Shown here piece by piece: positions 1-64,000 of a stretch of DNA of 64,000 bases (positions within the stretch are counted from its first letter, which is position 1; each line of letters opens with the position of its first letter). Source of the stretch: Vibrio sp. CDRSL-10 TSBA (GTDB taxonomy: Bacteria > Pseudomonadota > Gammaproteobacteria > Enterobacterales > Vibrionaceae). The notes under the pieces are model-generated. The model saw only the letters and a program-made list of their open reading frames with translations. It did no database searches and had not been told where the DNA came from. A program made the translations under genes and the position numbers. The stretch covers positions 496,001 to 560,000 of the forward strand of contig CP155565.1 of the NCBI GenBank assembly GCA_039696685.1. Direction: 5' to 3'.

Positions 1-1
1 C

Positions 2-1373
2 CACCGTCGTCCGGAACGTTTTGGCGGCGGCCGTTCAACCGGTCTTAAGCTGGTTGACCTAGATGCTGATAAATTGGGTGTCGAGAAGCCATCTGACTTT
101 AAATGGAATCAGCTGCTTGGCTTTGATGCCTGTGTTCAGTGCGGTAAATGTGAAGCTATGTGTCCTGCGTTCGCTGCAGGCCAGCCGCTGAACCCGAAGA
201 AACTGATCCAGGATATGGTGGTGGGCCTGGCTGGTGGTACTGATAAAAAGTACGCCGGTAGTCCATACCCGGGTAAAGAAGTTGGCTGTGCTCAGGGTGG
301 CGCGCATAACCCGATCGTTAACGGTCTGGTGAATTCCGAAACACTGTGGTCATGTACAACTTGTCGTGCCTGTGTGGAAGAGTGTCCGATGATGATCGAA
401 CACGTTGATGCCATCGTTGATATGCGTCGCTTCCTGACACTGGAAAAAGGTCAAACTCCAGAGAAGGGTGTTGAGGTACTAGAAAACCTTATCTATACCG
501 ATAACCCGAATGGTTATGCGCCGCAGCGCCGTTCACACTGGGCTGCTGACCAAGAGCTTAACCTGATGTCCGAAGTGAAACGCGCTGATGTGCTGTTCTG
601 GGTCTCTGATGGTGCGTTTGATATGCGTAGCCAACGCATTCTGAAAGCGTTCGTCAAAGTTCTGAAAGCAGCCAACATCGATGTCGCGATTCTGGGTGAC
701 GAAGAAACTTGACTGTGGTGATGTGGCGCGCCGTCTTGGTGATGATGCGACCTTCCAGCGTCTTGCTCGCCGTAACATTGAAACGTTAAGCAAGTACGAG
801 TTCAACTGCATTGTGACCACAGACCCGCACGCGTTCCATGTACTGAAGAACGAGTATCCGGATCTGTACCCTGAAGGCGAGAAGCCTCAGTACCAGGTTT
901 GGCACCATACAACGTTCATCAACCAGTTAGCTGAGAAAGGACTGATCCAATTGCGCGCTCATCAGGGTGGCAAAGTGACGTACCACGATCCTTGTTATCT
1001 GGGCCGTTACAATGGCGAATACGATTCTCCTCGTTCACTGCTGAAGCAGTTGGGCATCGAACTGGCTGAAATGGAACGTTCCGGATTCCGCTCACGTTGT
1101 TGTGGCGGCGGTGGTGCGGCTCCAATCACCGATATTCCGGGCGAACGCCGTATCGCAGATATGCGTATGGATGACATCCGTGAAACCGGTGCTGAATTGG
1201 TGGCTGTGGGTTGTCAGCAATGTACAGCGATGCTGGAAGGTGTGGTTGAACCACGTCCTGAAGTGAAAGATATCGCCGAGATTGTTGCCGAAGCATTGCT
1301 TGAAGGTGGAGCTGGATCCAGCGATAACGCTGCCCAGGTCTGGACACCTGACGCTGTTGCAGAAACCGTGTAG
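2..1373 (+). CDS. dgcB: Dimethylglycine dehydrogenase-type Fe-S oxidoreductase (DgcB), 5' truncated by window edge, frameshifted
   Basis: Membrane-associated Fe-S subunit that, with DgcA (not in the window), demethylates dimethylglycine to sarcosine and exchanges electrons with the ETF encoded next. The frame is open to the left edge, so the N-terminus is missing. Two 4Fe-4S motifs are visible, CVQCGKCEAMCP (from base 131) and CTTCRACVEECP (from 353). Cysteine-rich CCG-type elements with RCCGGGG and GCQQC lie near the C-terminus. The frame breaks at GAAAC 704-708; removing one A joins LGDEE to LDCGDVARRLG and gives at least 456 codons. The function is inferred from the etf pair directly downstream and the nearby gbcAB. 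A generic heterodisulfide-reductase-like protein is the alternative. Confidence 0.85.
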
Positions 1374-1382
1374 GAGATCAGC

Positions 1383-2621
1383 ATGAGTGAATTTATTGTC
1401 CGACGTGACCGTCGTGCAGAATGGATTATGCGCAACCGACTGCATCCCCAGCACGACAGTTACATTACTTTACCGACCGAAGAACGCGGACCTAGCGGCC
1501 TTATTCGCCGCTACCCGCACCGGGTAGGATTTATCGGCCCGAATGGCATCAAACGTATTGACCGCCTGAACGGCACTAATGTGTCAGCTATGGGGGCACG
1601 CAGCAAAGGCGCTGCTCAAGAAGTTGAGCTGCCACTGCATCAGGTGGCTAACCCGGACTTTTACGTTCTGGTGGTGCCGGATATGGCTGGTGGTCGTCTC
1701 TCGAGTCATGACCGTGACGTTCTGGGACAAGCGCACCAGTTGGTGAAACAACATGGTGGCAACGGCGCAGTGATGGCCGTTGTTCTGGGCTCACATCGTG
1801 AAACTCAGTTCGATACGGCAGGTGCTGACCGTCTTCTGCATTTGGAAGATGAACGCTTCGATGGTTACTGTCCTGAGCTGAAAGCCGATGTGCTGGCTCA
1901 GATTGATGGTCAGTTCGCGCCAAAGCATTGGTTGTTCCCGGACAGCATTGCCGGCGGCTTTGAACTGGGTGCGCGTCTGTCTGCACTGATTCACGAACGT
2001 CCCGCTACCCAGGCGTGGCAGGTCAACAGTGAAGAAAGTGTTTGCCGTGCAGCCGGTGGTCGTCACGATATCAAACGTAAAACACCACGCCTTCTGCTCC
2101 TGGCTGAAGAGTGTGCGGCTCAAATCGACGAAACGCGTCACGAAGCTCAGGCTGTGGAATTCAGTGCAGATCTTAAGCTCAAGGCGCAAATCGAAGACCT
2201 TGGTCCGATCGCGGTCGATCCGCAGGCGGTTCCTCTGGGTGAAGCGGAGTTCATTCTGTCGGCGGGTAACGGTATCCACGATTGGGAGCAGTTCCATAAA
2301 GCAGCCGAAGTACTCGGTGCCACTGAAGGTGCCAGCCGTGTGGCGGTCGATGATGGCTTTATGCCACGTAGCCGTCAGGTTGGTGCTACCGGTAGCTGGG
2401 TGACTGCACGCGTGTATGTCGCGGTAGGTATCAGCGGTGCGGTACAGCACCTGCAGGGTATCGGTGGCTGTGAAAAGGTGATTGCGGTCAACACAGACTC
2501 TGGTTGTGACATGGTCAAACGCGCTGATTTGAGCGTGATTGTCGACAGTAACGAACTGCTGGCAGAACTGATCACGCTGATGGAGAACTACCAAAAGGAG
2601 GAGCTGAAGGATGCAGCTTAG
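1383..2621 (+). CDS. etfA: Electron transfer flavoprotein alpha subunit of the dimethylglycine pathway
   Basis: FAD-binding ETF alpha subunit, 412 aa, cytoplasmic, paired with the next gene. The C-terminal FAD domain is clear: PRSRQVGATG (about residue 325), GISGAVQHLQG, then AVNTDSGCDMVKRADL, the normal order in ETF-alpha. The N-terminal 180 residues are longer and less typical than in housekeeping EtfA, as in the ETF that serves dimethylglycine/sarcosine catabolism. The start ATG follows AGGAGATCAGC, ten bases after dgcB stops, so it sits in the same operon. Its 3' end overlaps etfB by 11 bases, suggesting translational coupling. Confidence 0.88.
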   Translation: MSEFIVRRDRRAEWIMRNRLHPQHDSYITLPTEERGPSGLIRRYPHRVGFIGPNGIKRIDRLNGTNVSAMGARSKGAAQEVELPLHQVANPDFYVLVVPDMAGGRLSSHDRDVLGQAHQLVKQHGGNGAVMAVVLGSHRETQFDTAGADRLLHLEDERFDGYCPELKADVLAQIDGQFAPKHWLFPDSIAGGFELGARLSALIHERPATQAWQVNSEESVCRAAGGRHDIKRKTPRLLLLAEECAAQIDETRHEAQAVEFSADLKLKAQIEDLGPIAVDPQAVPLGEAEFILSAGNGIHDWEQFHKAAEVLGATEGASRVAVDDGFMPRSRQVGATGSWVTARVYVAVGISGAVQHLQGIGGCEKVIAVNTDSGCDMVKRADLSVIVDSNELLAELITLMENYQKEELKDAA

Positions 2622-3408
2622 AACTTCTGAATCATTAAATATCAGCACTCTGGTTTCGATTGGTGCGCATCCTGATTCCGGACGCGCACGTCGGGCGATG
2701 ACTGACTCGAGAGCTGTTGAGCTGGCGATGAATCTGGCGAACAGCAAACTGGAAGTAATCCATGCTGGTGACCCGCGCGATCCCGCGCTGGGTTACTACA
2801 GCGGCATGGGCCTAAGCCAAATCCGCGTACTTGCTCAGGAATCTAACGCTGATGCTATTGATACTCTGACCGAATATTTTACCGACAACATGCCCGACAT
2901 CCTGTTGACAGGCACTCGCGCTGAAAGCGGTGAATCTTCTGGTTTGTTGCCTTTCATTCTGGCTCAGCGTCTGCAATGTCCGGTCGTGACCGGCATTGCG
3001 GAAATCATCAAAGTTGAAGACGGAATCGCGGAAGTGCTGCAGGCACTGCCGCGAGGTCAGCGCCGCGCGCTTAAAGTGACGTTACCTTTTGTTGCAACAG
3101 TGGATGTTGCAGCCAAAGCGCCACGACAAAGTGCATTTGGTATTGCCCGTCGTGCAGAAATCGATGTCAGCAACAGCACTGTAAACACGATTGATGAAGA
3201 GCGAATCAGTTGGGAGGAAACTCCCGCTAAACCTAAAGCTAAACGAATGAAAGTCGTAAAAGCAAAAACAGCAGCGGACCGTTTTAAAGCGGCGACTGCA
3301 AAAGCTGCCTCTTCAGGCGGTCAGGTTATGAAAGATCAGCCTGTCAGTGAAATGGCGAAAGCGGTCTTCGACCTACTGTTAGAAGAAGGCGTTATACGCC
3401 AAAAATAA
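2611..3408 (+). CDS. etfB: Electron transfer flavoprotein beta subunit of the dimethylglycine pathway
   Basis: ETF beta subunit, 265 aa, partner of the preceding alpha subunit. The ETF domain spans residues 1-200 (SIGAHPDSGRARRAMTDS, LLTGTRAESGESSGLLP, PVVTGIAE, LPRGQRRALKVTLPFVATVD). It starts inside etfA behind AAGGAGGAGCTGAAGG, a strong ribosome site. After about residue 205 it carries a Lys/Ala-rich stretch (KPKAKRMKVVKAKTAADRF) before a conserved-looking C-terminal helix, longer than housekeeping EtfB. Last gene of dgcB-etfA-etfB; a hairpin without a T-run follows. Confidence 0.87.
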   Translation: MQLRTSESLNISTLVSIGAHPDSGRARRAMTDSRAVELAMNLANSKLEVIHAGDPRDPALGYYSGMGLSQIRVLAQESNADAIDTLTEYFTDNMPDILLTGTRAESGESSGLLPFILAQRLQCPVVTGIAEIIKVEDGIAEVLQALPRGQRRALKVTLPFVATVDVAAKAPRQSAFGIARRAEIDVSNSTVNTIDEERISWEETPAKPKAKRMKVVKAKTAADRFKAATAKAASSGGQVMKDQPVSEMAKAVFDLLLEEGVIRQK

Positions 3409-3411
3409 CCG

Positions 3412-3443
3412 TTCATTCGCGGTCACAGGAAGTACCGAATGAA
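3412..3443 (+). other. Inverted repeat between etfB and the betaine transporter gene
   Basis: Perfect 8-bp arms TTCATTCG and CGAATGAA around a 16-base loop, three bases after the etfB stop. There is no T-run, so it is not a standard intrinsic terminator. It may stabilise the upstream mRNA end or attenuate reading into the transporter gene 50 bases further on. Confidence 0.4.
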
Positions 3444-3493
3444 TTGGCCTTTAGGCGTGTTTAGAAGATTGATTAAATTCAAAGAGGGATCGA

Positions 3494-5096
3494 ATGAAAA
3501 CAATAGCAGGCTCTGCACCTAAGGGCCGCGCTAGTGTGTCGCGTGTCAAATATGACACCGACTACTGCGCGGGCCAGGACAATGTGAAAATCTGGGGAAT
3601 GGATATTCACAACCCGGTGTTTGGTATTAGTGTCGGATTAATTTTGTTGTTCATTATTCTGACACTTGCTTTCCCGGAAGGCGCAAAAGAGGTGCTGACT
3701 GTGGCACGGAAACTGGTCAATCGAGAACTTTGACTGGTTGTTCATGGTTGGCTGTAACCTGTTTGTCGTGTTTTGTCTGGCACTACTTGTTTTACCTGTT
3801 GGAAAAATCCGTATCGGTGGTGTGGATGCTCGTCCGGAGTTCTCGACACTTTCTTGGTTCAGCATGCTGTTTGCTGCCGGTATGGGTATTGGCCTGATGT
3901 TCTGGAGTGTGGCGGAACCGGTTGCTTACTACACCGATTGGTATGGTACGCCACTGAATGCCGCACCACTGACAGAGCAGGGTAAAGAGCTGGCTCTGAG
4001 TGCAACTATGTACCACTGGGGTCTGCATCCTTGGGCTATTTACGCCGTAGTCGGTCTGGCTTTGGCGTTTTTTGCTTATAACAAGGGGCTGCCTTTAACC
4101 ATTCGCTCGGTATTTTACCCAATCCTGGGCGAGCGTTGCTGGGGACCTATCGGTAACTTTATCGATATCCTGGCGGTTCTGGCGACTATTTTCGGTCTGG
4201 CAACATCATTGGGCCTGGGTGCGCAGCAAGCCGCTGGCGGCCTGAGTTACCTGATGGGGACCGAAAACAGTATTGAACTGCAGATCGGCTTCATCGTTGT
4301 GGTTACCTTGATTGCTATCATTTCGGTATCACGCGGATTGGACGGTGGCATCAAAATCCTGAGTAACATGAATATGTTACTTGCGGTTGCTTTGATTGCT
4401 CTGTTGATCGCGATCGGCCCGACACTGGCTATCGGTGACACTATCGGCACTATCGTCACCGGTTACGCAGATAACTTCCTGCCGCTGTCGAACTGGATTG
4501 GTCGTGAAGATGATACCTGGTTCCATGGCTGGACGGTGTTCTACTGGGCTTGGTGGGTTTCATGGTCACCATTTGTGGGTATGTTCATTGCCCGCGTGTC
4601 GAAAGGTCGTACTGTGCGGGAGTTCATTACCGCGGTATTGCTGGTTCCAACTTTGTTGACCGTTGTCTGGATGGGCGTGATGGGCGGAACTGCACTCGAC
4701 CAGGTGACTCACGGTGTGGGTGAACTATCGAATGGTATATCGGATGTGTCACAAGCTATGTTTCAGATGTTTGATAACTTAACGTTAACAAAGTTATTAT
4801 CAGTAATGGCGATTGTACTGGTTCTGTTGTTCTTCGTGACCTCATCTGACTCAGGTTCATTAGTCATCGACAGTATTACCGCTGGCGGTAAAACCGATGT
4901 ACCGGTTGCGCAGCGAGTGTTGTGGGCATCTCTGGAAGGGGTGATTGCAATAGCACTGTTGCTGGGTGGCGGTTCTGAGGCGTTAACTGCATTGCAGGCC
5001 GGCGCTATCACAACAGGGTTACCGTTTACTGTAGTACTGATCATTATGTGCTGGAGCTTGTACCGTGGCCTGTGTACAGAAAAACATCTGTACTAA
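3494..5096 (+). CDS. BCCT-family betaine/choline/carnitine transporter, frameshifted
   Basis: Sodium- or proton-coupled uptake system of the inner membrane with 12 predicted helices; the betaine-catabolism genes on both sides make betaine or dimethylglycine the likely substrate. Repaired length is 533 aa. Family marks: the first segment HNPVFGISVGLILLF, FAAGMGIGLMFWSVAEP, the substrate-box region WTVFYWAWWVSWSPFVGMFIAR, and SSDSGSLVIDS. The frame breaks at GAAAC 3709-3713; deleting one A gives VARNWSIENFDWLFMVG, the normal BCCT sequence between helices 1 and 2. The start ATG has AGAGGGAT upstream. The C-terminal tail is short, so no long osmosensing extension is present. Confidence 0.9.
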
Positions 5097-5113
5097 ACTG
5101 CTATAACTTAATT

Positions 5114-5137
5114 AAGCTGGCCGTGAGGCCAGCTTTT
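5114..5137 (+). terminator. Hairpin terminator after the BCCT gene
   Basis: Arms AAGCTGGCC and GGCCAGCTT around GTGA, followed by a short T stretch (TTGATT), 17 bases after the transporter stop. It separates the transporter from the next small gene. Confidence 0.7.
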
Positions 5138-5161
5138 GATTCACCAGGGAGAGAAAAATCA

Positions 5162-5410
5162 ATGATGTATGCAGAACTGATCGATATGGATGATTTTATG
5201 TTGGTGATGAAAAGACTAGGAATTACCACCGATGAACGACGTGACTTTGAGTACGTTACTTCCCGTATTGAGCAATGGCTGAATGAAGCAAGTGAAAAAG
5301 ACTCACGCGAATTTTGGCACACGATCGACGACATTGAAGAAGATGGCATTCTGTTGCCTGACGTCGAGAATATTATCCTTTGGAGTCGCAAACTGCCGAT
5401 GGCCAGCTAA
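5162..5410 (+). CDS. Conserved hypothetical acidic protein, 82 aa
   Basis: Not recognised as a named family. An 82-aa soluble acidic protein with no signal peptide or membrane segment; the middle (MKRLGITTDERRDFEYVTSRI) looks helical. Two ATG codons lie in tandem (5162 and 5165) behind the good ribosome site AGGGAGAG, and terminators sit on both sides. This suggests a genuine single-gene unit. Nothing links it to betaine metabolism apart from position. Confidence 0.6.
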   Translation: MMYAELIDMDDFMLVMKRLGITTDERRDFEYVTSRIEQWLNEASEKDSREFWHTIDDIEEDGILLPDVENIILWSRKLPMAS

Positions 5411-5431
5411 TATACGTTGTACGGAAAGTTG

Positions 5432-5464
5432 AGCCACGTTCTTGTCTGAGAGCGTGGCTTTTTA
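5432..5464 (+). terminator. Intrinsic terminator after the 82-aa gene
   Basis: Arms AGCCACG and CGTGGCT, extended by TTCT/AGAG-like pairs, followed by TTTTTAG. Ends the transcript of the 82-aa gene. Confidence 0.75.
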
Positions 5465-5465
5465 G

Positions 5466-6205
5466 TGACTGCCGCCAATATTTACTTCTGTCTGCTGTTT
5501 ACTGTCGTATGACGGTTTTCGGTACTTTGCACTTACACCTTGTTTCTGTCACATTCGTTGAATGTTGTTCTTTCAACTCATCCTGTTTCCTTATCAGCCG
5601 CCACATTGCTAATACGCCACCATTATTTTTAATCAGTTATCCCCTTCGTACTTGAAGCTGCAGCGGTGTTGGCTGCAACTCCAAGTTGTTTTGGGATATC
5701 ACATAACCTTTGTATCCAGTTATATATAACTTTGAGTGACGTTGTCACTAATTAAGGTTAAAAATTGGCTGTTCCAGAACGGTGAGCAAGTCAACCCATG
5801 CGTATCTGGTTACGCCCGGCAAGTGGTTCCGTGAAGCTGTGCAGATCGATGCGCAGGCTGCTTTTCCGAGCTAACGTGGCGCATACGATCCTGATGATGC
5901 GATTTGACCGCGCTTGGCGTCGTTTTTGCGTCCGCAGGACTGTGCCCAAGTTCAGGCCATTATGAGATGAATGTGAGCGGGCCAATGCACCTGTTACTAT
6001 CGCTTTGTTCATAATAGCTATTACATCGTTCATGATAATTATGACTTCGCTCAGATAGTTTACAGAGCATAGAAGGATGAATAGTGCTTAGGGAACAGAA
6101 CAGGAGCATGTAGTTTGGCTTTGTTTGATATCTGTGCGGCTGATTTTGTCGTGCAGGTTAATCTTGTGATTAAAAGGTCTCCTTGGAAAAACCTGCGGAT
6201 AAAAC
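5466..6205. other. 740-base stretch without a recognisable gene
   Basis: Holds the short ERIC-like hairpin at 5649-5698 and otherwise nothing I can name. A minus-strand open frame (5791-6033, 80 codons) is rich in Arg and resembles no family; composition between 5780 and 6000 is more GC-rich than the flanks, as if it were a decayed gene fragment. No promoter or RNA gene was identified. Confidence 0.4.
5649..5698 (+). repeat. Short ERIC-like hairpin repeat (internally deleted form)
   Basis: Begins TACTTGAAGCTGCAGCGGTG and folds back on GCTGCAACTCCAAGT, nearly complementary 15-base arms around a short GGTGTTG loop. The left 27 bases are identical to the left end of the repeat at 12612. The match to the ERIC end (reverse complement reads CAGCCAACACCGCTGCAGCT) is from memory. 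It appears to be an ERIC element lacking its central part. Confidence 0.65.
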
Positions 6206-6236
6206 AAGGCCCCGCATAGCGAGGCCTCAATATTTA
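6206..6236 (-). terminator. Terminator downstream of gbcA
   Basis: Read on the minus strand: arms AGGCCTCGC and GCGGGGCCT (one G-T pair) around TAT, then TGTTTTATCC. It lies 16 bases past the gbcA stop. Confidence 0.65.
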
Positions 6237-6251
6237 TCCTGACAGGTCGGC

Positions 6252-7521
6252 TTATTTGCCATCCAGGTTGGTCAGGATACGGTCTGAATACCAGTTCAGG
6301 AAGTCGATAACACCGAACTCGTAAGTTTTCGAGTAAGGGCCTGGCTGGTAGCTCAGAGAGTTGATACCGCGTTGGTTTTCTTCGCCCAGAATACGGTCCT
6401 GGTCATTGGTTGCATCCCAAACCTGACGCAGACGCTCTGGATCGTAATCCACGCCTTCTACTGCATCTTTATGGACGAACCATTTGGTAGTAACCATAGA
6501 TTCCTGAGCAGAGATAGGCAGCACGCGGAATACGATGAAGTGGTCGCTCTGCATGTGGTTCCATGAGTTAGGAAGGTGCAGAATACGCAGTGAACCAAGG
6601 TGACGGTTTCTGGATGCGGCCCAGAGTCTTAGCGCTACCCTGAGAGCCGTCGATGGTCATTACTTCTGTGCCTTCTTTCAGTGGCATACGAACCAGACGG
6701 TTACGTTTACCAAAGTTTTTGTGCTCGTGCGGAATGTTTTCGTCATCCCACTCTTTAGCCATGCGGGCACAGTAATCGAGGAATTCCTGAGAAGCACGCG
6801 GGTCAGTGGTGTCATCCCATTCCAGCAGTGTGTTCAGAAGCTCAGGGTGGCTACCGGCACAGTGGTAACACTCGCGGTTGTTTTCGATAACCAGCTTCCA
6901 GTTCGCCTTTTCATACATGTTAGACTCAACAGCCAGTTTGGTGTTTTCAACGTCGTAAGGAGCCATGTATTCGTCAAGCGTTGCCAGGAATTCATCGAAG
7001 TCTGAATCTGGTGCGTTTTCGCCCAGACAAACGAAGATGAAGCCGCCTGCGGTTTTACAATGTACGGAACGCAGTTTGTGGTCGCCGATGTTAAAGTCGT
7101 CACCCATTTCTGTACCTGCGTACAGAAGGTTACCTTTCGTGTTGTAAGTCCACTGGTGGTAAGGGCATACCAGGTTGGCAACTTTACCGCGGTGTTCTGT
7201 ACAGATACGAGAACCACGGTGACGACATGAGTTGTGGAAGGCGTTTACTGAACCATCAGCATCACGCACAATCAGTACTGGGCTTTGAGCAATTTCAACG
7301 GTGAAGTAATCGCCTTTTCCTGGAATTTCGCTTGTCATACCGACAAACAGCCACTCTTTTTGGAAGATTTCTTCAACATCAATACGGAACAAGAACGGGT
7401 CGTTATATAACGGACGTGGGAGTGAGTAATCCGGTTTACGGTCACTCAGTAGCTTGGTCATTTCAGTGCGAGCCATGTCCAGGTTCGCGTAGCTGATATT
7501 TAATAAGTCGTTTTGTGTCAT
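6252..7521 (-). CDS. gbcA: Glycine betaine monooxygenase oxygenase subunit (Rieske), frameshifted
   Basis: Rieske non-heme iron oxygenase that, with GbcB, demethylates glycine betaine to dimethylglycine plus formaldehyde. The N-terminal Rieske centre shows CRHRGSRICTE and CPYHQW (CxH...CxxH). The catalytic domain has NNRECYHCAGSHPEL with the expected iron-binding histidines. Repaired length is 422 aa, normal for the family. The frame breaks at GTTTC 6606-6610; removing one base joins LGRIQN to RHLGSLRILHLPNSWNHMQSDHF. Start chosen at the ATG of MTQNDLLN because the upstream 26 codons look non-coding. Divergent from gbcB across about 320 bases. Confidence 0.9.
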
Positions 7522-7839
7522 TGCTACTATCTTCTTCTCGGAATTGTGGGTAATACGCCCGAGTAGGGCTTCCTTGCTAATGACCCAACCCCAGCCCAAA
7601 ACAACAGGGAGCGAGTATGTGTCTGACCGTATCCTGCATCAATGTAAAAACCAGCAATAGTCTATTCACGACATTAAATGATGCTGTTTGAGACAAGCCC
7701 GAAAAAAAGCCGAAATTGGTGACTTTTTTAGACAACCCAATGTCGTAAACGGATAACTGCCTATTGCGTTATGGCTAAACAATACAGCCAACCCCAAGGA
7801 GGGATAATAACTATTCAAACCGTTGCGGAGATGCCGGAC
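7522..7839. promoter_or_regulatory. Shared gbcA-gbcB divergent promoter region
   Basis: About 320 bases separate the two divergent starts, so it should contain both promoters and any activator sites. In pseudomonads such genes respond to the AraC-family regulator GbdR; no GbdR-like gene is in this window and I cannot assign an operator. AAGGAGGG at 7796 is too far from the gbcB ATG chosen here, so a slightly earlier non-ATG start is possible. Confidence 0.45.
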
Positions 7840-8968
7840 ATGACTACTACGAATAATGCACTCGCCACTAGTGGCGCTTTTGTACCCGTTACGACACAGA
7901 CTTGGAGCAACGGCCGACACGTCGTCAGGTGTGTAAAGACGATTCAGGAGACGTGGGATACTAAAACCTTCTGTTTCATGGCTGAACAGCCAATAATGTT
8001 CTTCTTCAAGCCAGGTCAGTTTCGTGACGCTGGAATTAGAGATTGGCGGAGAGCAAATCTTCCGCTCTTATACGATCTCAAGTTCGCCATCCGTACCTTA
8101 CAGCTTCTCAATCACGGTAAAACGTGTTCCGGGTGGTTTCGTTTCAAACTGGATTCATGACAACATGGATGTGGGCACTGAGCTTGCAGTGCATGGTCCG
8201 GTTGGTGCGTTTAACAGTATTGATTTCCCGTCAGAAAAAGTTCTGCTTCTGTCTGGTGGTGTAGGTATTACTCCTTTGATGTCGATGGCTCGCTGGGCTT
8301 ACGATACCAATACCGATGTTGATGTCGCTTTCGTACACAGTGCACGTACACCGCGTGACCTGATCTTCCATCGTGAACTTGAGTTCATGTCATCCCGTAT
8401 CTCTAACTTCCATTTGCATTTGATTTGTGAGCGTCTGGAATCCGGCCAAAACTGGTCTGGTTACCGCGGTTATCTTGATGAAGCAAAACTGAAGATGATG
8501 GCGCCGGACTTTATGGAGCGAGAAGTGTTCTGTTGTGGTCCGACACCGTACATGAGAGCGGTTAAGAGCATGCTGGAAAACCTTGGCTTTGACATGGATC
8601 GTTACCATGAAGAAGCGTTCGGTCCGACTCCTGAGGCAGTCGAGGAGCAGGTTGTTCACGATGCAGAAGTTGCTGCTGAAGAAGCAGATGCCATTCTGCC
8701 AAGTGACATGATTGAAGTTGTGTTTACCAACAGCGACAAGTGTGTACAAATTGCCCCGGGTGAAACTGTTCACGCAGCTGCCGCTAAAGCGGGTCTTACT
8801 ATTCCTAAAGCGTGTGGTATGGGTATCTGTGGTACCTGTAAAGTTAAGAAAGTCAGCGGTAGCGTCGAAATGGCCCACAACGGTGGTATCACCGATGAGG
8901 ATGTCGAAGACGGATACATCCTGTCTTGCTGTAGTATTCCGAACGACAACGTCGTTGTTGAATACTAA
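7840..8968 (+). CDS. gbcB: Glycine betaine monooxygenase reductase subunit (FAD / 2Fe-2S), frameshifted
   Basis: Supplies electrons from NAD(P)H to GbcA. Domains in order: FAD-binding ferredoxin-reductase fold with RSYTISSSP (about residues 75-83); NAD-binding with LLSGGVGITPLMSMA and FCCGPTPYM; C-terminal plant-type ferredoxin with CGMGICGTCKV and a distal CCS, giving four ligand cysteines. Repaired length 375 aa. The frame breaks at GTTTC 8019-8023; removing one T gives KPGQFVTLELEIGGEQ. ATG at 7840 was chosen because GGAG lies nine bases upstream; an earlier ATG at 7831 is also possible. Confidence 0.9.
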
Positions 8969-8995
8969 GGAAAGTCACAGACACTGAGTCATAAT

Positions 8996-9029
8996 AAACA
9001 CCCGGTTGCAGCAATGTAGCTGGGTGTTT
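8996..9029 (+). terminator. Hairpin after gbcB
   Basis: Arms AAACACCC and GGGTGTTT around an 18-base loop that is itself partly paired. The T stretch is short, so it may be a weak terminator. Confidence 0.5.
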
Positions 9030-9342
9030 CAATAATGGAATGTTAATTTATAAATATGATTACCATTGCATATTTGGTGCTAATGTGACGCAATCTGCAC
9101 CGATATAGCAAAAATAACGTGAAATATTAATATAAAACAACATGATCGCAGAATATGGGTGACTTGACCCGATTTAGGGTGAGGAGTAATTTGCCGCTAT
9201 CTGTGTCATATACAGTTCTCGCTCTTAACCATTAGTCTACTGGTATGAATACCGGATTGTTTTGTCCCGGGATTCAAGTTTAGAGTTTATCGATACCAGC
9301 CTGCGGACTATGGTTAAAGGACGTTGACCAGTAATTAGAATC
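9030..9342. other. Non-coding region upstream of fdhD
   Basis: About 310 AT-rich bases with no open frame of interest. It should carry the fdhD-ydeP promoter. A short inverted repeat ACCC-GATTTA-GGGT lies near 9168, but no named regulator site can be assigned. Confidence 0.4.
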
Positions 9343-10228
9343 ATGCCGGAAAAAACTGCCAATTCATCTCGTCGCACACCGTCTGAGGGAATAGGTCGTG
9401 TTTATCGCCAGAGTTTCGATCATGAAACCGGAATGCACATCGAACACGATCCACTTGCCATCGAAGAACCATTGCAGATCAGTTTGCAGTGGCAGGATCC
9501 TGACTCGAAAAAACTGCATAGTGAAGAGTGGAGTGTCACTATGCGCACGCCGGGTGATGACGCTCATTTAATCCGTGGTCTGCTGTACTCACAGCAGGTG
9601 ATTACGCATTTCGATCAGATTTTGGCGCTCGAGCTGGCCGATGATGAGGCGTGTAATGCTGAAAATCACTGGTTAGTGACGTTGGATCATGCTCAGGCTC
9701 ACGCGATGGATAGTCAGACCCGGCGTTATGTCAGCCAGTCGAGTTGTGGAGTTTGCGGTGTCACTTCAATGCGGGCGCTCAGTCTGCAAAGAGAAATCAG
9801 CGTAGACAACAGCATTGAATGGCTTGATGTTGCCACGGTGAGCGCCATGCCGGAAACTACTGTCTGCTCAGCAACCTTTGTTTGCAACAACAGGCGCGGT
9901 GCATGGTGCCGGCTACTTCGCTGACGGTAAGCTGATTGCTGTCGCTGAAGATGTCGGCAGACATAACGCGGTCGATAAACTGATCGGCAGACTGATGCAT
10001 CAACAGCTGTTGCATCCGCAGGGGATTCTGGTTTTGAGTGGTCGGGTCAGCTTTGAACTTATGCAGAAAGCTGCCATAGCGGGCATCGCTGTGGTAGTGG
10101 CAGTTGGTGCACCGTCACGTTTAGCGGTTGATATGGCGCGCCAATTTGATATGACACTTATCGGCTTTACCAAACGCCACCGGTTTAATATTTACTACGG
10201 GCATACCCGGTTGCGGTCAGTGAAATAG
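9343..10228 (+). CDS. fdhD: Formate dehydrogenase accessory sulfurtransferase FdhD, frameshifted
   Basis: Transfers sulfur to the molybdenum cofactor of formate dehydrogenase-like enzymes. The hallmark CGVCG (SSCGVCGVTS, about residue 133) carries the acceptor cysteines. TTGAVHGAGYF, EDVGRHNAVDKLIG and LSGRVSFELMQKA follow in family order. Repaired length 294 aa. The frame breaks at GAAAC 9853-9857; removing one A gives MPELLSAQQPLFATTG. It lies 13 bases upstream of a YdeP-type molybdoenzyme, its probable client. Confidence 0.92.
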
Positions 10229-10241
10229 TGAGAAGAATAAT

Positions 10242-12552
10242 ATGAGCATTAAACAATACACAGGATCAGCCGGCGGGTGGGGCGCTTTGAAAAGTACTGC
10301 GCAACATCTGTTCAAAAGCAATAACGTCGCAAAAAACATCTCTAACCTGCTAAAGACCAACCAGGATCACGGATTTGACTGTCCAGGATGTGCCTGGGGC
10401 GAAAAACATGAACCGGGCCGCTTTCGTTTCTGTGAAAACGGCGCTAAAGCAGTCAATTGGGAAGCGACTTCACGCCGTGTCGGCGCTGATTTCTTCCAGC
10501 AATATTCGGTGAGTTGGCTTAATAAACAGAGTGATTATTTCCTCGAGTATCAGGGGCGTCTGGCAGAGCCGATGCGCTACAATGCAGAGACTGACCACTA
10601 TGAACCTGTCAGCTGGGATGAAGCGTTTGCGTTAATTGCCCGTCATCTCAATGCCCTGGACAACCCAAATCAGGCTGAATTCTACACTTCAGGCCGTGCC
10701 AGTAACGAAGCCGCCTTCTTATACCAGTTATTTGCCCGTCGTTTCGGTACCAATAATTTCCCGGACTGTTCCAACATGTGCCATGAAGCGACCGGTGTCG
10801 CTTTGTCTCGTACCATAGGTATTGGTAAAGGGACCGTAACTATTGATGACTTTGAAAAAGCGGATGCTATTTTCCTGTTTGGTCAAAACCCGGGCACTAA
10901 CCATCCGCGTATGCTGGAAACGCTGGCCGCGGCCTATAAGCGCGGCGCTCGTGTGGTCGCATTCAATAACCTCAAAGAGCGTGGCCTGGAGCGTTTTACC
11001 AATCCGCAAAGCCCGTTTGAAATGCTGAGTAACGGTTCAACGCCGACCACCAGCCACTATTTTATGCCTAAATTAGGCGGTGATATGGCCGTGGTTCGCG
11101 GTTTGGTTAAGATCCTGCTGGCCCGTCATGAACAGGCCCAGAGCCGTGGCGAATCCTTGTTTGATCTTGAATTCATCGCTCAGCATACCGAAGGGATGGA
11201 TGCCTACCTTGAACTGGTAAAAGCGACTTCATGGGAGACGATTCTGGAGCAATCCGGCCTGACTCAGAACGATCTCGAAGCGGCGGCTGATATTTATCAG
11301 GGGGCCAAGCGCGTTATTGTGACCTGGGCCATGGGAGTTACCCAGCACAAGCATTCAGTTGCGACTATTCAGGAACTGGTGAATCTGCAACTGCTGTTTG
11401 GTCATCTGGGTGAGAACGGGGCAGGTTTGTGTCCGGTACGCGGTCACTCAAATGTTCAGGGTGACCGTACTGTAGGTATCAATGAGAAACCACCTGCGTT
11501 GCTGCTGGAGAATATCGAAAAAGTGTTCGGCTTTGTTCCGCCGAAAGAGCATGGTCACAACGTTGTTAATGCTTTGCAAGCATTATATCGCGGTGACAGT
11601 AAAGTCTTTATCGGACTGGGTGGTAACCTGGTTGCAGCGGCCCCCGACACCGACCGTGTGGCCGAAGCGATGCGTAACAGCAATCTGACGGTAAATATTG
11701 CTACCAAACTTAACCGCAGCCACGTTAACCCGGGTAAAGACTCGCTGATTCTGCCTTGTCTTGGCCGTACAGATATCGACATGCAAGCCGCAGGACCGCA
11801 GAAAGTGACCGTTGAGGACTCGTTCTCTATGGTGCATGCATCATCAGGTCGTGTCGATATGGCCGGCGAGCAGATGCGTTCTGAGCCCGCGATCATCGCT
11901 GGTATCGCTAAAGCCACGCTGGGTGAAAACAATCCGGTAAACTGGCAGTCAATGGCGGACAATTACGACAACATTCGTGATCTGATTGAGCGTGTTATTC
12001 CAGGCTTCCAGGACTTCAACCAGCGTATTGAAGGTCCGGGTGGCTTCTATCTCGGTAACTCGGCACGTGACCATAACTGGAAAACGCCGAGTGGCAAAGC
12101 CCAAATCAGTACCAATGCGTTGCCGCAGTCGATTGTTCCGGTAAACACGGCGGCAATGACTAAGAAGCCGGTTTTCGTATTGCAGACTATGCGTTTCACA
12201 CGATCAATACAACACGACAGTGTATGGTATGAATGACCGTTACCGTGGTGTTTATGGTGAACGTAATATTATCTTTATGAATGAGAAAGACATTGAACAA
12301 CAGGGCTTTAAAGCTGGTGACCTGGTTGATGTCGAAACGCTGTGGACTGACAACACCAAACGGGAAATTTTTGGCTTCAAGATCGTTGCTTACAACATTC
12401 CGAAAGGAAACGTCGCAGCTTATTTCCCTGAAGCGAATGCGTTGATTCCGCTCGACAGTAAAGGCGATTTCAGTGATACCCCGACCTCAAAATCGATCGC
12501 AGTGCTGATAACACCGACCAAAGTCGCGCCGTTACTGGCCAGCGCACAGTAA
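10242..12552 (+). CDS. FdhF/YdeP-family molybdopterin oxidoreductase, frameshifted
   Basis: Large molybdenum- or tungsten-bis-MGD enzyme of the YdeP branch (formate dehydrogenase-like alpha subunit), repaired length 769 aa. Marks: N-terminal GGWGALKS, FDCPGCAW with only two cysteines of the usual Fe-S set, FYTSGRASNEAAFLYQ, FGQNPGTNHPRM, CPVRGHSNVQGDRTVGI, and a C-terminal molydopterin-binding domain with RYRGVYGER. The frame breaks at GTTTC 12193-12197; deleting one T gives TMRSHDQYNTTVYGMNDR. Context with fdhD and the formaldehyde-yielding betaine genes suggests oxidation of formate or formaldehyde, but the YdeP substrate is not settled. Confidence 0.85.
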
Positions 12553-12565
12553 ATGGTCAGATGAT

Positions 12566-12595
12566 AAAACCCACTTCACAGTGGGTTTTATTTTT
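12566..12595 (+). terminator. Intrinsic terminator after the YdeP-type gene
   Basis: Perfect arms AAAACCCACT and AGTGGGTTTT around TCAC, followed by ATTTTT. A textbook rho-independent terminator 14 bases after the stop. Confidence 0.9.
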
Positions 12596-12611
12596 CCGAC
12601 TAACCGCTTTC

Positions 12612-12730
12612 TACTTGAAGCTGCAGCGGTGTTGGCTGAATTCGTTCAGCCCCAATCACATTGTGCCTCTCAGCTCATGGGGAATTTACTCATTTTCCGC
12701 CTGCCTGTAACTCTAAGTAGTTTGGATATA
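12612..12730 (+). repeat. Long ERIC-like intergenic repeat
   Basis: Starts with the same 27 bases as the element at 5649 (TACTTGAAGCTGCAGCGGTG...) and ends GCCTGTAACTCTAAGTAGTT, which can pair with the start. In between is the ERIC-type centre; on the opposite strand it reads GATTGGGGCTGAACGAATTC, close to the ERIC consensus core. At 119 bases it is near the usual ERIC length. Confidence 0.75.
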
Positions 12731-12795
12731 TGCTGAGTAATAAATGCCTGCCTTTCGGTAAGGTTGCCACCTGAAGTCTGCAACTGGAGATCTTG

Positions 12796-13113
12796 ATGAA
12801 CATTTTTGAAGATATTCCCGATAAACTACCTGAAGAGCAATTTACCAATTTATGCCGCGGACAAACTATGCGTATCGAGCGTATTGTTTCTCACGGTCAT
12901 ACTTCCCCCCCGCAAGGTTGGTACGATCAAGATGCAGATGAATGGGTGATCGTCTTGTCCGGGCACGCCAGGCTCGAATTTGAAAATGGTGGTCTTCAGG
13001 AGTTGAATCCAGGCGATTACATCAATATTCCGGCACATGTTCGTCATCGGGTTGCCTATACTGACCCCGATGACGTGACAGTATGGCTGGCGGTATTCTA
13101 TCTGGCCGTCTAG
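12796..13113 (+). CDS. Small cupin-domain protein
   Basis: Single-domain cupin of 105 aa, cytoplasmic. The first cupin motif is around SHGHTSPPQGWYDQDADEWVIVL with metal-ligand candidates His, Asp/Glu; the second around NPGDYINIPAHVRHRV supplies the last His. The substrate is unknown. ATG 12796 was preferred over the in-frame TTG one codon earlier; GGAGATCT lies upstream. It stands alone between an ERIC repeat and a cyclase gene. Confidence 0.75.
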   Translation: MNIFEDIPDKLPEEQFTNLCRGQTMRIERIVSHGHTSPPQGWYDQDADEWVIVLSGHARLEFENGGLQELNPGDYINIPAHVRHRVAYTDPDDVTVWLAVFYLAV

Positions 13114-13288
13114 TTGTGAATCCTTTTATGGTATGTTGTGCGACTAAAGTTCACTAATTGGCGGTGAAAGTGAGCCTAAAAGATGCGAAATAGCGAAGAT
13201 AACAAATAAAACCATTCCGGTTTTATCGTATGAGCCGATATAATGTGCCTCATAACTCATATAACTCGTTAGATCTGGACTATAACCA

Positions 13289-15238
13289 GTGATCGCTTTT
13301 TTATCGCATCAACATTTTTACAGAGCATTATCAACCTTTGGGTATCCGGACTCTGTCCGTCGCCCGCAGACCTTTTACCCTTATTTACAGTCTGGCAAGT
13401 CACTGGTCAGATTAATGACATGCCTGCTGTTTCTCGTCTGCACACCTTTGTTTGCTCATTCTCATTTAGTTTTACAGGACAGCAGTGCCCGATCGATAGA
13501 CCTAAGTGGTAAAGCGCAATATTTCTACGACGCCTCAGGGCAGCTTTCTGTTGAGCAAATCCGTCAGATACCGCAAAAGTTCATCAATACCAGGGACACC
13601 CAGGAAATGAATTTTGGTTATCTCACCGGAGCGGTCTGGCTTAAGCTAGAGATTCAATCGGAGTTAAGCCGACAAGAGAACTGGGTGTTTGAGTTTCAGC
13701 ATGCCTATTTAAACAATGTCGATGCTTATTACGTGACGGACGGTAAAGTACAGTCTTTCCATGCCGGACGTTATGTGCCAATCGACCAATGGCCGTTGGC
13801 GGATCGCAAACCAGCTTTTCCGATTATCTTTAGTCCGCAACAAAACGTCACTATCTATATACGGGGTAAGGGCAATGCGGCGCTGGCGATGGGGGTTGAT
13901 CTGGTGGATCAGCAGGCTTACGCCCGATCCAGTAATCTTAATCTGATATTGTTGTCGCTCTACTACGGAGCACTGATTGCGCTTGGTTGTTATAACCTGC
14001 TGTTATTTTTCGGGATGCGACAGCGTATTTTCTTGCTTTACGCCAGTTTTGTCCTCACCTTTGCACTGGCCGCTGCGAGCATGAATGGCATTGCGAACTT
14101 GTTGCTGTGGCCGCAAGCAGCGGAAGCGGCAGATAAAGTGCTGCCGACTGGTTTCAGTATTTCCGCGACGCTTGCTGTCATGTTTGCACGTCGTTTTCTC
14201 AGCCTGGACAGCTATGCTCCGCGTTGGGATAAGCTATTGCAAGTGGTGACCGTTTTGTGGGGCGGATGTGTGTGTGCCACCATGTTGGTTAACAGCCAGA
14301 CTGCGATTGAAATCATGTCTGTACAGGCGGTACTGACGACAATCACGCTATTGTCTGCCGGTATTGCTGCGGTGCGTCTGAATGTTCCGGCGGCCCGGTT
14401 ATTTGTTCTGGCCTGGAGTCTGCTGCTGGTGGGAACGTCCTTACTTTCTATTCGTAATACCGGTTTGATCCCATCTAACTTTTTTACCGTGTTTAGTATG
14501 CAGATTGGTTCGGTGGTTGAGATGCTGTTGCTATCTTTTGCTCTGGCGGCAAAATTCAACGATATGAAACGGCAAAAAGAGCGCGCGCAGGCTGAACTGT
14601 TGAAAACCCTCACTGAGCAGGAAAAAGTGCTGGAGACCCGGGTGGTGGAACGCACTACTGAGCTGGAGCAGGCGAAACGGCAACTGGAAGTATTTGTCAC
14701 CCGGGACAGCCTGACCGGTGTGCTCAACCGGCGTGGCCTGGATCGCTGTTTTGACCAGATGAAACTGCGCTTTACCCGCCCCGGTCATACGATTGCCGTT
14801 ATGCTGATTGATTTGGATGAATTCAAGCCGGTCAATGACCAGCACGGACACCAGGCTGGCGATATACTGCTACGCCAAATAGCGCAGCGGATGCAAAGTA
14901 CGCTAGGGAACACGGCGTGTCTGGGCCGTCTTGGCGGCGATGAGTTTGTGGTTATCATTGACGGGGATGAGATTGAATCGCTTACTGAACTGCAGGCTAA
15001 AGGCCGGCAGCTACTGGAAGCGATGGCCCAGCCGGTTTTTGTGGCGCCTGATGTCGTCGTTCAGGTTAAGGCCAGTATTGGTATTTATTACTGTCAAATC
15101 GCTAATCATCAGTTTTCCTCTGCACTACGTAATGCCGATATGGCCATGTATCAGGTTAAACATCGCAGCAAAAATGATATTCAGCTAATCAGCGATGCTG
15201 ACGGGGAAGGAATGGCTTTGCCTGAGCAACACGCCTGA
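13289..15238 (+). CDS. Diguanylate cyclase with 7TMR-DISM sensory module
   Basis: Membrane-bound c-di-GMP synthase of up to 649 aa. Domains: possible signal segment (MTCLLFLVCTPLFA, starting 13415), periplasmic 7TMR-DISMED2 beta domain to about residue 210, seven helices (210-430), a short coiled coil (QKERAQAELLKTLTEQEK), and a C-terminal GGDEF domain. The active loop reads RLGGDEF, so catalysis should be intact. GTG 13289 is the longest start; ATG 13415 would put the signal peptide at the N-terminus and I consider it equally likely. Confidence 0.88.
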   Translation: MIAFLSHQHFYRALSTFGYPDSVRRPQTFYPYLQSGKSLVRLMTCLLFLVCTPLFAHSHLVLQDSSARSIDLSGKAQYFYDASGQLSVEQIRQIPQKFINTRDTQEMNFGYLTGAVWLKLEIQSELSRQENWVFEFQHAYLNNVDAYYVTDGKVQSFHAGRYVPIDQWPLADRKPAFPIIFSPQQNVTIYIRGKGNAALAMGVDLVDQQAYARSSNLNLILLSLYYGALIALGCYNLLLFFGMRQRIFLLYASFVLTFALAAASMNGIANLLLWPQAAEAADKVLPTGFSISATLAVMFARRFLSLDSYAPRWDKLLQVVTVLWGGCVCATMLVNSQTAIEIMSVQAVLTTITLLSAGIAAVRLNVPAARLFVLAWSLLLVGTSLLSIRNTGLIPSNFFTVFSMQIGSVVEMLLLSFALAAKFNDMKRQKERAQAELLKTLTEQEKVLETRVVERTTELEQAKRQLEVFVTRDSLTGVLNRRGLDRCFDQMKLRFTRPGHTIAVMLIDLDEFKPVNDQHGHQAGDILLRQIAQRMQSTLGNTACLGRLGGDEFVVIIDGDEIESLTELQAKGRQLLEAMAQPVFVAPDVVVQVKASIGIYYCQIANHQFSSALRNADMAMYQVKHRSKNDIQLISDADGEGMALPEQHA

Positions 15239-15352
15239 TTTCTGCTCAGGTGCTTTTGTGTTTCAGCTGGCTGTGTTAATTCGTGAGATTGTTCATTCGC
15301 TCAGACAGCTGAGTTAGCTAACCGTAGTGAATAACAAATTAAGGATTGGCGG

Positions 15353-16147
15353 TTACTGGCCAACGGCGAGTGCAAAACGCTGATTGACTGCCTCGGGCTG
15401 GCCAAGGTAATAGCCCTGATAGCCAAAGAGACCAAGTGCAGTCATTGCCTGAAATTGTTGCTCTGTTTCAATGCCTTCCGCTATGACGACGGCATGATTG
15501 TCACGAGCGGTTTGTACGGCACTCAGCAGCGGCGCCTGCATTCCAGCCATGTAATCGGCCAGCAGCTGCCTGTCCAGTTTTATGATGTCCGGGTTGAGCA
15601 GCGTCACGCGTTCGGCTGTTGATGCGTGACAACCAAAGTCATCGATCGCTATCTGATAGCCAAGATTCGACAGCCACTGGGCGGTCATCTGTAAACGCTG
15701 ATCGCTGTCCGAATCGACTTCAATGAATTCCATCACGATCTGCGAAGGGCTCAGTCCTAACCCTCTTACCTTGTGCGTCAAATCTTTGTGATGCTGCTCT
15801 TGCTCAATGGACGATCCGCAGAGCGGCAAGGTATTCAAAAATAATTTACCCGTACGGTGTGGCGATATAGCGAAGTTGTGCAGATGCAACATGCGGCTCA
15901 GATATTCGATGTTCATCTTATCAGCCAGCGAAACGCCTTCAGAGTGGAAAAATAGCTCCGGTCTGAGAGCTGAGCCATCGGGCAGATAGATTCGCAGCAG
16001 AGCTTCGACCCCGATGACCCGGTGATGACGGGTGACAATCGGCTGAAAGACACTGTGTAAAGTGAAGTGACGATAATGCGCAACGTAGCGGCCGTCGTCG
16101 CAGTAAAACAAGCGTTGTTTAAGTGGCACGGAATTAGGGCTAAGCAT
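15353..16147 (-). CDS. EAL-domain c-di-GMP phosphodiesterase, stand-alone
   Basis: Cytoplasmic single-domain enzyme, 264 aa, that linearises c-di-GMP. Catalytic signature residues are present: GVEALLRI (EAL), LNTLPL (Asn), MEFIEV (Glu), DDFGCH (Asp-Asp), IIKLDR (Lys) and AEGIET (Glu). There is no sensory domain. It lies convergent to the cyclase upstream, an opposing pair. The N-terminal 25 residues may mediate partner contact. Confidence 0.88.
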   Translation of the reverse strand: MLSPNSVPLKQRLFYCDDGRYVAHYRHFTLHSVFQPIVTRHHRVIGVEALLRIYLPDGSALRPELFFHSEGVSLADKMNIEYLSRMLHLHNFAISPHRTGKLFLNTLPLCGSSIEQEQHHKDLTHKVRGLGLSPSQIVMEFIEVDSDSDQRLQMTAQWLSNLGYQIAIDDFGCHASTAERVTLLNPDIIKLDRQLLADYMAGMQAPLLSAVQTARDNHAVVIAEGIETEQQFQAMTALGLFGYQGYYLGQPEAVNQRFALAVGQ

Positions 16148-16356
16148 ACTGCTGTTTTGAATCCTGTCTTACTCACGAAACGCTTAATGTTGTCCGGCAT
16201 AGAGGGTGTTTACTCAGCGTCTTTTAGGCTGTTTGTGAGTTTAGTTCACTGTTTTTGAACAGTTAATATTTAATAACTCAACATTAAACAGTCGCTTAAT
16301 TGCACTTTTATGAAAATGAAACAGTAAATCGATGAAACGACAGCAATGCAAAATAG

Positions 16357-17121
16357 CTATCGTTCGTCGAAGAAATCTTTATTGCGGATATAACGGCTCA
16401 TTAAATGGTATGAGAACGGGCGGATTAACCAAGACACCAGTGAACGGCCGAGACGGATAAAGGTTGGGGTGTTTTCGTAAATTTTGCCGTTATGCAGCCA
16501 CAACATCTTGCCGACGTGCCAGTAGTACAAAGGAATGGGCGGTAAAAAAGTGACAATATCGAGGTCGCAGCAAACCCGGTAGGTTCGATTGGCCAGTTGA
16601 TAGCGTTGATAGAAACGGTAGCCGCCGATAGCGGGCTGACCAAAGGTGACGACGCGTTTGATCGAAAGCGGATAGCGGGTTTCAAGCATATCCGCCAGAA
16701 CGCATCCGATGGCGCCGCCGGAAGAGTGGCCGGTTATGGTTATCCGTTTACCTTGTTCAATCAGCGGGATCACATAGCTGAGCAGACGTTCAAATACCGA
16801 TAAACCGAGTTTGTCCTTGTTATAGCCAGGCTGGCTTTCCTGGCACATCAGATAGTGAAAACCGGCATGAACCGGATAGTTGAGTCCTAAATTGCGGGTG
16901 TGCTTTTTCCACATGGCCAGGTTAAGTAACCAGTCTGCGACGGAATGGGAACCTTTGATGACGACAATCGCTTCTTCATCGCGCTTACTCCACAGCACTC
17001 GCATCATGATTTTACCGTGCCGGTTGTAAATGATCCTTTGTCCGTTCGGATCAAACCCATAATTGGTCTGTTTGAACACCCTTGGATAGGCAAGGTTACA
17101 CAGAAACGGCGTAGCGTTCAT
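16357..17121 (-). CDS. Class 3 lipase family protein
   Basis: Alpha/beta-hydrolase of the lipase_3 family, 254 aa. The nucleophile elbow TGHSSGGAIG (GxSxG) is near residue 128, after a DWLLNLAMWKKH segment typical of the family. Candidate Asp (DLDIVTFLPP) and His (WHVGK) complete the triad. No cleavable signal peptide is visible, so export is unproven. Substrate unknown. Confidence 0.8.
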   Translation of the reverse strand: MNATPFLCNLAYPRVFKQTNYGFDPNGQRIIYNRHGKIMMRVLWSKRDEEAIVVIKGSHSVADWLLNLAMWKKHTRNLGLNYPVHAGFHYLMCQESQPGYNKDKLGLSVFERLLSYVIPLIEQGKRITITGHSSGGAIGCVLADMLETRYPLSIKRVVTFGQPAIGGYRFYQRYQLANRTYRVCCDLDIVTFLPPIPLYYWHVGKMLWLHNGKIYENTPTFIRLGRSLVSWLIRPFSYHLMSRYIRNKDFFDER

Positions 17122-17351
17122 ATTGATAGCGCTTAAGGCTTCTCACTTTGCTTCGGCGATAATGACAGTTCGACTCACTATGCGTGACAAGTGTGAAACT
17201 TGTGTGAACGATGCCACCTCCGGGGTGGCAATCCCATGGGCACACCTGATTTAACAGGAAACAGGTGTTAACAGAAAATCAGAACTTAATAGAAAAACAG
17301 GGACTAATAGAAAAAGAGACTAATAGCAGCACCTGAGGACGTAACGCACGG

Positions 17352-17987
17352 TTACGCCCATTGCAGTACTGCATACAGCTGGATGTATTTTCTCACCAGT
17401 TGCTGGTTATTGGAGCGCTTGAGAGGATGACCAAACTTTACGTAACAGGGGCTGATATTGAAATGGTGATCTAAAGCCTGGGTCAGTTGTGATTCGCTCT
17501 CATATAAAGTAATGCCCTGAGCACTGTACTCATCGATTTCGTCGGGCAGTTGACCTGTCCACCAGTGCAGCAGCTCCCGGCTACGATGGCTGCGGCTTAT
17601 CCAATGGTCGGTCAACAGCAACAGCAGATCATTCGGCTGAATGGCGAAGGCATACTCCTGCTTCCACTGAATGATGTCATGCATGAGTTTGTCACGGCAG
17701 GTTTTGCCTGCGCTGACCATGTGATGAGTCAGAACCCAGACCGTGCCTGCGTCGCTGCTGATGCGGTAGTGATGTGGCTGGTCAGTCTGAAGTACAGACT
17801 CAATCGGCGCATAATCACACTGATGACCGAATTCGGTCAGTGTGCGTGCCAGCCTTCGCGCGAAGGCCAGTCCCAGATGATGTTCACTCATTCCCTGATT
17901 GTGAATCGTCGGGTAGTGCTTTTCACACAGCTTTAAACAGTCTGTCTGGAACTCATTGACACTTTGGGTAAGAATGTCCAGTAACAA
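17352..17987 (-). CDS. Uncharacterised 211-aa protein
   Basis: No family recognised. A soluble, His- and Gln-rich protein without signal peptide or membrane helices; the centre (NDLLLLLTDHWISRSHRSRELLHWW) looks like a compact alpha/beta core. It has a start preceded by AGGAGAACAACT and codon use like its neighbours, so it is probably real. It is co-oriented with the lipase gene, 230 bases upstream of it, with a GCCACC/GGTGGC hairpin between. Confidence 0.6.
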   Translation of the reverse strand: MLLDILTQSVNEFQTDCLKLCEKHYPTIHNQGMSEHHLGLAFARRLARTLTEFGHQCDYAPIESVLQTDQPHHYRISSDAGTVWVLTHHMVSAGKTCRDKLMHDIIQWKQEYAFAIQPNDLLLLLTDHWISRSHRSRELLHWWTGQLPDEIDEYSAQGITLYESESQLTQALDHHFNISPCYVKFGHPLKRSNNQQLVRKYIQLYAVLQWA

Positions 17988-18569
17988 GTAGTTGTTCTCC
18001 TTTACGAAAGCACAGCTAGACTACCACAGTTCCTCATTGCCAATAGTGACAATCCATCACTTCTTGATCTTTTGCAGCTTTATCCGTTGTGCGGCAAAGC
18101 GTTTGATTAATAATTAGCCGCTCTGCGTTATTTCCGAATAGTTATGTGCCATAAGTGAGCCATCCAAGAGCCAGCAGAGGCGCAGTGAGGACTGCCCCCT
18201 TAAATCATACTGAAGCCTGATAAATTCGCGCGAGTTATCACGAAAAATGTGCAGCCAGCGCTTCACATTATCATTGTTTGTCAGAGTTTGTTACAAATAA
18301 CCAACCCGGTTTCATCAAAGTAAACGCACATCATACGCATGATGGAGATGCGATGAAAAAAACAGCGACGATGAATTAAGTCTATCATTTTGAAATAAAA
18401 AGTGATTTCATTGTGTTACGCGATGAATGTTTTACTTCAAAAAAATTGAACGACTTCATCAAAGTACCTGTCTATTCGTGACCCTAATATTCAGAAATAC
18501 TCTGTTGCGAATATGTTGTAGTTCACTGATTGGACTAATTTATTCTGATTACCAGTAAAGAGAGAAGAA
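17988..18569. other. 580-base intergenic region
   Basis: Between divergent genes. AT-rich toward the right, where it should hold the cytochrome b561 promoter. The motif CATCATACGCATGATG near 18330 is an imperfect palindrome. No open frame, RNA gene or repeat was recognised. Confidence 0.35.
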
Positions 18570-19110
18570 ATGAGTACTGAAGTAACCCATTACAACCGAA
18601 CCTTACAGATGATTCACTGGCTATCTGCTATCGTGGTGATAGGGATGTTTGCAGTTGGTATCTGGATGGTGGACCTGTCTTACTACAGTACGTGGTATCA
18701 GGAAGCGCCACATCTGCACAAATCGGTCGGTATCTTACTGGCGGCCCTGACCATCTTCCGTATTGTCTGGAAAGCAGTGACGTTGTCACCAAAAATAGAC
18801 GGTGCGGCCTGGGAAAAAGTGTCAGCAAAACTGGCGCACGGCTTTATTTATCTGGATTTAATCGTTCTCTTCGTCTCCGGGTATCTTATTTCAACCGAAG
18901 ACGGACGCGGTATTGACGTATTCAACTGGTTCTCGGTTTCCTGGTGCTGGTGCTCTGTTCGACGGACAGTCAGATTTGGCCGGGTTAATCCATGTTTATG
19001 CAGCTTGGACGCTGATCGGGGTAGCGGTACTACACGCACTGGCAGCATTGAAGCACCATTTTATCAATAAAGATAATACGCTACGCAAAATGATAGGAGC
19101 ATCAAAATGA
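18570..19110 (+). CDS. Cytochrome b561 (CybB-like), frameshifted
   Basis: Four-helix di-heme b cytochrome of the inner membrane, repaired 179 aa, that oxidises quinol and can reduce superoxide or other acceptors. Histidines that would bind heme sit in MIHWLSA, APHLHKSVG, GLIHVYAAW and VAVLHALAALKHH. The frame breaks at GTTTC 18936-18940; removing one T gives FNWFSVPGAGALFDGQSD. Its stop overlaps the yceI start by four bases, the usual cybB-yceI pairing. Confidence 0.88.
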
Positions 19111-19676
19111 AAAAGACGTTATTGGCATCTGGCCTGGCACTGGCTATGGCACTACCATTCGGTGCAAGCGCAGCGGACTACGTGATTGACACGAAGGGAG
19201 CTCACGCGTCAATCAACTTCAAAGTCAGCCACCTGGGTTACAGCTTTACTATGGGGCGTTTCAATACGTTCAGTGGTGACTTCTCTTACGATCCAGCCAA
19301 CGTTGAAGCATCAAAAGTTTCGGTAACTGTTGATACGACCAGTCTGGATTCTAACCACGCAGAGCGTGATAAACACATTCGCAGCGCAGATTTTATTGAT
19401 GCAGCGAAATACTCAACCGCAACTTTCACCAGCACTAAAGTGGTTGATAAAGGTGACGGCAAACTGGCTGTAACCGGTGACCTGACACTGCATGGTCAAA
19501 CTAAACCAATCACTATCGATGCTGAATTCATCGGTGCGGGTCAAGACCCTTGGGGTGGTGAGCGCGCTGGTTTTGTCGGTACGACTCGCCTTGAGTTGAA
19601 AGACTTCAACATCGCCGAGATGGGACCGACAACTTACGCGGACATGGAACTTTACATCGAAGGTGTGAAGCAATAA
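19107..19676 (+). CDS. yceI: YceI-family periplasmic isoprenoid-binding protein
   Basis: Lipocalin-like protein, 189 aa, with a signal peptide (MKKTLLASGLALAMALPFGASA) that probably directs it to the periplasm, where the family binds isoprenoid or quinone-type lipids. Family marks: INFKVSHLGYSFTMGRFNTF near the mature N-terminus, DSNHAERDKHIRSADF and GDLTLHGQTKPI. Translationally coupled to the cytochrome gene by the ATGA overlap, so the two products likely act together. Confidence 0.92.
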   Translation: MKKTLLASGLALAMALPFGASAADYVIDTKGAHASINFKVSHLGYSFTMGRFNTFSGDFSYDPANVEASKVSVTVDTTSLDSNHAERDKHIRSADFIDAAKYSTATFTSTKVVDKGDGKLAVTGDLTLHGQTKPITIDAEFIGAGQDPWGGERAGFVGTTRLELKDFNIAEMGPTTYADMELYIEGVKQ

Positions 19677-19759
19677 GTGTCTGACAGATCAGAGCCGCTA
19701 TGAAGCTGATTTACGCGCATGCGAGTGATGCTAAAAGCCGACGGATGTAAATAGTAGAT

Positions 19760-19787
19760 AAAGCCCCTGACGGGGCTTTATCTTTTT
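19760..19787 (+). terminator. Intrinsic terminator after yceI
   Basis: Perfect arms AAAGCCCC and GGGGCTTT around TGAC, followed by ATCTTTTT. Confidence 0.9.
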
Positions 19788-19822
19788 GTGCAATTTCACG
19801 CTCATCAATAAAACTTAAGCTG

Positions 19823-19850
19823 GCTATCAGCTATCAACTATCAGTTATCA
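19823..19850. repeat. Heptamer tandem repeat
   Basis: Four consecutive 7-base units of the type (G/A)(C/T)TATCA: GCTATCA, GCTATCA, ACTATCA, GTTATCA. It lies between the yceI terminator and the end of the minus-strand FNT-CBS gene. Function unknown. Confidence 0.55.
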
Positions 19851-19874
19851 GCTAAGTACCGATGCGCAGTCATA

Positions 19875-21363
19875 TCACGCACGTGCTAACGTTTGTTGCT
19901 CGTTAAGATCATTTTTGCGGGACTGATTGTGTCTGTCTTCAAGTGCAAAGGTTTCACTGTAGACCGGACGCAGCGCTGCAAGCACATCGTTGCGCTCCAG
20001 AATACCGACAAACTGACCGTTTTCCAGTACAGGCAACATGTGAGGTTTGCTGACTTTCATGCTTTTGGCGCGCTCTTCAACAGACAGTGAATTAAACTGG
20101 GTCGCGATGCCCATATTGGTTGTCGGGAAACAGCTGCTGTTTATCGATACAGAAGAACTCAACCACATCAACCAGCTTGTCGTTCACATCAATAGCAATC
20201 ACATCGCGAGTCATCAAATCCACCACGGTTTGCTCTGCCGTTGGCAGGTAATCCTGACACCAAAGATCGACCATGATGTCATGGGCGGAAATCACGCCAA
20301 CCAAGCGGTCATGTTTATCCAGTACCGGTGCGCTGTTCAAATTGTGTCTGACTAACGTTTCAATCGCAGCAGGCGTTGTCGCGTCAGTTGTCAGTGTGAC
20401 TGGGTTGACGTTCATCATCTCTTTAATGGTGGTTTTGTGTTTCATAGTAATATCCTTAGCAGACGCGAGTGTGGTGGTTTTCGTGATGGTAGCGATAGGA
20501 GTAGGTGCAGGATGAGGGCGGCGATAGATAAACCAGTTCGATAAACCGACTAACACTGCACCGCCGACAATATTGCCCAGAGTGACCGGGATCAGGTTAG
20601 CGGTGATGAAATTGCTAATATTCAGGTCCGCATATTGCGCTGAGTCGACGCCGAGATGCTGCCAGAAACTGTCTGGTGCAAAAGCATGGATGGTGATGCC
20701 CAGTGGGATCATAAACATGTTAGCTACACAGTGTTCAAAGCCGCTGGAGACAAACATGGCAACCGGCATGATGGTCATGACGGCTTTGGTCATCGCATTC
20801 GCGGAGCTGAATGTCAGCCAGATAGCGAGACATACTAATAAGTTACAAAGTACACCAAGAGCAAAGGCTTCCAACAGGGTATGGTGCAATTTGTGCTGAG
20901 CGATATTGAGCGCATTCAGCCCCCATTGGCCATGGTCCATCTGATAAAGTCCGGCAGCACTGACCAGCAGCAGCAGGAATGAAGCACCGATAAAGTTACC
21001 GATATAAACCTTGCCCCAGATCGACAGCATTTTGCTAAAGCTTATCTGCTTGTTGGCCCAGGAGATGCTGGACAGCACAGAACTGGTAAATAATTCACCT
21101 CCGCAAATCACAATAAGAATCAGGCCCATACTGAAAGCCACCCCGCCGGCCAGCCGGCTCAGTCCCCAACCGGCACCCTCGCTGCCGGTGGTGACGGTAA
21201 TGTAAAACAGAAAAGCCAGGCCGATGAAAGCGCCAGCCATCATCGCCAGACTCAACGTCATACCACTGGTCTTTTTGGCCTTACTTAGCGCGAATTTTTC
21301 TGCCTCCGCCATCATCTCGTATGGCGAAAAATAGTTTTGGTTGTCGGAATATGCAGTCGACAT
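19875..21363 (-). CDS. Formate/nitrite transporter (FNT) fused to a CBS-domain pair, frameshifted
   Basis: Repaired 495 aa. Residues 1-290 form an FNT channel with six helices: GAFIGLAFLFYITVTTG, GGVAFSMGLILIVICGGELFTS, GNFIGASFLLLL, GVLCNLLVCLAIWLTF, SSGFEHCVANMFMIP (pore histidine) and TLGNIVGGAVLVG. From about 320 two CBS motifs follow (MMNVNPVTLTTDATTPAAIE..., LMTRDVIAIDVNDKLVDVVE...) with a WCQDY element. The two parts are in one frame, so this is a true fusion, probably with nucleotide-controlled gating. The frame breaks at GAAAC 20127-20131; repair gives QQLFPTTNMGIAT. Divergent LysR gene next door. Confidence 0.85.
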
Positions 21364-21585
21364 CTTAGCTCCCTAATACAATCAATATTCAGCAGTAACC
21401 GAAGTTACCGTACCAATAAACCACACACAGAGTGTGTAATAGTGAGGAGAGTAAGGCTGAGGTTAGGTCAGGTAAAATTGATAATTCTCAATGCCCTTAT
21501 AAATTGCGCTGATATAGTCATCACACCAGTGAAGTGAAACTGTTTGCTCATGGCTGGGAAGCAATTTAGAGAGATAGGAATATCA

Positions 21586-22492
21586 ATGCGGTACTCATTA
21601 AAACAATTAGCAGTATTTGATGCGGTGGCAGACTTCGGCAGTGTCAGCATGGCGGCGGATAAGCTTGCGCTGACGCAATCTGCAACCAGCATGTCGTTGG
21701 CGCAGTTGGAAAAAATGCTCGGGCGTCCGCTCTTTGAGCGACAGGGTAAGCAGATGGCACTGACCCACTGGGGAATGTGGCTCAGACCCAAAGCCAAGGC
21801 GCTGCTGCAAGACGCGCAGCGAATTGAGATGGGGTTTTATGATCAGCATTTGTTGAGTGGCGTGATCCGCCTCGGAGCCAGTCAGACTCCGGCTGAACAT
21901 TTAGTTCCTGACCTCATCAGTATTATTGATAGCGACTTTCCTGAGATTCGGATCGAACTCGGGGTACGAAGAACTCAGGCAGTGATCAGTGGTGTTCTCG
22001 ATTATCAGTACGACCTGGGCATCATCGAGGGACGCTGTGATGACAATCGTATCCAACAGGAAGTGTGGTGCCGGGACCATCTTATCGTCGTTGCGGCTGC
22101 CCATCACCCTTATGCCAAACACGCTGAAGTGAGTCTGGCGCAGCTTGAGCAGGCGAAATGGGTATTAAGGGAAACCCGGTTCCGGCACCCGGCGAACGTT
22201 TGACAGTTGTGTGCATAATCTGATGACGGAGCTCAATGTATGGCGTGAGTATGAACACGTGCCAGTACTGAGATCTTTGGTGGCTCAGGGATCGTATCTC
22301 AGTTGTTTGCCATATCTGGACGTTGAAAAGTACATTGAGAGCGGCCTCCTGGTCGCATTGAATGTACCTGAGCTGAAAATGGAGAGAACCTTGTCCTTTG
22401 TGTGGCGGGCGGATATGGCGGAGAACCCTCTGGCTGATTGCATCAGACGAGAAGGGTTACGAATGATGAAAGGGCGTCCGTTGGTGATGTAG
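21586..22492 (+). CDS. LysR-family regulator, frameshifted
   Basis: Repaired 301 aa. N-terminal winged helix (YSLKQLAVFDAVADFGSVSM, AADKLALTQSATSMSLAQLE), then a periplasmic-binding-like effector domain with LGASQTPAEHLVP. The frame breaks at GAAAC 22171-22175; removing one A gives REPGSGTRRTF, the conserved LysR effector motif. Resembles the YeiE/CysB-type branch. ATG 21586 chosen because MRYSLKQL aligns with usual starts. It is divergent from the FNT-CBS gene 220 bases away and may control it. Confidence 0.85.
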
Positions 22493-22694
22493 GCGATGAG
22501 ATGGTCTGACAGTGACACCGGATGTTTACTTTTTCTGATGGTATATCGATTTCGTCACATAAAAATAATGAAATAATTTATTGTTGCAGTATAAATGTGA
22601 CAAATATCTCTTTTGTCCGGAGCGTTTAGCTCTTAGTATTCTGGCTTGATTAACGATGTCACACCCAGCGTGATGTGATTTCTCAGAGGATACT

Positions 22695-23177
22695 ATGAGT
22701 ACTTTATTCGCCATTTCACTGACCACAGGAATCTTATCGGGCATTTGGGGCTGGATCGCTGTGTCACTTGGGCTGTTGTCGTGGGCAGGATTTCTGGGCT
22801 GTACCAGTTACTTTGCTTCCCCAAAGGAAGGTCTGCGTGGTTTGGCTGAGAGCCTGGTAACCAATCTTAGTGGTGTGTTCTGGGCGATGGTGATCATCTA
22901 TGCCTCGGATTTTCTCAGTCTTGATGTTTTAGGTTACGCTGCCACTGCACTCATCGCATTCTTGATGTGTATTCAGGCCAAAAAGCAGTGGCTGGCGTAC
23001 ATTCCCGGAACGTTTATTGGTTCGGCAGCGACATTCGCCGCTCATGGCGAATGGAAAATCGTGATTCCCTCACTGCTGCTTGGCGGTGTGTTCGGCTATC
23101 TGATGAAAAGCAGCGGTGTCTGGTTACACCGCCGCTCACAACATGCATCAGCGCGCGCGATTCGTCAGTCAGCCTGA
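22695..23177 (+). CDS. DUF1097 inner-membrane protein
   Basis: 160 aa with five predicted helices and the aromatic-glycine start ISLTTGILSGIWGWIAVSLGL characteristic of the DUF1097 (YcdZ-like) family. LGCTSYFASPKEG follows helix one. Function unknown; the family is thought to be a small transporter-like membrane protein. Stand-alone gene with AGAGGATACT ribosome site. Confidence 0.75.
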   Translation: MSTLFAISLTTGILSGIWGWIAVSLGLLSWAGFLGCTSYFASPKEGLRGLAESLVTNLSGVFWAMVIIYASDFLSLDVLGYAATALIAFLMCIQAKKQWLAYIPGTFIGSAATFAAHGEWKIVIPSLLLGGVFGYLMKSSGVWLHRRSQHASARAIRQSA

Positions 23178-23194
23178 GACTGATTTGCTTTGTG

Positions 23195-24827
23195 TTATGT
23201 ATTCCCGTTTGCCATGGTAATCACCCGTTTTAAGGTCCAGCGTAGTAACACGGGAATACAATCCACACCGTTCTCCTCACAGTGGGAGACGATAGCCAGC
23301 GCCAGATCAGGCTTGGCATGTTTTTTCAGCACCCTGGTGACGACTTTTTTGGCCGGAATCGGATGGTCATGGGGGATTTTCACCATGTCTTTAAAAAAGA
23401 ATTCGAAACCGTGAGCATAGAGAAAATGCTCAATATCCCGATCCGGTAATTCGGTGAGGCGATGGCGTTCCTGATCATGGCCTAACATCCCCTGAACCGT
23501 TGCTGCGTACTTTTTACCGGCGGCATCGCCATCGGTGACCACGTGCCATTCGATACCAAAGGCTTTGGCCACTTTGATTAAAGATTTCAGCCCCGACTGG
23601 GCAAACTCAATAATCTGCACGCCTTCTGCCGCCAGGTTATAGCCGCATTGGCGCGCCAGTTTCGCTGAATAGCCACACTTCAGTCTCACCTTCGACCAGC
23701 AGCCAGCAACGGGCAAATAATGCGCCGGAGCGATGGAAACGAATGTGAAAGCCGATGCGGCGCAGTTCATCCCGGCCCAAACCTTTGATCGGCATGCTGG
23801 TGGCGACAGTGCGGTCGGACTTTCTGACCAGGCGGCGAATCGAATGCAGCGGCACTGAACCGAGCAGGTCGCCACTGTTGGTGGTGAGGATTTTCTGCAT
23901 GGGCAGCAGGGTCAGTAAACTCCACGCGCGGGCGAGGTGAGTCGGGTGCAGACGGCCTTCAGGATCTTCAATGATCAGAATCGGACGAGCAAAACGCCGC
24001 AACTGATGCGGCCCTTTGGCCTGCAGATAAGCGTTCAACAGACCCAGCAGCAGTAAACGGGTCTGGCGGTTTTTGGTTTCGTCGACAATTTGAGTCAGGT
24101 TCTTTTCATTGGTTGGTGTGCCGTAAACCAGACTTTCGCGCTCGCGGCGCGGGTTTTTACGCCCCTGATCTTTGAAGGAGAAATAGTGCTCTACCAGAGC
24201 GTGCATCGCATTAAGGCTACTGCGCATTTCGCCTTTATTGACGTGACCGGGAATCGCCATCAAACGGCGGCAAGTATTATTGATACGCTTTTCTACCCGG
24301 GAATTCACATCATGCTTGTTATCAAACGGACGCTCAAACTGACGGGAATCGCGCAGGCGGATGACGGGATGCAGGGTCATCAACTCCTTAGCGAGATTTT
24401 CCGGATGATGAATCGCAATAGGATTGCCATCCAAATCGAGGAATGCGTATTCAGTGGTAATATTGTATTGCACCCGTGAGCCGCTGATACGATAGATAAT
24501 CCGGCTCTGGCCCTCATCATCTTCACGCCAAACCGGTTTAAGACTGCGGTAACGGCCCGCTTTAGGCTCCTTGCGGTCCGAGGCGATAAAACTGAGAATG
24601 ATCTGGATATCCTGGGTCTGCGGGTGCGAGATAGAATAATCGACGTGAAAGTCCTGCAATTCGAACTTATACGGTTCGCCATTGGCAGGCATCATCACCG
24701 CCAGTGCGTCGAGCAGCGACGATTTACCCCAGGTATTTTCACCGATCAAAGTGGTAAGGTCATCGAGAGTGAGCGATAAACGACGAATGCCACGAAAACC
24801 TGATACTTCAATTCGCTCTAAATGCAT
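23195..24827 (-). CDS. ybjD: YbjD-type OLD-family ATPase/TOPRIM nuclease, frameshifted
   Basis: Repaired 543 aa. N-terminal ABC/SMC-like ATPase: MHLERIEVSGFRGIRRLSL then the Walker A-type GENTWGKSSLLDAL (Thr replaces the usual Gly/Ala). Walker B-like LIIEDPEGRLHP and ILTTNSGDLL follow. The C-terminal TOPRIM part has LLVEGETEVWLF and WHVVTDGDAAGKKYA. The layout matches E. coli YbjD, an OLD-class protein; its role is uncertain (DNA repair or phage defence). The frame breaks at GTTTC 23659-23663; repair joins LFSE to LARQCGYNL. Confidence 0.9.
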
Positions 24828-25175
24828 AGGCTCAACTTCCTTGCTAGATGTTCGTGTTGAGTTCTTTTATTAAAGAATAATGAATAAAGAATAAAGGAAA
24901 AAGCGTGTTTCAGCCGACGGATACTTCACAAACTCGTTGCAATAACTAAATAAATACTTGAAGCAGAATAGAAATTTTCTGTTTTTGTTGCCCAAAGCCT
25001 ACCGGGCTCTGTAATCGTTTGCCTGATTTCCTTTCTGTTTACATTACTTTATACGCGTTAAATGTGATGTACGTCTAAGCGGGTAAGTTTCTTTTCAAAG
25101 CCATTTCATAAAAGTCACGTTTCTGTCATGATCACATGGCTAGGATGAAAGAGAGAAAAAAGAGATAAAAACGAT
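24828..25175. other. Intergenic region between divergent ybjD and phosphatase genes
   Basis: About 350 AT-rich bases holding both promoters. No open frame or repeat of note. Confidence 0.4.
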
Positions 25176-26914
25176 ATGAAGAAAACAAAAGCGATAACGT
25201 CCGTCACTCTGGCTCACATCAACGATACCCATTCTTACTTCGAACCAACCTCCCTGCAACTGACTCTGGATATCCAGGGTAATACAATGATGCCTTTCGT
25301 CAGTGCAGGTGGTTTTGCCCGCATTGCTACCCGAATTCATCAGTTGCGGGACGATGCGAAGCGCATGCAGCGCAGCTTTTTGTTTGTCCATGCCGGTGAT
25401 TGTTTCCAGGGAAACGCTCTATTTTTCCCTGTTTAAAGGCAAAGCCAACGCCGATATGCTCAATGCACTCAACATTGATGCAATGACCCTTGGCAATCAC
25501 GAACTGGATATGGGTAACGAACCGGTCGCGCAATTTGCCGAGCGAATCAATTTTCCGTTGCTGGCCGGTAACTGGGATTTATCGGCAGAGCGAGCCAATA
25601 AGGCCCATCGCCTGTCTGAGAACAGCAAAGTAAAAGCGTACGATACTACACGTCGTTGCGCGAACTGGATTACTAAACCTGCCGGCGACTCACAGGTTGC
25701 GCTGTTTGGATTGTCGCTGGATAAAATGGCCGATATCGCCAACCCGGACAGTGATACTCCGTTTGTGGATGCCTTAGAGACTGCGCGTAATACTATTGAT
25801 GAGATTCACCGTGCCGGTATCAATAAAATTATCCTGGTCAGCCATCTGGGCTATCAGGCGGATAAAGAACTGGCGGCAAAGGTCGATGGCATCAGCCTGA
25901 TTGTCGGCGGACACAGTCATGTGTTACAGGGTGACTTTAGTGCGCTGGGATTATCTCGTGAAGAAGCGTATGGTCAGCACATCAATGATACATACGTAGT
26001 TCAGGCCGGTTTACATGCGCTGTCACTGGGCCACTGTCATATCGATTTTGATGAGCAGGGTAAGGTGGTCAGTTTTCAGGGGCGTAATGAACTGCTGTTG
26101 GGTCGTCGTCTGTTCCTGGATGCGAGTATGAATGAGGCCGGCAGTGATTCGGCTCACCTTGAAGCCTGCGAGTGGGTCAACAATCATCCTAACGTGGTGG
26201 TGTGTAAAAAAGATCCGGAGGTGCAGGGCATTCTGCTCAACAAATACATTCCCCGTGTACGCGAGTTGCAGAATCAGGTAGTCGCGCAAGCGTCACAGAC
26301 GCGCCGCCATGTGCGCATTCCTGATGATGAGGGACCCAGCCAGCTGGCGCCTTTGGTGGCACAATCGTTTGTACATGCGATGCAAAACCGCGGTCATCCG
26401 GTTCAGTTTGCTATCCATAATGCCGGAGGTGTACGTACTTCAATCCTGCCCGGTAAGGTTACGGTGGCAGATATTGCCGGGAAGCTGTTGCCGTTTGCCG
26501 TTCCTATCGGTGTCTATCACGTCAGCGGGCAAACCATTGCCGATACGCTGGAAGGGGCGATCAACAACGCGATTAATAACGGCGTCGAAGGAAACCGGCT
26601 CCGGCAGCTACCCTTATACCAGTCATCTCAAGTTTGATTACGATGCGGAAAAACCAAAAGGTGAGCGCATCAGCCAGCTTAAAATTTTGTTGGGCAGCGA
26701 ATGGCAAACTGTTGAAGCCCATCAATATTATTGTGGAACTTCGTCCGCTTATACCATGAAAGGCAAAGAAGGTTATGACGCGTTGCTGAACATGAAAGAT
26801 GAAGGGGTAGTGACCAATGTGTCGATGGCCGATGCCTTTATTGAAGTCTTGACTGACTACCCGGATCTACTCAGTCCCCATTCGGAGGCGGCGTTGACCA
26901 GCAGTTCCCGCTGA
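25176..26914 (+). CDS. Bifunctional metallophosphatase/5'-nucleotidase, two frameshifts
   Basis: UshA-like enzyme, repaired 578 aa. Metallophosphatase motifs: LAHINDTHSYFEP (residue 12 on), HAGDCFQGT, TLGNHELDMGNE, LVSHLGYQ and GGHSHVLQGD. The C-terminal nucleotidase domain has HNAGGVRTSI and GTGSGSYPYTSHL. The frame breaks at GAAAC 25411-25415 and 26591-26595; removing one A at each restores FQGTLYFSLF and VEGTGSGSYPY. Unlike UshA there is no signal peptide, so the enzyme may be cytoplasmic or exported in an unusual way. Substrate class is nucleotides or UDP-sugars. Confidence 0.88.
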
Positions 26915-26982
26915 TGTGGCACAGTCTTTGCTCCAGCTTATAAGGAATCTGTTTCCAGGTCGACAATGTACCGGAGGAAAGG

Positions 26983-27078
26983 ATGTGGGGTAAAGATTGG
27001 TTTGATGCTGCGGTCGTGGCAGCCTGGGTTGGCGTGTGGTCCGTACTTGTCTACGTACTGCCGTTAGCCGGGATATAA
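26983..27078 (+). CDS. Small hydrophobic peptide, 31 aa
   Basis: Begins MWGKDWFDAAVVAAW and continues as a single membrane helix to GI at the end. GGAGGAAAGG stands just upstream of the ATG, and a strong terminator follows two bases after the stop. These framing signals support translation. No homologue recognised; it might be a regulatory or stress-related membrane peptide. Confidence 0.6.
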   Translation: MWGKDWFDAAVVAAWVGVWSVLVYVLPLAGI

Positions 27079-27079
27079 G

Positions 27080-27107
27080 AAAAAGGAGCGCGATTGCGCT
27101 CCTTTTT
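27080..27107 (+). terminator. Intrinsic terminator after the 31-aa gene
   Basis: Perfect arms AAAAAGGAGCGC and GCGCTCCTTTTT around GATT. Confidence 0.92.
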
Positions 27108-27188
27108 GCTTTTGGAGATTTAAATTCATCGAACGTTGAAATATCTGCAGGGAATCCGCCCACTCGAACTATTCAGAATTAGGTGTTC

Positions 27189-27209
27189 ATTATATCAAAT
27201 TGATATAAT
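27189..27209. promoter_or_regulatory. Operator-like palindrome upstream of the toxin-antitoxin pair
   Basis: Perfect palindrome ATTATATCAA-A-TTGATATAAT. Shares the core TATCA-n-TGATA with a second site at 27245, as expected for an autoregulated antitoxin. Confidence 0.7.
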
Positions 27210-27244
27210 CTTATTGACTAAGCCAGATGGTTTGTTCATGATTG

Positions 27245-27257
27245 TATCAGTCTGATA
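27245..27257. promoter_or_regulatory. Second operator-like palindrome, overlapping the -10 region
   Basis: TATCAG-T-CTGATA. A plausible promoter has -35 TTGTTC at 27232 and -10 TATAAA at 27256, so binding here would block transcription of the toxin-antitoxin genes. Confidence 0.65.
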
Positions 27258-27282
27258 TAAAGTTACTAAGGACATTTACTGA

Positions 27283-27624
27283 ATGAGCAGTTCAGAGCCT
27301 TTAAAAATTGCGGAGTTTCCGCTTACACCAAAATCAGCAAAACGAATCCTAAGAGACCTGGCGGAAAATCATACAGCCCGGGTGAAATTTTCAAAACACG
27401 CAAGGGAAAGGTTGCTAGAGCGCAAAATCACGATTCAACAGGTTTTGTGTGTTTTGAAAAGTACATCTAATCGTTTTCATGAAGGCCCTTATCAAACCGC
27501 AAAAGGTGATTGGCAAATGAATGTTGAAGGCATCGCTTCTGGTGATTCGATTCGGGTACCTTTAATACTCAGGCGGCATGAAGACGACCCGCAAGTACTG
27601 ATAATCACAGTTATTGATATCTGA
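27283..27624 (+). CDS. DUF4258-type toxin of a type II toxin-antitoxin module
   Basis: 113 aa. The central fold VKFSKHARERLLERKITIQQVLCVL is characteristic of DUF4258 (RelE/HigB-like) proteins, with GDWQMNVEG and VLIITVIDI as later strands. Probably an mRNA-targeting endoribonuclease inhibited by the downstream partner. The toxin-first order, the 36-base gap to the antitoxin and two upstream palindromes fit MqsRA- and HigBA-type modules. Confidence 0.78.
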   Translation: MSSSEPLKIAEFPLTPKSAKRILRDLAENHTARVKFSKHARERLLERKITIQQVLCVLKSTSNRFHEGPYQTAKGDWQMNVEGIASGDSIRVPLILRRHEDDPQVLIITVIDI

Positions 27625-27660
27625 TTAGTAAGATAAAAGATATTCCACTAGGAGTAAGAC

Positions 27661-28110
27661 ATGAGTGCATTATACCACTACAAAGAGTGTGGTTTGCCCA
27701 ATGTACATTTGAAAAACGGCTACACTCTGGAAACCATTGATGGTGAAGAGTACCTAAGTATTGATGATTTGGATGGTCTGCATATTGCCATCGCAATACA
27801 GCTAGTTGAAAAATCTCAGGCGTTGACCGGAGATGAATTCAAATTTTTGCGTCAGCATTTCAATCACTCACGACGAGTATTGGGTGAGCTTCTGGGAGTC
27901 GATCAACAAACGATTGGCCGCTGGGAAAAAGGTGAAACCTCGATTCCTAAAAACGTCGACGCGACGATGCGACAACTATTTTTAGAGTCAATTGATGAAG
28001 ACAGCAACCTGGGTTTACTGCTGCAAAAACTGGCAGCTGCTGAAGCAGAAGTGATGATGACTGACATTGTACTCGAAGAGCGCGACAATCATTGGTTGAA
28101 AGCTTGCTAA
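27661..28110 (+). CDS. MqsA-like helix-turn-helix antitoxin
   Basis: 149 aa. The N-terminal half has CGLPNVHLKNGYTLETIDGE; the C-terminal XRE-type helix-turn-helix is LTGDEFKFLRQHFNHSRRVL plus GVDQQTIGRWEKG (MqsA/YgiT style). The usual zinc-binding CxxC pairs of MqsA are reduced to a single visible Cys. It should bind the toxin and repress the operon at the paired palindromes. Confidence 0.8.
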   Translation: MSALYHYKECGLPNVHLKNGYTLETIDGEEYLSIDDLDGLHIAIAIQLVEKSQALTGDEFKFLRQHFNHSRRVLGELLGVDQQTIGRWEKGETSIPKNVDATMRQLFLESIDEDSNLGLLLQKLAAAEAEVMMTDIVLEERDNHWLKAC

Positions 28111-28156
28111 TGGCATAAACCGCTAAGCTGAATACGTGACAGCAAAGCGCAAAAAT

Positions 28157-28183
28157 AAAAAGAGCCTTTGAAAGGCTCTTTTT
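28157..28183 (+). terminator. Terminator after the toxin-antitoxin operon
   Basis: Palindromic AAAAAGAGCCTTT-G-AAAGGCTCTTTTT; works in both directions. Confidence 0.9.
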
Positions 28184-28240
28184 GCGTTCTTAGAATGTAA
28201 CGGATTAATCTTCCAAGAAAATTAATCTGATCATTCAGAC

Positions 28241-28804
28241 TTATTTTTTACGGCAGTACTCAGCAATGATGAACATTGACTGACCGTTTACCTTGCCTGA
28301 AACGTGCTTAGGATCGTCACTCAGGCTGATGCCACGAACAACTGTGCCTTGTTTGATAACCATAGAAGAGCCTTTCACCGGCAGGTCTTTGATTACCGTT
28401 ACGTCGTCACCTTTTTTCAGCTCAACGCCGTTTACGTCACGCGGTTTTTCAGCATCATCGTCCAGGCCGATCTCTGCCCATTTCTGGGTCTCTTCGTCCA
28501 GATACATCATTTCCAGTAGATCCTGAGCCCAGCTTTCCGCTGACAAGCGCTTCAATTGACGCCACGCCAGCACCTGAACCGGTTGCACCTGGCTCCACAT
28601 GCTGTCATTCAGACAACGCCAGTGGTTTACATCTACTGTCTCTGGTTCTTCAATCTGACCTTTACATGTATCACACAGCATAACCGCGTGATCGACAGTG
28701 ATTTGAGTGTGCGGTGCCACCACAAAAGGAGACAGTGAAGATTGGGCTGCACAAAGTTCACATTTAGATTCGCAGCGCTCAAGTAGTGTTGCTTCAGTAG
28801 ACAT
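28241..28804 (-). CDS. phnA: PhnA-family zinc-ribbon protein
   Basis: 187 aa. N-terminal zinc ribbon CESKCELC and CDTCKG; C-terminal SH3-like domain DVNGVELKKGDDVTVIKDLPVKG, KQGTVVRGISL, the pattern of PhnA/YjdM. Despite the name, the family has no proven part in phosphonate use. Single gene with its own ribosome site (AGGTGGGACT). Confidence 0.85.
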   Translation of the reverse strand: MSTEATLLERCESKCELCAAQSSLSPFVVAPHTQITVDHAVMLCDTCKGQIEEPETVDVNHWRCLNDSMWSQVQPVQVLAWRQLKRLSAESWAQDLLEMMYLDEETQKWAEIGLDDDAEKPRDVNGVELKKGDDVTVIKDLPVKGSSMVIKQGTVVRGISLSDDPKHVSGKVNGQSMFIIAEYCRKK

Positions 28805-28940
28805 AGTCCCACCTTATAAATTTTAGTAAGCGCGTATTATCCACGTTACACACAAGAAAGAAAGGGATATTCTGACTTACACTTAAAATCAGTGGGTTAT
28901 TTACCGAAAATTGCTGATAAATAACCCACAATCGCTGCAA

Positions 28941-29735
28941 TTAAGCGCTGCCACAGTTAGGGCGCGGGGTGGAAAACGCGGGCATTGACTGGATTTTAGC
29001 CGTCAGGTCTTTGATACGGGTATTGTGTGAAGGGTGGGTCGAGAGCAGTTCAGGCGGTTGACCACCACCTGAGGCTTTATCCATATTTTTCCACAGTTCA
29101 ATGCTTTGCTTGGGATCAAACCCAGCCTTGGCCATCAATTCCAGACCCACAATATCGGCTTCAGATTCCTGCGAGCGGCCATAGGGCAGTATCACGCCAT
29201 ATTGCACACCCAGACCGAGAGCGGCCATGGTTGCTTCTTTATATTGGGCATACTGGGTAGAGCCGATCGCGACATCGGTAATCTGCATGCCGACATTGGC
29301 TATCTGGGTTTGAGACAGACGCTCGTTACTGTGGTTGGCGAGGACGTGAGAGACTTCGTGACCCAGCACGGTCGCCAGTTGGTCCTCATTGACCGCGACT
29401 TTCAACAATCCGGAATAAACGCCGATTTTGCCGCCTGGCAGGGCAAATGCATTTACTTCATCGCTGTTAAATACCACCACTTCCCAGCTATCAAAGCCGC
29501 TCTGTTTAGGGATCTGGCGGGTAATCGCAGTAGCCACACACTGCACATACGCATTGGTCTTTGCGTCCTGATTAATAGGCACTTCCTGCTTCATTTGGCT
29601 GAATGACTGGTCACCCAGACTGGTCATATCCTGGCTGGAAAATAGCAGCAGCTGGTTACGCCCGGTTGGCGAGGCCGAGCAGGCAGTTAAACCGATAACA
29701 GCCAGCGCACAGCAGGCTTTGGTCCATGAACGCAT
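28941..29735 (-). CDS. M48-family metalloprotease lipoprotein (LoiP-like)
   Basis: 264 aa. Signal peptide with a lipobox (AVIGLTAC, cut before Cys about residue 16). The HEVSHVLANH zinc site is near residue 130, and ESEADIVGLELMAKAGFDP carries the third ligand. Resembles E. coli LoiP/YcaL, an outer- or inner-membrane-anchored periplasmic protease for envelope proteins. The start MRSWTKACC was chosen because it places the signal peptide at the N-terminus; an ATG 19 codons earlier is in frame. Confidence 0.87.
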   Translation of the reverse strand: MRSWTKACCALAVIGLTACSASPTGRNQLLLFSSQDMTSLGDQSFSQMKQEVPINQDAKTNAYVQCVATAITRQIPKQSGFDSWEVVVFNSDEVNAFALPGGKIGVYSGLLKVAVNEDQLATVLGHEVSHVLANHSNERLSQTQIANVGMQITDVAIGSTQYAQYKEATMAALGLGVQYGVILPYGRSQESEADIVGLELMAKAGFDPKQSIELWKNMDKASGGGQPPELLSTHPSHNTRIKDLTAKIQSMPAFSTPRPNCGSA

Positions 29736-29979
29736 TGGAGTCTCCCGATCAAAACGACACGAATAAAATGTGATAGATTTAAATCCTAACACGACTTAAA
29801 AAAAATGGAATGCTATTGGTGTTTTGTCATTATCATTCAGCTCGTTACAATACCTTGGTTAACTAGGTTTATAGCTTTGGCCTATACCTCAGATTTATAA
29901 CTTAGGTTTATCAATAAAATCGCGATTGCGTTGAGCATAACTCCGCGCGACAGCGATGTATCACAGTCAGGAATGCTGC

Positions 29980-30433
29980 ATGGAAATTTGGAAAAAGCCG
30001 ATCAGTCTCGAGATCCTCAATCGCACATCGGCCAATACATTGATTGAACACCTTAATATTGTTTACAGCGAAATTGGCGATAATTTTATCTCGGCTACGA
30101 TGCCGGTATGCCATTTTACTCATCAGCCGTTAGGCATGCTGCACGGCGGGGCTTCGGTGGTACTGGCGGAAACTCTGGGCTCGGTTGCGGCAAACTTTTG
30201 TGTGGATGATGACTCGTATTGTGTCGGCCTCGATATTAATGCCAACCATATCCGTTTCTATGCGTGAAGGGCATGTGACTGGCAAAGCAGAGCCTCTGCA
30301 TCTCGGCGTCTCGACCCAGGTGTGGCAGATTACCATTACGGATCCGCGCGGCCGTCTGGTGTGCACCAGTCGTTTAACGATGGCGGTGCAGAAAGCGAAA
30401 AACAGCAAACAAAAACTGAATAGCGGTGCCTGA
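29980..30433 (+). CDS. menI: Hotdog thioesterase, MenI/YdiI type, frameshifted
   Basis: Probable 1,4-dihydroxy-2-naphthoyl-CoA hydrolase of menaquinone synthesis, repaired 150 aa. Conserved sequence runs HQPLGMLHGGASVVLAETLGS with the catalytic Glu, VGLDINANHIRSMREGHV, and HLGVSTQVWQIT, collinear with YdiI. The frame breaks at GTTTC 30254-30258. Its stop TGA abuts the ATG of the next gene, showing translational coupling. Enterobactin-type proofreading (EntH) is the alternative activity. Confidence 0.85.
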
Positions 30434-30667
30434 ATGGTTATTGATTTTAAAAGCGGAAAAATTGTTGTGACGCCCTTTGAACTGGTTGTCCGTCTCAATG
30501 GTGAACATCGTGTAACGCTGCAAGCACAAAGCGATGCTGTGCAGCTGATAGGAAAAGGGGCGAATGTTATTTCGGTCAATGGCAGTGAAGCCAAGTGGTC
30601 AATCAAACTGGATAACGAACAGCAGTTGCAGCAGATTGGGGCTGAACTGGGGTGTGAAATCCTGTGA
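30434..30667 (+). CDS. DUF3389-family small protein
   Basis: 77 aa, a beta-rich cytoplasmic protein. LQAQSDAVQLIGKGANVISVNG and WSIKLDNEQQLQQIG match the DUF3389 family seen in vibrios. Starts immediately after the menI stop, with no ribosome site of its own, so it depends on menI translation. Function unknown. Confidence 0.7.
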   Translation: MVIDFKSGKIVVTPFELVVRLNGEHRVTLQAQSDAVQLIGKGANVISVNGSEAKWSIKLDNEQQLQQIGAELGCEIL

Positions 30668-30741
30668 CAAGCCCACTTGTAATATGAGACCAAAATAAGG
30701 AAAATCTCTTATCAATATCGATCTATGAGATTTCCTCCTTT

Positions 30742-32434
30742 ATGAGCAGCCCGCGTTTACGAATCCAGTTTGAAACCCTGTTTGAACATTTCAACGGTCT
30801 TGATGCTGAAACCCAGTTAGAAGACGTCACAGAGATTCTGTTCTGTACCCGACGGAACGCGCGGATCGTACTCAATAAGATGGAGGAGGCTGGTTGGCTG
30901 GAATGGCATCCTGCGGCCGGGCGGGGCAAGCTATCGCGGCTGATTTTCAAGCGCAGCCGATCGGATGTGAGCGAAACTCTGGCCCGACGTTATCTGGATG
31001 AAGGCAAAATCGGCCAGGCACTCTCTGTACTGGATCAGGATGCGGCTAAGCTGACTCAGGTGATTCAAAGCTACCTCGGCGTTCAGCATCAGGAAGGTTT
31101 GCAGGTTGTGCGTCTGCCGTATTACCGTCCGCTCTCTATTCTTAACCCCGCCAAACCGATGCGCCGCTCGGAGCAGCACATCGCCCGGCAAATTTTCAGT
31201 GGCTTAACCCGCCTGGATGAAGATGAACAACTGCAGCCGGATTTAGCGCATACCTGGCAGGCAATCACGCCTCTGCACTGGCGCTTCTATCTGCGTCCGG
31301 GCGTTCGTTTTCATAACGGCGAACTACTGACCACCGAGATTGTTAAGCAGAGTCTGTGGGCGCTGCGGTTTGTCAACTTGTTTGCCCATATTGACCGGGT
31401 TGATTCTCCGGGAGACTGGGTGGTCGATGTACATCTGCAAAAAGCGGATCATCGTCTGCCACTGCTGATGGCCGAAGCGTGTGCCAAAATCTTGTTACCC
31501 GAGGCTGAACGCCCGGATAATTTCGACCTGATGCCGATTGGCAGCGGGCCATACAAAGTCGTAGTGAATGACGAGAAACGTTTGGTACTACAGGCTTATG
31601 ACGGCTACTTTGGATTCCGGCCACTGCTGGACAGGGTTGAAGTCTGGGTCATTGATGAAGCTCATTCCTCAATGGTGTTTCCGAGTCTGTCGAACCCAAT
31701 TAAAACCGCACGTGGATCGTTTACGGAGGATGTCGATCTCGATCCCGGTTGTACCTACCTGTTACTGAACCGCAACAACGGTATTGCTGCTAATGATCAA
31801 TGGGCGACCTATTTTCAGAATAAACTCAGCACACTGAACCTGTTTCGGCGCCTTCCGGAAGAGAAAGTCGTTGAACTTGGTGTGCTGCCAGCGTACGGGC
31901 TGAAACCGGGCTGGTATCATCAGGCTCCGAGCAACAGTAGTATTCAGCCGCCGTCAGCATACAAGGTCACCGTAGCTTATCATGCTCAGCACCCGATGTT
32001 TCCTACTCTGGCACAAGTGATTCGACAGCTGCTTAACGAAGATGGTATTGACGTCGAGTTTATCAAATATGAACTGACGGTCGCGGAAGTTGAACAGGTG
32101 GACATCTGGATTAAAGCCATGGGGATCGCTAACCATCGTGATGACGCGTTAGCCGGCTGGCTGCTCAATTACTCGGATATCGAATACATGAGCCGGGCCG
32201 ATGACTTTAACAGCTGGTGCGAGCTGGTCGATGAATGGCGAGCAGACGCGAAGGCGGTATTTCCGGCCAAAGAAACTCGGCAAAGCGCTGGTGGAGCAGC
32301 AGCAAATCGTCCCTATGTTCCACTGTTGGCTTGGTGTGTCGAAAGATCAATGTGGTTCGTTACAAAACGCAAAATGTAATGCGTTAGGCTGGTTTGATTT
32401 TAGTCAGGTCTGGGTTAAGCCGGAGTTGGACTGA
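30742..32434 (+). CDS. SgrR-like transcriptional regulator with solute-binding domain, frameshifted
   Basis: Repaired 563 aa. N-terminal SgrR-type winged helix (RLRIQFETLFEHFNG, VTEILFCTRRNARIVLNKM), then a periplasmic-solute-binding-5-like domain without a signal peptide (GLTRLDEDEQLQPDLAHTWQ, IGSGPYKVV). In E. coli SgrR senses glucose-phosphate stress; the ligand here is unknown. The frame breaks at GAAAC 32272-32276; repair gives FPAKELGKALVEQQQIVPMF. The last codons are followed after one base by the zinc-ribbon gene. Confidence 0.83.
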
Positions 32435-32435
32435 A

Positions 32436-32687
32436 ATGGCAAAACCACGTAAGAAGTTACCGGAAAAAACCGTCGATATATTCTGCAGTAAATGCCGTAC
32501 CCAATTGCTTAAATATCACAAGGGTGGCAAAGGCGCTCTGGTGAAATGCTTTAAAGAGAGAATTAGTCAGGATTTTACTCTGTCAGAAGGTATCTGCCCG
32601 CAATGTGGCAGTGAATTTGCCCGATCTACTTTGATTCGAGGTACGCCCGCGCTGAAAATTGCTGGTGGTAAGGTGATGATAAAATAG
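32436..32687 (+). CDS. Small zinc-ribbon protein
   Basis: 83 aa, basic. CSKCRTQLLKYHKGGKGALVKC and a distal CPQCGSEF give two CxxC pairs, typical of a zinc ribbon in nucleic-acid-binding proteins. It begins one base after the SgrR-like stop, so the genes are coupled. Function unknown. Confidence 0.7.
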   Translation: MAKPRKKLPEKTVDIFCSKCRTQLLKYHKGGKGALVKCFKERISQDFTLSEGICPQCGSEFARSTLIRGTPALKIAGGKVMIK

Positions 32688-32886
32688 CCTTTTTTGGAGT
32701 TAAGTGAGTAAAAATTCACAAATAAAGCAAAGAAAACATATGTTTTTACTGGTTCCGAAAAGAAATTGATTTTTATCTATAAAAACTGTCATTTTCTGGT
32801 TAATAAACTACCATTATGGCGGCGAAGTGGTAAACTACGCGCAGTTTATACATATTGCTATTTAAAAATTCTGCCAGGGGGATTCA

Positions 32887-32964
32887 ATGGAACTCGCGTT
32901 AATCATTACTTTTATCGTTGCTGCTGTCGTTATGGTCAAAAAAGAGATGGCAGAGAACAAATAA
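32887..32964 (+). CDS. Tiny membrane peptide, 25 aa
   Basis: Starts MELALIITFIVAAVVM and ends with a charged tail (KKEMAENK): one helix, then a positively charged end facing the cytoplasm. AGGGGG lies five bases before ATG and a bidirectional terminator follows. No homologue was named. Framing signals make translation plausible. Confidence 0.55.
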   Translation: MELALIITFIVAAVVMVKKEMAENK

Positions 32965-33032
32965 TTTAGCCCATTCGCACTTTTTAATACCGATTTTTGA
33001 ATGAGTTAAGTTTCTCAAAACGAGTAAAATGT

Positions 33033-33059
33033 AAAAAGCCAGCTTTTGCTGGCTTTTTT
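33033..33059. terminator. Bidirectional terminator between the 25-aa gene and the heme receptor
   Basis: Perfect arms AAAAAGCCAGC and GCTGGCTTTTT around TTTT. Confidence 0.92.
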
Positions 33060-33082
33060 AGTTCAAGTCTTCGTGTACTCAA

Positions 33083-35165
33083 TCAGAATTCGTACTTCGC
33101 TGTCAGTGAGAAGTTGCGTTTTGGTTGCGTCAGGTCTTTATCTTCAGCAGACTGATCACGTACATCGTTCCAGTGGTAGTACTCTTCATCCGTCAGGTTG
33201 AATACACCGGCGCGCAGGGTGAGATCTTTAATCGGCTTGTAGTAGGCGGTGATATCAACCACGGTGGCGGCTGAAATCGGCTGGTAATCGCCGTTGATGT
33301 CGCTCTGTTTCTTCTTTGCGGTGTAGTTCAATGTCAGACTGGTACCCCAGTCACGGGCGGAATCGTAATTGATGCCGGCCACTGCGTTCCAAGGACTCAC
33401 GCTGTTAAGCGGGTTACCTTCATCATCTTCACCTTCACTGTATGCGGCAACTAGACGGGTGCTGAAGCCCTGAACGGGTAAGAAGCCGTCCCATGACAGT
33501 TGGTTTGAGAATTCGACGCCTTTGATTGTTGCCTCGTCGATGTTGATTGACTGATACACCGCATCGCGTGTTGCAAAACTACCGGAAACCAGTTGGTTGT
33601 CGATGAAGTCATCGTAGTCACTGTAGAATACCGATACTTCGGTGCTGCTGGCATCGGTGTTAAAACGCCAGCCCATCTCGTAAGAGATACTCTTTTCTGA
33701 TTTTAGATCCGGGTTGGGCTTGTTGACATAGCCGAAGGCCGGGTTACCGTAAGAGTAGTACAGCTCCTGGAAATCAGGGGCGCGGAAACCCTGGCTGACC
33801 TGGGCAAACAGGCGATGTTGTTCCGTCAGTTTATAAACGGTGCCCAGACGCGCGGTCACTGCCGAGTCAGAGTACTTGGTATATTCACTGATATCGTTCA
33901 GGCTAGGGTTTCGCACTGGCGTCACCCGGATTGGTTTCAAATGAGTCGTAACGTACGCCCGGAGTGATGATAAAATCATCCAGGGTAATTTCATCCTGAA
34001 CAAACAGTCCGTAGCGGGTCTCGCTTGCTTCCGGAATGTAGAAAATCACCTGGTCAGAACCGACGCTGTTAAACTCTTTGTTGGTGTTTTCGATATCTTT
34101 ATCGCTGAAAGAAGCGCCGTAAACCAAGTAGTGATCAGAGCTGCCCAGGGCAAAAGATTTATCAAACTGGGCATCCAGCTGAATGCCTTCATCTTTATAC
34201 AGGTAATCTTTATGCTGCACATTACCGGTTGAAGAGCTGGTACGGTCAGTGATACCGGTTTCCTCTTTGCTCATCCAGTCCGCTTGCCAGGTGATACGGT
34301 CTGCAATCAGGAAACCTGCGTCCCAGATATGTTTAATGCCAATTTGATACTGTTCGGTTTCGTCCTGGCCGCTGGCATCAGTGTAACCATTGTATGCCAA
34401 CTCTTTCAGGTCATCTTTGTTACGAATAAAGTTGCCTGAGAACTCCAGACGATGCTCCGGATTGAGTTGATACTGCAGTTTTACCAGCAGGTTATTCGCG
34501 CTGTGGTCGGTTTCATCCGGGCTGCCAAAGTTGTCTTGTTGCTCGCCGTCACGACGAGTGTAGGCAACCAGAGATTCCAGATCGCCGGTTTTATTGGCCA
34601 GAGCGATTGACTCGCTGAAGGTTTTGTCGGCGGAGCCGTATTGCAGTTTGGCATAACCACCAAAGTTGCGGCCTTTGAGTATATCGGCCGGATCTTTGGT
34701 TTCGAATGCGACAATACCACCAATTGCATCAGACCCTTGTAAAGAGGAGGCCGCGCCTTTGACAATCTCTACCGATTTGAGCATATCGGTATCCACTTCA
34801 ACACGCGAAGAGTTTACAAAAGAAGAGCCTGAGTTGAACTGGTTGGCCTGTGACACACCGTCCACAATTACCTTAATACGGTTGCCTTCAATACCACGAA
34901 TATTGATACTCTGAACACCTTGTCTGGAGTTCGTCTCCAAAGTTACCCCAGGGGTATACTTGAACAGGCTATCGAGATCCGAAACCAGATTCTTTTCAAT
35001 CTCTTTATCGTCAATCACCGTGACTGACGCGGCGGTATCGGTTATTTGAGTGTTTGTCCGCGTCGCGGATACCACGATTTTTTCTGTTGGGGCATTATCA
35101 TCTGCATAAGCAGTAGGAGAGAGCGCAAGCAATATAGCAATAGACAATAAGGATCGATTATACAT
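33083..35165 (-). CDS. hutA: TonB-dependent heme/hemoglobin receptor (HutA-like), frameshifted
   Basis: Outer-membrane barrel that takes up heme using TonB energy. Repaired 693 aa. Signal peptide MYNRSLLSIAILLALSPTAYA, TonB box EKIVVSATRT, plug domain with INIRGIEGNRIKVIVDGV, barrel with the FRAP...NPDL heme-receptor motif (GFRAPDFQELYY, NPDLKSEKS), terminal Phe. The frame breaks at GTTTC 33908-33912; repair gives NPGDASANPSLNDISEY. ATG 35165 was taken as start; an ATG eight codons earlier is in frame. A Fur-like site lies upstream, and a divergent LysR gene is close by, as near V. cholerae hutA. Confidence 0.85.
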
Positions 35166-35222
35166 CTGCTTTACCTTGTTATAGTTCATTAACGTTGTCG
35201 GCGGCAGAGTTTATTGGATCTA

Positions 35223-35241
35223 AATAATAATTACTATCATT
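35223..35241 (-). promoter_or_regulatory. Fur-box-like site upstream of the heme receptor
   Basis: On the minus strand AATGATAGTAATTATTATT agrees with the 19-base Fur consensus at 13 positions by eye. Its place 60 bases before the start codon suits iron repression. Confidence 0.6.
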
Positions 35242-35416
35242 TGCATTTGTATTTTTGCGGTTTTTTGTGATCCTCTGCGGATAAATGTATGTTTAGTTTG
35301 ATATGAATCAATAACTTATAAAATTAGGTTGGCAAGATATAAAGTTTTTACTTTATTAACTAAGTGTGACGCAGATCACCATAAGGCATGCCATTCTGTA
35401 ATGAGAGGATAACAAT

Positions 35417-36305
35417 TTGCAAAGTCCAATTACGTTAGAGGCGCTCCATATTCTGGATGCCATTGACCGTCGGGGTAGTTTTGCGGCGGCAGCACATGAG
35501 CTTAATCGAGCACCAAGCTCACTCAGTTACCAGATTCAAAAGCTCGAGCAGGATCTGGATATCATGATCTTTGACCGTTCAGGGCACAAAGCCAATTTTA
35601 CCGATGCGGGTAAGCTGATCCTGGAAAGGGGGCGCGGCATTCTGAATGCGACCGAAAAACTGGTCAACGACTCGACTCTGCTGGCTAATGGCTGGGAACT
35701 TGATATTACTTTAGCTTTCGACGGCATTATCCCTATTGCTAACTTTTTTCCGCTGGTCGAAGCTCTGGGAAATGTCAGCAAAACGCGGATTCGTCTCCAG
35801 GAAGAGATTCTGGCCGGCTGTTGGGAGTCTTTGGCTGACGATCGGGCCGATTTACTAATCTGTCCGCGTATCGAGACTTTGCCACAAGATGTCAAAGCCG
35901 AAACGCTGGGCAGTATGGAGATGGTGTGGGTGGCTGCAACCAATCACTATGTGCATAAACGCACCGGTGGATTTGATGCCGAAGCACGACAAAAATACCG
36001 TGCAATCGCAATTGCTGACACTGCACGCGATCAGCCGGCAATGAGCGTTAACATCCTGCAAAAGCAACCACGTCTTACCGTGACAAACTTTAATGCCAAA
36101 TGTCAGGCGTTGTTAAGCGGTCTGGGCATCGGCACCATTCCTAAACATGTTGCGGAAACCGCTGATTGCTGAAGGCAAGCTGAAAATTATTGAAGGCAGT
36201 CCGGAAAGTCATATGGAACTGATTATGGCGTGGCGCCGCAATAAGATTGGTGAAGCAAAATCCTGGTGTATCCAGTATCTTAAGAAGCACTGGTCCCTGG
36301 TTTAA
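35417..36305 (+). CDS. LysR-family regulator divergent from the heme receptor, frameshifted
   Basis: Repaired 295 aa. N-terminal helix-turn-helix ITLEALHILDAIDRRGSFAA, AAHELNRAPSSLSYQIQKLE, then an effector domain. The frame breaks at GAAAC 36155-36159; repair gives HVAEPLIAEGKLKIIEG and reaches the stop at 36305. The start is TTG 35417 behind AGAGGATAAC. Probable role is control of a neighbouring gene; the divergent heme receptor is the obvious candidate. Confidence 0.82.
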
Positions 36306-36341
36306 CCCGAAACATCGTTCAGGTATTTGCGGCAGAATGAC

Positions 36342-36383
36342 AATGCAGCCCGGCAGGCTACATGGCTTGCCGGGCTGCATTTT
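36342..36383. terminator. Long hairpin at the LysR/pat convergence
   Basis: Arms AATGCAGCCCGGCA and TGCCGGGCTGCATT (14 perfect pairs), then TTTC on the plus strand. It terminates the LysR gene and overlaps the last codons and stop of pat. Confidence 0.8.
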
Positions 36384-39072
36384 CTTGCATCGTTTCGAGT
36401 TTAAGGACCATATCGGCGGTCCCGTCTTCAAAATGAACGTCCACCGCAAATCCCAAGCCTTTTGCCAGCCCCAACATTCCACGGTTGGTTGGCATCGTCA
36501 TGCCTGACATCTGCAGGGTACCTTTACTGCGGCAGTAATCGATGATTTTACCCATCAGAATTTTACCCAGGCCTTTACCCTTAAGATCGGAGCGGATCAG
36601 AATCGCAAACTCGGCATCGGTATTTTCCGGGTTAATCAGCGCGCGTGACACGCCGATAATTTCTGGCTTATCCCCCTGATGAGTCACAGCGACGAAGGCC
36701 ATTTCACGGTCATAATCGATCTGCGTCAGGTTGGCCAACGCTTCATGGTTGAATTCGCCGACATCAGAAAAGAAGCGTTTGTAGAGATCTTCCTTACTGA
36801 CCTTTTTAATAAACGCGGCATGGTCTGGTTCATCTTCGGGCAGAATAGGGCGTATAGTGACAACGTCACCATCTTTCGCCGTCACTTCCTCCGCCATCTC
36901 TGATGGGTAAGGTCGGATGGCCAACCGTCCCTGGGCATCACCGTTAAAGCGCTTGAGAGTTAAATCCGCATCGAGAATAGTAAATTGGCTGCCGTTGACC
37001 AAAACTGGATGGATATCCAGTTCATGTACTTGCGGGCATTCGACCACCATTTGTGAGATTCGGACCAAAAACTCCGACAGACCATCCACATCAATCGGTA
37101 CCGGCAGTTTCTGCAGGCGTATCTTGCCTCCGCGAATCGCCCGCACAATCAGATAGCGGGCCAGGATCATATTAAGCGGCGGCAGCGCCGCAGCCGCATC
37201 TATTGCCTCGTTCCACTCCGAACCGCCCTGGCCGAGCAAAATCACCGGCCCGAAGGTGTTGTCATGTTTGACTTTAATTCGCAGCTCTTCACCACCGGCC
37301 AGTTTGGCCATGCCCTGAACCAGCAAGCCGTGGATATTAGCCGAAGGATAGGTGATCTGAGTTCGGTCGAGAATCGCCTGTGCCGCGTTGGCCACTTCGG
37401 CGCTGTTGCGCAGGTTGAGCATGACCCCCTGAACATCGGATTTGTGAGTAATATCCGGGGAACGTAATTTTACCGCAACCGGATAGCCTATGGTTTCCGC
37501 AATATGAACCGCTTCACTGGCATCAGATGCAATCCAGGTCGGCAGGACGCTGAAGTTGAAACATTTGAGCAGACTGCCGATTTGATGAGTATCGAGCTCG
37601 ACCTGATCACTGTCTTGCAGATGCTCGTCAATCCACTGTTTGGCGCTGTTCACTTCTGAGACGTGAACGGCTTCTGCTGTGGTTGGCGTTTCCATCAGTT
37701 GCTTCTGGTTTCTTCGGTATTCCACCAGGTGCATAAATGCAACCACAGCACTCTCCGGGGTCCGGTACGTGGGGATCCCAGCCTGAGCAAAGATCTGTCG
37801 CGCCGGACGGGCGGTTTGTTCCCCGGACCAGTTAGTGAGAATATTGAACCGACGAGATCGCGGGTGTGATTTGATCACATCCACAATCGCCTGTGCGGTC
37901 TGCTCTGACTGAGCAATCGCAGAAGGACTGTGCATGATCAAAATGGCGTCGATGTTGTCGCCATCAAGCACCGCTTTTAACGCATTCACGTAACGCGTGT
38001 GGTCGCCATCGCCGACGATATCAATCGGATTACTGTGCGACCAGCTCTGCGGCAGGCACTGATTAAGCTTCTCATACACGCTCTCTTCCAGCTCAGCCAG
38101 TTTGCCACCGCGTTCGAGCAGGGTATCAATAGCCATAATCGCAGGCCCGCCACCGTTGGTGATGATTGCCAGACGCTCACCGCGCAGCGGTACCGAGTGA
38201 GTCAGAGTTTCTACCGCCGCAAACAACTCGTGACTGTTGTTGACCCGCAACATACCGGAACGCCGGATGGCTGAATCGTAGATGATGTCTAACGTATCAT
38301 CACCACCGGTGTGCATTTGCGCCGCCTTACGGCCAGCGGACGTTCGGCCGCCTTTGAGGACCAGGATTCGGCGGTTACGCGAAGCCGCACGAGCGGCCGA
38401 GATAAACCGGCGTGCGTCCTGGATGGTGTCGACGTAGAGCAGAATAGCATCAGTGTGTTTGTCGGTACTGAGGCAATCAAGCAGGTCGGAGAATTCAATA
38501 TCACTGGCGTTACCGAGTGAGACAAAGGCTGAAAAGCCAATTTCCTTGTCGTTCGCCCAATCAAGAATAGTGGTGCACACGGCTGCTGATTGGGAAATGA
38601 AGGCAATATTGCCTTTCAGGGCGGTGACCGGTGAGAATGAACCGTTAAAATTTACCCATGGCAGGATGAGTCCCAGACTATTTGGGCCGAGAATACGCAT
38701 TCCGGCGCTTTTGGCTATTGCCTGACACTGCTGCTGAATCTCGTTACCTTGCGCATCCAGCGTATGCATGTCTGACGAGAGCACAATGACGCAGGACACT
38801 CCTTTTTCAGCGAGCTGCTGAAAAATAGCGGTATTGCGTGAAGCGTGTGTGCACAGAATCGCAATGTCAGGAACCAGCGGCAAGGCTTCAATCGTTTTAT
38901 AGGCCAGAACACCGCAAACTGAGGGATAATAAGGCGTAACGGGCATAATCGCACCATCAAATCCGCCCTGAAGCAGGTTTTTCATCACGATATTGCCGGC
39001 CCGGAACGGGCGAACCGATGCACCGATCACGGCAACGGATTTCGGTTTCAATAACTGGCTTAAATTATTCAT
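36358..39072 (-). CDS. pat: Protein lysine acetyltransferase Pat (NDP-forming acyl-CoA synthetase fused to GNAT)
   Basis: 904 aa, intact. Order: CoA-binding (KPKSVAVIGASVRPFRAGN), succinyl-CoA-ligase-like (FISQSAAVCTTILDWA, ILVLKGGRTSAGRKAAQMHTG), ATP-grasp (VLPTWIASDASEAVHIAETI, LGQGGSEWNEAIDA), then a C-terminal GNAT domain (RSDLKGKGLGKILMGKII). This is the Pka/PatZ/YfiQ arrangement: it acetylates acetyl-CoA synthetase and other lysines. The ligase-type part is usually regulatory. Confidence 0.93.
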   Translation of the reverse strand: MNNLSQLLKPKSVAVIGASVRPFRAGNIVMKNLLQGGFDGAIMPVTPYYPSVCGVLAYKTIEALPLVPDIAILCTHASRNTAIFQQLAEKGVSCVIVLSSDMHTLDAQGNEIQQQCQAIAKSAGMRILGPNSLGLILPWVNFNGSFSPVTALKGNIAFISQSAAVCTTILDWANDKEIGFSAFVSLGNASDIEFSDLLDCLSTDKHTDAILLYVDTIQDARRFISAARAASRNRRILVLKGGRTSAGRKAAQMHTGGDDTLDIIYDSAIRRSGMLRVNNSHELFAAVETLTHSVPLRGERLAIITNGGGPAIMAIDTLLERGGKLAELEESVYEKLNQCLPQSWSHSNPIDIVGDGDHTRYVNALKAVLDGDNIDAILIMHSPSAIAQSEQTAQAIVDVIKSHPRSRRFNILTNWSGEQTARPARQIFAQAGIPTYRTPESAVVAFMHLVEYRRNQKQLMETPTTAEAVHVSEVNSAKQWIDEHLQDSDQVELDTHQIGSLLKCFNFSVLPTWIASDASEAVHIAETIGYPVAVKLRSPDITHKSDVQGVMLNLRNSAEVANAAQAILDRTQITYPSANIHGLLVQGMAKLAGGEELRIKVKHDNTFGPVILLGQGGSEWNEAIDAAAALPPLNMILARYLIVRAIRGGKIRLQKLPVPIDVDGLSEFLVRISQMVVECPQVHELDIHPVLVNGSQFTILDADLTLKRFNGDAQGRLAIRPYPSEMAEEVTAKDGDVVTIRPILPEDEPDHAAFIKKVSKEDLYKRFFSDVGEFNHEALANLTQIDYDREMAFVAVTHQGDKPEIIGVSRALINPENTDAEFAILIRSDLKGKGLGKILMGKIIDYCRSKGTLQMSGMTMPTNRGMLGLAKGLGFAVDVHFEDGTADMVLKLETMQENAARQAM

Positions 39073-39294
39073 GAGTTAGGCTCACACGCGCACAGATGAC
39101 GTGGGTATATCTTAACCAATAACCCATGCCTCTGTTACTGTATTTAATCTGGTTGTGATCCTGACGGCATGCAGGTGATGCGACTTTGTGTCACAAATCA
39201 CAGGATATCGATGATAATTCTACTGCTACGCTTGATTCTGAGCGCTGCTATCGGCATGATTTAATTACTTTCTACTCAGAGTGTTTAAGATTCC

Positions 39295-39879
39295 ATGAAA
39301 AAAATTGCAATAGTTGGCCTGTCAGCGCTACTCGGTGCATGTTCATCGGGCAGCTACATCACAGACGTAACGACCGAAAGTCATACTGAAGAGTACGCTG
39401 CCGCACCGGTTTCTCAGCCTGTTGTGTCTGCACAGGGCACCGCACAAGGCGTGACAGAGCAAAATGTTGAAATGAATGTTGTCAGAACGGCTCCGGTTGT
39501 CGCGCCAACCAACACCGTTCAGACCAAACCTGCTGCTCAGCAAAAACCAACGGTTTCTATCACACCTCCATCTGCAAAGCAGGTGGCAATGAACCCGCGT
39601 TACGGGTTTACCATTCAAGTGGTAGCGGTTGGCACTCAGAATAAAGTCGACGAGTTTGCGAATAAACTGCCAGGCAACGGCCAGCCTATTTGGGAAAACT
39701 ATAAAGTCGTTAACGGTACCAAGTGGTATACCGTGCTATTTGGAGATTACGCCACTCGCAAGGAAGCTGAGGCAGCAATCGCAACTCTGCCGGGCGAATT
39801 TAAGTCTCTTAAGCCGTTCGTGAAAAGTATCGATACGATTAAAAATTCACAGTTCCCGACGCTGAATAAACTGAATTAA
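39295..39879 (+). CDS. SPOR-domain lipoprotein
   Basis: 194 aa. Lipoprotein signal MKKIAIVGLSALLGAC with the modified Cys at 16, then a Thr/Ala/Gln-rich linker to about residue 95 and a C-terminal SPOR domain (GFTIQVVAVGTQNKVDEFAN to KPFVKSIDTI) that binds denuded septal peptidoglycan. It may take part in cell division or envelope maintenance; it precedes ddlA, another peptidoglycan gene, but a terminator separates them. Confidence 0.85.
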   Translation: MKKIAIVGLSALLGACSSGSYITDVTTESHTEEYAAAPVSQPVVSAQGTAQGVTEQNVEMNVVRTAPVVAPTNTVQTKPAAQQKPTVSITPPSAKQVAMNPRYGFTIQVVAVGTQNKVDEFANKLPGNGQPIWENYKVVNGTKWYTVLFGDYATRKEAEAAIATLPGEFKSLKPFVKSIDTIKNSQFPTLNKLN

Positions 39880-39897
39880 CTCTGGTGAGTCATGAAT

Positions 39898-39928
39898 AAA
39901 GGGGCAGGAAGCCCCTTTATTGTTTGTT
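39898..39928 (+). terminator. Terminator after the SPOR gene
   Basis: Arms AAAGGGGC and GCCCCTTT around AGGAA, then ATTGTTTGTT. Confidence 0.85.
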
Positions 39929-40040
39929 CTATGACCATTTAAACCATGATTGTGTGAGAAATTCGCAGGAACGGTGTAAGTTGAGCGCGAATTGATTATC
40001 ATAGCCAGCTAATAATTCCTGATGTCACGGAAAGATTTCA

Positions 40041-41045
40041 ATGACAAAAAACACTATCTTACTGTTGTGTGGCGGCGGCTCTTCTGAACATGAAGTGTCA
40101 CTTGTTTCTGCAAACTACCTTCAGCAGCAATTAGCTTTGACTGCAGATTTCGATGTCATTCGCGTCGAAATGAAACAAGACGGCTGGTTTACCGACGCCG
40201 GTGAGATTGTTTATCTGGATACCAACTCGGCGACACTGAACGATGAAGCGCTGTCAGTTAAGATCGACTTTGTGGTTCCTTGTATTCACGGCTACCCCGG
40301 TGAAACCGGTGATATTCAGTCGATGTTCGAACTGGCCGGAATTCCTTACCTGGGTTGTGGTCCGGAAGCGAGCTCTAACAGCTTCAACAAAATCACCTCC
40401 AAACTTTGGTATGACGCGTTAAATATCCCTAACACGCCTTATCTGTTTTTGTCTGAAAACAGTGAGCAGGCGTATCAGGATACCTTGGCGGCATTTCGTC
40501 AGTGGGGAAGTCTGTTTATCAAGGCTGCACGTCAAGGCTCTTCAGTAGGTTGTTACAAGGTCACTAAAGAGCATGAAGTTGCTGATGCTATCCAGAATGC
40601 ATTTAAGTTTTCTGAACAGGTATTAGTTGAAAAAGCGGTTAAACCACGTGAACTGGAAGTGGCCGCCTATGAGCTGAACGGTGAACTGTTTATTACCAAG
40701 CCTGGTGAAATCATTGCACCGGAAGACGCCTTCTACAGCTATGAAGAGAAATACAGCGCCGGCAGTCATTCACGTACAGAAGTGGAAGCTCACAACCTGA
40801 GTGATGAGCAGCAACAACTGATTCAGGATGTCGCGCGTAAGGTGTTTACCCACATGAAGCTGCGCCATTTGTCCCGGATTGATTTCTTCCTGACACCGGA
40901 AGGTAACGTGTACCTGAACGAAGTGAATACCTTCCCGGGTATGACGCCAATCTCTATGTTCCCGAAAATGCTGGAACACAACGGCCACAAGTTCTCAGAA
41001 TTCCTGGCAGATTGTGTACGCTCGTCACTAAGCGTAAAAGCATAA
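40041..41045 (+). CDS. ddlA: D-alanine--D-alanine ligase
   Basis: Joins two D-Ala for the peptidoglycan stem. 334 aa, normal. Seen: LLCGGGSSEHEVSLVSA at the start, CIHGYPGETGDIQSMFELAGIPYLG, KAARQGSSVGCYKV (ATP-grasp), and RIDFFLTPEGNVYLNEVNTFPGM with metal ligands Asp, Glu and Asn. Intact frame, stop TAA at 41043-41045, adjoining the stop of the convergent recombinase gene. Confidence 0.95.
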   Translation: MTKNTILLLCGGGSSEHEVSLVSANYLQQQLALTADFDVIRVEMKQDGWFTDAGEIVYLDTNSATLNDEALSVKIDFVVPCIHGYPGETGDIQSMFELAGIPYLGCGPEASSNSFNKITSKLWYDALNIPNTPYLFLSENSEQAYQDTLAAFRQWGSLFIKAARQGSSVGCYKVTKEHEVADAIQNAFKFSEQVLVEKAVKPRELEVAAYELNGELFITKPGEIIAPEDAFYSYEEKYSAGSHSRTEVEAHNLSDEQQQLIQDVARKVFTHMKLRHLSRIDFFLTPEGNVYLNEVNTFPGMTPISMFPKMLEHNGHKFSEFLADCVRSSLSVKA

Positions 41046-42021
41046 TCAATCCAGTGGCTTAAAGCTGACAAATTTCAGCTTCTCTTGTTCCGCGGTGTTC
41101 TTACTTCCAATATATTGGTAAGGCATCGCGGCACTGAGCCAGCGTCCGAAACTCTTGAATATCCCTCGCTTTATACCCTTGTTTTGCCAACTGACGCGCA
41201 GCACCAATTCGGGCTGAATGGCCGGAAAATTTTAACTCTGGTTGCTGCAGATACTCACCGGCATTTCTCAAAATTCTGAAGATCGATGAATCATTCAAAG
41301 CTCCGGCGGAGATATTGCCGTGGCGATCAATAGCACGGAATATCACACCTTGTTGCTGGGGCAGTAATGCCACCCAACGCGATAGCGTCACTTTGGCCTG
41401 TGATGATAAAGCATAGGTCGTTTCACCAAACTGAATCAAATAATCTTCGCTGTCTTCACTCAGACAAACCAATTGCTCAAAGCTGAGTTTCTTTAACTCC
41501 GACCGCTTCAATGCACACTCAAACATAACGTGATAAATCGCCAAGTCTCTGATGACACGGGGCGCCGGATTATCATTGAGCAGTTCAAACAGTTCATCGA
41601 GGTGATGTTGATCAAAGCTGGCTGCCTGAGTATCGTCACCATGCTTCTCTAACCGTAATGAGGTAAGTGTCGTTTTTACCTGGCTGGTTGCAGTCGGGTC
41701 CTTTTGATTTAGCAAGCTATGAACAAGACTTATAGTGACAGCGTAACGTTTTATTGTGCTGTATTTTCTGGAACGAGCCTCAAATTCAAGGAATTGACGA
41801 ACAGCTGTCGCAGAGGCCGGAATAGGGCGTACCGAGCGCGAAATGCAGAATTCCAGGAAGATATTCCAATCTTTCGTGAATGCCAGTAACGAGTTTGCAC
41901 TGTACTGGTGCTGAGTCAGCTCATTTAGTTGGTCACGAGTGACTAGACGACCGAATTCAGTAACCTTCTGTTTTACAATGACTTGATCTGTGATCACCGT
42001 TAGATTTTTTTTCACTCTCAC
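41046..42021 (-). CDS. Tyrosine recombinase/integrase, frameshifted
   Basis: Repaired 324 aa. N-terminal SAM-like DNA-binding part (ANSLLAFTKDWNIFLEFCISR, RPIPASATAVRQFLEFEA) and C-terminal catalytic domain: Arg in ALKRSELKKL, His-x-x-Arg in SGHSARIGAA, and after repair of GAAAC 41148-41152 the Tyr in AMPYQYIGSK. All key residues are therefore present. A stand-alone Xer-like or mobile-element integrase. Stop abuts that of ddlA, and a dif-like site lies 1 kb away. No att site for it was found. Confidence 0.82.
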
Positions 42022-42109
42022 GCACTATAACTAGTTTTTTGCTAATAAATATACTTGCTAACACGAAATATACAATTATTATTTAATTTACCGTAACCAA
42101 AAGAAACAG

Positions 42110-42491
42110 ATGCTTATGCCAATAGCTACTTATCGAGGGTTTAACCTCAAATCTGCGAACAATTCTACGGAAATATGGCAAGTTCAGATTAAGAACCATC
42201 TTTTGTCTGGCAACTTAGCAGCGGTAAAAAAGAGCATCGATTGGTGGTGTGAAACTGCTTCGATAATCGACCCGAAAGAGTTCGATTCTGTTGGCCGTAA
42301 ACGAGATGACGCGGCTGGAATCCAGGAAAATTTCAATGGGTTTGCTCTGAAGAAACGACACTGGTGAAGCGAATGGTTGGTATTGTTTTTTCAATGGACG
42401 CTTAATTAAAGGCTCAAAAGTTGCCATTCAAAAGCATATCGAGGCATACTTGCTCGCTAGACAGCGTGCTGAAGCCCAACAAAAGAAGTAG
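42110..42491 (+). CDS. DUF3319-family small protein, frameshifted
   Basis: Repaired 126 aa (start 42110; ATG 42116 is equally possible). Starts with ATYRGFNLKSANNSTEIWQV, a family mark in vibrios, then NHLLSGNLAAVKKSIDWW. The frame breaks at GAAAC 42352-42356; repair gives FALKNDTGEANGWYCFFNG, which reads on to QRAEAQQKK. Function unknown. Followed after nine bases by yciH. Confidence 0.75.
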
Positions 42492-42500
42492 TAGATTGTT

Positions 42501-42812
42501 ATGACACTTGTATATTCGACAGAAGTCGGCCGAATTCAACAGGAACCAGAGAAAACCGAACGTCCTAAAGGCGACGGTATTGTCCGTATCCACAAAGAAA
42601 CCAAAGGCCGTAAAGGCAAAGGCGTTTGTATTGTCAAAGGCCTGGATTTGGATGACGCGCCACTCAAACTTTTGGCAGCTGAACTTAAGAAAGTCTGCGG
42701 TTGCGGCGGCTCGGTAAAAGATGGCGACATCGAGATCCAAGGCGACATGCGCGACAAGATTAAAGCGTTGCTGGAAAAGAAAGGTTTCAAGGTCAAATTA
42801 GCCGGCGGCTAA
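42501..42812 (+). CDS. yciH: SUI1/eIF1-family translation factor YciH
   Basis: 103 aa. SUI1 domain: VRIHKETKGRKGKGVCIVKGL, LAAELKKVCGCGGSVKDGDIEIQGD, ending KGFKVKLAGG. Bacterial YciH can influence start-codon selection like eIF1. Closely follows the DUF3319 gene and probably shares its transcript. Confidence 0.9.
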   Translation: MTLVYSTEVGRIQQEPEKTERPKGDGIVRIHKETKGRKGKGVCIVKGLDLDDAPLKLLAAELKKVCGCGGSVKDGDIEIQGDMRDKIKALLEKKGFKVKLAGG

Positions 42813-42937
42813 TCGGCTAATAACCAGGTTGATATCGGCAGATAGCAAAGTAGTTATTAGCTATTTTATGGTAAATATGGTTATGTTCAATAAACCATGT
42901 CGTAATCCGGATAAGGCTATCAACCAGGAAAGAGAGA

Positions 42938-42964
42938 AGAGTGCCTTAGACAGGCGCTCTTCTT
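42938..42964 (+). terminator. Hairpin between yciH and the dif-like site
   Basis: Arms AGAGTGCCT and AGGCGCTCT (one G-T pair) around TAGAC, then TCTTAAT; likely terminator of the yciH transcript. Confidence 0.65.
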
Positions 42965-42977
42965 AATACTCAATATT

Positions 42978-43005
42978 ATTTAACATAACGTACATAATAC
43001 GCACT
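42978..43005 (-). other. dif-like XerCD recombination site (chromosome terminus)
   Basis: On the minus strand the 28 bases begin AGTGCGTATTATGTACGTTA and end TGTTAAAT. From memory, Vibrio dif sequences read AGTGCGCATTATGTATG-TTATGTTAAAT (chromosome I) and a close variant on chromosome II, leaving only two differences here. The half-sites and 6-base centre are recognisable. This is where replicated dimers are resolved and where filamentous vibriophages integrate; a phage-type repressor gene begins at its edge. Confidence 0.82.
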
Positions 43006-43388
43006 TAGAGTGATTGCTCTAAAGTACTGTGGGCGTCAGCCGCATACAAAGCCAAGCTACCGCAAGCCATTGATAATCCTTGTAAACCCAGCCCGTTATA
43101 CTTTTTTGCAATGTTTTCCCACATCGCTTTAATGGTTGGATTATCGTTGCGGTCAGCCTGGCAACCCAGTAACGCCACCTCTGGGTCAATTCCTGAATTC
43201 TCTGCAAGGAAAATTGCTTGTGAATCAGTCATATAGCGTTTGCATTTTCTGAATTCAGATATTCTCGACGCTGGAACTTTCATATCCAGCGCTATTTGTT
43301 CCCAGATTTGGTATTTATGATTCCCATAACTGGTAATTTGACTGCCTTGGTTGCTCGGCCTTAACCCGACACCTTGGCGGTCACCCAA
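43005..43388 (-). CDS. RstR-like phage repressor (DUF3693 family)
   Basis: Up to 127 aa. KYQIWEQIALDMKVPASRIS forms a helix-turn-helix, followed by KRYMTDSQAIFLAENSGIDPE, typical of DUF3693 regulators of filamentous vibriophages. The first 30 residues look atypical and the start (TTG 43388) is doubtful; the true N-terminus may be shorter. Divergent from the replication genes and ending at the dif-like site, the place of rstR in CTX-type phages. Confidence 0.7.
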   Translation of the reverse strand: MGDRQGVGLRPSNQGSQITSYGNHKYQIWEQIALDMKVPASRISEFRKCKRYMTDSQAIFLAENSGIDPEVALLGCQADRNDNPTIKAMWENIAKKYNGLGLQGLSMACGSLALYAADAHSTLEQSL

Positions 43389-43406
43389 CTGTTAAGGTAT
43401 TTGGTT

Positions 43407-43583
43407 ATGGAGGACAACTCGGTTTTGATGACAGCTCATGACATTCAGGATCTCTCAATCTACCTGGCACTGTATGTGTCGCTGTTCTGTTTTGTCGGCT
43501 GCATACTTGGTCGTTTTGTCCTGACTCCAATCAAACGTTACGGCGTGACGTTCTCTCAATCTCGCTCTGTGGATGGTCACTGA
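43407..43583 (+). CDS. Small phage-type membrane protein
   Basis: 58 aa with one helix (LSIYLALYVSLFCFVGCILGR). Lies directly in front of the rep-type genes, as small genes do in filamentous phage genomes. Start uncertain: ATG 43407, or ATG 43428 behind GGAGG. No name known. Confidence 0.5.
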   Translation: MEDNSVLMTAHDIQDLSIYLALYVSLFCFVGCILGRFVLTPIKRYGVTFSQSRSVDGH

Positions 43584-43584
43584 T

Positions 43585-43785
43585 ATGGATACCATCTACT
43601 TCGACAACGCACCGGCCATTGGCATCAACGCTTATTTCCCTTGGGGCCATCGTTTCTTCAAATCACAGTTTGAGTTCGACTTGTATCTGTCGACTCACTA
43701 CTGCAGTGACCCTTATCAGATGGTCGAAATCACCGATGAAAACTACCAGGAGCTGCTGCTCAAAGGAGTTTTCCATGCCATCTAA
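43585..43785 (+). CDS. Small phage-type protein of unknown function
   Basis: 66 aa, MDTIYFDNAPAIGINAYFPW. The ATG follows the previous stop by one base (TGATATG), and its 3' end overlaps the next gene. Gene order repressor - small genes - rstA supports a filamentous-phage origin; no specific function. Confidence 0.5.
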   Translation: MDTIYFDNAPAIGINAYFPWGHRFFKSQFEFDLYLSTHYCSDPYQMVEITDENYQELLLKGVFHAI

Positions 43786-44297
43786 AAAGCCATTGAACCT
43801 ATTTCACGATCAAGTGCGTCCGGTCAAGGTTGACCACTTGGCGTTTACGTTCGCGTACTCGGACTTGAAACACTTGGACCGCTCTAATGACCAGGACTTT
43901 ATCAACCTGCAGTTTCCTGAGTATCGGGAGCCTGCATTGTCTACGCCTGAGCAACTGGATAACGCCATCACTCAGTACAAAAACAAGGTGCGCAAGATTC
44001 TGTCACATCGCTTTGAAGAGTTCATGCAAAAAGTGATGGGCTTTCGTCTGTCACCAATGCGCGGTCGCGGCCTGCATGGGTACGACGATTCGATGGTCAT
44101 TCTGGATATGACCGGCACAGTCGAATGTGGTCTGGTCGGCATCGGCGGGAAACCTTGATACCGTGTTTGTTCAGATTAACGGTACAGGCTGCACACGACT
44201 GTTTGAGCGTATCTCACACACCAAACTGCATTGGTGGTTAGCCACAATTCTGGGCGTGACTCGCCTCGCCCGTCTTGATTTGGCCGTCGACGATTAA
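43775..44297 (+). pseudogene. RstA/Rep-like phage replication initiator, 3' truncated and frameshifted
   Basis: Rolling-circle initiator of filamentous vibriophages. MPSKKPLNLFHDQVRPVKVD starts behind AAAGGAG. VDHLAFTFAY and RGRGLHGYDDS match RstA. The frame breaks at GAAAC 44149-44153; repair gives GIGGNLDTVFVQINGTGC and the frame runs through LHWWLATILGVTRLARLDLAVDD before a TAA at 44295-44297. The family normally continues for about another 180 residues, so about half of the protein (173 aa) is left. It is most likely non-functional. Confidence 0.75.
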
Positions 44298-44790
44298 ATA
44301 AAATAAAGTCGGTTAGCTTAAAGCAAGCAAAGGTTTTTCGAACGTGCGCACAAATAGTATTAATCCTTCTATTATGAGTCTATAACTCCGAAACCACTTT
44401 GCGATTCAAATCTATCCTAATGATGAAATAAACTGCTTGTTTAATATTGAGAAAATCGCCGAAGTAACCAATAGATGCCATTTAGAACACACAGAACTCA
44501 CCACAGGTGACACACATCTTAGTTTTAGGAATTGCTCCCAAATGGGACTAACTCCCATCTATTAACACGTATATAATTGCTTATAGGTATAAAGGTTTGT
44601 TATACATTTGTTCGCTTCAGATCTGCTTTCAGGAGTGGGTTATAAAGTGGTTGCATGATTGTGTTGTCAGACTAATTTTGAGTGACGCGTTAAACAGACA
44701 ATCTATCTACGATAGTTTTATATACGAGTTCACTTTGACTAAATTTAGAATCTTTAATAAAAACTAAAAAACTCAATATAGGTAATTGAA
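44298..44790. other. AT-rich stretch between truncated rstA and AIPR gene
   Basis: No confirmed gene. A 59-codon open frame without a start (44386-44565; includes NHFAIQIYPNDEINCLFNIE) may be the tail of a deleted gene. It should also contain the AIPR promoter. Composition is clearly more AT-rich than left of dif. Confidence 0.4.
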
Positions 44791-46507
44791 ATGTCAGTAA
44801 AATTTCAACATTTAAATAAGTTCCGAAAAAATGAAAGCTTAATTGCTGAGTATGGCACCGAAAATGCTCATTTGATTTGGTGTATGGGGCTCTACTTAGA
44901 TGAGTCTGATTTGGATAAGTTAGGAAACGGATGGTTTGACAGACGGCCCAAACGACAAGGGTATAGACTTTATCTATCAAAACAACTCTACTCTATACAT
45001 TGTACAAGGCTATTTCTCTAAAAAAGAAGATTATAAAATAGAGGCTCCAGCAAGCAAAGCTGCAGATCTGAATCAAGCATTAGCATGGGTTAAAACGGGC
45101 AACATATCGGCGCTACCAGTAGATTTAAAAGATAAAATATCAGAGGTACGATCATTAATAGATAATGATGAAATCGATACAATAGAACTCTTATACACTC
45201 ACAATTGCATCGAGTCTGAAAATGTTCGTAGAGAGCTTGATACGTGCGCGCAGTATCTAAAAAGTGCTTATTCAGAGAAAGATTTGGCCGTTGAATATAA
45301 AGAGCTTGGAGCAAAAAGTATTGAAAAACTTTACATATCACTATCTCAACAAATAGTAATAACAGAAGATATAAAATTCGACGGTGAAATATTTACATCT
45401 TTAAACGATGATGGTTGGAGTGCTTACTTAGGTTATGTCAATGGCAGTTGGTTACATGAACAATATTTGAAAAAACCGAATGATTTGTTCAGTGCAAACT
45501 ATCGTGGATTTATGGGTATAAATAAAAGAAAAAAAATAAATAACGCGATCAGATCTACAGCAGAAAACAATCCAACAGATTTTTTTGTATTTAACAATGG
45601 CATCACTATTCTCACTGTTAAATTCAACTCTCTTAATAATACACTAAGCGGAATATCAATTATAAATGGTGCACAAACTACAGGTTCAATCGGTGCAGTA
45701 TCTGATTCAGATAAGCTTAATAATGTGAAGGTAATGTGCAGAATTATTGAATGTGATGATGAAGAGAAGGTGAAAAAAATTGTGCAATACAATAACACTC
45801 AGAACCATATTACTACGTGGGACCACTATACAAACAGTATGGAACAAAAGGCACTAATAGAAGAGTTTAAAAAATTCGGATATACTTATTCTCTTAAGCG
45901 TGGCTTTGAAAATTCTGGTGCCTTATTTGGTATTGAATCAGTAGCTCAGCCATTAGTTGCATTCCATGGTGATTATAATAGTGCTAACAGAGGTAAAAAC
46001 TACGTCTTTGAAACTAATAGCGCTTATCAAAATGCTTTCAAAGACTCAAAGGCTCAACATATTTTACTTGCTTATTGTGTTTCCAAAGCAATTGAAAGGC
46101 ATAAAGGTTCTTTAAAATCCAAACAAAATAGAAAGGATAGCGATGAAAAGGCGTTTGTTTTTCTTCAGAATTTAAAATCTAGATATTTTGTTACTGCTGT
46201 TGTTGGTCAAATTTTGGATGAAATTGCTGATCAATCTATAGATGTAAAATTCGCGAAATTCAAGTATAACTCATGTATTACTTCTAATTTCAGTTTGGAT
46301 GATTTAATCGGATTTTGGGTGCCTGTGGTCGCAGCGATATTACCTCTAATCATCAGTGTAACTAATACTGACTTGACGAGTTATTTAAGTGAAACTAAAG
46401 AGAATCAATTACAAATCGTTTCTGATTCAGTTAAAGAGAAACTTGCCTCACTAAGACAAATAACTGATTTACAACCTCTAACAGATTTAGCAACTCATAT
46501 TGAGTAA
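44791..46507 (+). CDS. AIPR-family abortive phage infection protein, frameshifted
   Basis: Repaired 571 aa. The AIPR core shows FFVFNNGITILT and ISIINGAQTTGSIG (about residues 265-300), then ECDDEEKVKKIVQYNNTQN. The N-terminal part contains DKGIDFIYQNNSTLYIVQGYF, resembling an Mrr-like nuclease core in which Lys is replaced. The frame breaks at GAAAC 44924-44928; repair gives LDKLGTDGLTDGPNDKGIDF. Phage defence by abortive infection is the family's assigned role. AT-rich codon use differs from neighbours, pointing to transfer with the phage remnant. Confidence 0.82.
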
Positions 46508-46517
46508 CTAATAGTAA

Positions 46518-46544
46518 AAATCCGCCTTCTTAGAAGGCGGATTT
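46518..46544 (+). terminator. Terminator after AIPR gene
   Basis: Arms AAATCCGCCTTCT and AGAAGGCGGATTT around one T; 11 bases after the stop. Confidence 0.85.
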
Positions 46545-46552
46545 GGTTTACA

Positions 46553-46567
46553 GCCCCTGAAAGGGGC
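46553..46567. mobile_element. Subterminal hairpin of an IS200/IS605-like end
   Basis: GCCCCT-GAA-AGGGGC lies 12 bases past the transposase-fragment stop. IS200/IS605 ends carry such hairpins rather than terminal repeats, so it may mark the element's end. Confidence 0.5.
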
Positions 46568-46579
46568 ATTTCCGCGTTG

Positions 46580-46831
46580 TTAGTTCATCTTCAACTCTAA
46601 CTGCGCCTCATGTTCTTGATCTTGCTTGTCTTGGTGTCTGACGTAACGTCTAATGATTTCTTCATTTACACCAACTGTATCGACAAAGTACCCTCGTGCC
46701 CAAAAATGATTTCCCCAAAGTTTCTTTCTTCTATGCGGATATTTATTAAACAACCGGGTTGTGTTTCTTACCGGTTTCCATTGAACGTGCTAATTGTTAA
46801 GTGTGCTTCTCGAATCACTGATGATGATTTT
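46580..46831 (-). pseudogene. C-terminal fragment of an IS200/IS605-family TnpA transposase
   Basis: Minus-strand reading gives YPHRRKKLWGNHFWARGYFV with the catalytic Tyr in RGYFVDTVG, then EEIIRRYVRHQDKQ, ending at 46580. An in-frame stop at 46790 follows upstream and then SDSRSTLNN in the same frame, so only a degenerate tail remains; the HUH histidines are absent. It suggests a mobile element was lost beside the defence gene. Confidence 0.72.
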
Positions 46832-46976
46832 GGCAAACAACGTTAAGAGATTTCGATCCTGGCTTTCTCAACCTATCTTCAAATTGACCATAACTTAAGT
46901 TGCTCCACTCCTGATAATTGAATAACTCATATCAATGGCAAAAGACTTTGAACTTACCAAGTCTTATTCATACGGC

Positions 46977-47153
46977 CTAAGAACATGCTTTTTGCCTGTC
47001 ATTATTCCACTGTTCTAACTGTCTACCTGCTTGTTTCAACTGGTTGACGACGTAAGCACCGAGCACGACACAGACATTGAATAAATGATCTACAACCCCC
47101 GCGATCAAGCCGACTTTGACACCGCTCAAATGCAAATCCGCTACACAATTCAA
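46977..47153 (-). CDS. Possible small membrane protein, 58 aa
   Basis: Open frame from TTG 47153: VGLIAGVVDHLFNVCVVLGA forms one helix, then NQLKQAGRQLEQWNNDRQKA. Amino-acid use is protein-like, and similar one-helix peptides occur in filamentous phages. There is no clear ribosome site, so it may be a relic. Confidence 0.3.
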   Translation of the reverse strand: MNCVADLHLSGVKVGLIAGVVDHLFNVCVVLGAYVVNQLKQAGRQLEQWNNDRQKACS

Positions 47154-47683
47154 AATGCAATCATTAATCTTAACCTAGAAGTATTCGCACTGGGAGTTTT
47201 GCAATCATTAACAAAAAGAACCAAATACGTACCAATCTTTGCTATCAAAACTCATCGTCGAATTATAGTTTGCTGATTTGCACTATCTTGCTCGTTGCTA
47301 TGCAAAGCTTTTGGTCAGATGTCACTGATATCACCTCTATTGGTGCAATGATGCTGATTTTGTCATACATATAATTAGTTATAGTGCGCTAGATATGCAT
47401 TGCTGGAATTAAGTGAACATAGATTTATCTGAATAGTAACCCTAAGCAAACCCTGAATGTTTATTGTCTATAATCACAGTTACGTACTGAAAACACCATA
47501 AATGATGGGCTACAGGGCGGCCGTTTCATTGAGTGACGCCGTCACAAATTGAATTATCAAGTCAAACGCACATCCAAGCTACATTACCCCACTTTTTGTG
47601 TTGTGAAAATTTCTTATCTTGCCGCAATTGTACACTGTTTTATAGTTTTACCACTCAACACAAAGTACGTGATCAAAAGTAAA
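47154..47683. other. Non-coding or decayed region before the kinase-like gene
   Basis: 530 AT-rich bases. Nothing recognised apart from a weak dif-half-site resemblance at 47383 (see rejected items). The kinase promoter should lie toward 47600. Confidence 0.35.
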
Positions 47684-48409
47684 ATGAAAAAACAAAATTA
47701 CGTCTATCACTTTCGCTGGGCAGAGCAAACTTTTTGGCTTAAAAAACGTGGTGAGGACAAACGTAACCTTCTCAACCGAACGCTGAGTGGACTGGCGCGC
47801 TTAAACAAGCGCTTTCGCAAACTGGCACTACATAGTGCCGATACGCCTGAGCAACGATTCTTACATGAAGTGAAAGCGTATCAATATGCCATGGCGCATC
47901 AACTGCCGGTCGCCCGTCTTCGCTATGTCAACAAATCCTGGTTTATCACCGAAGATGGTGGCTCTCCTATCAATAAAACAGACGCCAATTCGCCTAAGCT
48001 GCTTTTCCGCCGGGCAATGTGTGCCTTAAATGAAATGCACCAGAAAAACTTTATCCACGGCAGGCCGGCAATGCGTGACATTCTGGTCAATCAAAACGGT
48101 AAAGTCACGTTTGTCGACCTGGAAGAAGCCCAGATCAGTAATGACCCGGCGCGGAAAGTTCGAGATGTAGTACTGTTTCTGCTCGACTCATATCGACTGC
48201 ACAGCGTCAGTCAGCAAACGCGTATACGCGCAGTAGAAGCCTGGATTGCCGAAAGTAATGAATCAGTTCGCGCTGAATTCAAACGAGTCAGCCGCAAATT
48301 GAATCGCTATATCTGGCTTGCTCATACTGTCTTGCTGTTCAAGCCCAATCGACTGTCAAAACAACTGGTGCTGTTGGCGCGCTTTCTTGCTTGTATCGAC
48401 CTTAATTAG
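47684..48409 (+). CDS. RIO/Kdo-kinase-like protein
   Basis: 241 aa of the BUD32/WaaP-like fold. NRTLSGLARLNKRFRKLALH is basic; EVKAYQYAMAHQLPVARLRY corresponds to helix C, and NFIHGRPAMRDILVNQNGKVTFVDLEEA is the catalytic loop and DFG-like part. It may phosphorylate a sugar of the envelope or a protein. ATG 47684 was preferred over an upstream frame with a poor context. Confidence 0.65.
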   Translation: MKKQNYVYHFRWAEQTFWLKKRGEDKRNLLNRTLSGLARLNKRFRKLALHSADTPEQRFLHEVKAYQYAMAHQLPVARLRYVNKSWFITEDGGSPINKTDANSPKLLFRRAMCALNEMHQKNFIHGRPAMRDILVNQNGKVTFVDLEEAQISNDPARKVRDVVLFLLDSYRLHSVSQQTRIRAVEAWIAESNESVRAEFKRVSRKLNRYIWLAHTVLLFKPNRLSKQLVLLARFLACIDLN

Positions 48410-48893
48410 TCATCACCCCGACATAGCACGTTGTAGCGCCTGAAGACACCCAATGCGACCCATCCGGAGCCTGTTTAGCGGAAACGACTCAAACAGGCTC
48501 AACACAGGATTCAGTAACATCACCCCGTCGATAACCCCGTTGGAAGTTTATCTGGTTCAACACAAACCGGGGCATCTTTTACGTTGCAACTGAGTTGCGG
48601 GGCAACCTCTGCCGTACACCAGACTTCAGATTAAACACAATACCGACCTGACGTTCTAAAACCTGTTCTGGCTTTATATCTGCCATTAGTAAGTAATCAC
48701 ACCGTAACGCATTAGCACAAAACACTGGTCTATTTTTTACCCCTAACGGAGATTGTAATAAAATTACAGATAGCTTTCATGGGAGTCGTACGGCAGGATT
48801 TTATCCTGCTATAAGTAGTTGTTTATTATTAATTTAGTGGGGTTAATTCAGAAATTACGGAAAAAAAGGAGGTGCTGGGTGATTTTGAAAGGC
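48410..48893. other. 480-base intergenic stretch
   Basis: Contains the inverted repeat at 48467-48500 and several imperfect CCCCG repeats around 48520-48590. No open frame was credible. Possibly remnants between the insertion and the vxr operon. Confidence 0.35.
48467..48500. repeat. Inverted repeat GAGCCTGTTT/AAACAGGCTC
   Basis: Ten perfect pairs around AGCGGAAACGACTC; no T-run. Possible transcript end or processing site for the kinase-like gene. Confidence 0.5.
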
Positions 48894-48917
48894 AAAAAAA
48901 GAGCACGTTACGTGCCC
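48894..48917 (-). terminator. Terminator of the UPF0181 gene
   Basis: On the minus strand GGGCACG-TAA-CGTGCTC followed by seven T; the outermost pair is mismatched. Overlaps the stop codon of the gene. Confidence 0.75.
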
Positions 48918-49078
48918 TATTCTTGGTTGTCTGCTTGTTGCTGCTGCTCCTGGCGGATTTGCTGCGCTACGATTTTAATCGCTTCTGCAGTACTGATGCC
49001 CTGCGCCATCAACTGCTGAATTTTTTCGACCGCCGCCTGTTGCTCGGCGTGGCTTAAGGTAGGTAAATCATCAAACAT
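48917..49078 (-). CDS. UPF0181 (YoaH-type) small protein, vxrE position
   Basis: 53 aa: [20 protein letters not shown] then [20 protein letters not shown], the complete UPF0181 pattern. Too short for usual gene finding. In V. cholerae the UPF0181 gene VCA0569 closes the vxr operon (from memory), and this gene has the same place. Its Shine-Dalgarno AAGGAG lies within the 3' arm of a 20-bp hairpin, so translation may depend on that structure. Function unknown. Confidence 0.85.
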
Positions 49079-49085
49079 AAAAAAG

Positions 49086-49105
49086 GCTCCTTAATTAAGG
49101 AGCCC
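49086..49105 (-). terminator. Perfect palindrome in front of the UPF0181 gene: terminator or RBS-masking hairpin
   Basis: GGCTCCTTAATTAAGGAGCC is a perfect 20-base palindrome followed on the minus strand by six T and then ATG. It would terminate the upstream operon or, when read through, hide the AAGGAG ribosome site. Confidence 0.75.
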
Positions 49106-49121
49106 AACTATAGAGGTTCGT

Positions 49122-50292
49122 TTAGTAACTCGCAAGGAAGTTTACGTATCCGCCCATGGCATTTTCATTGGTGTAGCTGGCACCGATATCAAGCTGGAAC
49201 AAATTCAGAGGCGATAAACCAATACCCGCTGTTACCGTCCCTTCACTTCCACTGTATGCCAGGTTCTTGTTATAACCGGCGCGCAGTTTTAGCTGACGCA
49301 TTAAATCAATTTCACCACCGACGCGAATCATCTGTGTGTTATCGGCAAAATCATCAAAGCGTTTGTCTTCATTCAGATCGTAATCAACACTCAGAGTAAC
49401 GTAGTCAGCAACGATGCCCGCCCCTACGGTGTATTGCGGACGAATCTGATACGAGTACTGCAGGTTTGGATTACCGGCTACCTGAGAAACCACGCTACGC
49501 GTTTCGATATCACGGCTGATCAGGTTACTGGCTGCCAGGCCAATCCGGAACGGACCATAAAACCACAACGCGCCGGCGTCGATGTTAAACGTAGTTTCGC
49601 CACGGCTGTTTTCACGTAAATCAGAAATATCGTAGTTGTTGATACCCGCTTCATACACATAGGTGTAGATACGTTGTAATTTCGGGCTGATACCAAACGA
49701 CATGTGTTGGCCAAGGAAGGTTTGATACTTGGCCAGTGAAATACCGACTTCCGTCACTGCGACCGATACCGCATTGACGGTACTGTTCTGTGCGTTTCTC
49801 AAGGGTACACAAGTCGGTGTTCGCTGGCGTGCTGCAGTTGTCAGCAATTTGCGGCGTAGCAAAAGTTTCAGCATAGGCTTTGCCGAACAGGTTCATGGAC
49901 AGATACTGGTTCGGAATACCAAAGGCGACGACACCGCCAATGTTGGCATTGACTACATCTCCGTTCACTTCATCCATTTTGGCCTGCAACTCGGCAGCGC
50001 GGGAAACATCACCACTGTCGATCAGATCGGAAATTGCATCCATATTATCGACCAGGTTATCCGGGTCGTTGTAGTTGATACCAAAGCTGGGAAGAATCAT
50101 GCCGGCATCATCATTGCGACGATAAATCGCCACAATAGCCGGATTATAGAAAGGAGCTGTCAGGTAGTTTGCCGCGACTACGCCGACACCACCCATCGCA
50201 TCACCACGTGCTTCAATCGCGTAGTTCGCTGCGAAAACGCCCGGAGCTGTCACAGAGACAGCCAGCGCGAGAAACTTTAATTTAGTATTCAT
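49122..50292 (-). CDS. TraF-like outer-membrane beta-barrel protein (vxrD position), frameshifted
   Basis: Repaired 389 aa. Signal peptide MNTKLKFLALAVSVTAPGVFA, then NYAIEARGDAMGGVGVVAAN, characteristic of the TraF/UPF0164-like family related to FadL-type barrels. Alternating beta pattern to YVNFLASY at the end. The frame breaks at GTTTC 49794-49798; repair gives DLCTLENAQNSTVNAVSVAV. Despite the name no conjugation genes are near. As vxrD it would be the fourth gene of the vxr operon. Confidence 0.78.
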
Positions 50293-50353
50293 GCCGTTAC
50301 CCAACCATAAAATCCATTTGGTTATATAACGGCGTATTTTCCATTAACTTTAG

Positions 50354-51232
50354 TTATTCATCTAGCGAAACGTCATATGTTTTGCTGATAACTTGAGATT
50401 GCTCAATAACTATTGGCCCTTGCCAGCGATGATGGGTCATCGACACTGCTAACACATAGCGATCATCGGGCAAGTCGTCCTGCTCCAGTTTGGTCGGATA
50501 GTCTGACTCGTAGGTCTGTTTCCAGATCTCTTTGTACTTACCATCTTCATAATCAAACACGGAGACACCCAATTTAGGCAGCGGGCAATAACGGTTCAGC
50601 AGCGCGTTTTTCTCAACGACCCATTGGTCTTTCGAAGCCCAACGTACAGTCTGTTTTGCTTGCGGGTGACCGAAAATAATCCACGAGCTCCAGGTTTCTT
50701 TATCCGCAGCGGTGATATCCAGACGGTAAAGGCCCATATTGAGCTTGGTATTGAGATTGTAGCGTTTCAAATACGATTGCGTGTTTGATGTGACACTGTC
50801 ACGGTCGGTTCGGGTAAAGGTACTGTCACTGGAAAGAGGCTTATCAACCCACTGTGTCAGCTTGATGTCGCTGATCGCTTTGGTCACTTTGGCATCAATC
50901 AGTACCTGGTACGCATCGCGCCCCGGGCTTTGAATATCAATTCTGCGCAGAGTGACTCCCGAAATCCAGTCCGGAAATGCTTTGTTATCTAAGCCTTTAC
51001 CGCAATCGACAGTCAGTGATTGCAGCAATAGTTCATCGAGGTGTGAACGAATGTTTTTGTTGTGATCGAGCTGCCAGACTTCAACCAAAGAAGCGAACAT
51101 GCTCGCTAGGTCGTTGTTGAGCAGGTTTTGGTGCGCCTGGGTCAGTGGAGTGCTTTTTTGAAACCACTCCACTGCCTGGGCTGATAAAGGCACGCTGAGC
51201 AGCGTGCCAATCAGTAAAGCCGTTGATCGCAT
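50354..51232 (-). CDS. vxrC: DUF2861 periplasmic protein (vxrC position)
   Basis: 292 aa with signal peptide MRSTALLIGTLLSVPLSAQA. DLASMFASLVEVWQLDHNKN and the C-terminal HHRWQGPIVIEQSQVISKTY fit DUF2861, a Vibrio family. Begins two bases after vxrB ends. It may be an output or accessory of the VxrAB envelope-stress system. Confidence 0.75.
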   Translation of the reverse strand: MRSTALLIGTLLSVPLSAQAVEWFQKSTPLTQAHQNLLNNDLASMFASLVEVWQLDHNKNIRSHLDELLLQSLTVDCGKGLDNKAFPDWISGVTLRRIDIQSPGRDAYQVLIDAKVTKAISDIKLTQWVDKPLSSDSTFTRTDRDSVTSNTQSYLKRYNLNTKLNMGLYRLDITAADKETWSSWIIFGHPQAKQTVRWASKDQWVVEKNALLNRYCPLPKLGVSVFDYEDGKYKEIWKQTYESDYPTKLEQDDLPDDRYVLAVSMTHHRWQGPIVIEQSQVISKTYDVSLDE

Positions 51233-51234
51233 TG

Positions 51235-51895
51235 TTATGCTTTCATTTTATATCCGACGCCGCGTAGCGTCTCGATATCCAGGCCAGGTAGTTTCTGACG
51301 CAGCTGCAGTACATGCGTATCCACGGTACGAGTCGTCGGAAAATGGTTGTAGCCCCAAACATGGTCAAGCAGTTCATCACGAGTGAACACCCGGCCCAGG
51401 TTGCTGGCCAAAAACAGCAGCAGATCAAACTCAGTACGTGTCAGAGTCACAGACTCACCGTTAAAGAACACTTCACGCGTTGCTTTATCGATGATCAGAT
51501 TGTCAGTCACAACTTTGCTGTCGTCCATCTCATCATTGTCCGGCAGGCGAAGCTGGGCACGAAACGCGGGCAAACAGTTCTGCTTCAGCAAACGGTTTGG
51601 TCAGGTAATCATTCGCACCTGCATCCAGACCGGTTACTTTGTCTTTCACTGTAACCAATGCGGTCAGAAGAATAACAGGAATATCTTTAATTTCTTTCCA
51701 GCCAGCAAGATGTTGAACTGAGTCACCATCAGGAAGCTGTCGATCGAGAATAACCAAATCGGCTTGATCCCAATATTGCTTTACCGCAGCGATCGTTTCT
51801 GCATGTAAACAGTCATATCCTGCTTGCTCCAGACTGACCAACAGGCCGTCAGCTAGGTTTTTGTCATCTTCAACAAGAAGCAATGTCTGTTTCAC
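51235..51895 (-). CDS. vxrB: OmpR-family response regulator (VxrB/WigR-like), frameshifted
   Basis: Repaired 219 aa. Receiver domain: LLLVEDDKNLADGLLVSL (acidic pocket), VILDRQLPDGDS (phospho-Asp), LTALVTVKDK, LTKPF. C-terminal winged helix with SVTLTRTEFDLLLFLASN and RTVDTHVLQLRQKL. The frame breaks at GAAAC 51561-51565; repair gives FARVRAQLRLPDNDE. GTG 51895 is the start, behind GGAG and within the 3' end of vxrA. In V. cholerae the pair controls cell-wall homeostasis, type VI secretion and biofilm. Confidence 0.87.
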
Positions 51896-53345
51896 AGGGT
51901 ATCTCCAATATAAATGTGGTCGGTGGTCCAACGAGGTTCATTGTTCCCCCCATTCTTCCGACCATCGATTCTACTATAGTTAAACCAAGTCCTAAGCCAC
52001 TTTTACTGACGAAAGGCTTGCGTAAATGACGCCAATCCTTATTGGTGAGCGTTCCCTGGTCCTTAACCTTAATGGTCACAGCATCCGCTCGGGTGATGAC
52101 TTCCAGCGTCACCGGAGCAACGCCATACTTTACCGCGTTGCGTATTAAATTGTCGACACATGTACCAAGCCAATACACATTGAGCTTGGCGGCGATATCT
52201 TGGTTGATGATCAGCTCGACCGGTTCGGCAAACTCTTCTTCAACTTTAAATCTTAACCACTCTTCAACGGACGGAACCCAGTCTGTCGCAAGCGGCTTAT
52301 TATCGGATTGCAGATAATCTTTACTTGCTTCAGCGAGTTGGCGTAAACGGCGTGAATCTTCACACAAGCGACGAAACTCATCGTATACAGACTCCGGTAA
52401 ATGTTCAAATTCACGTCGGAAGCCTTCCACCGTCAGGGACAAACTGGCGATTGGGGTGCGCAGTTCGTGAGTCAGAATTTGCAGAATCAACATACGACTC
52501 TTCATATCCTGACGCTTTGAATTCCATCGGTAAACCGACCAACCCATCACCAGCAGGATGTTGGCAATCACCAACACCACCATACTTATACGTAACAGGT
52601 CAGAATGATCCTCAATATTCCAGCAGATGTTACCACGCTGTACAAAACAGGTATTTTCCGGCGACGCTATACTGAAGGACAATCCGGCTTTGCTGGCGTT
52701 TTCGTTCCAGGTATCGTCATCAAAGACATAGTATTCGTCACCTTTGCGCAGCCAAAGTTCCCCGTCATCACCAAACATTACGGCGCCGGCAATCAAAGCG
52801 GAGATGGTGTCTTCGCTCATACTTTGCAAACGGCCCAGTAACGTACCAGCTGCCGCTTTCGGACGCTCCTGGATGTGCATGTACTGAGTCAGCTTGTTCA
52901 TCAGTTCAGGATGCACTTCAGCATACCGCGAAGCATAAGTACCGCCGCCGGGATGAATCAGCGCACTGCGCCCGAACCAGCGCAATGGTAATTGGGTGCC
53001 TTTACATAGTGCCCGGGTAAAAACCAAAGGTTCCGTCACTAAAGGGTTGAGAGGCAGTTTACCTGAGCACGTTCTTGCTAGCTGATACAGCTGCTGGATG
53101 TCCCGGATTGGATAGGATGATGTTTGCGGCAGCATCGTATCCGGTGTCAGCAACCGGGTCGGATAGTCATTCTGTATTGCACGTATATCGTAAGATACTA
53201 CCGCGGATTTATAATCAAACAGCGATATAAACAGATCGATACGTTCCGGTAACGAATCTGCATAAGTCGCTGAGGAGAAAGAAATCCCCAGTAACGCTAT
53301 GGTATTTAGTATCGCTTTAATCAATTTGAATCTTCGGTAGATCAT
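51870..53345 (-). CDS. vxrA: Sensor histidine kinase (VxrA/WigK-like)
   Basis: 491 aa. Signal/first helix (AILNTIALLGISFSSATYA), large periplasmic domain to about residue 250, second helix ISMVVLVIANILLVMGWSVY, then HisKA ILTHELRTPIASLSLTV with the phospho-His. ATPase boxes VDNLIRNAVKYG and KSGLGLGLTIVESMVGR. Intact. First gene of the vxr operon; its 3' end overlaps vxrB by 26 bases. Confidence 0.88.
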   Translation of the reverse strand: MIYRRFKLIKAILNTIALLGISFSSATYADSLPERIDLFISLFDYKSAVVSYDIRAIQNDYPTRLLTPDTMLPQTSSYPIRDIQQLYQLARTCSGKLPLNPLVTEPLVFTRALCKGTQLPLRWFGRSALIHPGGGTYASRYAEVHPELMNKLTQYMHIQERPKAAAGTLLGRLQSMSEDTISALIAGAVMFGDDGELWLRKGDEYYVFDDDTWNENASKAGLSFSIASPENTCFVQRGNICWNIEDHSDLLRISMVVLVIANILLVMGWSVYRWNSKRQDMKSRMLILQILTHELRTPIASLSLTVEGFRREFEHLPESVYDEFRRLCEDSRRLRQLAEASKDYLQSDNKPLATDWVPSVEEWLRFKVEEEFAEPVELIINQDIAAKLNVYWLGTCVDNLIRNAVKYGVAPVTLEVITRADAVTIKVKDQGTLTNKDWRHLRKPFVSKSGLGLGLTIVESMVGRMGGTMNLVGPPTTFILEIPCETDIASC

Positions 53346-53430
53346 AGGTTTACAAAACTATATCGTATTATCCGAAAAAGATACATTTACCGTGTTATAT
53401 TGCTGTCAATAATGCATAGATCACAAACAA

Positions 53431-53455
53431 AGAAGCCAGCTAAATGCTGGCTTCT
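53431..53455. terminator. Terminator between pntB and vxrA
   Basis: Arms AGAAGCCAGC and GCTGGCTTCT around TAAAT, with short T-runs on both sides. It ends the pntAB transcript. Confidence 0.82.
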
Positions 53456-53493
53456 CTATTAAATGCAGGATTTTTACCCGCATGGTGTATGGT

Positions 53494-54871
53494 TTATAGT
53501 GCGCGTGAGATAGCGTCAACACTCTCTTTTGCATCACCAAACAACATATGTGTGTTGTCTTTAAAGAACAGAGGGTTCTGCACACCGGCGTAACCTGTGT
53601 TCATCGAACGCTTAAACACGATGACATTCTTCGCATTCCAGACTTCCAGAAACCGGCATGCCGGCAATCGGGCTGTTTGGATCTTCTTGTGCCGCCGGGT
53701 TAACCGTGTCGTTAGCACCGATAACCAGTACTGTGTCTGTCTCGCTGAAATCGTCGTTGATTTCATCCATTTCCAGTACGATGTCATACGGTACTTTGGC
53801 TTCTGCCAGCAGTACGTTCATGTGACCAGGCAGACGCCCCGCAACCGGGTGAATACCAAAGCGGACTTCAACACCCAGTGCGCGAAGTTTTTCGGTAATC
53901 TCATGCACCGGATACTGAGCCTGAGCCACTGCCATACCGTACCCAGGAGTAATGATGACTGACGTTGAGTTTTTCAACATGTCCGCCACATCTTCAGCGT
54001 TGATTTCACGGTGTTCACCCTGCTCTTCATCACTGCTGATCACCACGTCCTGACCAAAGCCACCGGCAATGACACTGATGAACGAACGGTTCATCGCTTT
54101 ACACATGATGTAGGACAGAATCGCACCGGAAGAACCAACCAGCGCTCCGGTTACGATCAACAGGTCGTTGGCCAGCATGAAACCTGCCGCGGCCGCCGCC
54201 CAACCCGAGTAAGAGTTCAGCATAGAAACCACAACCGGCATATCCGCACCACCAATCGATGCCACCAGATGGTAACCAAACGCAAACGCGATAAGTGTCA
54301 TCACGATCAGTGCAAACATGCTGCCGTCAGCATTCACAAACTGAACCATCAGCAGTGTAGAAACAACCACAGCCGCCAGGTTAAGCTTATGTTTGTGCGG
54401 CAGGTTGAGCGGAGATGACTTAATCAGACCACGCAGTTTACCAAATGCCACGATGGAACCCGTGAACGTCACTGCACCGATGAATACACCCAGGAAGACT
54501 TCAACCAGGTGAATCACGTGCTCGGCATGAGTCGCAACTTCAGGTGCGTCCAGGTAGCTGTTATAGCCAACCAGAACCGCCGCCATACCAACGAAGCTGT
54601 GCAGAATCGCAACCAGCTCCGGCATTTCGGTCATTTCCACTTTTTTTGCAAAGTGGATACCGATCGCACCACCAATCAGCATTGCGATGATAATCCAGAC
54701 AAAACCCTCAGAACCCGGACTGAAAATAGTCGCTAGAAGCGCTATGGTCATACCGGCGATACCGTAGTAGTTACCGGATTTGGCTGATTCCTGTTTAGAC
54801 AGTCCAGCCAGACTTAAAATGAAAAACAGAGCAGCAACAATGTAGGCCGCCTGTACTAATCCTGCAGACAT
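53494..54871 (-). CDS. pntB: NAD(P) transhydrogenase beta subunit, frameshifted
   Basis: Repaired 458 aa. Nine helices (for example [49 protein letters not shown]) then the NADP-binding dIII domain: [52 protein letters not shown]. The frame breaks at GAAAC 53649-53653; repair gives [21 protein letters not shown]. Couples proton flow to hydride transfer between NADH and NADP+. Follows pntA after 11 bases. Confidence 0.93.
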
Positions 54872-54882
54872 TGTGTACTCCC

Positions 54883-56430
54883 TTAATTTTTACGGAACAT
54901 TTCAAGCATACGTTTGGTCACGGTAAAGCCACCAAAGATGTTGATACTGGCAATCAAGACGGCGATAAACGCCAGGAAAGTCACCACGCCATTACCCTGC
55001 CCGATTTGCAGCAGTGCGCCCACAACGATGATGCCCGAAATCGCATTGGTTACCGACATCAGAGGTGTATGCAGAGCATGGGTAACGTTCCAGACCACGT
55101 AGTAACCCACGACACAGGCCAGAACGAATACGGTAAAGTGCCCAAGGAATGCAGCCGGGGCCACTGAGGCGATCCACGCAAACGCACCCACGCCAACCGC
55201 GAGACCAACCAGTTTTTTCACCGGAGAGACAGGTTCAGACTCTTTTTTTTCGGCTTTAGGCTGGGCTTTTGGCTTTTGTTGTGGCTGAGCAGAAACCTGA
55301 ATCGGCGGTGCCGGCCAGGTGATTTCACCATCTTTGACCACGGTGACGCCGCGCACAACCACATCTTCAAAATCGATGTTGATATTGCCGTCTTTTTCTT
55401 TGCACAGCAGTTTCAGCAAGTTAACCAAGTTAGTTGCGAAAAGTTGAGAAGATTGCGTTGGCAGACGACCCACCATATCGGTATAGCCGATCACTTTAAC
55501 GCCATTCGGGGTAACGAATACCTGGTCTTTGACTGTGTATTCACAGTTACCGCCGTTCGCTGCCGCCAAATCGACAATCACGCTGCCCGGTTTCATGCTG
55601 TCGACCATCTCTTTGGTCACCAGTTTTGGCGCAGGTTTGCCCGGGATAAGCGCAGTGGTAATAATGATGTCGACATCTTTCGCCTGAGCCGCATACAGTT
55701 CAGCCGCTTTACGGTTGAAATCATCCGACATCTCCTTGGCGTAACCGTCACCTGAACCGGAGTTTTCCTGATAATCAAGTTCCAGGAACTCAGCACCCAT
55801 TGACTGAACCTGCTCTTTTACTTCAGGTCGAACGTCGAAAGCACGTACGATAGCACCCAGGCTACCTGCCGCACCGATGGCAGCCAAACCAGCAACACCG
55901 GCACCGGCGACAAATACTTTCGCTGGCGGTACTTTACCCGCCGCGGTAATCTGACCGGTAAAGAAGCGACCAAATTCATGCGCCGCTTCCACCACCGCAC
56001 GATAACCGGCGATGTTGGCCATTGAAGAGAGAGCGTCCAATGCCTGAGCGCGAGAAATACGTGGTACGCAATCCATCGCCATGACATTGATACTTTTCAC
56101 GGTCAGTTTTTCCATCAGCTCTGCATTTTGTGCAGGCCAGATAAAGCTGACCAGTGTGGCGCCTTCCTTAAGCAAAGCAATCTCGTCGACGCTGTCGTCG
56201 CTAAGCGGTGCATTGACTTTCAGGATGATGTCCGATTGCCAGGCTTCATCTTTAGTCACTACTTTTGCACCAGCAGCTTCGAATGCAGAATCTTCAAAAC
56301 TTGCCAATTCCCCTGCCTGAGATTCGACAACGACCTCAAAACCTAGCTTGATTAACTGTTCAACCGACGATGGTGAAGCAGCGACTCGCGTTTCCCCTGC
56401 GAGTATTTCCTTTGGTACACCAATTTGCAT
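54883..56430 (-). CDS. pntA: NAD(P) transhydrogenase alpha subunit
   Basis: 515 aa, intact. NAD-binding dI domain: [59 protein letters not shown]. The C-terminal four helices belong to the membrane domain. First gene of pntAB; both reading frames agree with the V. cholerae arrangement beside vxrA. Confidence 0.95.
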
Positions 56431-56659
56431 AGCTTATCCTTGACTATTGGCACAATGAATATTCTTTTTTTATCTAACGACTGACCTAACTTCAAGCTAT
56501 TTGTTATATAAATACAAAGTGTTATTTCATATAACGTCAGGTATTAAAAAGATGTGATTGACTCTACACCGATAGCAACTTCACCGACAACTTGGCAGAG
56601 GCGGAACCAGTATAAGCATATCCATCTGTAAACTGGAATTTGCAATGTGCTCAAAAAAC

Positions 56660-56695
56660 AAAAGAGCCACCAGCATATCGACTAATGGCTCTTTT
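56660..56695. terminator. Bidirectional terminator downstream of hlyU
   Basis: Arms AAAAGAGCCA and TGGCTCTTTT around 16 bases. Terminates the HlyU-type gene. Confidence 0.85.
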
Positions 56696-56724
56696 ATTTA
56701 TGATTTCTGTCAATGACTTGAGGG

Positions 56725-57003
56725 TTAGGAGAAGATATTACCGCTCATTTGATCGATGAACATCTGCGCTTTTTTCAGCATCAGTTCTTTGGCATCTTCT
56801 TTACTTGGCAGAACATCGGAACGAATGAAACGATGGGTTTTCAGTTCACCGTCTATTTCTTTGGTAATCCGGCCGGCGATACGATATTGGCCGCCTTCCG
56901 CCTGTGGCTCCTGATAAATAAGAAAGCCTTTGTATTCGACAGGCTGGACAACTTCAATTTGGTTCTCTGACTTACCGCCAAACAAACGAGAAAACAATCC
57001 CAC
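56725..57003 (-). CDS. HlyU-family protein
   Basis: 92 aa, MGLFSRLFGGKSENQIEVVQ, then VEYKGFLIYQEPQAEGGQYRIAG and SKEDAKELMLKKAQMFIDQM: the pattern of the short HlyU (PF10115) proteins, not the ArsR-type HlyU. Role unknown; annotated as transcriptional activator by family name only. Confidence 0.72.
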   Translation of the reverse strand: MGLFSRLFGGKSENQIEVVQPVEYKGFLIYQEPQAEGGQYRIAGRITKEIDGELKTHRFIRSDVLPSKEDAKELMLKKAQMFIDQMSGNIFS

Positions 57004-57130
57004 AATTACTCCTTTGGCTCATGCATTTTGTGATTGATATCGGGGCGAATGAAACGCAAGCGTAGATGCAACACAGCTTTGTTATTCATAGCTGTCGTTA
57101 CTGACTAACCTTAATGACCTGGCAGCCGGT

Positions 57131-57502
57131 TTAAACATCCGGTTTCGGATGACGCAATATCGGTTTTTCATACCATTCGAGTTCTGCGTCTTCATCGAAG
57201 TGCGTTTGCGTCATCACCACCGGCACATCATCACGGTTTTTACGTCGATCATCAAGGATCATTGATTCCGCTGCCTGAACGGCAGTTTCTGCCCTTGTCT
57301 TCAGCGTCAATAAGCGGGTTTCCGGTAGTGCCGCAAGAAAATCGATGTCGTGGCGAATGTAGATAGGTCGGATCTGGCTCAAAGCCAGACAGGCCAAGTC
57401 AGCCAGCTGTTCGTTGTTGTATTGCCGGGTATAATGCTCTTCTGCCAAAACATGGCCCACCAGCACTTCCATATAATTGTGCACATCAACACTGATTTGC
57501 AT
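57131..57502 (-). CDS. ComFB-domain protein
   Basis: 123 aa. NYMEVLVGHVLAEEHYTRQY and LACLALSQIRPIYIRHDIDFL are ComFB marks. Cyanobacterial ComFB-type proteins bind c-di-GMP, so a c-di-GMP receptor role is possible here, next to diguanylate cyclases. The start is ATG 57502 behind GGAGTGG; an earlier ATG lies eight codons upstream. Confidence 0.75.
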   Translation of the reverse strand: MQISVDVHNYMEVLVGHVLAEEHYTRQYNNEQLADLACLALSQIRPIYIRHDIDFLAALPETRLLTLKTRAETAVQAAESMILDDRRKNRDDVPVVMTQTHFDEDAELEWYEKPILRHPKPDV

Positions 57503-57729
57503 GTTTCCACTCCTGATCTTGAACAATCGTGGCCATAACGCCCCGATTCATGATTTTCAACTTAACGTGCCTTGTACTGACACACAAGCATTGCTGATAA
57601 TTTCGCCTTTAATCTATGGCTTGACGCTCGGTTTATAAGATAAGTTTAGCAAAAAGCTTGGAAAATCATTAAATAGAAGTATCCTAGCGATCATAATAAT
57701 TTTTAAACTATCAATAGTCACCGTTGAGC

Positions 57730-58987
57730 ATGACATCGAGTTTAGTTAACTCTTATTGGTTTCGCTTTTTCTTTCCAATCGCATTGCTGTGCGCCCTGTG
57801 GCTGGGAATGAATAACGTTATTTTGCTCACCCGCGCCAACTTTGGTTTCGCGGGTAGCTTGCCCTACGTCTTATTTATCACCGCCATTGCTATTGCACAG
57901 CTGTTTAAGCAAAGCCGGATCGGTATGATCGCCAGTGCGATGATGCTGGGTTACTGGATCATCCAGACCCGTTTGCAAACCTCTCTCGATCACGGTTTCT
58001 GCGTTACTTGAACTCTCTTTGCTGGCTACTCTGCTGCCTGTTGCGTGTCTGCTGGCGTACACCTTTAAAAATACCGGATTAGTCAGTCGGGGCTTTACGC
58101 TTTATCTGGCGATATTAGTCATGTTTTTAGGCTGGAGCGGCCTGATCCTGACCCAGTATCAAGCCGGTGAGTTTAGCCTGGGCGGTGGGGATGGGATTTT
58201 GTTTGCCCTGCCGAGCATTTCAAAACTGCCGTTTATTGTTGTTCTCTATCTCTTGGCACTGACCGGTCTGACCGGAATCTTTGTGCTGACCCGTAACCAC
58301 CTGATGGATGTGGTTGTCTATAGCGCTATCTTGCTTGCCAGTAATACCTTTATCTTTTTCCAGGTTCAGTTTATCTCCTGCACCATGTTTTCCCTGGCAG
58401 GAATTCTGCTAATTCTTCATCTGCTGTCCGCCAGTCATGAGATGGCGTTTATTGATCGTCTGACCCAACTTCCCGGCCGTCAGGCGCTTGATCTTGATAT
58501 GCGTCATCTGCATGGCAATTTTGCTGTCGCGATGATCGATGTGGACCACTTCAAAAAGTTCAATGACACCTATGGACACGATACCGGCGATGATGTGCTG
58601 AAACTGGTCGCCAGTCGCCTGAGTTTAATTCAGAACAAAGCACGGGTATATCGTTACGGGGGCGAGGAGTTTACCGTGGTGTTCAAAGGCAAAAGAGCCC
58701 GCGATGCGATGGAGTATCTGGAATTATTGCGCTCCGATATTGCCCAGTATGATTTAGTCCTGCGAAATCTGACTGCTCGCCCGAAAGACGATAAAGACGG
58801 AGCTAAACACCGTAAAGGCGTAAAAAGTCAATCCGTCAATGTTACTGTAAGTATTGGCGTGTGTCACAGCGCGCAGCAATCCGACCCGTTTGCAGCATTA
58901 AAGCTGGCCGACAACGCTCTGTATAAAGCCAAACAGTCGGGACGTAATTGCGTTAAAAGCGCCGGACCCAAGGTGCATCACTCCTGA
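57730..58987 (+). CDS. Membrane diguanylate cyclase with GGEEF domain, frameshifted
   Basis: Repaired 418 aa. Seven or so N-terminal helices to about residue 235 form a sensory domain, then GGDEF with FAVAMIDVDHFKKFNDTYGH, signature loop YRYGGEEFTVVF, and SIGVCHSAQQSDPFAALKLADNALYKAKQSGRN. Activity expected. The frame breaks at GTTTC 57995-57999; repair gives SLDHGSALLELSLLATLL. TTG 57724 would add two residues. Its 3' end overlaps the convergent next gene by ten bases. Confidence 0.85.
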
Positions 58988-59871
58988 TTAAAGAACAGGA
59001 CAATACTGCCGCCTTTAAACGCACTGCCGTAATTCAGAGAGAGCCCGATCCCCACATTATCGATCCAATCACTTTTAAACGGCGGTGTCATCAACCAGCC
59101 AAAACCGTAGAAATAATGCCAGGATGAAGACACAGACCACCGGCCCCAACTTTGTGGCGACTCGTACTTGAGTCTGATATGCGGCTCTAGCACAGCCGCC
59201 CAGGCACTGGTATTAAAAATAAGATCGTCAAGAAACGGCTGAAACAACTGCCCGGTCGGACTGTGGTAATCAACGCTATTTTGATAATACATCAGATGAT
59301 GGCCGATCCCCGGCTCCAGCGACCAATGCTGATCAAAATGATGCCTGACCCGATATGCGCTATAGAGATCAACCAATGTCTGATGAAAATCGTCATGGGG
59401 CTCGCCGTCGACAAACTGGATCGTTTCATCACTCAGTGTCCCCGATAAACGCAATAAGACACTGTGTTGATTCACTGCATCCTCCTCACTCAGTTCAAAC
59501 GTATACGGCCATGAAGCGACCGCGTACGTTTTCCGGTTGTCGAGCGAAGTTTCGGTCCCCCAGTCTTCATTCTCGGTATTGAGAATCTCATTTGGGTTAA
59601 AATCACTGATGCCAACGGTAAACACTTCGCTGTCACTCAATACGACCGTAGCAGCAAAGTTATTCTCAAGAAACTTTTCAATAAAAGCGTAGCCTGCGTG
59701 CACCGGTAATGAGAACAGGCCTGAGAATGCCACCGCGATGACAGATTTTTTGGTTGCTGCGACACCGTTTTTAGTTGCGGCGACGCAGTTTTTAGTTACG
59801 GCGACACAGTTTTTTCCCGTGATAGCTGAGTTTTCACCTGAGATAGATGAGTTTTTACCAATGCTGCGCAT
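58978..59871 (-). CDS. Outer-membrane autotransporter-like beta-barrel protein with repeat-rich N-terminus
   Basis: 297 aa. SVIAVAFSGLFSLPVHA is the signal segment, preceded by about 40 residues made partly of a 7-residue repeat (KNCVAVT, KNCVAAT, KNGVAAT). The remainder is a 12-strand-like barrel (SWHYFYGFGWLMTPPF, NYGSAFKGGSIVLFF) and fits the solitary autotransporter-type family of vibrios (DUF3233-like). The start is uncertain because of the extension. Confidence 0.65.
   Translation of the reverse strand: MRSIGKNSSISGENSAITGKNCVAVTKNCVAATKNGVAATKKSVIAVAFSGLFSLPVHAGYAFIEKFLENNFAATVVLSDSEVFTVGISDFNPNEILNTENEDWGTETSLDNRKTYAVASWPYTFELSEEDAVNQHSVLLRLSGTLSDETIQFVDGEPHDDFHQTLVDLYSAYRVRHHFDQHWSLEPGIGHHLMYYQNSVDYHSPTGQLFQPFLDDLIFNTSAWAAVLEPHIRLKYESPQSWGRWSVSSSWHYFYGFGWLMTPPFKSDWIDNVGIGLSLNYGSAFKGGSIVLFFNQE
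59740..59823 (-). repeat. 21-bp tandem repeat in the N-terminal coding part of the barrel gene
   Basis: About four 21-base units starting GACA/GACG at 59740, 59761, 59782 and 59803, with the shared element GTTTTTAGTTGCGGC-like. The unit length preserves the reading frame. Confidence 0.75.
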
Positions 59872-60125
59872 GCGTTCATGTTGTTATTGTGCCATACCTA
59901 AAACCTATATCAGCCAGGATAAGTGCAGCGGAAATTCTGGTAAATTTATGCTTTCTATCACTAATTTGATAGCAATCTCGGCGCACAATGGCGCAATTGC
60001 AGTTGTCGCAATACAATAAATGAGCACAGAGAGTGTCAGATCATCATCGGGTAACAGAATCTCTGTAAATCCCTTGTAGTCGCGTATCAATGTGAACCGA
60101 ATTAGACCAATGCCAAGGAGGCTAT

Positions 60126-61576
60126 TTGGCTGTTAATCAAGAGGCGCTTGCCAAGTTTGGCCCCCTGATTCGTACCAGTTGGGTTTCGTCCCTTGTTAGT
60201 GGCAATCATCTGGTTAGTGTTATGGAGAGCAGCATCACTGATGGAATACGAGCCTCACGCCAGTATTTGGTTTCCACCGGCAGGCGTGACCTTTGCTATT
60301 TTCCTGGTGCTGGGTTGGTCGTACCTGCCGGTTTTGATCGCCTGCTGTATCGGATCAACATTCTGGGAAGACAGTTTGTATGGCTCACATCAGACCATTT
60401 CTACCCTCATCTCGACCGGTTTGCTGTTTGCCGCCATTCACAGCTGCTCCTACTGGGTCGGTGCTACTATTCTCAAACGATTCAATGAGCGCAGCGGTTA
60501 TCTGAAAGTCCCGCATCTGATCTTAATTTTTCTTTTGGTTGCGGTGCTCTCCTCGGTATTAGCCGCCCTTGGCGGTTCCTCTGCGCTGGCTTTGACCGGC
60601 ATTATTACCAGTGAGGAAATCACTTCGTTATGGGTGCCATGGTGGATAGGCGATTTGATTGGCGTTGTGGTCATCACGCCGATTATTGTCAGTCTGCTTG
60701 GCGGTATTTACCCGGAAGAAGGCCGCTGGCTGACTCAGTATTTTAAACCGCTGATCACTAATGCGCCGCCGGGACAATTTCTGCTCAAGCTCGCCACTTC
60801 TATGGTGATTTTAACGGTAATTAGCCTGCTTGTTGCCTACTATCCGTCGTCCCATATTGTGTTTACGGTTTTTTTCCTCGGTATTGCCCAGATGTGGATT
60901 GTATTTACCGAAACGGCAACCCGCTCATTTCTTAGTCTTGCTCTGCTCAGTACCCTGACCGCGCTGCTGATTGCCTGGCTTGGATTGTCTGAGAAAGCGT
61001 TGGTGTATCAGTTCACTATTTATCTGCTGGCGGCAAACACCTACTTCGGATTATGGGTGCCGCATATTCTGGTCGATAATCAGAAACTGCGCCGTTTATC
61101 AGAGCAGGACATGTTGACTGAAGTGGAAAGTCGCGGCTATTTCATTCGTAATGCCAAAGAGGAAATCGTACGCGCCAAGCGCTACAACCAACCCGTTTCT
61201 TTACTACTGTTTGATGTCGATAATTTTAAAGCCATCAATGATACCTATGGCCATATTGTCGGTGACAAGGTGTTAACCAATGTCGCACGCTTAGTGGATG
61301 AAACCATCCGGGCATCTGATAAGGTTGGCCGCTTTGGCGGCGATGAATTTATGGTACTACTGCCAGGCGATAACGAACAACAGGCATTACTGCTGGCAGA
61401 GCGCCTGCGCCACGCTGTTGCCTGCACAGATTTCGAAGAGCTCGATTGCCCCGTCACCTGTAGTTTTGGTGTGGCTGAAGTGCAAGAGAAACGATACGTT
61501 CAGCACCGCGTTTGAGCAGGCGGATAACTGTTTGCTGGAAGCAAAACGCGCCGGACGCAATCAGGTTAACGCCTGA
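60126..61576 (+). CDS. Diguanylate cyclase with MASE1 membrane domain, two frameshifts
   Basis: Repaired 482 aa. MASE1 domain with eight helices: SIWFPPAGVTFAIFLVLGWS, GSTFWEDSLYG, LWVPWWIGDLIGVVVITPII, then GGDEF with LFDVDNFKAINDTYGH, loop RFGGDEFMVLL, ACTDFEELDCPVTCSFGVAE. The frame breaks at GTTTC 60183-60187 and GAAAC 61488-61492; repair gives TSWVRPLLVAIIWL and EVQENDTFSTAFEQADN. TTG 60126 was chosen because AAGGAGG lies eight bases before it. Activity expected. Confidence 0.85.
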
Positions 61577-61707
61577 GCCGAGGTAAGATTTGAGCTTAAG
61601 CCGAAACCGCACGCTATTCAGGGCACTAAAACTCTTCTCCTGAAAACAATTTTTATCTCGTGAAAACGAGCCCTATCCCCAGAGAACAAGCGCTATACGC
61701 TAAAAAC

Positions 61708-61736
61708 AATCAAGGAGCCTTAATGGCTCCTTGATT
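61708..61736. terminator. Bidirectional hairpin after the MASE1 cyclase
   Basis: Arms AATCAAGGAGCC and GGCTCCTTGATT around TTAAT. Confidence 0.8.
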
Positions 61737-61798
61737 GCTGATTATATGTCGCCTGCTTGGCAGATGACGTTGCCAGATAACATTGTGCGGTATAGAAA

Positions 61799-62662
61799 TC
61801 AGCTAAATGCCTGGCAGGTCTGACGCAAGACGATTTGATTTTGTGCCAGCTCTTCAAACTGTCCGCCCTCAATCAAAGCGGCAATCTGATCCGCGTCGAT
61901 GCGGGTTGCATCGTAAAGTACGGCACACAACTCATCGCCGTCCAGCAACTGATGCTGCTCACCATATTCGGTGTACCGAGATGAGCCCAGTGAAATAATC
62001 ATGCGTTCCGGGTAGCCCGCTTCGGCAACTAATTGACGCAGGTCATGCAGCGCACCTTGATCTTGCTGAGTATTAAACTGACTCATCACCCAGGTAATCA
62101 GCTTTTCGTAACTGTAGCTGTAGTCTGACAACGAAACGTCTTTACAGCAGGATGCCCATTGACCATCACGATGATGGAAACTGCAGAAGCGATATTTATC
62201 CAGGTTGTCGAGTGCGCCAAAGCTTTCAAGCGGCCACACCTTTTTCGCGATCCCTTTCGAAGCCGGGCCCCAATTCTTTTTCTCAGCCAGTTTCTTCACT
62301 GTGGCGTTGCGGTAGGTAACGTCATTTAGCAGAGTCATCGACTCCGGCTCGATGCCAATCACCGAATCACCCAGATATTTCACCCGGGCAACCAGCGCAA
62401 TTTCCGGTTCCATCTGCACTTTGGCCGAGGTTTCTTGTGGCAAACGCACCGTATCAAATGAATACGGATTCACTGCCAGGTACGCTTCTGAAGCACCAGA
62501 GACATAAAACGGGAAAATAGCCTGAGGGCTGCTTGCGTCGACCTGGCCTTGTAAACCATTGGCTTCACCCGTTTGCTGCAGGTGGCCGGCAAAATTTCCT
62601 GCGATACCGACCCCAAATAACGGGACTTTCTTATTATTTTTCGGGCTCAATCTGTCCTCCAT
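61799..62662 (-). CDS. DUF5718-family protein
   Basis: 287 aa, cytoplasmic. LFGVGIAGNFAGHLQQTGEA near the N-terminus and VKYLGDSVIGIEPESMTLLN fit DUF5718. HHRDGQWASCCKDVSLSDYSY has possible ligand residues. Follows the TetR-type gene after 20 bases and is probably co-transcribed. The fold resembles acylpyruvase-type hydrolases but the reaction is unknown. Confidence 0.68.
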   Translation of the reverse strand: MEDRLSPKNNKKVPLFGVGIAGNFAGHLQQTGEANGLQGQVDASSPQAIFPFYVSGASEAYLAVNPYSFDTVRLPQETSAKVQMEPEIALVARVKYLGDSVIGIEPESMTLLNDVTYRNATVKKLAEKKNWGPASKGIAKKVWPLESFGALDNLDKYRFCSFHHRDGQWASCCKDVSLSDYSYSYEKLITWVMSQFNTQQDQGALHDLRQLVAEAGYPERMIISLGSSRYTEYGEQHQLLDGDELCAVLYDATRIDADQIAALIEGGQFEELAQNQIVLRQTCQAFS

Positions 62663-62682
62663 GAACCTGATGTGTTGAAGAG

Positions 62683-63324
62683 TTACGCTGTCACTTGTAG
62701 CCCGCGTAGTACCATTTCGACTAAAAACTCCTGTGCCTGTTCAAACTCTTGTTCAGTCATAGGTGCGCCTTTAATCAACTGAATTTCCGTATCAAAATCG
62801 GCATAAAACTGAGTTGCGCCCCAAATCAGAAACAGCAGATGCAGCGGCTGAATCGGACGAATTAACCCCTGCTCTATCCAGGCTTCTATAATGGTCGCCT
62901 TGCCGGCTGCCCAGTTGACCATAGGGAACTGAATCGCATCGGCAATCACCGGCGCGCCCTGGATGATCTCCTGGGCAAAAATCTTCGATTCCTGCGGATG
63001 CGTGCGGCTGTATTGCATTTTACCGACAATATAATTTCGCAATACCGTTTCCGGTGGCAGACTGGCCGCCTCTTCCGAAAAGCCATCATTCCACATGGTG
63101 AGAATTTCTTGCAGCAGAGCCTTGTACAGCCCTGTTTTGGATTTGAAATAATACAGGATATTGGCTTTAGGTAAATTCACCCGGTCGGCAATCGCTTGTA
63201 CCGAGGTCCCTTTATAACCATGTTTTACGAATTCATCGACCGCAGCCTGCAAGATCATTTCCTCATTACGACGTCGGATCTCGCCTGAAATAGACCGTTT
63301 TTTCTGTCCCTGTTCCGTATCCAA
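62683..63324 (-). CDS. RutR-like TetR-family repressor
   Basis: 213 aa. N-terminal helix-turn-helix with ILQAAVDEFVKHGYKGTSVQ and ANILYYFKSKTGLYKALLQEIL; the C-terminal domain (KMQYSRTHPQESKIFAQEII, LLFLIWGATQFYADFDTEIQ) matches E. coli RutR closely. RutR senses uracil/thymine and regulates purine and pyrimidine breakdown. Divergent from a nucleoside-type ABC transporter, its probable target. Confidence 0.83.
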   Translation of the reverse strand: MDTEQGQKKRSISGEIRRRNEEMILQAAVDEFVKHGYKGTSVQAIADRVNLPKANILYYFKSKTGLYKALLQEILTMWNDGFSEEAASLPPETVLRNYIVGKMQYSRTHPQESKIFAQEIIQGAPVIADAIQFPMVNWAAGKATIIEAWIEQGLIRPIQPLHLLFLIWGATQFYADFDTEIQLIKGAPMTEQEFEQAQEFLVEMVLRGLQVTA

Positions 63325-63652
63325 ACCGGCTCCTTGTGCGTCCGTGTGTCTGATTTACTGCTGTTAAATGCAGCGGCTGTGGTGATATTGAGTGCCTGTT
63401 CTACTTGACTGTCTGTTTGAATAAACTGACCGCATGCCGCTGCTGATTCCCTAAATTAAGTATCGCTTCACTACCTGTTGTCAAGTGATGCAACACAATC
63501 CCGACTCCATCCCTGTTTTAGGGCAACTGCACTCTATTAGTACAGCGTAATACTGTCTGTCACTGTCTATCCCTTGTTGAATCTAGAGTTGAACAACAGG
63601 TCAGGTTTTTGCATTTACCTTTACGCAAAAACAAGAAAGGAATCAGTTTTCT
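63325..63652. promoter_or_regulatory. Divergent region between RutR-like gene and ABC transporter
   Basis: About 330 bases, AT-rich. Likely promoters for both genes and an operator for the TetR-type protein, but no clean palindrome matching a RutR box could be picked out. Confidence 0.4.
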
Positions 63653-64000
63653 ATGACTACACCACTGCTTGAACTGTGGAATATCAGTAAGGTTTATACT
63701 GGTGTCGTGGCTAACGACACGGTCAATCTTACACTTTTCCCCGGAGAAATCCTCGCCTTACTGGGAGAAAACGGCGCAGGGAAATCGACTCTGGTCAAAA
63801 TGATCTATGGCGTAACGCCACCCAGCGACGGAGCCATTCTATGGCACAACCATGAAATCAAGATTACGTCACCGAATCAAGCCCGCGAACTGGGTATTGG
63901 TATGGTTTTTCAACATTTCTCCCTGTTTGAAACCTTAACAGTACAGGAAAACATCCAGCTCGGTCTGGATAAAACCTTTCTCGACACTCTCGATGACCTG
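63653..64000 (+). CDS. ABC transporter ATP-binding protein, BMP/nucleoside type (3' end outside)
   Basis: First 116 codons only; the frame is open at the right edge. Walker A GENGAGKST (about residue 39), Q-loop MVFQHFSLFETLTVQENI, whose HFSLFETLTV is usual in the double-ATPase proteins of nucleoside and BMP-type importers. Start ATG behind AGAAAGGAA. The RutR-like repressor alongside suggests a purine/pyrimidine or nucleoside substrate. Confidence 0.83.
   Translation, partial: MTTPLLELWNISKVYTGVVANDTVNLTLFPGEILALLGENGAGKSTLVKMIYGVTPPSDGAILWHNHEIKITSPNQARELGIGMVFQHFSLFETLTVQENIQLGLDKTFLDTLDDL

What the first reader, a model, noticed from the sequence alone, without database searches (positions are those of the whole stretch)
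704..61492. All 26 frameshifts in the window are the same change: GAAC read as GAAAC (or GTTC as GTTTC)
Seen directly: conserved genes are interrupted at + strand GAAAC/GTTTC positions 704, 3709, 6606, 8019, 9853, 12193, 18936, 20127, 22171, 23659, 25411, 26591, 30254, 32272, 33908, 36155, 41148, 42352, 44149, 44924, 49794, 51561, 53649, 57995, 60183 and 61488. Removing one A/T at each restores a known family motif (for example REPGSGTR, VARNWSIENFDW, KPGQFVTLELE), and every repaired span then divides by three. No frameshift of another kind was found. Ordinary homopolymer errors should favour long runs, but runs of six or seven A/T inside genes are intact, and many GAAC tetramers are unaffected. 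The uniform motif is not expected by chance. It may reveal a motif-dependent base-calling or polishing error, perhaps linked to a modified base, or an unknown mutational process.
Basis: partly seen in the sequence, partly recalled or inferred. Interest (0 to 1): 0.85.

Follow-up and report, generated by a model that had tools for sequence, protein, structure and literature searches.

The report
Sulfur-marked DNA sites misread
The broken genes are almost certainly sequencing errors, but the errors fall at the short word that the cell's own DNA-sulfur-marking machinery probably targets, so the genome record seems to carry an accidental map of a chemical mark.

Summary
All 26 coordinates begin GAAAC/GTTTC. 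A motif-blind frameshift model ranks GAAAC first among pentamers at insertion-type frame changes: 87 of 107 in 464 kb of this genome, background 7%. Six relatives without DndC gave 1 of 18. 24 of 26 sites have separate support; 44924 and 60183 are unresolved.

The changes are not real: rpoB and rpoC are broken the same way. The motif is sense in 54 and antisense in 53 of 107 sites, which argues against programmed frameshifting.

The genome encodes DndBCDE and DndFGH. Its DndC is 68% identical to that of E. coli B7A, reported to carry phosphorothioates at GpsAAC/GpsTTC on 12% of sites (PMC4515589). Best explanation: long-read base calling adds an A/T at heavily phosphorothioated GAAC/GTTC. In support: 4-5% of coding GAAC affected, flank bias, few gaps under 500 bp (3 of 131; 19 expected), and recurrence in one (G156) of nine other dnd+ genomes sampled, whose own dndC is split at GTTTC.

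Reads, platform and chemistry could not be tested.

The parts
1..64000 (.). Stretch of a Vibrio-like chromosome (contig of 1.50 Mb) with frame changes at GAAAC/GTTTC about every 2.4 kb, at the coordinates listed in the finding
   Evidence: 26 of 26 are GAAAC/GTTTC, 24 of 26 supported as frame changes; mean gap of the listed sites
7732..8968 (+). FAD/NAD-binding, 2Fe-2S oxidoreductase gene whose family match begins mid-domain in the downstream frame
   Evidence: open frames; FAD_binding_6 match starts at profile position 35 at nt ~8021; no Pfam match for the upstream piece
23195..24827 (-). Two overlapping ORFs, frame change at GTTTC
   Evidence: ORFs; extra base against 12 of 12 relatives; HMM call
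25303..26914 (+). Region with two frame changes at GAAAC
   Evidence: Extra base against 18 of 18 and 18 of 18 relatives; HMM calls at both
30742..32379 (+). SgrR-like regulator; frame change at GAAAC near its 3' end
   Evidence: NF010149 match ends at 473 of 552; HMM call
49122..50304 (-). Two overlapping ORFs, frame change at GTTTC
   Evidence: ORFs; HMM call; extra base against 28 of 33 relatives, cluster wide
51533..51931 (-). Short ORF beside the VxrA-like kinase gene; frame change at GAAAC
   Evidence: Extra base against 50 of 55 relatives; VxrA family hit for the neighbouring gene
53612..54871 (-). ORF beside pntA; frame change near its 3' end
   Evidence: Extra base against 80 of 80 relatives; the neighbour 54883-56430 is PntA
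60169..61515 (+). MASE1-GGDEF protein; the GGDEF match is cut off where the frame changes
   Evidence: GGDEF match ends at 134 of 161 at nt ~61488; the directed HMM recovered that listed site

Best explanation
The frame changes are errors of the assembly, not of the organism. The cell carries a Dnd system (DndBCDE, with DndFGH) that replaces a backbone oxygen by sulfur between G and A (or G and T) at a subset of GAAC/GTTC sites. On native DNA read by an error-prone long-read method, most probably nanopore, the altered signal at heavily modified sites makes the base caller and consensus report one extra A/T, giving GAAAC/GTTTC. The listed sites would then be an unintended partial map of the most heavily phosphorothioated sites. 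Shown: the motif, the insertion sign, reach across the sampled genome, broken rpoB and rpoC, presence of dnd genes, flank bias, spacing, one replicate. Inferred: sulfur in this DNA, the platform, and the signal-to-insertion step.
For: Motif found blind: 87 of 107 insertion-type against 2 of 31 deletion-type calls. With one uniform setting: own genome 100 of 132 insertion calls near GAAAC; seven relatives with no DndC over cut-off 1 of 28 (DndC status). Own dndBCDE and dndFGH; DndC/B/E 68/66/64% and DndD pieces 53 and 58% identical to E. coli B7A, against 37-39% for the DndC of two other subtypes. B7A is reported to carry PT at GpsAAC/GpsTTC on 12% of sites (PMC4515589, passages). Nanopore reads show errors at PT GAAC/GTTC in Salmonella, 3.9-4.4% of motifs (PMC9069010, Results part 1); here 4.1-4.6% of coding GAAC, a lower bound. 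Bias against T at -1 (6% vs 38%) and A at +1 (8% vs 31%), repeated in 400 kb of further sequence, overlaps the A/C at -1 and T/G at +1 rule reported for PT (PMC9521924). Sites avoid each other within 500 bp (3 of 131 gaps, 19.0 expected), which local base-calling context alone would not give. rpoB and rpoC broken at the motif. Sense:antisense 54:53, all codon phases. A second species with the same Dnd subtype, G156: 9 of 21 insertion calls near GAAAC, p 8.6e-7 (11 of 21 within 15 bp); its dndC and dnd-linked methyltransferase are split with GTTTC and GAAAC at the junctions.
Against: No reads, platform record or chemistry were available. Eight other dnd+ genomes sampled lack the signature: G119, G161, G189, G157, G134, G181 together 1 of 20 insertion calls near GAAAC in 60 kb each, G497 and G520 0 of 15 each. 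G157 and G161 have the same Dnd subtype; polishing or another platform is assumed, not shown, and 60 kb excludes a density like the window's but hardly one like that of G156. G156 was chosen because it has DndC and its dndC lay in pieces, so the link to dnd rests on a biased pick. Unpolished dnd-negative genomes were not available as a group; only G013 (few contigs, two PurL matches) was sampled, 0 of 7 near GAAAC. PT flank rules disagree in print: none in B7A (PMC6459556, passage) and none in vitro (PMC4515589). PT patterns are reported to vary from molecule to molecule (PMC8053081), whereas a consensus error needs most reads affected. Methylation hybrids at GAAC are discussed in print (PMC9069010) and the locus has a dnd-linked methyltransferase.
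Confidence: 0.85

Rival explanations
1. A base methylation (for instance by the dnd-linked methyltransferase or another methylase) at GAAC, alone or together with sulfur, disturbs base calling.
For: A dnd-associated putative methyltransferase lies in the locus (TIGR04096); modification, methylation included, is a known cause of motif-bound nanopore errors (PMC10687267, passages); hybrid PT/6mA marks are discussed in PMC9069010.
Against: Ordinary methylases mark nearly all copies of a strict motif (established knowledge); here even the best flank class has 15% affected, and sites keep apart over hundreds of bases, which a methylase plus local signal would not produce.
Confidence: 0.09
2. Ordinary systematic long-read error at GAAC, unrelated to any modification.
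For: Unpolished long-read assemblies have indels; both genomes with the signature have two contigs. G156 was picked from dnd+ genomes, so the co-occurrence with dnd is partly by choice.
Against: Homopolymer errors should favour long runs and both signs (established knowledge); here one pentamer and one sign, most GAAC unaffected, spacing non-random. In a PurL scan that did not look at dnd, the genomes with ten contigs or fewer and more than one match were G000, G156 and G013; the first two are dnd+ and have the signature, G013 has no DndC over cut-off and lacks it.
Confidence: 0.04
3. Real insertions from a mutational process, perhaps sulfur-linked.
For: Uniform motif; dnd genes present.
Against: rpoB and rpoC could not be lost; same-subtype dnd+ relatives G157 and G161 gave 0 of 6 and 0 of 4; G156 would have broken its own dndC.
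Confidence: 0.01
4. Real sequence read by programmed ribosomal frameshifting, as recalled from some ciliates.
For: Would explain survival with rpoB and rpoC split.
Against: The motif is as often antisense as sense (54:53) and in every codon phase; relatives lack the extra base at the nine sites compared.
Confidence: 0.005

Closest known systems
Modification-mediated errors in nanopore assemblies (PMC10687267, passages seen)
   Same: Recurrent consensus errors bound to one short motif in genomes with an uncommon modification system
   Different: There mismatches at GCAGC/GCTGG, indels not the source; here one-base insertions at GAAC, and a backbone modification is the likely cause
Nanopore detection of phosphorothioates by read errors in Salmonella (PMC9069010; abstract, Results part 1, Discussion seen)
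   Same: GAAC/GTTC, Dnd system, about 4% of motifs
   Different: There read-level error odds against amplified DNA; here insertions fixed in an assembly, seen without reads
DndBCDE-DndFGH systems of E. coli B7A and Salmonella Cerro 87
   Same: Dnd gene set; 64-68% identity of DndB, DndC and DndE to B7A; GAAC word
   Different: Vibrio-like host, with a dnd-linked methyltransferase and a DpdB-like gene in the region; Cerro 87 proteins were not compared; the modification itself is not shown

Membership tests
Dnd phosphorothioation system, GAAC type | DndC, DndD, DndE (with DndB) encoded together | tested here: met
   DndB 481 bits (cut-off 328), DndC 550 (290), DndE 87 (71.9); DndD in two pieces of 247 and 235 bits (cut-off 245.9)
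Dnd phosphorothioation system, GAAC type | Marks fall on GAAC/GTTC | tested here: inconclusive
   The assembly errors fall there; the mark itself was not measured
Dnd phosphorothioation system, GAAC type | Only a small part of GAAC/GTTC is marked | tested here: inconclusive
   4.1-4.6% of coding GAAC bear the error, a lower bound for marking if the reading is right
Dnd phosphorothioation system, GAAC type | Sulfur in DNA, lost without dndC | not testable with these tools
   Needs iodine cleavage or mass spectrometry, and a dndC removal
DndFGH restriction partner | DndF, DndG, DndH encoded | tested here: met
   DndF 706 bits, DndG 585, DndH 2058 and 505 in two pieces
Modification-mediated nanopore errors | Recurrent consensus error at one motif | tested here: met
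   87 of 107 insertion calls near GAAAC; deletion of 31
Modification-mediated nanopore errors | Sequenced by nanopore on native DNA; cured by amplification | not testable with these tools
   The assembly is unnamed; two contigs and 95.9% completeness are only suggestive
Programmed frameshifting | Motif on the sense strand in a fixed codon phase | tested here: not met
   54 sense, 53 antisense, all phases at 3.3-5.3% of GAAC

The most novel reading that the evidence does not exclude
The errors are a readable record of where Dnd marks most cells, and they show two rules of target choice: T before and A after GAAC are avoided, and strongly marked sites are rarely closer than about half a kilobase, with an excess of 2-3 kb gaps. 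That would mean the Dnd complex spaces its marks along DNA rather than choosing each site independently, and that unpolished assemblies can be mined for phosphorothioate maps.
Probability: 0.45. Interest if true: 0.75.

Novelty: new variant of a known kind. Interest (0 to 1): 0.62.

Why it matters
If true, some gene breaks in public long-read genomes of dnd+ bacteria are not mutations but traces of a backbone modification. Such genomes would be wrong in a predictable way (in this window about every 2.4 kb, elsewhere in rpoB and rpoC), and the same errors would give PT maps from assemblies without reads. How Dnd picks about a tenth of its short targets is called a mystery in PMC9521924 (Discussion); the spacing and flank statistics give testable rules. 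Among the listings of my searches I saw no paper whose title or abstract reports phosphorothioate-caused insertions in assemblies; subscription papers and preprints are mostly not held.

Tried and rejected
An early note said the genome's dndC was broken; that was wrong (two HMM domains in one open frame) and is corrected in my second note. Exact search of a 31-base window piece in genome contigs found nothing. One-base gaps in DNA alignments at about 70% identity are noisy: many clusters away from the listed sites reach half of the relatives, some nearly all (for example a 200-bp-wide cluster near 53.37 kb, 39 of 41), mostly with a compensating opposite gap; I rely on them only at the nine covered sites, of which 49794 is wide and 57995 has 23 of 29. 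Directed HMM calls with 11 control pentamers gave 12-33 calls each against 136 for GAAAC; since a control pentamer near a true site can borrow its signal, only the 107 of 136 sites also called blind were used for flanks and spacing. The overall evenness of gaps is weak (simulations with a CV as low as observed: 7.2% for the HMM set, 1.9%); it is the lack of short gaps that stands out. HMM power for close pairs was tested on artificial text, 40 trials per distance: both of a pair found in 82-100% from 100 to 1000 bp; real genes may be harder. PurL in 196 genus genomes: more than one match in nine (G000, G001, G013, G054, G074, G112, G133, G156, G185), of which G000, G013 and G156 have ten contigs or fewer; I did not check that each extra match is a break. 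DnaE is intact. 204 of 5426 E. coli genomes carry a dndC relative, but I did not look for the signature there. A class-wide DndC search found 8 of 369 over cut-off, the own genome included; two others (G497, G520) were sampled, no signature. Real mutation, programmed frameshifting and plain homopolymer error were rejected for the reasons given under the rivals.
Full report
What was checked. The window is 64 kb of a two-contig, 4.90 Mb genome. Among the 80 best loci kept from genome contigs, its PntA is nearest to Vibrio species (90 and 89% protein identity); 24 of the 40 relatives drawn are of the same genus. Every one of the 26 coordinates begins a GAAAC or GTTTC.

Motif-blind test. I trained a three-periodic Markov model on long ORFs and ran a Viterbi search for frame switches that knows no motif. 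In the window it gave 14 insertion-type switches, each within 12 bp of a listed site, and 3 deletion-type switches near none. Over the window plus 20 stretches of 20 kb from the same genome it gave 107 insertion-type and 31 deletion-type switches; 87 of the 107 lie within 15 bp of GAAAC (background 6.9%, p about 3e-81), 2 of the 31 do, and GAAAC is the top pentamer; at a looser setting 106 of 149 and 3 of 52. The deletion-type calls are enriched for AAGGA/AGGAG, which looks like overlapping gene starts. Six relatives without DndC (400 kb) gave 18 insertion calls, 1 near GAAAC, or 2 of 29 at the looser setting. Of the 107, 6 have no GAAAC within 40 bp. In a contiguous 504 kb at a looser setting without the frame filter, 121 of 188 insertion calls are within 15 bp and 139 within 40 bp.

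Relatives. Nine listed sites are covered by at least three fetched relatives; the window has one base more than 12/12, 18/18, 18/18, 8/9, 14/14, 28/33, 50/55, 80/80 and 23/29 of them. A directed HMM recovers 21 of 26 listed sites, relatives add two and a Pfam boundary adds 8019: 24 of 26. Sites 44924 and 60183 stay open.

Not real, not translational. RpoC is read in two frames (profile 1-680 and 679-1146) with a GTTTC at the junction. RpoB is read in two frames as well: its profile match runs 1-346 in one frame and 345-1238 in the other, switching at L150:3498-3503, where a GAAAC starts at 3500 (the blind HMM had placed this switch at 3481). Both are essential in bacteria (established knowledge), and the RpoC search found no second copy. 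The motif is sense in 54 and antisense in 53 of 107 sites and falls in all codon phases at 3.3-5.3% of GAAC. So the frame changes arise in reading the DNA, not in the cell and not on the ribosome.

The modification system. The genome has DndC, DndB, DndD (two pieces), DndE, a dnd-linked putative methyltransferase, and DndF, DndG, DndH (two pieces) in one 20 kb region. A GTTTC lies near the DndD break (L003:11449; the HMM call is at 11435) and GTTTC/GAAAC lie in the DndH overlap. DndC is 68%, DndB 66%, DndE 64% and the DndD pieces 53 and 58% identical to E. coli B7A, against 37-39% for the DndC of two other subtypes. PT at GpsAAC/GpsTTC with 12% of sites marked is reported for B7A (PMC4515589, passages) and for Salmonella Cerro 87 (PMC9521924, Results). 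Nanopore reads make errors at PT GAAC/GTTC (PMC9069010, Results part 1 and Discussion).

Quantitative fit. 107 sites against 2529 unaffected coding GAAC is 4.1%; the contiguous set gives 4.6%. Both are lower bounds, because only coding sites can be seen and HMM recall is partial. At the sites, A at -1 is 50% (18% in GAAC at large), T at -1 is 6% (38%), A at +1 is 8% (31%); in 400 kb of further sequence the figures are 46/19, 8/38 and 12/33%. PMC9521924 reports A or C at -1, T or G at +1, and G+C-rich surroundings for PT sites; the avoidance of T at -1 and A at +1 agrees, the tolerance of G at -1 and C at +1 here does not. PMC6459556 saw no flank consensus at high-frequency sites in B7A (passage) and PMC4515589 none in vitro. 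Part of the flank bias may belong to the base caller.

Spacing. In 504 kb, 3 of 131 gaps between sites are under 500 bp (19.0 expected from flank-weighted draws among coding GAAC) and 31 lie at 2-3 kb (16.6 expected). The earlier, partly overlapping sample gave 4 of 86 gaps under 1 kb against 26.5% expected. The HMM finds both of a close pair in 82-100% of artificial cases, so blindness is an unlikely cause. A purely local signal effect would not create exclusion over hundreds of bases; a modification laid down sparsely would. PMC8053081 reports PT distances mostly of 1.5-10 kb on single Cerro 87 molecules, with strong variation between molecules and some close clusters on a plasmid.

Replication. 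Of 196 genus genomes, 29 have DndC over cut-off. G156 was picked because it is one of them and its dndC lay in pieces. It is a different species (76% DNA identity at pntA) with the same Dnd subtype and shows the signature blind: 9 of 21 insertion calls near GAAAC, top pentamer, p 8.6e-7. Its dndC and its dnd-linked methyltransferase are split with GTTTC and GAAAC at the junctions; a genuine dndC break would abolish PT. A recount with one setting gives insertion calls within 15 bp of GAAAC: G000 100 of 132, G156 11 of 21; dnd+ G119 0 of 0, G161 0 of 4, G189 1 of 4, G157 0 of 6, G134 0 of 4, G181 0 of 2; without DndC over cut-off G013 0 of 7, G005 0 of 4, G017 0 of 6, G007 1 of 2, G023 0 of 5, G011 0 of 2, G021 0 of 2. 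G497 and G520 (dnd+, other subtypes) gave 0 of 15 each within 12 bp. G157 and G161 share the Dnd subtype. So dnd alone does not predict the signature, which fits errors of particular assemblies, but their sequencing history is unknown.

Conclusion. Sulfur, platform and causality by dndC remain to be shown.

Noticed in passing
L003:9036-10187 (own genome, C2): A DpdB-like gene (87 bits) lies between the dndH and dndE ORFs, so a second modification-type gene may be part of the island.
   Followed up: no
L003:15514-17541: Dnd-associated putative methyltransferase (TIGR04096, 709 bits) beside dndB; present and split in G156 too.
   Followed up: partly
window 44924-46507: AIPR-family protein (Pfam 93 bits; weak match to MzaE of the MZA anti-phage system), a possible defence gene.
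   Followed up: no
window 51870-53345: VxrA-like sensor kinase (879 bits), a few kb from pntA.
   Followed up: no
genome G000: Listed completeness 95.9% and contamination 4.55% (99-100% complete in most same-genus genomes listed) may be affected by the split genes.
   Followed up: no
L086, L092, L098, L100, L101: Six insertion-type frame switches without GAAAC within 40 bp; some look like gene junctions, the rest are unexplained.
   Followed up: partly
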